Source of the DNA: Ianthella basta | Lineage: Eukaryota; Porifera; Demospongiae; Verongiida; Ianthellidae | DNA: 64,000 bases | NCBI GenBank assembly: GCA_964019415.1 | Contig: OZ025874.1 | Coordinates: 6,735,092-6,799,091 of the forward strand | Direction of reading: 5' to 3' | In this document: piece after piece, positions 1 to 64,000 of the stretch | Position numbering within the stretch: the stretch's first letter is position 1 | Layout: each line of letters opens with the position of its first letter | Position numbers and translations under genes: made by a program | Notes under the pieces: model-generated | What the model saw: the letters and a program-made list of their open reading frames with translations, nothing else | Told to the model about the DNA's origin: nothing | The model's database searches: none

Positions 1-292
1 CGATCACTTACGCACACAAGCCTGCTTCGTTCCATAAGTGCAAGCTATATCTATATAGCAACGCTCGATGCATCTTGATTTATACTAGACGAATGCAAGG
101 CATTGTGGGGGTGAGCAGGAAGTTTATTTTGTTTTTGTCCTCAATGGTTTTATTTTTTATTATTATCAAGAACATACATGCACACATGCGTACAATTGCA
201 ATCAGGATTTAGTTAGAAATTAGTTGTAGCGCATGCTGTCATAATAATATTGCCGGCGGGCAGATGGGTGGGTCTGGGTATGACGGAGACTA

Positions 293-470
293 CAGCTGAT
301 TTCAGAATGGCTGGCCAAAATGGCAAATGGCAGAACGGCCAAATGGCGTGACGTCACTAGTAGTTTTGCTGCTTGCTATTACGTCACGCCTATTGTTTAG
401 TATTGCCATTTGCTGTGACATCACGTCATTTGCCATTTGCCATGCTGGCCAGTCATTCTGAAATCAACTG
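293..470. mobile_element. Short palindromic TIR element (MITE), TA target site
   Basis: The two ends are inverted copies of one another for about 60 bases, beginning CAGCTGATTTCAGAATG on the left and ending CATTCTGAAATCAACTG on the right. TA lies directly outside both ends (291-292 and 471-472). This fits a non-autonomous Tc1/mariner-like MITE. It has no coding capacity. Confidence 0.7.
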
Positions 471-472
471 TA

Positions 473-2102
473 CATCTGAACAGCCAGGAACTGGCAGCTG
501 CGGTGTGCTAAATATTGCCCAATTCCATAATATAGCCAGTAAGAGTAAGAGAACTTAACTATCAAAGCAACAGCACACCTCCCACCTGGTCCATACAGTC
601 CTTGTATGGCTAAACCGGCCAGTTCACCTTCACTATCTTGACAGTCACCTGTCCAGCAGAAGAGTACACTAAAAGCCAGCACCAGAGACTGCGCAATTGC
701 ACCAGCGCAAGAGACAAAAGTACCCCCTCACAGAGGCGGCTGTAGCAAGCAAGCGTAAGAGACCTTACTTACGTACCAAAGATGGTAAACTATTGCGCAA
801 ACGCGACAACCCCCAAACTATTGCGCAATGCAGCGAACGTTCCATATAAGGTAAAGTATTGCACAACCGCCACGTACCAAAAACTATTGTGCAACCACAA
901 CGTACCAAAAACTATTGCGCAACTGCGCCGTACCAAAAGCTATCGCACAACCGCGACGTACCAAACTTCCGGTTTTCGCACCACCCAGATGAGAAGGGCT
1001 TCGCTTTGCTCGCCCCAATTAATGCAGTTTGAAGTAGTGACGAAATCATCATGGTTTACCTTAGCTTTAAAAGCTTGCCAGACTATGCATGCCCAGAACA
1101 ATTTTGTGCTGTGTGGCTGAGCTGTGAGGTATGTGTTTGCACATTGCATATGCCTAGTTATATATGACTTCAAAAAGGGCAAATAGCTTGATGCCACTAT
1201 CTAGCTAGTATCAGTGTAGCAAAAGCTGTGCAATTGCATGTCATTAGATAGCTACTTAGTGCTAGCTACTTCCCAGAATTCTCAATTACATCTCACTTAT
1301 AACACCGACATTAAATCTTGAAAAACCACTCGGAAATCGCCTATATCTGCTGATAGCGCAATAGACGAACTAGCTGAAGGAGTGACGATCGATGATTCTG
1401 GGCAACATAGCTAGTGTTCCTAGTGGGAGGCCTAGGAATCCGTGCAATTTGACGCGAGATCACTTCACCCTCGACTTCCACGAATTCGCAGAAAGACGTG
1501 CAGTATGGCTGTTGCTGGTTGTGTGTGTAGCGGCTGCGGTGTATATGGGAACGCCTTGCACATGAATGAGTCTCACTATGGGTCTGTGATGTATTGAAGC
1601 ACAGGGTAGCTAAGCGCACTCACCAGTTCAAAACAGCACCTTGTTGGCTGTCCTTAAATCTACAGGGTCCGTCCCCGTCGGCAACTGGCAACAGCCTGAC
1701 ACACTCGGATTCGTATTAGATGACGGTCCTGCGCTCCAGTTGGGCGTAAACAGGCACAAGTTCCGCGCGAATTTCCCCACGTGCCCTCACGTGAGCTACG
1801 ACCCCAGTTCCTTCCTGTGCCTATGATCTGGGTCTAGAGCTCACGTGGACGTCATGCATCGATCTTAATACCTACCGTCGTTTCAAGGTTCTAGTCCCAA
1901 TTGACCTTTGCATTTTGCATTAATAGTTATTGTGCACAGTTGATCATTTTAACTTTTACTATAATATGGAATGGTATCAATTTGCAGATGCTTCAAGTAT
2001 TGATCAAAGCATATGCATATCTCACCAATCTCCCTCTCCTCAAAGTCTCCCCTGATCCCACTAATCCATGCCCATTTAAGCCATCCCCTCCTGCAATTTT
2101 TC
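473..2102. other. No recognisable gene
   Basis: Only short open frames without family resemblance are present. Around 780-970 the phrase 'actattgcgcaac...cgtaccaaa' recurs several times at about 40-base spacing, forming a short degenerate tandem repeat. No RNA gene or convincing exon was seen. Confidence 0.4.
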
Positions 2103-2103
2103 A

Positions 2104-2189
2104 GCTCTACCATAGTCTAGCCGCTATTCCCTACTTTGTCATTGCACGCAATGACAAAATAGGGGATAGCAGCTAGACTAGCTCTACCA
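2104..2189. mobile_element. Tiny foldback element with 9-bp target duplication
   Basis: A 68-base near-perfect palindrome (2113-2180, ends TAGTCTAGC and GCTAGACTA, loop of about four bases) is flanked by a perfect 9-base direct repeat GCTCTACCA at 2104-2112 and 2181-2189. The TAGTCT...AGACTA ends and the 9-bp duplication match the elements at 30400 and 46424. This looks like the minimal form of that family. A pre-miRNA-like hairpin is the alternative reading, but the direct repeats favour a transposon. Confidence 0.65.
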
Positions 2190-3049
2190 CAGATCATGAT
2201 GAAGGCCTTCACTGCCAAAATGCCCAGTGCCAACTGTGTTCTGACACTACATCCAGTCACTTGACAGAAGCCCATTTTGCAAATCTAGCTACTCTCTAAA
2301 ATTGCATGTCATTATTAATTGTGACTAAAACCCTGAGACGCCTATGTGGTCCAATCCCCAGGAACACCACACATAGCAATGTATGCACATAGCTAACAAG
2401 AGGTAAAGAACATTATAATTCTATCTAATCCTGGCTTGCAATTGGTCCCAACCCTGCTTTAATTGATCAATTGGCCATGAGAAATCTGGTCAGTGTCTGT
2501 GTATATGGAGGTGGGGGGATTACGCTCAAGGGAATTAAGGGAGACTATCTCAATCACTGAGCAGTAGTGCTCATGAGCATATAATTAGCCACTTCCACAT
2601 ACATAGAGAGGGATACATAGGGACAGGTAGCATACATGGTTACTTGAACTAATTTATGCTTGCACATGCCCCATGGTGATAGCTGGGCACAGATACATAT
2701 AGTAATTATACACTTGAGCTCTAGCTGTGGCGGGGACCGGAGTGCATTCATGAGAGGAGCATGTGGTTGTGTGAGCACTGATCTAGACCGATCGATGCAG
2801 TCGGCCATGGGGTAAAGCGAATGAAAAGGGAAGTACAAATACGTTATTTATACTGTGCACGCAATTGCAATTAATCCACCTGCATGTCTTCCCAGTAATG
2901 TCCCATATATGCATATAATATCCTGATAGATCGATGACAAATTTGAACATCATTCCTCACATTCTATGTATTCTGGACACTTCTGTCATGCAGTCGGACC
3001 ATGTACAAGGACCATAAAATGACCACATGCACAATCATAATATTTATAA
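2190..3049. other. No recognisable gene
   Basis: AT-rich intergenic DNA. I see no exon, RNA gene or clear repeat structure. Confidence 0.4.
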
Positions 3050-3051
3050 TA

Positions 3052-3256
3052 CAGTGGTTTCACAATTTCTAGTACCGAATGGCAATTGTGCATTGCACTC
3101 AATCACCTGAGTAAAGTATTGGAACAATAGGCTCTCACGTACGTAGATCGAAGCACATGCTTATCCCATGCAAGCCTATCCTTCCAATATACCTTACTCC
3201 CATGATTGAGTGCAATGCGCAAATGTCAATCAGGACTAGAAATTGTGAAACCACTG
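3052..3256. mobile_element. Palindromic MITE, TA target site, copy 1
   Basis: Inverted ends CAGTGGTTTCACAATTTCTAGT and its complement bound a roughly 205-base element flanked by TA (3050-3051 and 3257-3258). Most of the length folds back on itself. CAGT ends plus a TA duplication suggest a Tc1/mariner-type non-autonomous element. A second copy is at 19488-19700, in the matching position of the next tandem unit. Confidence 0.75.
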
Positions 3257-3339
3257 TAATATTGTCATCTACTCAACCAACTAACATGAGTGAGGAGTTT
3301 TAATACGCACGTATACGTATGCACTTTCCTGCAATAATT

Positions 3340-4045
3340 GTGTTACTCCAATTCAACTTTGGTACTGAGGTCACAAACCATTCTCATGCATGAGGAGGCA
3401 AAACATGCGTGTACCAAAGACACATTATGGTGATGTCTATGCCACAGCAATACACACTGCAAGCAGTGTGTAGACCAGCATAGTACAGAATAGAACAAAC
3501 AAGTGTAGACTACCAGGGGACTACCAAAGATTATTAGATACACAACAACACAACAAAAGACTGCAGTAACAAACCATATAAAACTTGTTGCAGTGAGGGT
3601 ACTGACCAATGTAGTGAATGAGGGGCTACAAAAGCCTATTGTACAAAGACACTTACTAACAATCTACAAAAATGGGTCTTCATTGGGTCAATTGTCCCTT
3701 TCATGGGTCAGTGCATGTGGCAAGTAGCCAGTAATTTCTTTTCACCCCACCCATTATGGTAACATCCACCTCACTTGCCAGTTCATTGTCTCACACACAC
3801 TGTGTGAGAAGTCTTCTCAAATCTATAACAGAGCACAACAAATTCAGTAATTCATCTTGTGAGCTCACAAAAGACAATACCATCCATGTGTGTCCGTTAA
3901 AGTGCTTTATACGTATATAGACGTACAGCCAAATACAGCCATTTTACCAATTGTTTGTGTGTCCCGTTGTTTAACAGTTATGCCCACAACGTCCAAACAA
4001 TGTGTAGACAAGACCATGTGCATCCATTTTACATTCACGCTTTGC
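3340..4045. repeat. Left flank of tandem unit A
   Basis: This DNA recurs in diverged form at about 20030-20365 and 21240-21355, for example 'aaaagcctattgtacaaag', 'aatgggtctt', and later the 'gtggacaagac...tgtgcatc' stretch. It marks the left side of the duplicated unit. No gene is recognised in it. Confidence 0.6.
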
Positions 4046-4052
4046 TCATTCC

Positions 4053-4382
4053 AACTAGTATGTATAATTCCTTTAGAATTAAAAGGGATTTAGAAATGGC
4101 CAGCAAAAAAGCAGAAACAAGTAACAGTACCTCAACACCATGACCAACCACATTTTCGTGAAGTTCGCTCAGCATTCCTAATTTCCTTGTAGCTACATGG
4201 GACTAGCTAGCTAGCTGGACATTAAGGGTCAATGCATCCACAAGGAAATTAGGAATGCAGAGAGAACTTCACGAAAATGTGGTTTATCATGGTGTTGAGG
4301 TACTGTTGCTTGTTTCTATGCTTTTTCTGCTGGCCATTCCTAAATCCCTTTTAATTCTAAAGGAATTTTATATACACTAGTT
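4053..4382. mobile_element. Inverted-repeat element (MITE), about 330 bp
   Basis: Two long arms (about 4053-4190 and 4230-4382) are inverted copies. They share 'cctttagaattaaaaggg', 'tggccagcaaaaaagcag' and 'cacattttcgtgaagttc' in opposite orientation around a short centre. The element is absent from the matching position of unit B (near 21355), so it probably inserted after the duplication. Confidence 0.7.
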
Positions 4383-4990
4383 TGCACAGTTGCATATCCA
4401 AAGGACTATGGCTTTATCAGATTAGTACTTGCGCTAACTAATACCCCTTCCTTAAAGTAGATGAACATTGTGCAAAGTATTGAGGCCTATACAAATGTAT
4501 CGAGCATAGTTATGCCACTTTAGACCGGCTGTCGTGTACCGTACGGTATACCAGCGCAACGAAATGGTGGCATTGGGGTATCTTAATACACGGGGAAGAC
4601 AAACTTCCTACCCGCTCCAGCGCTGTACTCATCAGATTGCCACTGGCGCTCAGATATTTGCCCTTCACATCCGTACACGAGTACTCGTACACGACTTGGG
4701 TCCGTAGGTGCCTTGTGTCGTGCGCTAGGAATGCGCAAAAATTCTGTGGGAAGGAGAACAATAACATGAAAAGAACAAATGGGGTACAAGCAGCCTATGA
4801 CGCTTTTCTGTTATGTGTACTCCAAGTTGCATTTGGGTGCGCTATTGTCTTCAATACATCCAAAGAAGCTTATCCACGGCTTTTAATTGTTCTTTGCCAC
4901 CGCCGTTTGGCTAGTTTTGCTGAAGCTTGAATGCTAATACATTAAGATAGGAGACACCATTTTGAACCAGGCACATTCCTAAATAGACGT
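4383..4990. other. No recognisable gene
   Basis: Unique intergenic DNA, not seen in the corresponding part of unit B. Short open frames on both strands lack any family resemblance. Confidence 0.35.
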
Positions 4991-4994
4991 CACG

Positions 4995-7645
4995 AGCGTG
5001 ATGTCTGATACACATTGGAGCACCTCTCGTGTGGACATACTTAAACTCACACATACAAACATGTGTACTCACATTATGAGTACCGGACAATAGCAGAGGA
5101 GAGTCCATGGGGCATCACAGGGGAGCTAGGGAAACAGGTGAGGTAGACTTGAGAGACACTGCCAATTTGAGAGTGAAGCACCTCACCAGACCTGCTGCAC
5201 AAATGCTGGAGTGTACACGAGCACGCAGCACCACTCAACAGTGATGGACTAGGATCAACTAGCCGGTAGTGCTGCAGTGTGTGGTGAGTGACTACTGACC
5301 TGACCAACAGGAGGGCTACCTCGTCACCTCTCCCTTTACAGCCTCAGTGCACTGCAGGTGGGGGAGTTATAGTCCTTGACAGTTACTAGAAGTAGAGCAC
5401 ATCTGGAGGGGTGGGATGAGGCAGTTCAGTCAGGATCAGGTTCACTTGTGGACACACACAGAGTCACAGAAGGACTCACCAGAGCCACTATATACTGTAC
5501 CTCCAGGAAGTCTCATACACACACATACAACACATACTCTTGCATTCTCCTGATGTCTGTACTATGCACCATACATAGTTGGTTGGTCTGTATAGTTCAA
5601 ATGGCCATGACCTGGTCCAGTGGTGGGAGGAGGATATGGAACAGACAGATTTAACACATAAAACATGCATATTTCTACAGTCTCCTGATTGGACACACTA
5701 CACACCATCACTGGCTGGTCTGTGGGCTTCAAATGGCTGTGACTTGGTCCTAGGATTAGAGGGCAGACACCAGTGGAAGAGCTGAAGAGGGTTGAAACAG
5801 ATATGGGGAGAAAATATACAGTACAACGCGCGCACACACACACACACACACACACCCATGAGAACAGAGGTCTGCTGCATGGAGAGTGGTACCTACATAA
5901 TTTCATAGATAGGAGAGTTCTGGGCATAACGGAGGAGTGGAGGAGCACTCGAAAGCCACTTCCAATTTGACCGTGAAGCACCTCAACAAACCAGCTGCTG
6001 AAGTGAATAAGAACATAAACAGTAGTGCTAAATGGGTAGAATACAATACTTGAAAACATGCATGACAATTCCATCTCAAGTTTAAAGATTCAGCATTGAC
6101 TAGTGTCCCTGTAGACACCATCTACGTACTACACAAGCAAGACAGGAAACTGATGTCCTCTCATTATTACCAGTGAGAGTAAAAGTCTAACAAGCGCAAT
6201 GCACCTGCTGTAGAACAAACCTGGTCCAATCTGTAATCTGTAAATGGTCACAATCTGGTCTGGATAGGGTAGATATTGCCCATTACTGCCTCCTAAGGAG
6301 AGTTGAAGGCAGGAGCAGCAACAGATCTTCAACCTTTCTGCTGTTGAGGTGCAATATGTGCCTTTCTTCATCAGTGTCTGCTTCAGGGAAGAGTGTGAGG
6401 AAAGAGTTGACACAGTGAGTCAGTCTCACTGGCCACACCCTTTCAGAACGACAGGGTTTTCTTCTGAAAGTAGTCCACTCAACTTAGGACTCTCCCTCTG
6501 GAATGAGTCCAGTCAATTGCAACTCAGGACTAGCAGGCTCACTTAGCTCGATTATCACTTCATGCATGAGATTCAGTCTTTGAAACAGTTGAAGAGCTGG
6601 CCACACCCTTTCACAAAGAGAGGGTTTCCCTCTGAAAGAAGTCCACTCAACTTAGGACTAATAGGTTCATTTAGCTCATTACTTCATGAGAAGTACTCAA
6701 TGGAAGAGTTGAGAGAGTAACGGATTCACTCAGTGGAACAACTGGAAGAGCGTCACATTCACTCATTGTCCACACAAAGGGAGTAAGTAGAAAAATGAAA
6801 ACTGGAATTCCAGCACAGATTAGGTTCATTTTCTGCTTCAGTGAAGAGTATGGGAAGAATGGTTGAGTCAGTCTCACTGACTGTACCCATTAATAAAAGC
6901 CATGCAGGGGGTTTCCCTCAGGAATGAGTCCAGTCATTTGCAACTCAGGACTAGCAGGCTCACTTAGCTCGATCACCACTTCATGAGATTCAGTCTTTGG
7001 AACAGTTGAAGAGCTGTGAAGTGAAACTCAATGGAACAACTGGAAAAGCGTCACATTCACTCATTGTCCACACAAAGGGTGCAAGAAGTACAAGAGACTT
7101 GGAAGGCCAGCAGAGATTAGGTTCACATTCTGTTAACAGCCTCTCCACTTAACATGCAATGACCATTGCTACACCCTTCACTGTCAGAAGGGCTCAGCCA
7201 CTCTTGCACCAACTGCCTTAAAATTTCTCAACATACAGTAAGTAGGGTAGTATATTCACTGTATCTTTCCCCACTCATGATCCACTATACTAAGTGGTAT
7301 GGGGTGGGGCAACAGTGGCCAGGGGTCTGTTGAGAATAGCCGTTTAGCCCGAGGTCTGTCTATACAAAACGTAGAAAAGCACAGGTTCACTGTGAAGGAA
7401 AGAGTACCTTAAAAATGTGAACTCTCTTGTTAGTTCAGTTCATGAGAAGTTCAGAGGAGTTTGGGGTGAGATATTCTAGTTCAAGGGCAGGCTAAGAGTG
7501 GATCCTTGAAACAATCGCTGAACAATAACTTGCAAAATGCAAGAATCTGCTTCATCAACACAGTTGATGTGGAGGTTTCACACAGTGGGAGTCATTGGAA
7601 TGTACAAAACTTTAAAGGAAGATGTTGGAGGACTGCGGGTAAAGA

Positions 7646-7646
<1 letters not shown>
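4995..7646. repeat. Non-coding part of tandem unit A
   Basis: This block is repeated at 21360-24590 (unit B) and in rearranged form at 36535-39220 (unit C). Inside it, shorter modules recur. One contains 'acaaacctggtc..atctgt' (6220, 22750, 23570, 36545, 37980). Another contains 'cttcatgagaagtactca' (near 6685, 23095, 23828, 36815, 37090, 38265). No coding frame is conserved between the copies, so it is probably non-coding. A short (CA)n lies at 5831-5855. Confidence 0.7.

Positions 7647-7733
<87 letters not shown>
7647..7733. repeat. (CA)n microsatellite just downstream of gene A
   Basis: An almost uninterrupted CA run ends 16 bases from the stop codon of gene A. Genes B and C have a (CA)n tract in the same place. 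The long His-Thr and Val-Cys open frames here are artefacts of the repeat. Confidence 0.95.
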
Positions 7734-7736
<3 letters not shown>

Positions 7737-7749
7737 GGTACACATAATG

Positions 7750-10700
7750 TTACTGTTTCCTCTGCCGTCTCTCCTCCAACAAAGCCCTCCCAATGTTGTC
7801 TGCTACATCACACCCTAGGCAGTCCCCCACTGCAAACAAGATAGTGGACCATGTGCGAGGGGATTCCCCTGTTCCCTTTGATTCCTGCAGCCAACACTCA
7901 AACATCTCCAGACAACATAGCTTCACATCATGTGAGTCTGTGGCTTTGAATGTCTTCAAAATGGCCGCCTCCATCCCCAAGAGGTCTCCTAGCTGGTGCC
8001 ACTTGTGGGCAACTGAAGGGATCAACTTCTTCAAGAGAAGTACAGCAGTGGGTTTGCTGCTGAGGAGCTCATCTCTGAGGGGGTCTGCCAAAGGTGAAGG
8101 AGTAGGTATAACTGTGGGAGGGAGGAGGTTGCACCTTTTAGTAAAATGGTACAGAATACAACACTACATTGTTAGTACAGTAGTACGAATATTACAGCGT
8201 ACCACAAGCAACCAGGGCTACTGCTCTGTTATGTGTAGGTGGCTAAGTTTGTTCCATGGTACAGAATACAACAGTTTGTATTACAGTGTGCCAGAAGAGT
8301 GTGTGTGCAGGTGGACAAGTTTGTTCCATTTTGACATGAAGCTGAAATGTGTGTAGGCACAACAAAACCTTAGCTTTCCTCACCTCCTTCCTTGGAATCC
8401 AGTCTTGCCCTGATCTGTTTGGCCACCTCTGGACCTACTGCCTCTCCCACCACATCAAGCACCGTCTCCCAGGAGCGGGGGAGGGACCCAGTGCCTGGCA
8501 ACTGCTGCAGCCACTGGTTGAACAGCTCACGGCAGCACACCTCAACACGGCCTTGCTCACTGGCAGCAATCACAGCACGCTTTTCATATGATACCTGCAA
8601 GTAGTCTGCAACCGCCTCCCACCGGGCGGCTGTAAAGGGGACCACGTGTTCCTGCATAGCAGCTAGTTCAGGGGGGCTCTGCAGAAGGGGAGTGAGACTA
8701 GAGGGTGTGACCTCACTACTCTGCAGACTGAACTGGATCCGCTCCACTACTACTGGGCCACATGTCTTCCTGATAGCCTCCAAGACAGCACCTTCCTCCC
8801 TCCTTTCCCTTCCAGTGTCACGGTCATGCCTCAACCAGCGTTGGAGGGACTCACGACAACATAGACCAGTTATTCTTTGCTTTTCAACCTTAATCACATC
8901 CAGTACTGTTGAGCTGATGCCCAGGTGCAGTGCAAAGTTGTACCAGTTCACTCCAACATAGTGCACTACATGGGAGATAAACTGGGGAGACAGCTGGGAT
9001 GAGGGAGGAGGGGGAGTGGCTCCTGTAGAATGAGGGGTTGCGGAAAAGCAGGAAGGCATTGTAACAGTACTATAAAAGGAGTGGTACACTTAGGGAAGTG
9101 TGCTTGTTGGGGGAAGTACAACTAACTGTGAAGGAAAGGCTCGTATGTATGTGCACAGTATATATAGTACACCTTTCATATATCCTGTACCAAGAACACA
9201 CATATCGCTGATGAGCTACAAAACCTGAACTCAAACTGCCAATACCAATAAATAGCATACCTGCATCTGCTGCACCAAGTTGACAATGAACACTTTGAAC
9301 TGTGGAGATTGGTTGAACCTGTTGGGGGGGGGGGGGGGTGGGTGGGGGGGCAATGTATGTATGACATGTCACATTGCAGATCATTCCCACATTGCTTAAA
9401 CTACAGGTGTACAATTTAACAAGCACTCCCTATAACCACTCAACTCACGTCACTGTCTTCAGTTGCAAGGACTTCTTGTGTCAGCTGATCCATTGCGTGT
9501 TTGGTCTCAAAATGGCCGAGTACCTCCAGCAGTGTCCTCCAGCTGGCTGCCTCATTGTGCTCCAACCAATACTGCAGAACTTTGCGAAACCTAACTCTAA
9601 TCTGAGGATGGTTATGTTCCAAACACTCTAACGTTGAAGTGGGAACTTTCAACAAAATGCCCATCTCTTCCCAATTCCCAAAGTCTACCTTTGGCAGCAC
9701 TACTCTGACAATGATGGCTAACTCTGGTCTCTGCGCCAATACTTTCTGCAGACGGATGTGTGACTCCTCTGTGACAGTTCCCTGCTCAGCTGTGGTGGTC
9801 TTCCCCAACACTTGACTAAGCACTGCCTGCAATGCCTGTTGTCCGATTGGACCAATGGAGGTCAACTGCATCAGCCCCTCATGAAGGCGAAGGATAGCTG
9901 GTCCGTGTTGCGACCTAATTTCTTCTGGGATGATCGACAAAACCCCATGTTTCCCTTCAGCTCTACTGATGATGGCAGCAGCCTCATCAAGTCCAAACTG
10001 TTCTGCCAGATCCAGGGGTGTCAGTCCATTGGGAAGGCACTCATTGAGAGTGTGGCGGAAGGAATCATTGGTTGCAAGGAAGTTGATCACTTCAGTGTAT
10101 TTGCGGCTGCTTAGTTTCATGCAATAGTGATGAAAGAATACACCCTTCATGCACATCATTGCAATGATGGCCAATTGAAGAGGGTTCAGTGCACACTTAG
10201 ACACTACTTGAAGAGTGTTGTCACATCTAAATTTAGTTGGAAATAGCTGCTTCAGTCGCCTGTAATACTGACCAGGCTCAGTGGGGGCTGTGAGTATTTC
10301 ACTTGCACATTCCAAAACCTCAACATCTCCATGTATTGCAGCCAAACATGCCAGTTTACTCATGTTGACCAGCTGGTGCTTGGAGAGGATGGAGAGGACC
10401 TTTCTCAAATTCTTTGGTTTATGCACCATATTCTTGAATATTTGAACGGCAAACAAGCGGAACTCAAACACAGAAATTGTATCACCATGCTCTGAAAATA
10501 AGTAAGGAGATGATATGTTAATGCCAAGCTCTTTACAGAGGGTGAAGTCAACAATCATCTTATCTGGTCTGCGACCTTGCCAGCTCGTATGCAACCTGCA
10601 AATATCGAATGCTGTTCCCAGCAATGGTGCTTCCACCTTTGCACTAGCGCCTAACTGCAGGAGTACTACAGCACACTGATCACGCCCACAGAAAATAGCA

Positions 10701-13700
10701 TAGTGCAATGGTGTTAGGCCAAAGGAATCTCTACGAGACACGCTAAACCCTCTAGCTGCCAACTGCACAAGCAATTGGACGTTTCCTCTAATTGCAGCAA
10801 AATGAAGCAATGTCATGCCATTTGTGGCCACCCCATCCACTGGAAAACCTTTTTCCATCAATGCTTGTACAGTTGACCACTGACCACGTCGCGCTGCTGC
10901 TAGTACAGGACCTCCCATGGTGCCACCAATGGAGGTTATATCTGCTCCATACCTGAGTAGCCTAGACACTGCCTTCTCTCCCCCCAGCCATGCTGCATAA
11001 TCTAGAGGAGTTTGGCCTTGACTGTCAGTACTATTCACGTCACACCCTCTACATACTAACTCCTCAATAATAGTAATATCACCACCGCCAGCAGCAAAAT
11101 GCAAAACACTGGCACCAATGCTGTCCTTTACTGCATCCACAGGACAGCCTGCCTTCAACAGTGCCTTCACAGTTGATGCACGACCATACAATGCAGCTTG
11201 GTGGAGTGGAGTTCCAAACTCACCAACAGTTATGGCCTTATCTGCCCCAAGTCTAATCAACTCCAGTGCTGCCTCAGTGGACCCATACACTGCTGCCATA
11301 TGCAGTGGAGTTGTACCATCACTGTCCGCCACATTAATGTCACAATTCCCGGTGCTCAGTACCTCTCCAATCACTTCAGTATTAACAGAACGAGTTGCAT
11401 AGTGCAAAATACTCTTACCATCACCTTTTACTGCATCCACAGGACAGCCTGCCTTCAACAATGCCCTCACAGTTGACACATGTCCACCCAATACAGCTAA
11501 AAGAAGAGGAGTGCCAAGCTTTGCAGAAACAATGGCCTTCTTTGCCCCAAGTCTGATCAACTCCAATGCTGTCTCTACCTTTCCACACATTGCTGCCACG
11601 TGCAGTGGTGTCATACCTTCATTGTTAGTTGCATTAACATCAATTTCACACCCAATACTCAACACCTCCTGAAGTAATCTGGTGTTGCCGCCTTCAGCTG
11701 CAGCATGCAATATACTCCCACCACAACCACCCATCACATCCACAGGACAACCTGCCTTCAACAATGCCTTCATAGTTGACACATGACCGCCCTTAGCAGC
11801 TTGATACAATGGAGTGCCTACTATATCAACATTTACAGCCTTCTCTGCCCCAAGTCTAATCAACTCTAATGCTGCTTCTGTCTTCCCATACGTTGCTGCC
11901 AAATGCAGTGGTGTTATACCATTATTGTCAGTTGCATTAATTTCATACCCTGGGCCAATACTCAACACCTCCTGAAGTATTCTAGCATTGCAACCTTCAG
12001 CTGCAGCATGCAAAATACTCCCACCCCTATTATCCACCACATCCACAGGACAACCTGCTTTCAACATCGCCTTCATAGTTGACACATGACCACCCCTAGC
12101 AGCTTGATACAATGGAGTGCCTACTGTATCAACATTTACGGCCTTCTCTGCCCCAAGTCTGATTAACTCCAATGCAGCCTCTGTGTTCCCCACTTTTGCT
12201 GCTGAATGCAGTGGAGTTGCACCCTTGTTGTCTGTCACATTCATGTCACACCCTGTACTCAACACCTCCCTTAACATCATTCCAGCACGTTCACAACCAG
12301 CTGCATAGTGCAAAACACTCTTGCCATCCCTAGTTACTGCATCCACAGGACAGCCTGCCTTCAACAATGCCTTCACAGTTGACACATGACCAGCATCTAC
12401 AGCTTGATGAAGTGGAGTACCCAATATATCAGCAACAATAGCCTTCTTTGCCCCTTGCCTAATTAACTCCAATGCTGCCTCAGTCTTCCCATGCATTGCT
12501 GCTAAATGTAGTGGAGTCCTACCATCATTAGCTAATGCATTAATGTCACACCCTGTACTCAACATCTCTCTAATCACTTTGACATTACCACCTATAGCTG
12601 CTGAATGTAAAACGCTCATACCAATGCTAGCCACAACATCCACTGGACAGCCTGCCTTCAACATTGCCTTCACAGTTGATGCATGACCAGCACCTGCAGC
12701 TTGATGAAGTGGAGTACCCAATATATCAGCAACTATAGCCTTCTTTGCCCCTTGCCTAATTAACTCCAATGCTGCCTCAGTATTCCCATGCATTGCTGCT
12801 ATGTGCAGTGGAGTCCTACCATCATTAGCTAATGCATTAATGTCACACCCTTTACTCAACACCTCTCTCATCACTTTGACATTACCACCTATAGCTGCTG
12901 AATGTAAAACACTGCCACCATCACCAGCCACCAAATCCACTGGACAGCCTGCCTTCAACATTGCCTTCACAGTTGGCACATGACCAAACCCTGCAGCTAG
13001 ATGTAGTGGAGTACCAAGCTTACCAGCAACTATGGCTTTCTTTGCCCCAAGTCTGATCAATGCCAATGTCGCTTCTGTCTTCCCAAGCATTGCTGCCGCG
13101 TGCAGTGGAGTCTCCCCAAGATTACTTGCTGCATTAATGTCACACCCGGTGCTCAACACCTTAATCAATTCAGCATTACCACTTTCAGCTGCATAAAACA
13201 AAGCACTCCTACCATCACTATCCACCACATCCACAGGACAGCCTGCCTTTAACATTGCCTTCACAGTTGACACGTGACCATTCAGTACAGCTTGACGAAG
13301 GGGAGTTCCTGCTGGACCAGCAACTATGGCTGTGTTTGCCCCATGTTTAATCAGCTCCAATGCCACCTCGGTCTTACCATTAGTTGCTGCTACATGCAGT
13401 GGAGTCAAACCATTATAGGCTGTTCTATTAATGTCACACCCTGTCCTTAACACTTCATTAACAATGTCAACATTGCCACCTATAACTGCAGAATGCAAAA
13501 CACTCTTACCATCACTAGCCACCATGTCCACTGGACAGCGTGCCTTTAGCAAAACCTTAACAGTAGTTGCATGACAGAATATCACAGCCTGATGAAGAGG
13601 AGTACCATATAAGCCACATACAGTGGATTTCTCTGCTCCTAGCTGTAGCAGTCGTACAACTGTTTGTGTGTGACCTCTTCCGGCAACAAGATGAAGAAGA

Positions 13701-13843
13701 GTAAGACCATCCAGGCTGTTAAGTCTTGCATTCACTGATAATCCATTCTTTAACACTAGCTCTATTAGCCTATCAAAGTCACCATTCATTATTAACATTA
13801 CTACATAATGCTCTATAAATTGCTGAACTGCCTGAGCTTCCAT
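7750..13843 (-). CDS. Ankyrin-repeat protein with four death domains (gene A)
   Basis: I read four coding exons, complement join(7750..8111, 8384..9022, 9261..9318, 9449..13843), giving 1817 residues. All junctions are GT-AG and phases agree (0, 1, 1). The start ATG is the one also used by gene C (Met-Glu-x-Gln). Exon 1 encodes about 30 ankyrin repeats (residues ~10-1030) arranged as a three-repeat supra-unit of about 100 residues with the markers TPLHxAA, KAMLKAGCPVD and EVLSTGCDIN. A degenerate ankyrin-like stretch follows (~1080-1330), then a first death domain (~1370-1460). Exon 3 encodes two more (~1497-1580 and ~1605-1695) and exon 4 the fourth (~1720-1805). There is no signal peptide, membrane segment or nucleotide-binding motif. 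Ankyrin and death domains are both protein-binding modules, so a cytoplasmic signalling scaffold is likely. Partners are unknown. Confidence 0.85.
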
Positions 13844-13849
13844 GGCCAC

Positions 13850-14930
13850 GCAATCTGTGCTCAGAAATTAACCTTTTTCTGCTTGCTTGCCACCTACGTA
13901 CAGTATGTACAATAGTTACAATATACATGCATTCCAGCAATCTTTACCATGCATGTGCACAAAGACTATATACATACCAGGTTGCTATACAGCCCATGCA
14001 GGTTAATCTATAGACCATTTCAAAATTACACCACCAAATCATGCACTTTGTTACAGCTGGCAGAAAACATGCATTCAATGTTAAAGATAGAGTTTATGGG
14101 TGTGTCACCAATTGTCAGTGGGCTACCACAGTAACTGTGACGTAGGATTCAGTAGTAGCTCCAGCAAGGAGCTCAGTTAACAACATGCAGTGAAAACAGT
14201 TTAGTGATGAGCAGGATTCTGGCTCAGACATTCTTTACATACAGAATGGAAATTAAGTGAACAAACCATAGCTCTGCTGTCATTTTGTGTCAGAGGATGG
14301 TTGACGGACCCTAAATGCGTGGATTGCTTCTGACCCATTTGTTTAGGACAGAATGATGTGGTAGCAACAATTAGGACAAGCCATTGGTCAGAGGTAAATG
14401 GCAGTAGACGGCAAACAAGCCGAGGAGAGGTATGTAGCTTATATACCGACTACACAGCAGTCTCTGAATCATGTGCCTTCAATGGAGGAAGACAGTATCT
14501 ATACACGACTTGTATGGCCCCCAGTATGAAGCAGGTTGTCAAGATGAAATAGAAACTGGTGGCTCTGGTAAGGGCTGACTGCCACACCTATATAGCTAGC
14601 TTGCAAAGTCAAGAATCTTAAAATAGCCTCAAAATAACTTATAGTATAGTGTCATACGTTACACAATACAAAATAAGTTTTCCAAAGGCACCCGAGGCTG
14701 TCCATTGCTAGCATGCCCAGATAGCTCCAAGGTAAATGACGGGTAATCATATATACTAGCGAGTACCTGCCACACAGTGGCGACAGCCCTCCAACGACAG
14801 TGATCCCACGACAGTGCTCCTCCCACAGCACTTCTATGATGGTGTTTCCAATGGTGACACACTGTAGTCATGGGCCCCAGGTAGACTCTGCCACTCCCAG
14901 TAACAGCTGGTGTAATAGCTCTTCTCTGTT
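13850..14930. promoter_or_regulatory. Upstream flank of gene A, shared with gene C
   Basis: The sequence just upstream of the start (for example 'ttaacctttttctgcttgcttgccacctac') and on to about 14750 is repeated at 44710-45570 upstream of gene C but not upstream of gene B. The promoter is presumably here. No clear TATA box or other motif was recognised. Confidence 0.45.
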
Positions 14931-14939
14931 GCTGCCTCA

Positions 14940-15365
14940 CCCTTGCACTTGTCCTTCTCTGGTCAGCATGTTGCTGCTCCTCCCTCCTCCTCCTGCCCCT
15001 CTCTGTCTCCCTCTCCCTGTCAGCATCTTGCTGCTCCTCCCTCCTCCTCCTGCCCCTCTCTGCCTCCCTCTCCCTGTCGCTTCTTGCTGCTCCTCCCTCC
15101 TCCTCCTGTCCCTCTCTGCCTCCCTCTCCCTGTCAGCTTCTTGCTGTGCCTCCCTCCTCCTCCTGTCCCTCTCTGCCTCCCTCTCCCTGTCAGCTTCTTG
15201 CTGTGCCTCCCTCCTCCTCCTTCCCCTCTCTGTCTCCCTCTCCCTGTCAGCTTCTTGCTGCTCCTCCCTCCTCCTCCTGCCCCTCTCTGCCTCCCTCTCC
15301 CTGTCAGCATCTTGCTGCTCCTCCCTCCTCCTCCTGCTCCTCTCTGCCTCCCTCTCCCTTTTCTT
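14940..15365. repeat. 57-bp minisatellite, pyrimidine-rich on plus strand
   Basis: About seven copies of a 57-base unit ('tcagcttcttgctgctcc' followed by CT-rich sequence). On the minus strand one frame encodes a 19-residue charged repeat rich in Arg, Glu and Gln (core REEQQEADRERE) within an open frame of 167 codons (14937-15440). The unit is a multiple of three, so all frames stay open. One copy near 15078 lacks a base and breaks the frame. Coding status is unproven. Confidence 0.8.
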
Positions 15366-15394
15366 TTGTCTTCTCCTTTTCACATTATAATATG

Positions 15395-15545
15395 GAAGAG
15401 CCCGCCTTCTGCAGGCTTCTACACTACGGCTCTCCTTCATTGCCTCTAGTGTAGCGCGTCACAAAGGAGCCCGCCTTCTGCAGGCTTCTACGCAACTGGC
15501 GCTCCTTCATTGCCTGTAGTGTAGCCCGCGAAAAACATGGCATCT
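15395..15545. repeat. Tandem pair of about 70-bp units
   Basis: The phrase 'agcccgccttctgcaggctt' followed by 'ctccttcattgcct.tagtg' occurs twice in a row. It borders the minisatellite. No function recognised. Confidence 0.6.
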
Positions 15546-15773
15546 TGTTCCCTAAAGGAGGGAATTCTTGCGGCCCTCCCCTTGGGCCCAGCGACTCCTC
15601 TTCAGTCTACCCCCTTATGACACTCTCCATATGTCGCCCCGTAATAATCCGGAGTTTCACGTGGATCGCACACACGCACGCTGCGGGAGAAGTGTTAATC
15701 TACTCGGTCGGACGGTCAGACGGACGGTCGAACAAGCACATTAATATATAGATTCATGCAAGTGTAGCTATAT

Positions 15774-16033
15774 ACTAGAAATAATAAAAATTTTCTACAA
15801 AAATTGTAAGAAAGTAGGAATGGCATAAAAAGGGCCGAAACAAGTCAAGGCTGTTACACAGTGGAGCATTAAGCATGGTCCCTACATGCAAGAAAGTCGC
15901 ACCGTATAGTCCTACACCCTTGAATGTAGGGACAATGGTTAATGCTCCACTGTGTAACAGCCTTTACTTGTTTCTGCCTTTTTTATGCCATCCCTACATT
16001 CTTACAATTTTTGTAGAAACTTTTATTTCTAGT
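15774..16033. mobile_element. Palindromic MITE, about 260 bp
   Basis: Inverted arms start CTAGAAATAATAAAAATTTTC and end with its near complement. The arms share 'ggcataaaaaggg', 'acaagt' and 'acacagtggagcattaa'. A worn relative lies at 30812-30985. There is no coding capacity. Confidence 0.75.
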
Positions 16034-16039
16034 TTCTGC

Positions 16040-17552
16040 ACTTTATATAGCGGGCAGCTAAGCTGAAGCAACACACTTAGTCTCAATCATAGGGCAATGG
16101 TACAGGCATATGTACCGCATTTCTGTAAACCTGGAGCTTAAAGTGAGGGCTAGCACCTAGGTTCTGCGCTAACCTACCGAAAAAAATACGGAAAAGGTGA
16201 CCAGAGGCCAACTGTGTAGTAATTAGAAAATGGCAGGGAAATGCACTACCGCGAATGTCCTTCAAATGGCGCAAAGCTATACCTTTGGCCTGGGATAGCA
16301 ACGAACGCACCTCCAATTGGACATATGGCAGCGTTGCTAGGCTATTGAACTAAATCTGAAGGAGGATTTGGTGAACCAATGTAGCCAAAGCATTCGGTAC
16401 ATCATGTTAAAATGGTGTCTCTTGCGTAGCAACGACTATCGAAGGCCTGGAAACCCTCATTTGTGAAACTTGTTTGCAGAGGTTTCTAACCTACAAAGGA
16501 ATACAGACAGTTTGAGGGCAAATTAAACTGTGGTAAAGGCTTCCTTCTACTCATTATGGTTCGTTCACTACTGCTGTCAGAGAATAAGAATAAGAAGACG
16601 ATACAGGGAAAATGTTGAGGCCGTTTTCTGCTGGAGCACACACTTTCGCAAAGAAGTAAGGTTAGCCCTGAGTTGTATGCAACACATACTTCCTCTTGGG
16701 TAGCCTTCTTTACCGGTTTTCAGCCCTATACAGAGATAGTGCTACTTTTCGTTTGTATTACAGCATACAAACAACGACTGCCATCCCTACATAGTCAACA
16801 CTACCGTGCTGTCTGATAACGCTACTGTGTGTGAATTCATATGAGAAACACAGTGCCCAAAAATTTAACACATCTAGTCTAAAAGGCATGCAGCAAGCAT
16901 TTGCACTAACATTCTGCTAATCTTTCTATGTACAAGTGCAACAAAAGAATAATTATTCATGTGTGAACATACGCAAGAACTTCAGACTTTGACTAACGAT
17001 ACAATACCAAAATAATATGTGGCTACGTTCAAGAACAAGAAGAAGATTGTTAACATCAACCGCGTTGTAGATGTCCGCCTAAAATAGTGAAAGGACTACG
17101 AAGAAATTTGTGTTGTTGTCATAGTTATCAATTGTATCTTAGTATCATTCATGCATAGGCCACAAATCTGCAATAATGATTGGCCACACAGCCATGCATA
17201 GAAGATCTGTGATTAGCTGCTTAGTTGCCCGGAGTCTGCTCCAAATTCCTTCATGGACACGTAAGAAAGGTTACATTTTCTGTGCCGCGTACCGTATTTC
17301 ATCAGTTTGGATACAGCAGATCTGTGCAATCTTGCAACTGCTATCAACCTTGGACAGTTGTTGTGTTTCACATTTATAAATAATGTATTACTTGACCTAG
17401 CTATAGGAATAGAGGCATGCAGCCATGGATTGATTTATGCCAGTCAATTGTCACATGACTTGAATATGAATATTGGAGGGCAGAGTCTCTCATGGTTTCT
17501 GCCAATATTTGCACATAAGACTAAACAGCTCTAATGTCAAATACGATCGTGC
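16040..17552. repeat. Gene-free DNA shared between tandem units
   Basis: 16370-16790 matches 31115-31560 in unit B (for example 'gaaggcctggaaac' and 'acagcatacaaacaac'). 16860-17550 matches 45640-46370 in unit C (for example 'aacttcagactttgact' and 'ggcagagtctctcatggttt'). Unit A therefore joins segments found separately in B and C. No exon recognised. Confidence 0.6.
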
Positions 17553-17640
17553 CTTAGTCTCACGTAGCCAGACCGCCATCTTTGCTCAGACCCAGCCTTC
17601 GCAAAAGACGGTCTGGGAGCTTACGCCGTTTCTTTTTTCC
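17553..17640. mobile_element. Single terminus of the TAGTCT element family
   Basis: Starts TAGTCTCACGTAGCCAGACC, like the left ends of the elements at 30400 and 46424, and interrupts sequence that runs on uninterrupted near 33237 and 47635. A matching right end was not found, so the copy is truncated or its end has drifted. Confidence 0.45.
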
Positions 17641-18925
17641 TGACAGGAGTCCGAGGAAGTTGGGACCGACGATTATTCATGATTCCCTTATAAGGCAGGG
17701 AGGCGGCGCTAACACCTTGCGCTGCGGTCCCTCGCTCTCAGGTGTTAAGCCTGCACGTGACCTCACTGTGTACACAAACATGCAATGATTAGGAACTGAT
17801 CAGGGCACGCTGCAAACAAACACGCACGCACAGTTCACGTTAGTTGGCAGGCTACAAACATAGATTGCTATCTGCCGCCGGCCTAATGCATGCCTAATGC
17901 TATCTCTCATCCTCTACCTCTGCAGCTGAGTGTCCAGAACACAGAACAGCAAAGCTGTAAAAGAACCCAATTGCATGTGTCTTTGCTGCTCTGTGTTCCT
18001 CTCTCCCCCCCCCCCCCTCCCCCCCGTCACAATTTATGTGTAGGGCCTGAGGACAAGGCTGGTATGTAGGTATTTGTCTCTGTGAATAGCCAAGGGTCTA
18101 GCAAATTCATTTTCCTTTTTTCAGACCTAGCTACAGTCTCGCAGTCCACAACATTACTTTGCCAAGCTAAAAGATCAGTCTGACCTTGACTGTGTGGAGA
18201 GTGAGGCGGGTTGCATATCAGCTGTTCAGAACATTAATGAGAACAGCATGCATTACTCAGCCAACTGGATCATAAGATACTCTGTAGTACGCGTACTATA
18301 GAGTTGATTTTGTTAAAATAACAGTAGCTACACGCTGTAATCATCAGTTGGCACCGATCAGCAACCACAGCTGGGTACTGTCATGGCACAACAGCACAGT
18401 ATTAAATATATATAGGTATAGGAATGTGCTGCGCATGAACAATGCCATCGATTACCGGGCGGTGCGTGTGTGTGGTGCGTGCACAGCAAGAGCACTCACC
18501 TATTTGCTCATTGACAACTAGCGTATACACAAGGCAGGCTGTTCAAGGCCCTTTGATTCGTCCTTTGTCAGCAGTCGCGTGCAACTGAACATGCAACCAA
18601 TGCCAGCCCGTGAGACTGCCCACATACAGCATAAACGAGCTGTCGTAAGCAGGCGTTTCCCCCCACTGACACGTGTTGATGACGTTAATTTATCCACGTG
18701 AGCTTTCTGTAATGCAAGCTAGGTATGCCACATTATACACCGTCAGTTAATATCGCAAAATAAAAGCATATAGGGCGGCTTAGTGTACTATAATTGTAAC
18801 TAATATGCTGATCTGTCACTCGTGCAATCTATAGCTATTGTTAGTTCGAAGAAATGATCGCTAGCAGATAATACCTATCATGCAATGTTGGTGGGCAATG
18901 TTCTGCATTCTTGATTGACCTGCAG
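17641..18925. other. No recognisable gene
   Basis: Intergenic DNA with a C-rich homopolymer at about 18002-18025. No conserved frame, RNA gene or long repeat was recognised. Confidence 0.35.
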
Positions 18926-18929
18926 CTGG

Positions 18930-19260
18930 CTCGAGCTGCATGATGGAGCATTCCTTGTACCAACAGTTGGTCAAGAGGAAGGGGTGGGTGGTCCAGCATA
19001 GTTGTGGGTGGGAGACTTTGAGGGTACTGGAAAACACACCCTTGTTGAAGCAGTTCTGAGGTACTTATTCAAAATATATGCACTTCCACATTCACATGTA
19101 GCTATACTGCTTCCTGATGTATGTCCTCACTCCCCCCTCACATTCTTTACCCATCTCATCCCTAGCTGTTCCAGATTCATCTCCACCCACTCACTGCTGT
19201 ACATCCACTTGATATCCTCCTACTCTTTGGTTTGTGCTCCCAACATTGTTCAAGTTTTTT
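18930..19260 (-). pseudogene. Decayed remnant of the EFA6 3' exons
   Basis: Two stretches resemble the 3' part of the EFA6 gene. 18940-18990 ('gcattccttgtaccaacagttggtcaa') resembles 33845-33890 and 48300-48330, just beyond the EFA6 stop. 19130-19240 resembles 34345-34460 and 48800-48910, which hold the coiled-coil exon. The intervening exons are not recognisable. I read it as the oldest or most decayed copy of the EFA6 tail, lying between units A and B just as the clearer pseudogene lies between units B and C. Confidence 0.5.
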
Positions 19261-19487
19261 CAAATTCTCCATGCAGAGAATTATAATGCACCTGCGCAGT
19301 CAAGTACGCACAAGTGCTCTAAGTAGGGCATGTAGTTAACACATGCAGAGTAAAATTTAAAGATGCAAGTCATGCACACAACTGGCAGTTATAGAGTTGT
19401 ACATACGTACAGGCAGGCACAAATTAAGACATGCATAATGCCCGCAGACTGATCTACATGTGAAGACTGATGCATGCATAATGTATA

Positions 19488-19700
19488 CAGTGGTTTCACA
19501 ATTTCTAGTCCCGATTGACAATTGCGCATTGCACTCGATCACGTGAGTAAAGTATTGGAACAATAGGCCCATACCAGGAGCACTCCTGCCTGTATATATA
19601 CGTAGATCGTAGCACGTGTGAGCCTTTCGTTCCAAGACTTTACTCATGTGATCAGTGCAATGTGCAAATGTGAATCAGGACTAGAAATCATGAAACCACA
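19488..19700. mobile_element. Palindromic MITE, TA target site, copy 2
   Basis: Same element as 3052-3256, with left end CAGTGGTTTCACAATTTCTAGT preceded by TA. The right end has drifted ('gaaaccacatgc'). It occupies the matching position of the next tandem unit, so the insertion probably predates the duplication. Confidence 0.7.
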
Positions 19701-20372
19701 TGCATGGGTCCACGTATGTATACAATGTCAATATCTCCACGTACATTATAGGATGTCCCACCATCTCTTCAGAATTATACCTACCTGAGTCTTCTGCACA
19801 AGTCATACATAATTATAAAGAAGACAACATGTATATATGTTACGCTATGTATACATGCAATTGCAACCCGTCAGCTGCTTGCTAACCACTAGCTCTTCAA
19901 TCCATGCAGCAGACATATGAAAGAGGAGCTTGAGGAAGGATGGCATTACCACTGTTAGCAAATTTCTGAGCACAACCAGTAGGACGTTCTGACTGAAAAG
20001 TATATAACATCAACTGCACTAACAAACTCTACAAAATGGGTCAATTACAGTAGAGACTACAAAGGTTGTGAAGGAGTGTATTACAAAAGCCTATTGTACA
20101 AAGATACTGCACTATGAACTATATAAAATGGGTCTTCAATAGGTCAGTTGTCCCTTTAATGGGTCAGTGGCCAGTTCTGTGGTAGCCACAATACACAAGT
20201 AGTTTCTTCTGGCTCCACATCTTAGGGTAATCCCTTATGCTCACTTGCCAGTCCAGTGCCCCCCACACACACTGTGTAGGAACATCTCTCAAAACTGAAA
20301 CAGAACACAAGAATATGAGTAATCCACCTTGTGAACACGCAAAAGACAATCCATGTGTGTCCACTAAGTGTT
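19701..20372. repeat. Left flank of tandem unit B
   Basis: Diverged copy of 3340-3905, sharing 'aaaagcctattgtacaaag', 'atgggtcagtg' and 'aaaagacaat..ccatgtgtgtcc'. No gene recognised. Confidence 0.55.
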
Positions 20373-20376
20373 ACAT

Positions 20377-20535
20377 AAAGTGGGCTAGGAGTGCTTTTTG
20401 CGATTTATGGCTTGAGATGTGGGGATCGAGTTGCTGATAAGGCACGAGGCAAAGCGGAGTGCTTTATCATGCAACAAGACCCTCACACCAAGTGCCACAA
20501 ATAGCATAAAGCACTCCTAGCCCATTTTCCACTTT
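20377..20535. mobile_element. Inverted-repeat MITE, about 160 bp
   Basis: Left arm 'aaagtgggctaggagtgctt' and right arm 'aagcactcctagcccatttt' are complementary, as are inner segments around 'gcgatttatggc' and 'gccacaaatagc'. It is absent from the matching place in unit A (near 3905). Confidence 0.65.
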
Positions 20536-20542
20536 TAATTAT

Positions 20543-21229
20543 ATAGAGTGACTTGTGCAGGGTGTGACAGTCGGCCTTCAGTCTTCCATTTTCTAATTGC
20601 ATCATCTGCAAGCCATATTTGGTCAATTCCATTGCATCATCTGTAATCCAATTGGTTGACAAACTTGCCTCACATTCTCATCAGAAGGAAGGAAGAGCGA
20701 AACGAATAGGGCAAAAACGCTCCTCCGCTGGCGAGAAGACTCTCAATGAGCCTCAATAGAACAGGCCCAAGCTGCGCTTTGTTTTTTATCACCGTGGAAG
20801 AACAACAATTTGCTGCCGTTGTTGCTGTCTCTTCTGCCAGCTAGCTAGCTAGTGCGAAGATGCCTACTTGGACTGCCAATTCAAGAGACGCAAAAGGGAC
20901 TTGCGAAGCACCCTCCCTCTGCCGTTAGAGCACTTGTTGCTGCCTTTCAAAAGTAAAGGATGAGTAGCAGGCTAGGCTTTCACTTACAGAGTGGCAAGGT
21001 CATACTTTGGCAGAAATGAAGACAAACGTTTGAAATTCACGATCACAGTAGACCGCACTGGACAGGATCCACCTCTAGGAGTTTGAGTGTTTGTGTTTCT
21101 TGCTAGCGTACTTATGGCACACTAGTGTTCTTTAGTGTTCCATAAAAGACAGCCATAAAGCACACTGCAGGATTGTGCAATATAAAGTATTCAAAACTTT
21201 TTTGATCTGCCCACACAAGTCACTCTATA
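20543..21229. mobile_element. Short-TIR element, about 690 bp, non-coding
   Basis: Ends TATAGAGTGACTTGTG and CACAAGTCACTCTATA are exact inverted repeats about 690 bases apart. The interior has no long open frame. The element and its neighbour at 20377 are missing from unit A, where the flanks are closer together, which supports insertion after the duplication. Confidence 0.6.
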
Positions 21230-21239
21230 GGACAGCCCA

Positions 21240-24700
<3,461 letters not shown>

Positions 24701-24731
24701 CCACATACAGGTACGTATATATGTAATTATG

Positions 24732-27700
24732 CTAATAACTATGACATCCCTCATCTCCAAGTGGGTCCACCGAAGGTGAGGGAGTGGGGGTAGCTGTGAG
24801 GGAGGGAGGAGGTTGGACCTGTCAGTTGACATAAACAGTACATTGCTACATTTTGTGTTACAGAGTGAGAAAGACAACGAGGACAATTGCCCTACACTTG
24901 CATGCAGGCAGCTACATATGTATGCCATTGCTACATAACAATGAATGTGCGTGCACACTAGAGCACCTTGGCTTTCCTCACCTCCTTCCTTGGAATCCAG
25001 TCTTGTCCTGATCCGTTTGGCCACCTCTGGACCTACTGCCTCTCCCACCACATCAAGCACCGCCCCCCAGGTGCGGGGGAGGGACCCAGTGCCTGGCAAC
25101 TGCTGCAGCCACTGGTTGAATAGCTCACGGCAGCACACCTCAACACGGCCTTGCTCACTGGCAGCAATTGCAGCTCGCTTCTCATATGACACTCGCAAGT
25201 AGTCTGCAACCTCCTCCCACTGGGCGGCTGTAAAGGGGACCACGTGTTCCTGCAGAGCAGCTAGTTCAGGGGTGCTCTGCAGAAGGGGGGTGGGACTAGA
25301 GGGTGTGGCCTCACTACTCTGTACACTGGACTGGATCCGCTCCACTGCTACTGGGCCACAGGCTTTCCTGACAGCCTCCAAGACCACACCCTCCTCCTTC
25401 TTTTTCCCTCCAGTGTCACGGTCAAGCCTCAGCCAGCGATAGAGGGATTCACGACAACAGTCACTTATCAGATGTTTTTCAACCTTAATCACATCCAGCA
25501 CTGTTGAGTTGACACCCAGGTGCAGTGCAAAGTTATACCATTTCACTCCAACGTGGCGCACTACATGGGAGACAAACTGGGGGGACAGTTGGGATGAGAG
25601 AGGCAGAGGAGTGGGAGTGGCTCCTGCAGAATGAGGGCAAGGGAAAGCATAATTATGTAAGGAACTGAAAGAGTACCAGCTGTGCATGACTAGACAATGA
25701 ATACTAAGTGACTTACCAACTTCTGGTGGATAAAGGTGAAAGGGTACACTGCGTCTCACAGAAGTGGACTGCCACTGTGGGATGGAAGTGAGTGCCTTTG
25801 TGTGAAAAACTACATTACAAAGCACAACTACACAGCTGAAATGCATTGAGTACCGACCAACAAGCACCTCATCCATCAACACAACTTGTTGCACTATCGG
25901 AGTAAGAATGTCTTGTGTGACTGCTAAATTACTGTATAGTTTAAGCAAACTGTGCATAAGGCTGTGCACAGACAAACTCACTGAACTATTTCCAATTCCA
26001 CAAATTTTCTGGGTCAATAGGTCCATTCTCAGTTTGGTTTCAAAATGGCCGAGTATCTCCAGCAGTGTCCCCCAACTGGCTGCCTTGTCATGCTCCAACC
26101 AGTAGATGAGGACCTCTAGGTACCTGTCCTCACAAGAGGAGTGGGTGGAGGAAATGTGGGTTAGGGCTTCTAGGGGGATTCTGAGTGAAATCCCTAAGCG
26201 CCGCCATCGTTCAACATTGACAAGACCAATGACATAAGTGGATATTACACTCAAGTCTGGCCTCTGGTCAAATATCTTCTGCTGACGGATGTATGACTCC
26301 TCGGTGGCTGTTCCCTGTTCAGCTGTGGTGGCCCTCCCAACTGACAACTGACCAACCCATTCCTGCACTGCCTGTGGTCCAAATGGACCAGACTTCAGCT
26401 GCATCAAAACCTGATGGTTGAGGACAGACTGCCTGTGTTGCCACCTAATTTCCTCTGGAATCAAGAACCGGCTCCCATTTCTCCCTCCAGCTCTACTGAT
26501 AATGGTGACTGCCTCACCCAATCCAAGCTCTTCTGCCAAGTCCAGAGGGCTCAGCCCATTGGGAAGCCATTCATTGAGGCTATGACAGAATGGGTCATTG
26601 GTGGTGAGAAAGTTAATCACTTCAGTATATTTGTTGCTGCTGTGATCCATGCAAATGTGATGAAGGCCCCCTCTGCACCACATAGCAATGACTGCCAATT
26701 GCAAAGGGTTCAGTTTACTCACAGGCAATATTTGCAAAATGTTGCTTGTGTGCTGTCTAAATTGAGCTGGAAATAGCTGCTTCAAGCGATCTGTGAAGTA
26801 CTGTGGCTCAGTGGCTGTGAGTATTTCACTCAAGCATTCCAAAACCTCCACATCTCCATGTATTGCAGCCAAACATGCCAGTTTACTTGGGTTAACTAGC
26901 TGGTGCTTTGAGAAGGTGGAAAGGACCTTTCTGAGGTTCTTTGGTGTTCTCACCAGGTTTCGTCGTGTTTGTAGCTTAATGCTGCTTCTCATGGTATTGA
27001 ACAAGATGAATTCAAACACAGAAATAATGGCACCCCCACGGTCAGAGAATAAGTATGGAGACTGTATTTTAATGCCAAGCTCCAGACAGAGGGCAAAGTC
27101 AACAATCATCTCATCTGGCTTTCGAACTGGTAGGAACACAGTACCACGCAACAAGCTTCCGGTGACTCGATATCCTAAAAGCCTTACAATATCCAACACT
27201 GTCCCAAGCAGAGGTGCTTCAGCCTTCTCATCAGCACCCAGCTTGATGAGTGCATTGAAACAAGGAAATTGTGCACAAAGAACAGCATAATGCAATGGTC
27301 TGAGATCATAGTAATCTCTTCGAGACACATTGCAACCTGTTTTTTTCAGTTGACAAAGTAACTTAATTTTCCCTCCCACTGCAGCCAAATGAAGTAGTGT
27401 CTGACCATCTGTGGTCACCCCATCCAAAGGAAACCCTTCTTCAAACATCACCTGCACGGTCTGCCAGTGGCCACGTGCTGCTGCTGATAGGACAGGATTT
27501 CCAAACGTGCCACCATCTGCATCTTTATCTGCTCCGTATCTGACTAGCATCCGCACTGTTTCTGTCTCCCCTCGGCTGGCTGCATAATCCAATGGAGTAT
27601 TATTTGCATTGTCCAAAGCATGAACACTACACCCTCTACCTAGTAACTCACCAATGACTTCAACATATCCATACTGAGCTGCAGCATGTAATACACTGCA

Positions 27701-30100
27701 GCCATTGCTAGCCACCTTATCCACAGGACAGCCTTCCTTCAACATTGCCCTTACAGTTGCCACATGACCAAACCCTGCTGCTTGGTGAAGTGGAGTACCC
27801 TTCAAACCAGCCACTACATCTTTCTTTGCCCCATGTCGAATCAGCTCTAATGTTGCCTCTGTGTGCCCCAACCTTGCTGTCACAAACAATGGAGTTTCAC
27901 CATAATTATCTGCTAAGTCAATAATGTCATTCCCGTCTGCACTCAAAATCTCTCTGATCACTTCCACACTGCCATTTTCTGCTGCAAAATGTAAAACACT
28001 GGAACTAGTGGTGGCCACCACATCCACAGGACAACCTGCTTCCAGCAAGGCCTTAACAGTTAACAAATGACCATACACTGCAGCTTGATGAAGTGGAGTA
28101 CCAAACCTACCAGCAACTACGGCCTTCTCTGCCCCTTGTCCGATCAACTCCAATGCAGCTTCAGTATGCCCATCCTCTGCTGCCCTGTGCAGCGGAGTCA
28201 CGCTATTAATGGCTGCTAGTACATTAATGTCACAACCTGTACTACACACCTCTCTAATCACTTCAGCATTGCCACATGCAACTGCAAAATGCAAAACACT
28301 GATACCTTGGCTACTCATAATATCCACAGGACAGCCTGCCTTCAACATTGCCCTCACAGTTGACACATGGCCATGCCTAGCAGCTTGGTGAAGTGGAGTA
28401 CCTGCTTCACCAGCAACTATGTCTTTCTTTGCTCCAAGTTTGATTAACTCCACTGCTGCCTCTGTACAACCATTTACTGCTGCTACATATAGTGGAGTCA
28501 AACCGTTCTTGTCTGCTGTGTTAATGTCGCACCCTGTACTACAGACAGCCCTTATCACTTCAACGTTACCACCTTGAGCAGCAGCATGCAAAACAATGTC
28601 ACCATTGCTATCCACCACATCCACAGGACAGCCTTTCTTCAACATTGCCTTCACTGTTGACACATGACCATGCAATGCAGCTACATGAAGTGGAGTACCA
28701 ATCTTATCAGTGACTATGGCCTTCTCTGCCCCTTGCCTCATCAACTCCAATGCTGCCTCTGTGTTCCCATTTACCGCTGCCACATGCAGTGGAGTTTTAT
28801 CGTGATTATCTTTAGCATTAATGTCACACCCAGTGCTCATGACCTCCCTAATCATTTCTGTATTGCAACTGTCAACTGCAGCATGCAAAACAGTGTAACC
28901 ATCACTAGCTGTAACATCCACAGGACAACCTGCTTTCAACATTGCCTTTACAGTTGACACATGACCAAACAAAACAGCTTGATGAAGTGGAGTACCACAT
29001 GTAACAGCAACTACGGCCTTCTTTGCCCCACGTCTTATTAACTCCAATGCTGCCTTAGTCTTCCCTTCCCCTGCTGCTACATGCAGTGGAGTCCCACCAG
29101 CAATGTCTTTCGTGTCAATGTCACACCCTGCACTCAACACCATCCCAATCACTTTAACATTATCACCTAGAGCTGCAGCATGCAAAACACTGTAACCAGT
29201 ACTCGTCATCACATCCACGGGACAGCCTGCCTTAAGCATTGCCTCCACAGTTGATGCATGACCACACAATGCAGCTACATGAAGTGGAGTACCTCTTACA
29301 GGCATCATGATGTTGTCTGCCCCACAACTTATCAAATATAGTGCTGCCTTTGTCTTCCCAGCACTTGCTGATACATGCAAAGGAGACCTGCCATCACAAC
29401 TTGTTGCATTAATGTCAAAACCTGTACTCAATACAATCCTAATCACTTCAGTGTCGCCGCTACGAGCTGCAGCATGCAAAACACTGCAGCCATTGCTGTC
29501 CACCACATCCACAGGACAGCCTGCCTTCAACATTGCCTTCACAGTTGACACATGACCACGCACTGCAGCTTGGTGAAGTGGAGTACCAACCTCACCAGCA
29601 ACTATGGCTTTTGCAGCCCCACGTTGAATCAACTGCAATGCTGCCTCAGTCTTCCCACGCACTGCTGCTACATGCAGTGGAGTCCTACCATCATTAGCTG
29701 CTTTATTAACATCACACCCTGTACTCAACACCACCCTAATCACTTCAGCATTACCACCTCCAGCTGCAAAATGCAAAACACTGCAACCATCACAACAAGT
29801 CACATCCACAGGACACCCAACCTTTAACAAAGCGGTAACAGTTGAAACATGACCATAAACAGCAGCTTGATGAAGTGGAGTACCAAATGCACCAGCAATT
29901 ATGGCTTTCCTTGCCCCAAGTCGTATCAGTTCCAAACCTGTTTCCGTGTAACCACCCCTAGCAGCTAAATGCAGAAGAGTACGGCCATCTTCCTGTGTAC
30001 AGTTTACAGATACGCCACGTGCAATTAATCGACAAAGTACATCTGTTAAACCACTGCTTGCTGAGAGTATAGCTAACTCATCCAGCTGCCTGTAGGCCAT
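24732..30100 (-). CDS. Ankyrin-repeat protein with three death domains, last one truncated (gene B)
   Basis: Coding exons are complement join(24732..24793, 24982..25623, 25717..25774, 25982..30100), 1626 residues, with junctions and phases (0, 1, 1) identical in pattern to gene A. The ATG at 30100 follows a possible acceptor ('ctaatttcag'), so a 5' UTR intron is likely. Exon 1 carries about eight three-ankyrin supra-units, the degenerate ankyrin stretch and death domain 1. The 58-base linker exon has the same length as in A and C. Exon 3 has two death domains with the same layout as gene A. The last exon begins like the final death-domain exon of A and C (Thr-Pro-Thr-Pro-Ser...Asp-Pro-Leu) but after about 15 codons runs into unrelated sequence and a TAG. 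A long open frame also reads through the introns into the CA repeat. I reject that version because the conserved splice sites agree better. Confidence 0.8.
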
Positions 30101-30104
30101 TTTC

Positions 30105-30399
30105 AGTAGAAGCCTGAAATTAGCAGAGAAAGCAATACAGCATTTGAAACAAACATGCGCACACCATGCTGAATACAATCTTCACAATTATAAGGCCAAC
30201 TACATGATTGTATGTATGCACTAACCCAAATTTAGTGCTAATCATGCAAACTCCATGCAATTACACACAGGTGAGGGCTAAACATGAAATGCACACTTGT
30301 TTCTTAGCTAACTGCTCCAGCATTTAGAAGATGACAGTGTGGGAGACGCATTTGTAGCTAGAGTGAATGTGTTGGCTGTCGTCAGTTGTCGTTCTAGTG
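30105..30399. promoter_or_regulatory. Upstream flank of gene B
   Basis: Unlike the upstream flanks of genes A and C, which resemble each other, so gene B may be regulated differently. No promoter motif was recognised. GTTCTAGTG at 30391-30399 is the left target duplication of the next element. Confidence 0.35.
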
Positions 30400-30794
30400 T
30401 AGTCTCGCGCGCCAGACCCCTTGCAGAAGGGTCTGGTATTATTGTGTAAGCTGACTTGTGTCTGAGATCCTGTCCTGGCCAATCAGATTTACCATTTGCT
30501 ATAATTATGACATCTGCCTAAACTTTAGAGACATGACGTCGGCTTGCTCAAAGGATATCGTTGGGGTGTGCTGAGATTTCGATCTGATAGACTCTTGAAA
30601 CTGAGCAAGAACAAGCCGTACAAGCAAAGCAATACGAATTTGCGCACTCCATACTTCGCTCACTGCACTACCACACAATGGACAACACTGTGCAAGAGTT
30701 AACCACAATTATACAATAATTACATTTCTATGGCATGAGTTGGCATATGCAATACTACCAGACCATTCCGCCAGGGGTCTGGTGCGCGAGACTA
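30400..30794. mobile_element. TAGTCT-family TIR element, 395 bp
   Basis: Termini TAGTCTCGCGCGCCAGACCC and its near complement ending GCGCGAGACTA. GTTCTAGTG occurs on the left (30391-30399) and again on the right (30796-30804, one base offset), fitting a 9-bp target duplication. There is no coding capacity. Same family as 2113 and 46424 by end sequence and duplication length. Confidence 0.7.
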
Positions 30795-30811
30795 GGTTCT
30801 AGTGCATGGTG

Positions 30812-30985
30812 AATAGAAATAATAAAACCTTTCTACAGAAATAGTAATTTTGTAGGATTGGCATAAAAAATCCAGAAGCATTAACCAAGGTCCCTACATG
30901 CCAGAAAGCAGCATGACATATTGTCTCACATCCTTGAATGTAAGGACCATTGTTAATGCTCCACTATGTGACTTGTTTCTGTGCA
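30812..30985. mobile_element. Worn copy of the 15774 MITE
   Basis: Shares 'agaaataataaaa..tttctac', 'ggtccctacatgc.agaaag', 'acccttgaatgta.gga' and 'ttaatgctccact' with 15774-16033, but one arm is shortened. Confidence 0.6.
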
Positions 30986-33730
30986 GTAATTAAAAATGGC
31001 AGAAATGCATGACAACGGATACCCTTTGAAACGGCATGCAAGCTAACTTCGTCCTAAGTTGGCAACGTGTACACCTTCAAATGGAGACATGACGACATTG
31101 CCGGGCTATTGAACCAAATCTGAAGGAGGACTATATTGGTGAACAAATGCAGTCAAACTGTTCACTTATGTCATCATAAAATGGCGTCTTTCACATAGCA
31201 ACGTCTCCTGAAGGCCTGGAAACTCCCATTAGTGAAACTTGCCCGTGTGCATACATAGGTTCCTAACCAACAAAAGAATACAGCCAGTGGAAAGTGATGT
31301 AACACTGTGATAAAGGTTTTTGTACTTGCTATGGTTAGTGTGCTATTGCTGTCAAAGAAGAATAAGAATAATTAGACTGAGACAAAACACGAAAATACCA
31401 AGGTCGTTTTCTGTGGAAGCGCACACTTTCACTTGGAATTAACGTTACTCCTGCATGATATGCAACTGACTCGTCAACATTGGCAGCCCTTTTCACCAGC
31501 TTTTAGCCCTAGAAGGGAATAGCACTACTTTTCACTTGTATTACAGCATACAAACAGCCACACTCGGGACCTGCATACACTCTCACACAGAGTTTCAGTC
31601 AGTGAACACCCTACCCCAAATCATACCATCGCTCCATACTAGCAAATGTATGGTGGTCATGACAAATTTGCTCATCTCCACTCTGTACAATTCGGATTTC
31701 TTCCTTGGCTTTCTTCTTGTTCACTCTGTCCACTCTCTTTCTTACCACTCTCTCATGTACTTGTCCCATTCTTCTGGGTACGTATACGTGAACCCCTTAG
31801 ACACCACTACAACGTATCTGATCGCTCCTTCTAACATCTTGTCTTCACCTGAGCTTTTCTCGCAGGTATTCTTGCTCATACCGCCTTCGCAATCGAATTC
31901 ATTTAACGAAACAATGATTACGCCTTATGTACTCGTTGCATGCTCAACAGGCCCTTAGTGGCAGGAAAGGGTGCCCAATTCGGCAAAGTGGAACCAATTA
32001 AGCAAGCGCACTGTTGCCATTTTAGGCTTGGGGGAACTTTTACACTATGACAGTTCAATTAACCTCACCTTTTCTCTCTTTGAGTCAAGTCATGTCTTTC
32101 AATAGAATACTTACATCACTAATACTATTATAAGTCTAAGACCACAATTATGGACATTGTGTTGACAACAGTAAAAATTAAGGCCACATAAGGAGTGCAA
32201 TAATATAGTGAAAGGCAAGCACATTATGTGACCAAACTTCATTGTATTGCACAACCTGAGTAGACTAAGGTCTAAGAATCATAACTCTCCACCACCTGTA
32301 GTGTGCAAATTTATGCTCATTACAATACTATCCTGCCAACAATACTCAAAGGTCATGTAGATGGTCTGATGTGCATTCCAATTGGGATCTTCACAATGCA
32401 CATTCAGCCATGCATGCGTCAGTCAGCATCTTATGTGGATATGTGCTAATACAGCAGGCATACTACAATGGCTAATGGCAATCACAGTACACTGATAGCA
32501 GTTCACACCATACCTCATATACGTATATGCACCAGCAATGAACATGAGCCATGGTTGATGTGACCAGGGTCATGGCTGCATGCCAACTTAAAGTTAATAT
32601 TCCAATGCTGCCCCACATCAGCATGCATAAGCCCGGTGTCGCCAATGACGTGGCAGTATCTGGGCTGACTTCTGGAAGAGGTTGTGGCCACAGAGAACAC
32701 ACCAAGACAGTGATCTTTTACACTTTCACAGACTACGATCCCTACAACTTCAGTTCCGCCCTCGTAGCTAATGCCTCGGCGCGCATAACACACGCTATAT
32801 CATGTGTGATCAGGAGCAAGCACAGCACCTCAACTCACCTATTAAATAGTCAGCTCGAGTCATGTACACAAACAGCAGTTTGTCAGAGTCTTCTGCACAA
32901 CCAAGTACTAACGTTCTGTGTCGGCAATCAGTCACAGCGTGAACTTTCAACCCTCTTGTCCCCCTTAGCATCACATTTATTCCCGCCTTATTCTCCCGCC
33001 ATTTACGTCTATAAAGTCTGTCATTTCAGTTTTGTAAGTGTCAATTTTACTGATGAAGGTCCTGAATTGGGCCGAAACATCTGAAATCCTTCTCAAGTTA
33101 CCAGCTAGTGTGGTTTCCCTAATTGATCCAGCAGTCAATTGTAACATGAATGCAGCATTGGAGGGCAGAGTCTCTCATGGTTTCTGCCAATAGTTGCACA
33201 TAAGACTCAACAGCTCTGATATCAAATACGCTCGTTCCTTTAAGAGATAAGTACTGCTCGAGTGCGAATCGAATCTTGTGCACCCCATCACGCTTGTAGG
33301 ATCACGAATTGCTAGTTTCTCCGCATTAAATAGCTAATTGTAGACATAATATAATGAGTGACAAACGATCACTATGGCAGTTTGACTGATGCATGACAGC
33401 GGATCTAGTAGGCGGAGGGGCGGATCCCTACGTACAACTTCTGATCGAGTTCCAGTCTATCGCTCACGCACAATATTACAGGCACGAAATCGTGCTATGT
33501 GTGATCAGGAGCGAGAACAGCGTCTCAACTCACCTAATACAATCAGCTGAAGTGACGTACACAAACAAGCAGTTCAGAAGTTGGCCAAGATCAGTCGCAA
33601 AGTAGGAAAACGGCAAACCTGCTCCGCTGACAGCAAGTGATGTTTCCTCACGTGAGCTTAAATCCCAACGGTACTACATAAATTACATAATAATATTAGT
33701 TACACAGTAATACAAATATTGTAAATTGGT
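30986..33730. repeat. Gene-free DNA between unit B and the EFA6 pseudogene
   Basis: 31115-31560 matches unit A (16370-16790). 33130-33245 matches 17440-17550, 46260-46370 and 47560-47660. 33245-33430 matches 47020-47160 and 47645-47830. Open frames at 31536-31958 and 32551-33084 have no recognisable family. 31960-32540 shows nothing I can name. Confidence 0.5.
33050..33077 (+). ncRNA. Possible hammerhead ribozyme core
   Basis: CTGATGA is followed by GGTCC, a six-base loop, GGGCC (a five-pair stem with one G-T wobble) and GAAAC. This is the arrangement of the CUGAUGA - stem II - GAAA core of hammerhead ribozymes, which occur in Penelope-like and other retroelements. I could not identify convincing stems I and III or a cleavage site, so this is only a candidate. 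Confidence 0.3.
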
Positions 33731-33908
33731 CGTAGCAGCATGCACTGGACTCCCCCCCCCCACACCACAGTGTTCCTAGCCCCACCACACACACAACAGG
33801 AGGTGGGTCATGTTCTGAACTTTCTGTCCAGACCTCGGCGCTGCATGAGGGGGGATTCCTTGTACCCACTGTTGGTCAAAGGAGTGGGAGAGGTGGGTCC
33901 ATGGTAAC

Positions 33909-36530
33909 CTAGGCAACCGAGTGAAGGAGGCGGTCAAAAGCAAAAACAAGGTCAGTGCCACTCATTAAACACAAGTGTGTGGAGACAGTCCCAGCTGAGC
34001 ACAGTGTGGTGGTCTTACGTGAGTATGGGTAGTCTGCAGTTGCTGTGGCAAGTGTCTGTATGGAGGGGGAGGGGACCATCCCACTGGGGAGTGGTGCATT
34101 GAGCAGTTCCACATCCACATCCGCAGAGAGGGAGTACTGGTAGATGCGGTAGCAGTTGATCTGGGGGGGGGGGGGGGGGGAGGGAGTGCAGTGGGTGGGG
34201 TGATACAGCATGGTGATGGGCGGGGGTCTCTATGAGGGGGTCACTTACCTCGTACTGGAGAAACTCTAACTTATCAAACCAGTCCTGAGAGAAGTGGGAT
34301 AGTACGTAGGAGTTTCAAATCATTCACTGCTCCCTCACATCCTCTGTCTGCCCTTCCCCCTCACCTTCCTACCCAACCTCATCCCTGTCCCATCCCCCCC
34401 TCCACCACTCACTGCTGTGCGTCCACTCCTCCCACTCTTTGGCTTGTGTTCTCTGTGCTCCTCTAGCTCCTTCTCCAAAGAACGTACCTGCATATATGTG
34501 AACATCAGTGCTCTCCAAGTAGGGGATATATATATACACGTACACAGATATACACACAGACAGACAGAGAGGCACATGTCCACAATGTCTCCACTACTCC
34601 TCACCGTCTCCTCATGCTTGGCCACCTGAGTCTCCTACACAACACACAATGAAGACACATGACTCACAAGCTCAGAGCCACTCTCATGCAGCACTCTCCC
34701 AACACAGACACACAGTCACAAGGAGGAGCTACAAATAGCACAACATTACCTAACATCACATTTCTGTAGGAGCCTCCCCTTCCTCCACCCCTTCCCTTCC
34801 TTCCCCTCCCCCATTGTCCCTTCCCTTCCCTCCCCTTCCCTCCCTCCCCTTCCCTCCCCACCTCCTTTCTCCCCCTCCCCTCCTCCTCACTATGTCATTG
34901 CTGGCAGGTTTCATTGGGTACATTGGTCGCACAAACTTGGTCTGTGAGCCAACGGCTGTGGCCAGCGGTGCACTGGAGTAGGTGGCAGACGCTTGGTTGA
35001 CTGCTGTTATCCACTGCTGTATCTCCAACATGTTACTACAGGGGGAGGGAGTGGGGGAGGGAAGGAGGTGTGGTAGGGAGGAGAAAGTGCATGTGAAGGC
35101 AATGAAAGCACCCACAATGCCTTTTTTCTGCTCATTTGCTTAAGTAGCTGTTGCTGACAAGTAAGAGTTTCAAAATGAATGTGCAGCACACATATCCACT
35201 GAAAAAACACAATGTCATTCCTTTATCTCTCTTCCTAGACATTCTCCCCCTCCCCCCCCCTCTCCTCCCCCTCACATTGTCTGCAGTAGGATCACTTTCC
35301 AGTCACTGGTGGTGATGCGCAGGACAGCATTCTTCTTGCTGTAGTCGTGTGCACGTGCAGCCAGGCAGTTCATCACAGGAAGAGCATGTTCGGTGTCACC
35401 TAGATGCAACTCGGAATTGGGCTGCATGCAAGTGGAGATGGTAAAATAGCATGAATACACCACACACCCCTCACACCACCCTCCCCAACTCTTCCCACCC
35501 CACCCCTCACATCAACACATCCATTTGCACCTCCCACTCCTCCCACCCATCCACCCTCCCACCAACCCCATCCACCCCTCCCCTCCCCTAACCTCTGTAA
35601 AGTACAGCATGAAGCCCTTGAGGTATGCGTAGTACGCCCTCCATCCTCGGTGGCCTCAAGGGACTAGCGGGACAGACAGAACATGGCAGTACACACACAT
35701 CAGTTACCATGGTGACCATGGAGTGGTACCTTTCTTGTGTGGACCTTCCATAATGTTCTTATGCAAACATTACCCTCTTTGAAGACAGGGGCATCAGCTG
35801 GGAGGTCCACCTGAAGGGGTGGGGTAGAGGGCGGGGCAGGGTGGAGTGAGCAGATAAATGTACATCTGTGGAAGACTTGTACATATCGTCCGTCAGTCTG
35901 TGCACACCCACCTCCACGAGTGACCCTGGTATGACCACTCTGTATATACGAACTGAGCCTTGTTCTTCATCTGGAGTGGACACGGGGCTGACGTCGGGCC
36001 TCTCATCACTATGGCAACCAGGGGAGAGAGGGACAGGTGATGCATGCAGCACAGTTGTCCATGATGCAGTGTATACTGGCTCACCTGGAAAATTCCAGGG
36101 GTTTTGCCTTGATACTCTCATACATAGACTGGAGGGGGAATACAGCTGAGAGGGAAGGAGATGTGAGGTTAGATGTGTGAGGGGTGTGGTGTAAGGGATG
36201 TGGTGTGAGGAGTGTGGTGTGAGGAGTAGGGATAACCTTCAAGACTTTATGAAACTCCTTCTTGTTATCGGGTAGTGTTATTTCAAGCTGAAGCACGTTC
36301 TCAATAAACTTGGAACTGGACATCTTCTTACCTGCGTGCTGTGGCATGCAGTGTGGGAAGTCAAGTGATATTTATAGTCACATGACACCACTGCCAATAC
36401 AGCTACACCCACTGACTGGATATTAGCCCCACCCCTCCTTACCAGGGAATTGTTCATGGGTGTGAGGAACCTCTCTGTTCCGCTGATGTGGGTGGAGTCC
36501 TGGTAGGACACCATGTCCTCACCTGCACAA
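33909..36530 (-). pseudogene. Duplicated 3' half of EFA6, disabled
   Basis: Copy of the last half of the EFA6 gene at 48359-53120, near-identical over exons and introns. It holds the C-terminal, coiled-coil, PH and late Sec7 exons and a piece of the exon before Sec7. Three lesions are visible. About 900 bases matching 52075-52980, with three exons for the first half of Sec7 and its catalytic Glu, are deleted (junction near 36395). A PH exon lacks one base near 35766 (compare 51253). The next PH exon has TGA at 35656-35658 where the intact gene has CGA. The 5' end stops at 36535, where repeat DNA of unit C begins. It has no PDZ domain and no promoter of its own. Expression from elsewhere cannot be excluded, but a working exchange factor is very unlikely. 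Confidence 0.88.
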
Positions 36531-36534
36531 TGCA

Positions 36535-39217
36535 CCATCTGTGGAACAAACCTGGTCTGATCTGTGACTGCAAATAGTCCTACTCTGGTCTGGTAGGGAA
36601 TGCCTTCAAAGGAGAGCTGTAGGCAGGAGCAACAACAGATATTCCACGTTTCTGGTGCTGAGGTTCACATGTGTAACATGTGCCTTCTCTCATTAGTGTC
36701 TGCTTCAGGGAAGGGTACGAGGAGAAGAATTGACTCAGTGAGTCAGTCTCACTGGACATGCCCTTTCACAAAGCGAGTCCACTCAGGACTAGCAGGCTGA
36801 CTTAGCTCATTGCTTCATGAGAAGTACTCAATGGAAAGGTTGAGAGAGTGGTACTGTGGAACAATTAGAAGAGCGTCACATTCACTCATTGTCCACACAA
36901 AGGGAGTAAGAGGTACAAGACAAGTGGAATTCCAGCAGAGAGTGGGCTCAATATCTGCTTCAGGGAAGAGAATAGGGAGAACATTTGACACAGTGGGGCA
37001 TTTGCACTGAACACCCTTTTCATAAAGCCCCACATTCCTTCTGGAATGAGTCCATTAAACTCAGGGGAATCAGACTCACTCAGCTCATTAACTCATGAGA
37101 AGTACTCTTTGAAAGAGTTTAGTTAAGTGTAGAAAGATAATTAAGTGGAACAATTAGAAGAGCGTCACATACACTCACTGTTCACACAAAGGACCAGTGA
37201 AGTGGAAGGCCAGCAGAGATTAGGTTCACTTCTTTGCAGCAGCCTCTCCAAATAACAGGCAATGAGCACAGCTGTACCTTCACAGCTCAGCTACTCTTGT
37301 CTGTACTATGCACCATATGCACTTGGCTGGAATGTGATGTTTAAATGGCCATGACCTGGTCCAAGGGAGGGAGGAGGAGGAGGATACTTCAAGAACACCT
37401 TACAACATGCATACTCCTACAGTCTCCTGATTTAGACACACTACACACCATCACTGGATGGTCTGTAGATTCAAGTGGCTAAGACTTGGCTGTGACATTG
37501 TCTAGGGGTAGGCGGCAGACACAAAGCCCAATTGCAAGCTGAAGAGGGATGAAACATACATGGAAAGAAATAAGCTAACTCAATGCACATGTACACACAC
37601 ATGTACTCACACACATGTACACACGCACCTATGAAAACAGAAGAGATCTGCGGCAGCACTCAGAAATAGATATTAGAGTTCTGGGCAAAATGGAGGAGTT
37701 GAGGTATATAGCCAATCCCAAGTTGAGAGTGAAACACCTCACAGAGACCTGCTGCACACGTGTTGGAAGGGAGACAAGCACACACAGTAGTGGTAAATGG
37801 GTGGAAAGTCTATTCTGCATGACAAAGATTCAGCATTGTAGCATCCAAGAAGTGATAAACCAAACTAATTAAAGATGACACTAAAGACACCATCTATTAC
37901 ACAAACAAGAGAGGAAACAGATGTCCTCTCATACTAGTGTGAGAGAAATGGTCAAACAAGCACAATGCACAATCTGTGGAACAAACCTGGTCTGATCTGT
38001 GACTGCATATTGTCAGAATCTGGTCTGGTAGGGAATGCCTTCAAAGGAGAGCTGTACGCAGAAGCAGCAACAGATCTTCCACATTTCTGCTGCTGAGGTA
38101 CACACGAGTAACGTGTGCCTTCTCTTCATTAGTGTCTGCTTCAGAGAAGAGTACTGGAGAACAGTTGACACAGTGAGTCAGTTTCACATGCTTTCATAAA
38201 GCCAGGGTTTCCCTCTGAAAGTAGTCAATTCAATTCAGGACTAACAAGTTCACTTAGCTTATTACTTCATGAGAAGTACTCAGTGGTCCATTGGAAGAGT
38301 TGAGAGAGAGTTAGATTCACTCAGTGAAACAAATGGAAGAGCATCACATTCACTCATTGTCCACACAAAGGGAGTAAGAAGTACAAGAAAAGTGGGATTC
38401 CAGCAGAGAGTAGGTTAAAAATCTGCTTCAGTGGAGAGAATACAGGGAGATTTGACACAGTGGGCCATTTGCACTGGACACACCCTTTCATAAAGCCACA
38501 CTTTCCTTCTGGAATGAGTCCATTCAACTCAGGACTACCAGGGTCACTTAGCTCAATACTTCATGAGAAGTACTCTTTGAAACAGTTGAAAAGATTAATT
38601 ATGTGCAAAATGTTAATTCAGTGGAACAATTACAAGATCGTCACATTCACTCAAGCTCATTGTTCAAACAGTGGGTGCAAGAGGTATCAGAGAAGTGGAT
38701 GGCTAGTAGAGATTAAGTTCACTTCTTTGCAACAGCCTCTCCAAATAACAGGCAATGAGCACAGCTGTACCTTCACAGCTCAGCTACTCTTGCACCAGCT
38801 GCCTTTCTCAACAGAGATGAGGCACTACATTCACACTTTAACTCTCCCACACATGACTACTTTACTAAGTGGCATGTGGTGGGGCACCAGCAGTCAGGGG
38901 CCTGTTAAGAGTAGCTGTCTAGCCTGAGATCTGCATCCACAAAAGTGGAAGAGCACAGGTTCACTGGTGAGGGTAGGGGAAAGTAAACTGTGAGCATCTT
39001 TTTGGTTCAGGTTATGAGAGGTTCAGAAGAGATTGGGTTAAGAGTTTCTAGTTCAAGGATGGCAGTGGATTCTTGAAACAATGGTTGAACATTTCGATCA
39101 TTTGCACAATGCACGGGTCATCAACACAGCTTGTGTGAAGATTTCACACAGTGGGAGACACTGGAATGTGGAAACCATTTAAAAGAAAATGTTGGAGGAC
39201 TGAGGGTATAGATCACG

Positions 39218-39220
<3 letters not shown>
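36535..39220. repeat. Non-coding part of tandem unit C, rearranged
   Basis: Modules of 4995-7646 recur in a different order. 36535-37290 resembles 6205-7230, then 37295-37860 resembles 5560-6110, and from 37960 the 6205-7600 type follows again. Part of the block is therefore duplicated within unit C. No gene recognised. Confidence 0.6.

Positions 39221-39263
<43 letters not shown>
39221..39263. repeat. (CA)n microsatellite just downstream of gene C
   Basis: A short CA run ends immediately before the stop codon of gene C, in the position equivalent to 7647-7733. Confidence 0.95.
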
Positions 39264-39264
<1 letters not shown>

Positions 39265-39266
<2 letters not shown>

Positions 39267-42200
39267 ACTGTGTCCTCTGACGTCTCTCCTCCAACAAAGC
39301 CCTCTCAATGCTGTCTGCTACATCATGCCCTAGGCAGTCCCCCACTGCAGACAAGACAGTGGACCATGTACGAGGGGATTCCCCTGTTCCCCCTGACTCC
39401 TGCAGCCAACACTCAAACATCTCCAGGCAACACAGCTCCAAATTGTGAGATCCTGTGGCTGTGAATGTCTTCAAAATGGCCGCCTGTATCCCCAAGTGGA
39501 CCCCTAGTTGGTGCCACTTGTGGGCAACTGAAGGGATCACCTTCTTCATGAGAGGTACAGAAGTGGGTTTGCTGAGGAGGAGCTCGTCTCTGAAGGGGTC
39601 CACCAAAGATGAGGGAGTGGGGGTGGCTATATGGAATGGAGTGAGGAGGTCACATAGTACAGAACGAAGTTCACTTTCATAGTAATAAAGTTCACATGTA
39701 CACAGCAACACAAACAGACTCTGACCAGTTAAGGATAGTAATCAGATTACTATGAAGTACATATATATGTACGTACATGAGCCCTTTTCATTAGGCATTA
39801 ATCACCGCACACATGTACCTTTCCACTTGCGGCGGACTTCCACTTTGAGCCCCTCAATGTGCTGTACAGCAACACCAGCATATTCCATTGCACCAATGAG
39901 CATTCTCCATGTGGGGGTGTGACCGTGGTGACCCTCCCTCCATCTGTTGAGCCCGTCTTGGATTGCCGCTTCCTCATTCAAAGGGTTGTTCACATAGCAT
40001 GCCTCAATAGTCTCTGGAGGCAGCCCAAGTCCTTCCAGCACTGTGCCCTCCCCTTACCTGCAGCCTTTCTACTAACAAATGTTCTAAAGATGATGGAGCA
40101 ATCTTCATTCACTGAGAGGGAGGCAAATGGGGAATGGTGGCAGCAGTGAACTATGCATTTAGAGGTACTACGTACTGAACATCACTTTGTACACATGACC
40201 ACTTACAAAAAACAGTTTGAGAGAAGACAGGATCACTATCGTCTGGGATGAATTTAGGCTTCTCAAGTTGGGAGTTGACAGAGGATGATGGCGAGTCCTG
40301 ATGTATCTCTTGTAATGGAGCTGTATGTGGCACATTGGAGAGAAAGGTCACTGGTTGATATTGGTAGAGCAGATGCATATGTAGGTCAGATGTCACTACA
40401 TAATTATACATATAATTTATTGTATGTAACAGGGTAAAATGGAGGTAAAGAATCATTGTAGGAACCTACTACTTTCACTTGGATAGAGTAGTGAGGGTAA
40501 GCTTTGCATTCCAGGAATGCATTGTAGCTGTGGGGAAGAGTGCTTTCATGTGAGATAAATTACTTTAAACAATTAACACTTCAGCAAGTTAGAAGGCTCA
40601 CTTCACTGTCTTGAGTTGCAAGGACTTCCTGTGTCAGCTGATCCATTGTATGTTTAGTCTCAAAATGGCCGAGTACCTCCAGCAGTGTCCTCCAACTGGC
40701 TACCTCATTGTGCTCCAGCCAGTAGATGAGGACCTCCAGGTACCTGTCTTCACAGGAGGAGTGGGTGGATGAAATGTGGGTTAGGGCTTCTAGGGGTATA
40801 TTGAGGGAAATCCCTAAGCGCCGCCATCGTTCAACATTAACATGACCAATGACGTGAGTGGATATTATACTCAAGTTTGGCTTCTGGTCCAACACTTTCT
40901 GCTGGCGGATGTGTGACTCCTCTGTGGCTGTTCCCTGCTCAGCTGTGGTGGTCCTCCCGAACACTTGACTAAGCACTGCCTGCACTGCCTGTTGTCCAAT
41001 TGGACCAATGGAGGTCAACTGCATCAGCCCCTCATGAAGGTGAAGGATAGCTGGTCCGTGTTGTGACCTAATTTCTTCTGGGATGTTTGACAAAAACCCT
41101 TGTCTCCCTCCAGCTCTACTGATGATGGCAGCAGCCTCATCAAGTCCAAGCTGCTCTGCCAGGTCCAGGGGTGTCAGCCCATTGGGAAGGCACTCATTGA
41201 GGATGCAGCAGAAAGAATCATTGGTTGCAAGGAAGTTGATCACTTCAGTGTATTTGCAGTTGCTTAGTTTCATGTAAGAGTGATGAAAGAGTACATCCTT
41301 CATGCACATCATTGCAATGATGGCCAATTGAAGAGGGTTCAATTCACACTCAGACAATACTTGAAGAGTGTTGTCACATCCAAATTGAGTTGGAAATAGC
41401 TGCTTCAGCCGCCTGTAGTACTGACCAGGCTCAGTGGGGGTTGTGAGTAAATCACTCAAGCATTCCAAAACCTCAACATCTCCATGTATTGCAGCCAAAC
41501 ATGCCAGTTTACTCTTGTTGACCAGCTGGTGCTTGGAGAGGATGGAGAGGACCTTTCTCAAGTTCTTTGGTTTACGCAACGTATTCTTGAATCCTTCAAC
41601 AGCGAACAAATGAAACTCAAACACAGAAATGGTATCAGTATGCTCTGAAAATAAGTAAGGAGATGAAATATTAATGCCAAGCTCTTTACAGAGGGCAAAG
41701 TCAACAATCATCTCATCTGGTAGGCGACCTTGCCAGCTCGTATGAAACCCACAAATATCCAATGCTGTTCCAAGCAATGGTGCTTCCACCTTTGTACTAG
41801 CGCCCAACTGCATGAGTGCCATGATACACTCACAGCGCCCACATAAAATGGCATAGTGCAATGGTGTTAGACCAAAGCAATCTCTCCGAGACACACTAAA
41901 CCCTCTAGCTGCCAACTGCTCAAGCAATTGGACTTCTTTAATTGCAGCAAAATGAAGCAACGTCATGCCATCTGTGGCCACCCCATCTACTGGAAAACCT
42001 TTTTCCATCAATGCTTGTACAGTTGACCACTGACCACGTCTCGCTGCTGCTAGTACAGGACCTCCCATGGTGCCACCAATGGAGGATATATCTGCTCCAT
42101 ACCTGACCAGCCTAGACACTACCTCATCTCTCCCCAGCTGTGCTGCATAATCTAGAGGAGTTTGGCCTTCACTGTCAGTGCCATTCACGTCACACCCCCT

Positions 42201-44693
42201 GCGTACTAACTCCTCAATAATAGTAATATCACCACCACTAGCAGCAAAATGCAAAACACTGGCACCCATACTGTCCTTTACTGCATCCACGGGACAGCCT
42301 GCATTCAATAGTGCCTTCACAGTTGATGCACGACCAAGCAATGCAGCTTGGTGAAGTGGAGTTCCCCACCTACCAACAGTAATGGCTTTATCTGCCCCAA
42401 GTCTAATCAACTCCAATGCTGCCTCATCGAACCCATTTACTGCTGCCATATGCAGTGGAGTTGCACCATCACTGTCCACCACATTAATGTCACAATTCCC
42501 GGTGCTCAGTACCTCCCTAATCACTTCAGTATTATCAGAAACAGCTGCATAGTGCAAAATACTCCTACCATCACCTTTTACTGCATCCACAGGACAGCCT
42601 GCCTTCAACAATGCCTTCACAGTTGACACATGACCAGCCAATACAGCTAGAAGAAGAGGAGTGCCAATCTCTGCAGAAATAATGGCCTTCTTTGCCCCAA
42701 GTCTGATCAACTCCAATGCTGCCTCTGTCTTCCCATGCAATGCTGCCAAATGCAGTGGTGTCATACCATCATTGTCAGTTGCATCAATGTCACACCCTGT
42801 ACTTAACATCTCCTTAATCATTCCAGCATTACTACCTTCAGCAGCTGCAAAATGCAAAGCACTCCTACCCTTGCTATCCACCACATCCACAGGACAGCCT
42901 GCCTTCAGCATTGCTTTCACAATTGACACATGATCACACGGTATAGCTACATGAAGTGAAGTCGCTGTTACAGTACCAAACCCACCAGCAATGACCTTGT
43001 CAGCACCATTTCTGATCAACTCCAACATTGCTTTGGTCCTCCCATTACATATTGCTACATGTAATGGAGTCTGACCAGCATTGTTAGTCGCATTAATGTC
43101 ACACCCTGTACTCAACACCTCCCTAATCACTTCAACGCTATCACCATCAGCTGCAGCATGCAAAACACTGTTACCATCACTATCCGCCACATCCACAAGA
43201 CAGCCTGTCTTCAACAATGCCTTCACAGTTGACACACGACCACAAATTGCCGCTTGATGAAGTGCAGTACCATGAGTACCAGCAACTATGGCTTTCTCTG
43301 CCCTATGTCTGATCAACTCCAATGCTGCCTCAGTCTTCCCATGAGCTGCTGCTAAATGCAGTGGAGTCCTACCATCATTAGCTAATGCATTAATGTCACA
43401 CCCTGTACTCAACACCTCTCTAATCACTTCAACATTGCCACCTATAGCTGCTGAATGTAAAACACTCATACCAAAACTATCCACTGCATCCACTGGACAA
43501 CATTCCTTCAACATTGCCTTCACAGTTGACACATGACAACCTTGTGCCGCAAAATGAAGTGGAGTCCCAACTAGATTAAAAACCATGGCTTTCCTTGCCC
43601 CAAGTCTGATCAACTCCAATACTGCCTCTGTCTTCCCATACATTGCTGCCGCATGCAGTGGAGTCATCCCAAATACATCTGTTGCATTAATGTTGCACCA
43701 TGTACTCAACACCTTAATCACTTCAGCATTACCACTTTCAGCTGCACAAGACAAAACACTCCTACCACTGCTACTCACCACATCCACAGGACAGCCTGCC
43801 TTCAACATTGCTTTCACGGTTGATACATGACCATTTTGTGCAGCTAGATGAAGGGGAGTACCAAGACTGCCAGCAACTATGGCTGTGTTTGCCCCTTGTT
43901 TAATCAGCTCCAATGCCACCTCAGTCTTCGCATTAGCTGCTGCTACATGCAGTGGAGTCACACCATTATAGCCTGTTCTATTAATGTCACACCCTGTATT
44001 CAATACCTCCCTAATCACTTCAGTACTATCACCTTCAGCTGCAGCATGTAAAACACTGTTACCATCACTATCCACCACATCCACAGGACAGCCTGCCTTC
44101 AACATTGCCTTCACAGTTGACACATGACCACCTACTGCCGCTTGATGAAGGGGAGTTCTAAATGGACCAGCAACTATGTTTGTCCTTGCCCCATGCTTAA
44201 TCAGCTCCAATGCTGCCTCAGTCTTCCCATGCATTGCTGCTACATGCAGTGGAGTCACACCATTATAGGCTGTTCTATTAATGTCACACCCTGTCCGTAA
44301 CACTTCATTAACAATGTCAACATTGCCACCCATAACTGCAGAATGCAAAACACTCTTACCATCACTAGCCACCATGTCCACTGGACAGCGTGCCTTTAGC
44401 AAAACCTTCACAGTTGATATATGACAGCATTCCACAGCCAAATGAAGAGGAGTACCATATAAGTCACATGCAATGGATTTCTCTGCTCCTAGTTGTAGCA
44501 GTCGTACAACTGTTTGTGTGTGACCATTTGCAGCAACAAGATGAAGAAGGGTAAGGCCATTCAGGATGCTAAGTCTCGCATTCACTGATAATCCATTCTC
44601 CAACACTAGCTCTTTTAGCCCATCAATGTCACCATTCATTATTAACATTACTGCTAAATGCTCTATAAATTGCTGATCTGATTGAACTTCCAT
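39265..44693 (-). CDS. Ankyrin-repeat protein with a different death-domain tail (gene C)
   Basis: Coding exons are complement join(39265..39626, 39819..40040, 40207..40320, 40470..40527, 40602..44693), 1615 residues. The ATG matches that of gene A. Exon 1 has about eight three-ankyrin supra-units, the degenerate ankyrin stretch and death domain 1. The 58-base linker exon and the final 362-base death-domain exon keep the lengths seen in gene A. Between them, the two-death-domain exon of A and B is replaced by a 114-base low-complexity linker exon and a 222-base exon with another death-domain-like segment (LGLPPETIEACY...TPTWRMLIGAM). All these exons begin and end in phase 1. The 222-base exon lacks a clear first helix. 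A frame with such a helix lies just upstream (40111-40040) but is out of register by one base, so the domain may be damaged or my acceptor may be wrong. Confidence 0.78.
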
Positions 44694-44699
44694 GGCTAT

Positions 44700-46423
44700 G
44701 CAATCTGTGCTCACAAATTAACCTTTTTCTGCTGCTTGCCACCTACATACAATAGTTAAACAAAATAGACTTGCAGTCCAGCAGTCTTTACAATGCATGC
44801 ATGTGCACAAAGACTACGTATATACATACCTGGTTGCTATACAGCCCATGCAACTGCTGCATAGTTTACACCACCAAATCATGCACTTTGTTACAGCTGG
44901 CAGAAAACATGCACCCAATGTTAAAGATAGAGCTTTATGGGTGTGACAATGATTGTCGGTTAGTTACCATGATAGCTGCATGTGCTGTAGGATTCAGTAG
45001 CAGCTCCAGCAAGCTAGGAGCTCAGTTAACAGCATGCAGTGAAGACGGTTTAACGATGAGCAGGACTCTGGCTCAGACGTTCTTCACATACAGAATGGAA
45101 AGTGAACAAACCATAGCTCTGCTGTCATTTTGTGTCAGAGGATGGTTGACGGACCCTAGATGTGTGGACTGCTTTGGCCCACCGTTGAGGACAGAATGAG
45201 GACAAGCTGTTAGTCAGAGGTAAGTAGTAATAGAGGGCAAACAAGCCGAGGAGTGGTATAGCTTATATACCAACTACACAGCAGTCTCTACATTGTGTGC
45301 CTTTAATGCAGGAAGAGAGTGCATGTCAATACATGACTCGTATGGCCCCCAGTATGAAGCACACTGCCTCACTACTACTGCTATCGATCTATCCTGCTGA
45401 CAAATGCTGCCAAAATAGCAGTCTGGGAGTCAGTTTGGAAGCAGTAACAAAATATAACATTGTGACAGCGTCATACTTTACACAATACGGAAAAAAAATT
45501 TCGGAAGGCGCCTGAGGCAGTCCATTGCTGACATCCCCAGATAGCTCCAAGGTAAATGACAGATAGTCCATACAAATATTATGTTTCTGTGCATAAATTC
45601 ATATAGAAATGGCTGTAGGCACAGTGCCCAAAGTGCACAACAAAGGTAACACATTTAATCTAAAAGGCAGCAAGCAGTGCTGCACTTGTGCAAACATTCT
45701 GTCAAACTTTCTATGTATGATGAAAGGATAATTATTCATTCGTGAACATGCACATGCATGAACTTCAGACTTTGACTCTGAGTCGCAATACAATGCAAAA
45801 ATAATATGTGACTATGTTCAAGAACAAGTAAAAAGATTAACATCCATTGTGTTATAGATGTCTGTATAATAGTGAAAGGACTACGATGAATTTGTGTTGT
45901 CCACATTCTTCATCATATCGATCATATTGAAACAGTAGTATCATTCATGCATAAGCCATAAACCTGCAGTAATGGTTGGCCTCATAGACAGCCATGCATG
46001 AAAGATCTGTGACTGGCTGCTCAGTCACCCAAAGTCTGCCAAATGGCCGGCTGCAATATCATTCATGGACACCTTCAGAAAGGTTGGGTTTTCCATGTCA
46101 CATACCGTATTACATCAGTTTAGATACAGCAGATCTAGGTCTGTGCAATCTTGCAACTGTTACCAACCTTGGACAGTTGTTGTGTTCCATACTTATACGG
46201 ATAAATTACTCAACCTACGAAGCTATAGGAGTAGAAGCATGCACCCATCGATTGATTCATATCAGTCAATTGTCACATGAATGCTGTAGTGGAGGGCAGA
46301 GTCTCTCATGGTTTCTAGCAATAGTTGAACAGAAGACTCAACAGCTCTAATATCAAACAAGATCGTACCTTTAGTATGAAGAGGTAAGTAGTGCTCGAGT
46401 GTGAATCGAATCACGTGCACCCC
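44700..46423. promoter_or_regulatory. Upstream flank of gene C, shared with gene A
   Basis: 44710-45570 matches 13850-14750, and 45640-46370 matches 16860-17550. The minisatellite and MITE of unit A are absent here. The promoter is presumably close to 44700, with no motif recognised. Confidence 0.45.
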
Positions 46424-47013
46424 TAGTCTTGTCCCCAGACCCTTCCCGTGGGGGAGGAAGGGCCTGGTGAAGGTGGGCAGGAAGTTTGGGCACAATGGAA
46501 TGCAATTATAGATGATGACGAAATGCTGCGCGTGATTAGTTACGGCTACGCCTACACTTCGATCGTGAGTTTGACACCTGATCCTTCATGAGGGCTCACA
46601 ACGATGGCAGTCGAGGTAATACTGGTGCGCTGGCTTAGAACACCGTAAACGGCGGGCAGCAGTGCATAGCAGAGCGATTTTCCACCGCCTGTTGGCAGAC
46701 TTACGAAGATGTCTTTGCCGCAAATGAACTCCGACACTGCCTGGTACTACTTGCCCTTCAACTGTCTATATCCAAGCTCTTTAGCTGCTCTGGAGATGGC
46801 TGCGCTCACTTCTTCAACTGCGAATCTGCTGGCGTACGTACTCGTATTATAACTCGTTCATGAGGTGAGAAGTTGCACAATATTCTGCTACTAGCAATCT
46901 GATTGGCGCTGTCCACAATCCGGCAGCGGTCACGAGAACCTGTCTAATTTCACCAAACCCTTCCTCCCCTCGCTCGCTCGCATGCGCTTTGGAAGGGTCT
47001 GGGAACGAGACTA
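46424..47013 (-). mobile_element. TAGTCT-family element carrying a RecQ-like helicase fragment
   Basis: Termini TAGTCTTGTCCCCAGACCC and its complement ending GAGACTA, flanked by GTGCACCCC (46415-46423) and GTGCACTCC (47014-47022), a 9-bp target duplication with one change. The empty site GTGCACCCC occurs once at 33278-33286 in the matching repeat, and a variant near 47683. Inside, the minus strand (about 46552-46820) encodes a RecQ-like N-terminal helicase piece with the Walker A motif LPTGGGKSLCY and an 'IVVSP' motif Ia-like stretch. TAG at 46747-46749 replaces the residue before YQAV in the 'LKGK-YQAV' segment, so it is a broken fragment. No transposase is seen, so the element is non-autonomous and appears to have captured host or transposon sequence. 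Confidence 0.75.
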
Positions 47014-48350
47014 GTGCACTCCATCACGCTTGTAGGATCATGAATTGCTACTTTCCCCGCATTACCTAACTGTAGACATAATGAGTGACAAAACAATCAC
47101 TATGGTAGTTTGACTGATAACAGCAGATCTAGTAGACGGAGATGCAGATCCCTACAACTTCTGATCGAATTCCAGTCTATCGCTCACGCACATGCAGGCA
47201 GGATATATATTGTGAAACTCCCACAATGTGAAGTCTTGTACTACACAGTCAAACTGTCAAAATGCAACAGCTGTTGCTACGTAGTGTGAGCATGACTATT
47301 GCAAGATCTTGTTGTGACAGCTAAATCAAGACCGATTCAATATCATTCATCACATGCAAGAAGGCCACTGACAGGTTTGCTGCAGCAACAAAGACTTTAA
47401 GACTCAGCTTGTTGAACACATGTGAGTGGGATACTGATAGTCCCAGAAATCCCCCAGAATCCATCTTTGAGTATCTAGATTTCAAAAATTACCTGGGGGG
47501 CATGCCTTCAGCCCCCCCCCTAGAAGGTCAGACACGCTATGTCACGGTTTCTATCCTTGTAGTACGGCCCTGCTCGTGGTTTCTGCCAATAGTTGCACAT
47601 AAGACTCAACAGCTCTAATATCAAATACGATCGTGTCTTTAGTACGAAGAGATAAATACTGCTCGAGTGTGAATCGAAACTTGTGCACCTCATCACGCTT
47701 GTAGGTTCACGAATAGCTACTTCCCCCACATTTAATAGCTAACTGTAGACATAATGAGTGACAAACGATCACTATGGCAGTCTGACTGATGCATTACAGC
47801 GGATCTGGTAGGCGGAGGGGCGGATCCTTACAACTTCTGATCGAGTTCCAGTCTATCGCTCGCGCACAATATTGCAGGCACGATATCATATTGTGTGTGA
47901 TCAGGAGAGAGAACGGCGTCTCAACTCACCTAATATAGTCAGCTCAAGTGACGTACACAAACAAACAGTTCAGAAGTTGGCCAAGATCCCTTAGATCACC
48001 AGTTACCGCTCTGATCTTTTAACTCTTTCAGTCGGCAATCAGTCGCAAAGTAGCTAAAACGGCAAACTCTGCTACGCTGTCAACAAAGTGATGTTTCCTC
48101 ACGTGAGCTTAAATCCCAACGGTACTACATAAATTACATAATAATATTAGTTACACAGTAATACAAATATTGTAAATTGGTCGTAGCAGCATGCACTGGA
48201 CTCCCCCCCCCACACCACAGTGGTCCTAGCCCCACCACACACACAACAGGAGGTGGGTCATGTTCTGAACTTTCTGTCCAGACCTCGGCGCTGCATGAGG
48301 GGGGATTCCTTGTACCCACTGTTGGTTGAGGGAGTGGGGGAGGGGGGTCC
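47014..48350. repeat. Gene-free repeats before EFA6
   Basis: 47014-47160 and 47645-47830 are copies of one another and of 33245-33430. 47555-47660 is another copy of the 'tggtttctgccaatagttgcac' block (17490, 33180). 48090-48358 matches 33650-33908, the DNA just beyond the EFA6 stop. No gene recognised. Confidence 0.6.
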
Positions 48351-48358
48351 GTGGTAAC

Positions 48359-51300
48359 CTAGGCAACCGAGTGAAGGAGGCGGTCAAAAGCAATAACAAG
48401 GTCAGTGCCACTCATTAAACACAAGTGTGTGGAGACAGTCCCAGCTGAGCACAGTGTGGTGGTCTTACGTGAGTATGGGTAGTCTGCAGTTGCTGTGGCG
48501 AGTGTCTGTATGGAGGGGGAGGGGACCATCCCACTGGGGAGCGGGGCATTGAGCAGCTCTACATCCACATCCGCAGAGAGGGAGTACTGGTAGATGCGGT
48601 AGCGGTTGATCTGGGGGGGGGGGGGGGGAGGGAGTGCAGTGGGTGGGGTGATACAGCATGGTGATGGGCGGGGGTCTCTATGAGGGGGTCACTTACCTCG
48701 TACTGGAGAAACTCTAACTTATCAAACCAGTCCTGGGAGAAGTGGGATAGTACGTACGAGTTTCAAATCGTTCACTGCTGACTCACATCCTCTGTCTGCC
48801 CTCCCCCTCACCTTCCTACCCAACCTCATCCCTGTCCCATCCCCCCCACCCTTCCACCACTCACTGCTGTGCGTCCACTCCTCCCACTCTTTGGCTTGTG
48901 TTCTCTGTGTTCCTCTAGCTCTTTCTCCAAAGAACGTACCTGCATATGTGAACATCAGTGCTCTCCAAGTAGGGAATATATATATACACGTACACAGATA
49001 CACACACAGACAGAGAGGCACATGTCCACAATGTCTCCACCACTCCTCACCGTCTCCTCATGCTTGGCCACCTGAGTCTCCTACACAACACACAATGAAG
49101 ACACATGACTCACAAGCTCAGAGCCACTCTCATGCAGCACTCTCCCAACACAGACACACACTCACAAGGAGGAGCTACAAATAGCACAACATTACCTAAC
49201 ATCACATTTCTGTAGGAGCCTCCCCTTCCTCCACCCCTTCCCTTCCTTCCCCTCCCCCATTGTCCCTTCCCTCCCTCCCCTTCCCTCCCCGCCTCCTCTC
49301 TCCCCCTCCCCTCCTCCTCACTATGTCATTGCTGGCAGGTTTCATTGGGTACATTGGTCGCACAAACTTGGTCTGTGACCCGACAGCTGTGGCCAGCGGT
49401 GCACTGGAGTAGGTGGCAGACGCCTGGTTGACTGCTGTTATCCACTGCTGTACCTCCAACATGTTACTGCAGAGGGAGGGAGTGGGGGAGGGAAGGAGGT
49501 GTGGGAGGGAGGAGAAAGTGCATGTGAAGGCAATGAAAGCAAACACAATGCCTTTATTCTGCTCATTTGCTTAAGTAGCTGTTGCTGACATGTAAGAGTT
49601 TCAAAATGAATGTGCAGCACACATATCCACTGAAAAAACATTCCTTTATCCCTCTTCCCAGACATTCTCCTCCCCTCCCCTCTCCTCCCCTCCCCTCCCC
49701 CTCACGTTGTCTGCAGTAGGATCACTTTCCAGTCACTGGTGGTGATGCGCAGGACAGCATTCTTCTTGCTGTAGTCGTGTGCACGTGCAGCCAGGCAGTT
49801 CATCACAGGAAGAGCATGTTCGGTGTCACCTAGACGCAACTCAGAATTGGGCTACATGGAAGTAGAGATGGTAAAATAGCATGAATACACCATACACCCC
49901 TCACACCACCCTCCCCAACTCCTCCCACCCCACCTCTCACATCTACACTCCCATTTGCATTTCCCATTACTCCTACCCATCCTCACATCCACCCTCCCCA
50001 ACTCCTACCCATCCTCACATCCACCCTCCCCAACTCCTACCCATCCTCACATCCACCCTCCCCAACTCCTACCCATCCTCACATCCACCCTCCCCAACTC
50101 CTCCCACCCCACCTACACATCCACCCTCCCCAACTCCTCCCACCCCATCCTCCCATCCACCCTCCCCAACTCCTCCCACCCCACCTTCACATCCACCCTC
50201 CCCAACTCCTCCCATCCCACCTTCACATCCACCCTCCCCAACTCCTCCCACCCCACCTTCACATCCACCCTCCCTAACTCCTCCCACCCCACCTTCACAT
50301 CCACCCTCCCCAACTCCTCCCACCCCACCCTCACATCCACCCTCCCTAACTCCTCCCACCCCACCTTCACATCCATCCTCCCCAACTCCTCCCACCCCAC
50401 CTTCACATCCACCCTCCCCAACTCCTCCCACCCCACCTTCACATCCACCCTCCCTAACTCCTCCCACCCCACCTTCACATCCACCCTCCCCAACTCCTCC
50501 CACCCCACCTTCACATCCACCCTCCCCAACTCCTCCCACCCCACCTTCACATCCACCCTCCCCAACTCCTCCCACCCCACCCTCACATCCACCCTCCCTA
50601 ACTCCTCCCATCCCACCTTCACATCCATCCTCCCCAACTCCTCCCATCCCACCTTCACATCCACCCTCCCCAACTCCTTCCACCCCACCTTCACATCCAC
50701 CCTCCCCAACTCCTCCCACCCCACCCTCACATCCACCCTCCCCAACTCCTCCCACCCCACCCTCACATCCACCCTCCCCAACTCCTCCCACCCCACCTAC
50801 ACATCCACCCACCCCAACTCCTCCCACCCCACCCTCACATCCACCCTCCCCAACTCCTCCTACCCCACCCCACCCCACCTTCACATCCATCCTCCCCAAC
50901 TCCTCCTACCCCACCCCACCTTCACATCCATCCTCCCCAACTCCTCCCATCCCACCTACACATCCACCCACCCCAACTCCTCCCACCCCACCCTCACATC
51001 CACCCTCCCCAACTCCTCCTACCCCACCCCACCCCACCCCTCCCATCCCACCCTCACATCCACCCCTCCCCTCCCCTAACCTCTGTAAAGTACAGCATGA
51101 AGCCCTTGAGGTATGCGTAGTACGCCCTCCATCCTCGGTGGCCTCGAGGGACTAGCGGGACAGACAGAACATGGCAGTACACACACATCAGTTACCATGG
51201 TGACCATGGAGTGGTACCTTTCTTGTGTGGACCTTCCATAATGTTCTTACGCATAACATTACCCTCTTTGAAGACAGGGGCATCAGCTGGGAGGTCCACC

Positions 51301-53512
51301 TGAAGGGGTGGGGTAGAGGGCGGGGCAGGGTGGAGTGAGCAGATAAATGAACATCTGTGGAGGACTTGTACATATCGACCGTCAGTCTGTGCACACCCAC
51401 CTCCACGAATGACCCTGGTATGACCACTCTGTATATACGAACTGAGCCTTGTCCCTCATCTGGAGAGGACACGGGGCTGACTTCAGGCCTCTCATCACTA
51501 TGGTAACCAGGGGAGAGAGGGACAGGTGATGCATGCAGCACAGTTGTCCATGATGCAGGGTATACTGACTCACCTGGAGAATTCCAGGGGTTTTGCCTTG
51601 ATACTCTCATACACAGACTGGAGGGAGAATACAGTTGAGAGGGAGGGAGATGTGAGGTTAGATGCGCAAGGGGCATAGTGTAAGGGGTGTGGTGTGAGGG
51701 GTGTGGTTTTAGGGGTGTGGTATGAGGGGCGTGGTGTGAGGGGTGTGGTGTGAGGGATGCAATGTGAGGGGTGTGGTGTGAGGGGTGGTGTGAGGGGTGT
51801 GGTGTGAGGGATGAAGTGAGGGGTGCTGTGTGAGGGGTGCAGTGTGAGGGGTACAGTGTGAGGGGTGTGGTGTGAGGGGTGTGGTGAGGAGTGTGGTATG
51901 GAGTGTGGTGTGAGGAGTAGGGATAACCTTTAACACTTTATGAAACTCCTTCTTGTTATCGGGTAGTGTTATTTCAAGCTGAAGCACGTTCTCAATAAAC
52001 TTGGAACTGGACATCTTCTTACCTGCGTGCTGTGGGGTGTAGTGCAAGATATTAAGTGATACTGTATGTAGTCACATGAAAGTCACATGATACACTCACA
52101 TGCAAAGTGGGAGGTCATGTGATAGTCACACGACAGTCACATGATACACTTACATCAATGTGGAGGTCAGAGTTGAGGAGGAGTGCTGCACACACCACTC
52201 CATAGACAGTCGATGAGTCAGGGAAGACAGTAGGGTTCTCCTCTTGGTACCTGTCAGCAAAGTGCTGCATGATTCGCTCAATCTCCTGCGACTCCCCTAC
52301 CAGTGCAAAAGTGCCGCAGAAGTTCCTGAATGCAGATCAGCAGCAGGCAAGTGTAACACATACATATGTATGTATGCACACCCACTTACATCTTCACTCC
52401 CACCTCACCCCACTCCCCCACTAGCACTCCACCCCACCCAACAACCACCACACCTGAGTGCCCCGTCAAGCCCTAATCCTCTGAAGGAAAAGTGTTTGAG
52501 GTACTTCTGAGCTACTGTTGTGCCAAAGTCGGACCTGCAGACACACAGGAACAGTGATGGCAACATCCAGCACGGCTGCATTGCGTCTCAGCATCCACAG
52601 CTCTCACCTCATACTGAGATGTTTTGCCACCACAGACTTCTCAAACCCATCCAAGTAGAATAGCTTGTCCGCCAGATCACTGGCTGCCCTCCCCTCATCC
52701 AGGAATGCACCCTCGGAATTGCAGCGTTGCTTGACCTGGGATGGAACACAGGGAGAGGGGCAGCAGTGGGCAGAGGGTGGGGCAGCAAAAGGGAGGCAAG
52801 AAAGAACAGACTGACTGCAACTGATCACACCTAGCACTGCCCCCCCCCCACGCACACATACGTATACACACAGTGGCACTATATAATCTCTCAACCCAGC
52901 CCAGCTTGCCCTGTCCACTGCAGTGGCCAACTGCACAACTGATCTCTCAACTCAACACAGTTCAGTGCATTCCCCTGTGAATCACCACTACCAATACCGC
53001 TACACCCACTTACTGGTTAGTGACCCCGCCCCTCCTCACCAGAGAGTTGTTCATGGGTGTGAGGAACCTCTCCGTTCGGCTGATGTGGGTGGAATCCTGG
53101 GAGGACACCATGTCCTCACCTGCCTCCTCAATAGCACCCAACATGAACTGAGGGACGGGCTACAAGAGGCAGATAGAGAGTGAACATACGTAGGTGAAAG
53201 GGCTACCAACTACTGACCAACAAGTATGTAAGTTTATCTGTGCATTGAGCACAAACAGTGATCAGTCTAGACACACATGATGTTACATGCCAACTGAGTA
53301 CTGCCGGCACACCTGCTGGCTGTATAGGGGTGTAGACAACAGGCTTGTACTGTACATACGTACGTACATGTGTCACTATGTCACATATAGCAGCAGATAC
53401 ATATGTGCTCTTACCCTATGTGTGAGTGCTCACTGAGTACTCCCACCTACACTTGTACCTATATGTACATACTTCTGTACACACACACACACACAGACAC
53501 ACACACACAGAC

Positions 53513-53590
<78 letters not shown>

Positions 53591-56500
53591 GCTCACTTGT
53601 GGTGGTGTGTCCTCTGTCAGCTCCACAACAATGTGCCCTAGACTGGCTACAGACATCTTCTTGTCTGCCTCTTTAACAGGCTCCTGGGAGGGGGAGGGCT
53701 AACAGGAGTGACGGTGTCCACCCACCCACTCTCCCCACCCAGAACGCACCATGCTCTTGATTGACTCCTCCATACTTGAGGAGTAGTCCTCCTTTGAGCC
53801 AGCTGGTTGAACAGAAGAGGGACGGCACCAGTCACAACCTCAGCACACAGTACGTACATGAGATACACACTTCCCTCCAGAGCCCAAGTAGAGCAGTCCC
53901 TACTGCACACGCACGCATGAGCAGTCAAACTGTATGATACAAGCAGCACTACCACACACAGTTGGGGTAGTGTTACCTTCACTCCTGCTGTCTTCTTCCC
54001 GTAATACACCACTAGAACCGTCTTCTTCAGCATCACACTCCTCTCCCTCAGTGTCATGCCTCTCTCCCTCTGCTGTGCTACTTCCAGCTTCAGTGCTCTG
54101 CTGTTCTTCTTCGGTGTTAGACTGTTTGTCAGTGGCACATACTCCTTCAGTGACACACACCTCTTCAGTACCATTCCCTTCTTCAATACTAAGTCCTGCA
54201 TCTCCAGCACCACTCCCTTCAACAGTGCCATGCCCTTCCCTGTCATGCCCTCCTTTACAGTCATTCCTCTCTTCTGTGCCCTGCTCTTCTTCAATGCCCC
54301 AGCCTTCTTCACCAACAATGACATGCCCCTCCCTCTCCTCCCAGGCCTTAGGTGTGGCACTGTCCCCTCGGACTGTGGCATCCGAGTCACTGCGAAACGA
54401 GATACTGTCGTCTTCCAGCTTTGACTCTAAAACCGGAGTTGCACTGTCTCCTCTCAGAGCACACTCAGACTCTGTCCCATCTAACTCAACACCATCCTCC
54501 TCTGTTTGCCCATAATGGTTCACTCTACGTACATGAGACACACAGACACACTGACCTACAGACAAACCACACCTCCAACCCCGCCCCCACTTACTGATTC
54601 ACTGGTTTAGCACTAGATGGACTGCTTCGTTTGATGGACGATATCTGCCACTTGGTGGTGGGTTTGGGGGAATCCCCCTTGGTGGTGAGCTCCTCCAATC
54701 CGAAAATGTTCTGATTTTGGAATCGAAACTCTCTATGCGACAAATTTCTTTGTACGGAAGAGTGCCCACCGAGGGAGTTGGTTGCTGTTGGGGATGGATC
54801 AGGGTTAATGTCAGAGGAAGACTTGCTCTTGTACAGGCGCTGTGGTCGAATGGCCACTGCACTCGGTGAGACGCGATTGAGGGTGCTGTGCTTTGGGTGA
54901 GGCTCATTGGGTGGTACTGAGCGGTGCCTCTCACCATCTCCCTCCACCAAGGAGCCTGCAGCTACACGGATGGAGGGGGAGGGATGGGTGGAGGTGATGG
55001 GGGGAGGAGGAGGGGGAAAGAGGAGGAGGGGGTAATGGATGGGAGAGAGGACAGGACCAGAGGGGGAAAGGAGAGTTGAAACAGAAGAGGAAAGGAAAGC
55101 AGGGAGGAGAAAGGATGAGGAAAGAGTGGAGAGAGAAGGGGAGGGGAGAGGGAAGGAGGTGATGAGGGGAGCAACGATACACAGAATGTTAGATACTGTA
55201 CATACGTACAATACAAATTTGCATTGTGGGTGTGTCTACAAACCTTTGGAGGGTGTGTCATCCCTGCTACCTGGACTGCTACTGCTGCTTTGGCGCTTCT
55301 TTCGCTTGTTCTGCTTCCTCAAGTAGCTACGAGTCTTCTCACGGACCACCTCATCTACAGGGGAGGGGCAGGGAAGAGTTTACAGGGAGTAGGCAAGGGC
55401 AGGGGGTGGTGGAGGAGTGGGACGGGCAACAGACTGATTGCTTCACCTTCCACTAGTATGAAAGTGGTCACAACAGGTGCCGAGCGAATGGCCTGCACAA
55501 CTGAAGATAGAGAGACAATCCATATGTGAGAGAGAGTGTGGGAGTGTCTTATTGAAAGGTACGTACACACATCAACGCCCCCCCACTGATAAAGAAAGCA
55601 CAATGCATGGGTCAAGTGAATTTGGTGGTGGTGAGTAAGGGTATGTACACTTTGCCACCACTGAATAGCACCTTCCACACACTAATGCCGTAAAGGGTCA
55701 TTGTTGTGTCAGGGATAAACGGGGAAGTTCTTTCTAGCAAAATACGCAACAGCAACAGAAGGATACAAGCTCAGGACATTTTAACCTCGAGGGCTTTCAT
55801 CAGCTGATGAAGGCCCTCGTGGTTGAAATGTCACAAACTGGTATCCTTCTGTTACATGATTTGCTTGGACAAGTCTTCCTGTTCATCCTTCAACACACTA
55901 CCCTTCATTGTGCAAGAGGTACGTACATTGTACCATGCTGTACACAAGTTTCAAGTTATGGAGAGACATGTTCTGTATATGTATGGACAGTGAGCACTCA
56001 CCTTCACTTGGTGTCTTGTCGTCCAGTAGCTCCCCATTCACTTCCTTCAGTATATCCCCCACCTGCATCTATGTACAGGGGGTGGGGCAAACACAAGAGA
56101 TGGGGTCAACACAGAGGGGGTGGGGATGGGGTGAACACAGAGGGGGTGGGGATGGGGTGAACACAGAGGGGCAGGTACAGAGAGGGGTGGGGTCAACACA
56201 GAGGGGGTGGGGGTAGGGTCAACACAGAGGGGCAGGTACAGAGAGGGGTGGGGTCAACACAGGACAGGATCAGCACAAAGCATTGGGAATATTAAAACAG
56301 AAAAGTGAAGTGACCATGAAGACTTCCCCCAAAGGCGACAGTATGCCTAAAATCTGAAGCATTCAAGGAAGGCTGCAGTAGAGTGGGCTGAGACAAGCAT
56401 GCTTATCTTAACAAGTGACATGCGACTCTCACCACAACAGGTGTGCACACATGCTCTAACCTGTCCAGACTGGTCAGCGGGTCCTCCAGGCGTGACTTCA

Positions 56501-56610
56501 CACACTGCCGCAGGGAGGCGTGCCCCAGCACCTCCGAAAACAGAAAAACCAAAGCTTCCAGGGTTTTCCCCCTCCCTCTCCCCTCGCTGTAACTGGACAA
56601 CCTTCTCCAT
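48359..56610 (-). CDS. EFA6: EFA6/PSD-type ARF6 guanine nucleotide exchange factor
   Basis: I read 23 coding exons on the minus strand: 56610-56461, 56068-56002, 55500-55447, 55354-55244, 54955-54595, 54524-53977, 53802-53750, 53683-53597, 53159-53040, 52735-52608, 52534-52454, 52325-52154, 52029-51928, 51617-51574, 51497-51401, 51299-51218, 51151-51081, 49851-49706, 49466-49322, 49080-49051, 48939-48865, 48732-48697, 48610-48359. All are GT-AG and in phase, giving 1003 residues. An N-terminal PDZ domain (~1-90, carboxylate loop SFGFSVFGG) is followed by an acidic Ser/Glu/Gly-rich region. Next come the Sec7 domain (~525-690, catalytic Glu in LVGESQEIERI), the PH domain (~725-870, ending SDWKVILLQT...QQWITAV) and a coiled coil (SLEKELEEHREH). 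EFA6 proteins load GTP on ARF6 at the plasma membrane and shape cortical actin and microtubules. The Sec7-PH-coiled-coil order and PH sequence identify the family. Confidence 0.92.
49960..51070. repeat. 36-bp minisatellite in an EFA6 intron
   Basis: About 28-30 copies of a 36-base unit ('ccctccccaactcctccc' + 'accccaccttcacatcca') fill the intron between the exons at 49706-49851 and 51081-51151. Because 36 is a multiple of three, open frames with Pro/Ser/Thr/His or Gly/Val repeats run through on both strands. They are not genes. The matching intron of the pseudogene (35460-35590) is only about 130 bases. Confidence 0.95.
51670..51915. repeat. Short tandem repeat in an EFA6 intron
   Basis: A degenerate 14-15-base unit ('ggggtgtggtgtga') repeated about 17 times. 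The same intron of the pseudogene (36178-36228) has only a few units. Confidence 0.85.
53478..53589. repeat. (CA)n microsatellite next to an EFA6 donor site
   Basis: A CA run with some CAGA units lies a few bases inside the intron after the exon ending at 53597. On the transcript strand the donor GTGAGC is followed almost at once by (GT)n. Confidence 0.95.
55750..55856. mobile_element. Palindrome with CTGATGA...GAAA motifs on both strands
   Basis: Arms 55750-55803 and 55804-55856 are inverted near-copies, each running from 'aacagaaggatac' to the centre 'catcagctgatg'. Each strand reads CTGATGA, then AGGCCC or AAGCCC, TCG, GGTT and (G/A)AAATGTC, resembling hammerhead cores arranged head to head. 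It lies inside an EFA6 intron. It may be a remnant of a retroelement terminus; ribozyme activity is unproven. Confidence 0.45.
56070..56260. repeat. Degenerate tandem repeat in an EFA6 intron
   Basis: The phrase 'aacacagagggggtggggatggggtg' and shortened variants repeat about seven times. Intronic, with no coding meaning. Confidence 0.85.
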
Positions 56611-57484
56611 TTTCAACTGCAATCCGCAAACAGTGAGTACCCAGTAAATGCAGCATATAACACATCACTTTACACTTTCAACAGTAAACACCACATAACC
56701 TTTCAGTGGGGGTGTACACACACCTCAAAACATACATATACACACATATGCAGTGTAGCACTATCAAATTACACTAATGGACATGTCATTAACATGCTAA
56801 GAGGAGCCCTGTCAAGCCAGCCAGTTAACTGTGTCCCTAGAGGTCCCTGCTGTACAGGTACATGTTGAGAGGTGCTAATGGAGCCTTTGTGTGACATCAT
56901 CACTTCAAGGGGAAGGATGTCATGCACAGGCACAATGGGACGTACTACACACACAATGCGTTATTGGTATGAAGCGGTACCAGACCTAACACCACTCGCC
57001 CGTCATGTGTGACATAACACAATACATACATTACATGTGTATGTATACATACTAATACACACAGACACACATGCCCCATTTAGGGTGTCATTCAAAAGTA
57101 ACCATGCACAACATGACTGGTCTCCTTCAATAACTGATGCCATTATTAGAAGGGGGCTGCATCCATGTGTAACAAATAGCACAGTATATACATAACAGGG
57201 GCAGTATACATGTACACACACACGTACACACACGTACACACACACACACACACACACCACACGCACGCACGCACGGCACGCACACACACACACACACACA
57301 CACACCATTAGCAACGAATGGGGCCTCTCGTGTGAACATATGGCCTACGGCGCAGCACAATGCACACATACACCTGATACGACACGCCTCCGTCTGTGTG
57401 CGCCGCCCGCTCACTCAGTTAGACGACCAGCCTACCGACTTGTCGCCTAAGCGCCACACACGGCGACTCAACCACCTCACGTAC
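56611..57484. other. First intron of EFA6 (5' UTR intron), with CA/GT-rich repeats
   Basis: An acceptor (ggattgcag) lies six bases before the EFA6 ATG. A good donor (cag/GTACGTGAG, exon end 57485) lies upstream, so this stretch is probably a 5' UTR intron. It contains a CA-rich tract at 57211-57303. No other gene seen. Confidence 0.55.
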
Positions 57485-57640
57485 CTGCTGAATTTAGATC
57501 CTGGGATGGGTGACAACGCGTAGTAGACGCTGTTTCTTGACACACAGCACTAGTAACACAGACAATCACCTAAAACGGTGCCACCATTTTGTTGACCATA
57601 GGGAGCCACTTCCTGTAATTACGAAAAGGGCGTGGTCTTT
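57485..57640. promoter_or_regulatory. Shared head-to-head promoter of EFA6 and RPS14
   Basis: The predicted EFA6 leader exon (about 57485-57550, minus) and the RPS14 transcription start (about 57637, plus) are separated by roughly 100 bases. Inside are CACTTCCTG (an ETS-type site, about 57607), GCCACCATTTTG (resembling YY1 in reverse, about 57580) and GGGCGTGG (an Sp/KLF-type box, about 57629). No TATA box is seen. Site names come from consensus only. Confidence 0.5.
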
Positions 57641-57666
57641 ATTTCTCCTCTTGGGGCATAGAGAAG
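57637..57666 (+). promoter_or_regulatory. RPS14 5' TOP leader and first donor
   Basis: A pyrimidine-rich start (CTTTATTTCTCCTCTT) resembles the terminal oligopyrimidine tract of ribosomal-protein mRNAs, which places translation under growth (TOR) control in animals. The leader exon ends AGAAG/GTAAGA at 57666 and joins 57802 (gtttag/ac) two bases before the ATG. Confidence 0.6.
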
Positions 57667-57803
57667 GTAAGAATCGCATCGTCTTGTAACGCTGTTGTTG
57701 AGCACTCCTCCATTCTGTTCACTTTTGCCCAGCTTCTATCAAGGTCATATTTTGTGATGTTCACGTTTAGTGTTGTTTTCTTTTTCCCCATGTCTGTTTA
57801 GAC

Positions 57804-58810
<1,007 letters not shown>

Positions 58811-59109
58811 ACATCGGACTTGATGATGATTGTGATGTTGTTATTGTCAAAATTCAAGTGCGCGAGTGCTCATGAATAATTGATGAGAAAATGGCAGGCC
58901 GTTTCGTGCAAGTGGGAGGAGCACTCAGCTAGCTAGGTTAGGGGCGAGCAGAATCCCGGCCGGATTGGACCTTTCGCGCATCTCGACTGCGGCCTGTCTT
59001 ACTTTGGGCGTGTAGCCATTGCTTTGTGCAATTAGCACTTTGGTGCGCAGGTCGCGGAGTAGCGAGGTGAGATTTGCAGCTGTCCCGTGGTACTGTCCTG
59101 CTTGTGACG
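58811..59109. promoter_or_regulatory. Interval between RPS14 and the RhoGAP gene
   Basis: About 300 bases must hold the RPS14 3' UTR and the promoter of the next gene. No clear AATAAA is present, though 'gaataattgatg' near 58875 could serve as a weak signal. No other motif recognised. Confidence 0.35.
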
Positions 59110-60730
59110 ATGCCTTTCTCCTTCATCGGCAGCGCCATGATTACGCCACTGCTTTGCGGCACGGACAAGGCGGCTGTGGTGGACACTAGTGCCAGCTCCC
59201 CATCAGGAGGACGAAAATCATCCAGCATCAGCGGAACGGCACGGTTGCGGAGCCGTCCAGCCAGTGCCGGCGGGCGAGGTGGGCGGTCCCGTTCCGTGGA
59301 CGACGTACTAGATGCATCAGTGAGCGGCGCATCTTGCTGTTTGTGTGTGTGCGCGTCTGTGTGCGTGCGTACGTGTGTAGTACCGTTCAAACGGCCCACC
59401 AGCCAATGGAACGTGGACTGTGGACAGCCATGCTGTTGATGCTGTGTATGTGCTCGCAGACCCTTCACTCCACCTCTCCGTGACACTGCAGGGAGGCTCC
59501 CCCTTGAACAAAGCCAAGAAGCTCATTAGTCCAAACAGAATGCGCAGTTTCACCGAACTGTTTCGGCAAGACCGTCCTATATCCGCACCATCTTCACAAA
59601 CAAAAGCAGGAGGGGAGGGAGTCAAGGCAGTCAGTGAGTTGGTGTGGGTATATGCTGTCAAAGAGTGTTTAGGTGGGCACCTCCCACATATTATTGCCAT
59701 GACCCAAAATTTACCTTGGCCATATGTGAATCTTGTGGGTTATTAATTTAGGCTTGTTTGTGTTTGTGTTATATGCTGGGCTGTGATCCTACCCACATCT
59801 GGGCCTCTCTCCACGCAGCGTTTGGTGTCCCTCTATCTGAACTGTGCTCACAATCACCCGGTGGTATCCCCAATGTGGTTGCCAAGGTTACGCAGTTTGT
59901 TGAGGACTGCTGTAAGTAATGTCTGTTGATCTCCAGCAGTAGTCCCATTGTTTTAGTTCACATAAGTGTGCATGCATGCATCCCTGGCATCTGCAGGTCT
60001 GGATATGGAGGGAGTGTATCGACTAAGCCCCAATGCTCGAATCATTGAAACATTCAGAGCCACATTTGATAAAAGTGAGTTTAATAGGGGCACTGAGTTG
60101 ACTATGATTATAGCCAATTTGTCAGTTGTGTTATTTATTGTTGGCCATGTGCACACATTGCCCCTCCCCCCTACCAGCCGGTGATGCTGACCTTACGGAT
60201 GCAGACCCAGCTTCTGTTTCCTGCCTCCTCAAGCTGTTCCTGGTATTCCTGCACTGACAGACACTCACACGCAGGCACACTTGTAGTCACACTTGCACAC
60301 AATCACACACGCACGTGCACACAGTTACACACGCCCACACACAGTCACACATGCACTTGCCCCGCCCACACCCAGCGTGAGCTCCCTGAGCCCCTCATCC
60401 CAATGGAGGCACTGCAGCAGGTGGTACAGAAGGGAGACAGTGAGTTGTGTTTGGCCACCAGTGCCACACAATACTTACATTACACCCCCTCCTCCCCCTC
60501 CCCTCACCCCCTCCCCCTCCCCTCACCCCCTCCCCCTCCTCCCCCCCAGCGGACTACCCACCACCCTCCAGCTACTTAGAGTTTCTCCGTGATGTCTTCT
60601 CAGAAATCCCTCCCCCAAACTATGCCCTCCTGAAGTACCTCATCCGACACCTCCATATCGTCAGCAGGCACCATGTCGAGAACAAGATGAACTCGGCCAA
60701 TCTTGCCATAGTTTTTGGACCCAACCTCTT

Positions 60731-60828
<98 letters not shown>

Positions 60829-63738
60829 CATGAGTGTGTGACTACGTATATGTAATTATCATTGACTGGGCTGAGGGTGTGATGATTGCATGTGTTGTCT
60901 GTTCTTGGCAGCTTTGGGGGGTCCCTTGAGTTCCTCCAACTTCAGAACAGCTCCATGCCAGCCCTCAGGACAATGATTGAGTACTACAAGGACGTCTTCT
61001 CTGACCAGCCACTGGGACGGGGAGGGGCGGGGTGAGTGGGGCAGTGAGGAGGGGCGGGGTGAGTGGGGTGGTGAGGAGGGGTGGGGTGAGTGGGTGGAGA
61101 GGAGGGGTGGGGTGAGCGGGGCAATGAGGAGGGGTGGGGTGAGTGAGGTGGAGGGAGGGGTGCAGTGAGGGGAGGGTTGGGTATATGAGTGATCACACCA
61201 CTGCCCCCCTCTCCTCACATACACATAACCCGATTGCAGGCCTGCTGTGCCAAAGCCCTACAAACAGTACAGAGCAGATGCAGCTGTTTATGAAGAAGTC
61301 ACCTTTCCCCCCTCCTCTGGCAACAGGACTGCGGCTGCCACTGGCTCTGGAGAATATGAACTTGTACAACCTCGGACGACTGGTAGTGGAGGTGCGTATA
61401 GCCTGCTCCAGCTCTGCATGTGGGCAGGTGGTTGTATGCACTGCATTGTACGTACAGCAATGTGTGCCAACATGAGATTGAGTGATAGTGCTTTTTCAAT
61501 ATCTGATTTATGTAGTCTGTTACTTAGATATTAGTGACATTGACATAAGCAATATTTGATAGTATGTACAATGAAGCCTGTCTAAGACAGCCACCTGTGG
61601 GCCAGTTCTAACTGACCTCTATAGAGGTGGCTGCATTACAGAGGTAGATTGCTAGGGCTATTTGGGGCCAGGGAGGCTGGCTGGTTTAGATAGGTGGCTG
61701 CCTAACACAGTGACCATCTTAGACAGGCTCCACTATATCAAAATACATGACGTTTTGTACTATACTCTATACCCAATTGATGGTCAATGAATGACAAGTT
61801 AGAACTTACGTACATAGGGTGTATAGGTGTGAAATTCAACAGGACCAGTGAGTGCACTGTCTATCACAATAGGATACAGTATGTACTGTCACAATTTGTA
61901 CGTAATTACAAACCGCTTAGCACTGAAGTCCGACACGTGGAAATGATAAAGTATGCATGTACGGTAGCCGCACAATTTATGTTATCATACGAACTTCTTT
62001 CTTCCATACTTCGTATGAAGTGAGCCCGAAGTTGGATCAATGTTCGTATGAACTGAGCCCTAAGTTCGTTTGAAGTTGGTCTGAAGTTCACTCGAAGTTG
62101 CTTCAAATTTTGATCGAAGTTGCAGTGAAGTTCGTTCAAAGCTGGTCCGAAGTTTGTACGAAGATGCCCTGAATTTCCTTTGAAGTTCAACCTATTGATA
62201 GATCACTATCGTTAGCACCGGCATTACTAGGGAGTGAACATGCTAGCTATTCGTGCACAAGTAGTTTTGGAAGTGAAGAGTTGGCCTCCACATCGCAAGC
62301 TATATGACTTCATTCAGTGAGCACAGTGAGTAGTGTCAGTCTTCATCTTCATTCCCAATTTCATGATTGGCAGTTAGGAATCCAGTTCACTTTATGCTTT
62401 TGCAATTGATCCATTTTAGTTGTGATGGCTCTACAGTCCTGGGGAAGCCTTGACAACCGAGGTCATGCCTTCTTCTTCCCTACACATCAACGTGTGTCTC
62501 AGGAATTGGTTGCAATGTTAATAACACATGCAGCTAGATACTTTGGTGCAGTACAGCTTATAGTAGCGTAGACAGTCTTCACCATTTGCCCGAATGGAAT
62601 CTTCTTTCCAATTGCAAATTCACCCATAATTTAAGTTCATAGGAAGCTGGTCCAAAATTTGCCCAAAGTTTGAACAAAGTATTCCAAAATTCAAACAAAG
62701 TTGGCCCAAAGTTTGAACGAAGTTGGCCTAAAGTTCAAGCAAAGTTGGTCCGAAGTTTGAATGAAGTTCATACAAAGCTGGCCCAAAGCTCGTGCAAAGT
62801 TCACATGAAGTTTTCGAGCAAAGTTCACTTCAAAATGGTATATTTTTGCGCCTATCGTGCATATTTCTGCCATTATTTCTTACACTTGTGTTTGTTTGCT
62901 GTTCTAGTATGTGAAGCTGTTGCTCCTGACGACCTCCATGTGATGCAAAATGGTGTCATGTATGCGGTTGTGAACAAGAACAGAAAACCCACTTCAACTG
63001 ATGTAAAGAGAGACACATCAACCTCCCCTGATGGAAAGCCCGTCTCCCCTGATGGAAAACCCACCTCCCCTGATGGAAGAAAAGACACGTCCACCTCTAC
63101 TGAAGGAAGAGTGTCCAGCTCCAGGCCAAGTGGGAATGATGGCTATGAGGAGATTGACATTGACTTTGCCTTGGCCAAGAAAAAGGGCAGCCATCTTGTT
63201 GCCGACAGTGCTGGGTTAGTAAGAAGTGTGTGTGTGAGAATTAGGCTGTTGTGTGAGTGTGAAGGTACAGTAAGTGTGGGAGTGAGGGTGGGAGTGAGGG
63301 TGGGAGTGAGGGTGGGAGTGAGGGTGGGAGGGTGAGAGTGAGGGTGGGAGTGAGGGAAGGAGTGAAGGGTGGGAGTGAGGGTGGGAGTGAAAGGTGGGAG
63401 TGAGGGTGGGAGTGAAGGTGTGAGTGAGGGTAGGTGACGGTGTGAGTCCTCTTTTCACTGTACATCTATAATTATAGTTTGTTGGGATGTTTGTCACATT
63501 GTGTTTTAATCACATACTTACCTCTTTACTGTCTGTGTTAGTCTGTCCCCTCGGAGAGATGGTGCAGAGCCTGAGATGCCTCGGACACCCTCCCCTCTCC
63601 CACCAAAGTGAGTTTCTGTGCTGTCCCATCCCACCCCACCCTACCTACAGTACACCAGCACTCTGTGTACCTTGCTCCTCCTTGCAGCTCCACCCCCTCT
63701 CCTTGCAACTCTCCAAACCTCACCCCCAGAAGAGCAAA
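59110..63738 (+). CDS. RhoGAP-domain protein with tyrosine-rich tail (3' end beyond window)
   Basis: I read twelve exons: 59110-59319, 59381-59633, 59819-59911, 59997-60074, 60178-60242, 60376-60439, 60550-60733, 60912-61031, 61240-61391, 62908-63214, 63542-63607, 63688-63738. All are GT-AG and in phase; the last ends in phase 2, so the gene continues. The N-terminus is Ser/Arg-rich. The RhoGAP domain spans about residues 155-345, with the arginine finger in EGVYRLSPN (~194), the NKMNSANLAIVFGPNL core and a final helix ending YYKDVFSDQP. Such domains speed GTP hydrolysis by Rho, Rac or Cdc42. Beyond it lie Tyr motifs YEEV, YELV, YAVV and YEEI, the last matching the preferred Src-family SH2 ligand, and Ser/Thr-Pro sites. 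A three-fold SPDGKP-type repeat lies in exon 10. I cannot assign it to a named ARHGAP subfamily. Confidence 0.85.
60734..60829. repeat. (GT)n microsatellite forming a RhoGAP splice donor
   Basis: A GT run of about 48 units begins at the exon boundary after 60733, so the donor GT is the first unit of the repeat. It lies within the intron between two RhoGAP-domain exons. Confidence 0.95.
61035..61185. repeat. G-rich tandem repeat in a RhoGAP intron
   Basis: 'gaggaggggtggggtgagtggg' and variants repeat about six times from just after the donor at 61032. Several copies contain GGGTGAG, so they mimic the true donor. Confidence 0.85.
61570..61734. mobile_element. Small TIR element in a RhoGAP intron
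   Basis: Ends 'gaagcctgtctaagacag' and 'cttagacaggctcc' are inverted. Inside, 'ggtggctgc' recurs. It lies in the 1.5-kb intron between 61391 and 62908. No coding capacity. Confidence 0.6.
62030..62840. repeat. Two degenerate 'gaagttg' repeat fields in a RhoGAP intron
   Basis: 62030-62190 and 62640-62840 consist of 'aagtt' spaced about every 10-12 bases ('cgaagttggtccgaagttc', 'caaagttggcccaaagtttg'). They share units, and 450 bases without obvious repeats separate them. Short open frames on both strands follow from the repeat. Confidence 0.7.
63265..63430. repeat. 12-bp GT/GA-rich tandem repeat in a RhoGAP intron
   Basis: 'gtgggagtgagg' is repeated about 13 times with small variations, between the exons ending 63214 and starting 63542. 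The apparent Val-Gly-Val-Arg frame is an artefact. Confidence 0.9.
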
Positions 63739-63774
63739 GTGAGAGCACTACACAGTACCACACACACCACACTA

Positions 63775-64000
63775 TGTACGTACGTATGTACATCACCCAT
63801 ACAGTATGACGTGTGTACGTACATACATCACCCATACAGTGTGACGTACATACATACATCACCCATACAGTGTGACGTACATACATACATCACCCATACA
63901 GTGTGACGTGTGTACGTGCATACATCACTCATACAGTGTGACGTACATACATACATCACCCATACAGTGTGACGTGTGTACATACATACATCACCCATAC
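63775..64000. repeat. Tandem repeat running off the window end
   Basis: A unit of about 31-36 bases ('catcacccatacagtgtgac' followed by 'gtacatacata' variants) repeats about seven times to the last base. It lies in the intron after 63738 of the RhoGAP gene. Total length is unknown. Confidence 0.9.

Follow-up and report, generated by a model that had tools for sequence, protein, structure and literature searches.

Amino-acid change concentrated on the concave ankyrin face in a lineage-expanded ankyrin-death-domain gene family of the sponge Ianthella basta

How early animals, without adaptive immunity, discriminate between self, symbiont and pathogen is an open question, and it is raised by a window of 64,000 nucleotides from the sponge Ianthella basta, the whole stretch of DNA analysed here, in which three minus-strand genes, A, B and C, join long ankyrin arrays to death domains. 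A first-pass annotation had described these genes as a tandem triplet. Instead, they sit in a run of 13 merged loci on C7, some of them partial, and they are members of a lineage-expanded ankyrin-death-domain family of about 102 loci genome-wide.

Gene layout and domain content

The layout that had been proposed as common to the three genes is real, with a giant exon that encodes the array, a degenerate ankyrin stretch and a death domain, then a linker exon of 58 nt and, after it, more exons (Table 1). The giant exons lie in minus-strand open reading frames at 9440-13867 (A), 24635-30181 (B) and 40581-44717 (C), which match Pfam Ank_2 at E values of 5.9e-163, 7.8e-149 and 4.9e-156, and Pfam Death at 1.3e-5, 2.2e-10 and 3e-4, respectively, the last being just below the Pfam cut-off. 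The 58-nt linker exons of A, B and C are candidates with splice signals. The joining of the exons is predicted from their compatible phases and from a like 58-nt exon at other loci and on other chromosomes, the likeness having been picked by eye among 58-nt candidates. Joined in this way, the exons of gene A would encode four death domains in 1817 aa and those of gene B three in 1626 aa, and neither reading has an internal stop; the exon for the fourth death domain of gene B is truncated. In gene C the phases are compatible along the candidate chain, and DD1 and DD4 are the only death domains with support. The DD2-DD3 exon was not found in the stretch examined for gene C, nor was the pair seen in those examined for L020, L021, L032, L034, L035, L037 and L038. 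The 222-nt exon of gene C was considered as a death domain and rejected; our own profile matched it only with the exon included in its building, and Pfam returned nothing.

Table 1. Features of genes A, B and C, in window positions
Feature	Position	Strand	Basis
Gene A giant exon, from the presumed ATG to a phase-0 donor, GTGAGT	9449..13843	-	ORF, exon chain
Gene A array, 9 full 99-aa three-ankyrin units	10835..13525	-	repeat period and unit count
Gene A death domain 1 (DD1), alpha type	9452..9751	-	Pfam and own profile
Gene A 58-nt linker exon, phase 0 to phase 1	9261..9318	-	splice signals, phase
Gene A exon 3, phase 1-1: DD2 8712-9017, DD3 8388-8708	8384..9022	-	Pfam, profile, PDB match
Gene A exon 4, with DD4 and the stop codon	7750..8111	-	joined reading and own profile
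Gene B giant exon	25982..30100	-	ORF, exon chain
Gene B array, 8 full units	27422..29800	-	repeat period and unit count
Gene B DD1, beta type	25988..26278	-	Pfam and own profile
Gene B 58-nt linker exon, candidate	25717..25774	-	splice signals, phase
Gene B exon 3: DD2 25310-25612, DD3 24986-25306	24982..25623	-	Pfam, own profile
Gene B last exon, truncated DD4-exon remnant, early stop	24732..24793	-	exon chain
Gene C giant exon	40602..44693	-	ORF, exon chain
Gene C array, 8 full units	41985..44375	-	repeat period and unit count
Gene C DD1, beta core within A-like gene	40605..40898	-	Pfam and own profile
Gene C linker exon, 58 nt, donor GTAGGT (alternative 55 nt, donor GTAGTA)	40470..40527	-	splice signals
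Gene C-specific candidate exon, phase compatible	40207..40320	-	exon chain
Gene C-specific candidate exon, phase compatible	40058..40111	-	exon chain
Gene C-specific candidate 222-nt exon, death-domain-like by eye, unconfirmed by profile	39819..40040	-	exon chain
Gene C last exon, with DD4 and the stop codon	39265..39626	-	exon chain and own profile

The death-domain profile search that the first-pass annotation had named as a check gave Pfam Death matches at E 0.01 or better for the DD1 region of 26/26 members scanned (26 of the 30 loci, with L009 being the window and L024, L027, L029 and L036 left out) and for the DD2-DD3 exon of 16/16 loci, these 16, like the 22 in the dN/dS test below, having been selected as known carriers by our own profile. 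The best PDB match of the DD2-DD3 exon was FADD, across DD2 (E 7.4e-4), and together with the Pfam matches it supports an architecture of ankyrins with multiple death domains, although the C-terminal death domains, when scanned singly, stay below the Pfam cut-off. AlphaFold gave a pLDDT of 51 for the death-domain exon and below 50 for the degenerate part with DD1, and both models were set aside. The DD1 core has been exchanged between genes.

The giant exons and ten further ORFs of the window gave no NACHT, and none of the 102 scored NACHT matches in the genome (from 469 candidates) lies on C1, C7 or C22. No match named TRADD-N was returned for the giant exons of A, B and C (E to 0.001) or for the C-terminal parts of 26 members (E to 0.01), a result that reflects a database, Pfam, which may hold no suitable model. 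ZU5, UPA, kinase, ROC-COR and RHD gave no Pfam match in the giant exons, the DD1 regions of the 26 members or the 16 DD2-DD3 exons, and extracellular or transmembrane domains gave none in the exons scanned. In P2 and P5, hydrophobic stretches occur in frame on the upstream side of the presumed ATG, and in C22 genes such stretches precede the array; we take them provisionally as non-coding, a reading that bears on the location of the proteins.

A stop codon falls inside 6 of the 106 genome matches, and the giant exons are open in all 10 C7 examples examined. Text searches of the literature returned no title on exactly this order of ankyrin array and multiple death domains; related titles deal with Death/TRADD-N/ankyrin proteins in Amphimedon (PMC8195603) and with ANK-NLRs in fungi (PMC4986451).

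Turnover of the ankyrin array

Tandem Repeats Finder reports a 297-nt period in every giant exon (scores of 1950, 1666 and 1840 for A, B and C), and the full 99-aa units are accompanied by partial copies at either end. Unequal exchange with change of array length, which had been expected from this period, finds support in two cases: units A3 and A4 are adjacent, differ by 7.5% and share one counterpart in C, and in gene Q25 of C22 a block of five units is repeated. Arrays gain units through in-frame duplication, and the number of full units per array among ten C7 paralogues runs from 3 to 10 in the one assembly. Strong concerted evolution inside the C7 genes was considered and rejected, the nearest unit lying in the same gene for 11/73 C7 units vs 7.1 expected by random draw. 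By eye, the C22 arrays look more homogenised.

The best fold match of the predicted model is the DARPin 6mol (E 1e-23). Other Pfam matches lie within the ankyrin array and include BamE in A (residues 462-488, 29.4 bits against a cut-off of 23.2) and Ank_KRIT1 in B. A bacterial source of the array was dropped: the search, which reaches close relatives only, was run with two gene A units against bacteria and archaea and found just two weak relatives, at 2 loci with 38% and 32% identity.

Selection on the binding face

Surface classes (concave, convex and core) were taken from Table 1 of PMC8415598. Fifty C7 units were used, after the exclusion of 18 of the 68 full ones that did not end in CPVD, CPLD or CLVD, and 48 from C22, where the criteria were a final D and no fewer than 94 aligned columns. 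By NG86, concave dN/dS was 1.22 (1.08-1.37) in the C7 units and 1.29 (1.09-1.51) in the subset of 22 from the window, and the C22 units gave 2.55 (1.91-3.46); the convex values were 0.35, 0.37 and 0.43 and the core values 0.32, 0.33 and 0.14, in the same order. Most of the amino-acid change falls at the concave positions, and there is constraint at the core and convex ones (0.14-0.43). Two small sets have a concave NG86 interval that takes in 1. Among 20,000 random sets of 8 positions, none reaches the concave pN of C7 or C22 and 18 reach the concave dN/dS of C7; that of C22 is reached by 1056, because dS is small there.

An excess of dN/dS over 1 at the ligand-contact positions is seen in C22 by two methods, ML with scaled branch lengths giving 3.95 (2dlnL 31.7 vs w=1), and in C7 by NG86, but not by ML for the whole C7 concave class (0.875, 2dlnL 1.3). 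Twelve sites picked on other clusters and applied to C7 gave 1.48 (1.22-1.81) by NG86 and 1.81 by ML (2dlnL 13.4). The excess is likewise absent in the most recent gene pair, P2/P5, where dN/dS came to 0.99 over 21 positions chosen a priori and to 0.66 over 12 core ones, compared with 0.27 elsewhere. Basal positions of C22 were also unconstrained by ML (1.07), and the C22 core ML fit, which stuck at its starting values, was excluded from use. Tree-based tests are weakened because the units recombine, and the colinear A/C pairs of the pairwise test were chosen by nearest-neighbour order. The death-domain tail is constrained, with a DD2-DD3 dN/dS of 0.40 in C7 and 0.71 in C22.

Proposed function and known systems

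An immune or cell-death role had been put forward for A, B and C by analogy, and fast change on the ligand-binding face now points, indirectly, the same way. We think it probable, with some reserve, that the family consists of recognition receptors, NACHT-free ankyrin-death-domain proteins that would be cytosolic and signal through their death domains. The 99-aa units would stack into one long ankyrin solenoid, in which turn-tip and inner-helix residues of each unit may form a concave, fast-changing binding face, on which selection has been diversifying in one cluster at least, with core and convex residues kept fixed. New specificities could then come from substitutions on this face, from whole units or blocks being duplicated in frame, and from exchange among paralogues. 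Binding of a presumed non-self ligand would cluster the C-terminal death domains, of which DD2 is nearest FADD, and the clustered domains may nucleate a signalling assembly of the death-fold kind, whose output would be cell death or of NF-kappaB type. In two other sponges, ANK- and DEATH-genes are described as up-regulated after MAMP exposure (PMC6208332). The family resembles an inborn set of non-self sensors, and its fast binding face on a constrained frame and death-domain tail provides candidate receptors and candidate contact residues in one species. More tentatively, it may be a natural DARPin library of about a hundred genes, in which three-ankyrin paratope cassettes are duplicated and shuffled within and between genes that share a death-domain tail; if that were true, the sponge would have a large inherited, possibly individually variable, cytosolic set of non-self receptors.

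A non-immune scaffold, in which ankyrin-death-domain adaptors undergo tandem birth and death with a relaxed binding face and no recognition, would account for the concave values near 1 in C7 by ML (0.875) and in P2/P5 (0.99), for the many members and for the mildly constrained C22 tail (0.71). Relaxation, however, gives neither the 2.5-3.9 of C22 nor the 1.8 at the cross-chosen C7 sites, and with stops in only 6/106 matches we regard this explanation as unlikely. That the repeat cluster is decaying or misassembled and has no function is barely credible: tandem repeats do misassemble readily, and the DD4 exon of gene B is truncated, but the 10 examined C7 giant exons are open, the core positions are constrained, and a like linker exon occurs on other chromosomes. 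Sponges host dense symbionts, many of them rich in ankyrin proteins, and this would suit receptors for tolerance or symbiont management, whose ligands would be microbial or symbiont proteins and whose response would stop short of killing; the two bacterial or archaeal loci mentioned above, however, are all that the search for close relatives of the two gene A units returned, and we judge this reading very unlikely. Allorecognition receptors for fusion or rejection would have the same anatomy, with variable self proteins of other individuals in place of microbes as ligands. Heterokaryon incompatibility receptors are included in the fungal diversifying regime as described in PMC4986451, and allo-incompatibility in sponges is named in PMC8195603; nevertheless, given no extracellular or transmembrane Pfam domain in the scanned exons, contact with the molecules of another individual would depend on cell fusion or on a secondary signal, and about 102 dispersed loci are many for one histocompatibility locus, so that this too seems to us quite unlikely.

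Returning to recognition receptors, the family has a recognisable death domain, and in the exons scanned neither the NACHT of the NLR class nor the ZU5-UPA of canonical ankyrins was found; the repeat array lies N-terminal to the death domains, unlike the C-terminal sensor of NLRs. ANKDD1A/B, DAPK1, NFKB1 and canonical ankyrins share the order of ankyrins followed by a death domain, and are single conserved genes with one death domain; to our knowledge none has the 99-aa unit or such an expansion. Engineered DARPins, whose paratope is described and in which exact positions are randomised, likewise combine a consensus ankyrin frame with variable surface positions, but they are synthetic and built on a single-repeat module rather than a three-repeat unit. 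In the brown algal ROCO receptors, repeat units are also shuffled and under diversifying selection, but these are LRRs on separate exons joined to a ROC-COR GTPase, with LRR-ROC-COR given there as the sole domain structure (Teng et al. 2024, PMC11378527). The Amphimedon Death-like/TRADD-N/ankyrin proteins (Kaur et al. 2021, PMC8195603), apparently from the same phylum, share the lineage-specific expansion and the combination of death fold and ankyrins, for which invader recognition is proposed; they are described with one to three N-terminal death-fold domains, then TRADD-N and a variable C end, the reverse of the order here.

The closest functional precedent is the fungal ANK-NLRs. The Podospora NLRs with ANK, TPR or WD repeats of high internal conservation (85% identity is the criterion there; Dyrka et al. 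2014, PMC4986451) share with our family internally similar repeats, change of repeat number, large family size, and positive selection mainly on the ANK concave face, and differ from it in their NACHT or NB-ARC, fungal effector domains and C-end repeats, in place of which we find N-terminal ankyrins in three-repeat units, no NACHT in the exons and window ORFs searched, and C-terminal death domains in an animal host. If the receptor reading is true, an animal that lacks the NACHT engine in these proteins can sustain the repeat-diversification regime of the fungal NLRs.

Gene models and domains of the three window genes

The window lies on contig C7 (6,735,092-6,799,091) of a genome of 209 Mb in 96 contigs, the mitochondrial COX1 of which reads TGA as tryptophan and looks demosponge-like. 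When its four exons are joined, gene A encodes 1817 residues without an internal stop, and the four joined exons of gene B, also on the minus strand, encode 1626 residues, the last of them a truncated remnant of the exon in which gene A has its death domain 4 (DD4). In gene C (minus strand), a giant exon and a linker like those of A and B are followed by three candidate exons specific to this gene and by a DD4 exon; the predicted phases are all compatible, as judged by comparing phases. The linker begins in phase 0 and ends in phase 1, and every later internal exon is 1-1; death-domain exons can therefore be gained or lost with the frame intact. A 58-nt exon of like sequence and splice signals, the likeness being judged by eye, stands at the expected position in A, B, C and 16 of the 22 other loci, carriers on contig C22 included; this recurrence is the best stand-in here for RNA evidence that the predicted exons are joined.

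Features of the window
Feature	Position	Strand
Gene A, exon 1	9449-13843	minus
Gene A, exon 2	9261-9318	minus
Gene A, exon 3	8384-9022	minus
Gene A, exon 4	7750-8111	minus
Minisatellite, 57-base unit	14962-15359	
Minisatellite, 36-base unit	49976-51028	
Minisatellite, 14/94-base unit	51678-51915	
Minisatellite, 31-base unit	63778-64000	
Open frame, probably low complexity; overlaps 11/22/44-base tandem repeats; weak Pfam match to the model of a cytomegalovirus protein (E 3e-4, under cut-off)	62643-63332	

All three giant exons matched Ank_2 in Pfam (E 7.8e-149 to 5.9e-163), and each also matched a death-domain model, in gene C slightly under the cut-off. Across the family, Death was found at E 0.01 or better in the region of DD1, the death domain of the giant exon, in all 26 members scanned (from 30 loci), and in the DD2-DD3 exon of 16/16 members, picked as known carriers of that exon. 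The DD2-DD3 profile matched FADD in the PDB, aligned over DD2 (E 7.4e-4), and the DD1 and tail-domain profiles matched one another in small test sets. The first-pass annotation had placed death folds in the C-terminal exons; profile searches bear this out for the DD2-DD3 exon, whereas single C-terminal death domains, each scanned alone, stayed under the Pfam cut-off, and the extra 222-nt exon of gene C was confirmed as a death domain neither by Pfam nor by family profiles. The degenerate stretch gave a weak match to designed ankyrins (26-member profile, best E 0.0075). In the AlphaFold model, gene A's last units form an ankyrin solenoid (residues 1-470, pLDDT by block 63-93), and nearly everything outside those residues scores <50; the top Foldseek match was the DARPin construct 6mol, followed by ankyrin-B.

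Family expansion and exchange between genes

A genome search with the degenerate ankyrin stretch and DD1 of gene A gave at least 106 matches (106 scored among 151 candidates), merging into at least 102 loci, of which at least 95 are clustered in groups of three or more. These clusters hold at least 26, 13, 21 and 3 loci on C1, 13 and 5 on C7, 7 on C22, 4 on C3 and 3 on C15. A stop codon lies inside 6 of the 106 listed matches, and 60 fall within frames of 900 residues or more. On C7, the giant exons of A, B, C and seven other family genes (P1-P7) were examined; all ten are open, with 3 to 10 full units each. The C22 giant exons seem to start within an ankyrin repeat, downstream of a common QAAPLSI stretch (L025+L047, L027+L048, L029+L049, L026+L050, L023+L051), so an additional coding exon upstream is likely.

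Units A3 and A4 of gene A differ by 7.5%, and both are nearest to one gene C unit, C4 (12.6% from A4), the mark of a recent unit duplication. The end units of the A and C arrays pair at 7-9%, while the array middles call for additional changes. Among the C22 genes, Q25 has a five-unit block repeated almost unchanged, and Q29 has two unit types, partly alternating. Taken in blocks of 40 columns, gene C is 0.79-0.94 identical to gene A; the DD1 core is the exception, with an identity of 0.50 to A and of 0.78-0.90 to B. The DD1 core of A is common to P1 (0.90-0.95); these two are of one core type (alpha) and the other eight C7 genes examined of another (beta), the types being swapped among otherwise different paralogues (A, C, L011). 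Gene conversion is the best explanation of this mosaic.

The NACHT repertoire is large, with at least 102 matches (102 scored among 469 candidates) on C4, C5, C8, C10, C17 and C18, many in tandem clusters. None of the 102 listed falls on C1, C7 or C22, and thus the ankyrin-death-domain family appears to be located separately from the NLR clusters. On C10, two of the NACHT frames stay open over 2224 and 3877 residues. The death-domain search (150 matches scored among 437 candidates) gave further dense exon clusters at C6:9.05-9.39 Mb, C3:4.58-4.75 Mb and C12:2.9-3.04 Mb, several of the C3 exons lying within open frames of ~1000 residues or more.

Variation and selection on the ankyrin surface

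Amino acid entropy over 50 canonical C7 units peaks at columns 7, 15, 40, 48, 49, 71, 72, 81 and 82, which are turn tips and ends of inner helices. Because a post-hoc choice of positions was to be avoided, dN/dS was taken over the classes of surface position published by Utges et al. 2021 (PMC8415598, Table 1). According to that paper, protein binding is mainly through the concave face, which in human variation is depleted of missense change.

dN/dS by surface class (intervals in brackets)
Units	Concave	Convex	Core	Basal
C7 (50)	1.22 (1.08-1.37)	0.35	0.32	0.40
Window (22, subset of C7)	1.29 (1.09-1.51)	0.37	0.33	0.45
C22 (48)	2.55 (1.91-3.46)	0.43	0.14	0.84
C1 (11, small set)	1.18 (includes 1)			
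C7 3.1/5.4 Mb (7, small set)	1.20 (includes 1)			

By maximum likelihood (ML), concave dN/dS is 3.95 on C22 (2dlnL 31.7), where basal positions are near 1 too (1.07), and 0.875 for the whole C7 concave class, no different from 1. Twelve sites picked on other clusters and then tested on C7 gave a dN/dS of 1.48 (1.22-1.81) with the counting method and an ML estimate of 1.81 (2dlnL 13.4). The concave dN/dS was reached by 18/20,000 random 8-position ankyrin sets in C7 and, because dS is small, by 1056/20,000 in C22; the concave pN was reached by 0/20,000 in either. The signal is weaker between P2 and P5, a very recent pair, with dN/dS of 0.99 over 21 a-priori positions and 0.66 over 12, compared with 0.27 elsewhere. 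Taken together, these sequence comparisons point clearly to the binding face as the fast-changing part, and argue for dN/dS >1 at its positions firmly in C22 and with uneven support in C7. For the DD2-DD3 tail, dN/dS was 0.40 across 9 C7 loci and 0.71 across 7 C22 loci.

Proposed mechanism and known systems

We infer that the family proteins may be cytosolic sensors, in which the variable concave face would bind a ligand and several death domains would relay the signal through death-fold assembly. All four elements, from location and ligand to assembly and output, are proposed in this sense, the cytosolic location being the softest: hydrophobic stretches that precede the assumed ATG in frame in P2 and P5, and others ahead of the array in C22 genes, are taken as putatively non-coding.

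Among open-licence PMC papers, judged by title and abstract opening, no prior report of an ankyrin array with multiple death domains was found. A close-range search with two gene A units found ankyrin-encoding stretches at 38% and 32% identity in Verrucomicrobiae and Eremiobacterota MAGs (L052, L053) and no other bacterial or archaeal relatives. By parts, the closest animal relative is the Amphimedon expansion of death-fold domains, TRADD-N and ankyrins, as presented in PMC8195603; however, the domain order there is opposite to that of the Ianthella basta family, and no Pfam hit named TRADD-N came up in the exons scanned here. The closest functional precedent is fungal: in the Podospora NLRs, according to the account in PMC4986451, positive selection on the ANK repeats falls mostly on the concave face, repeat number changes, and there are signs of concerted evolution. 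The same account gives 0.8% as the share of metazoan ANK/TPR/WD repeats that show such high internal conservation.
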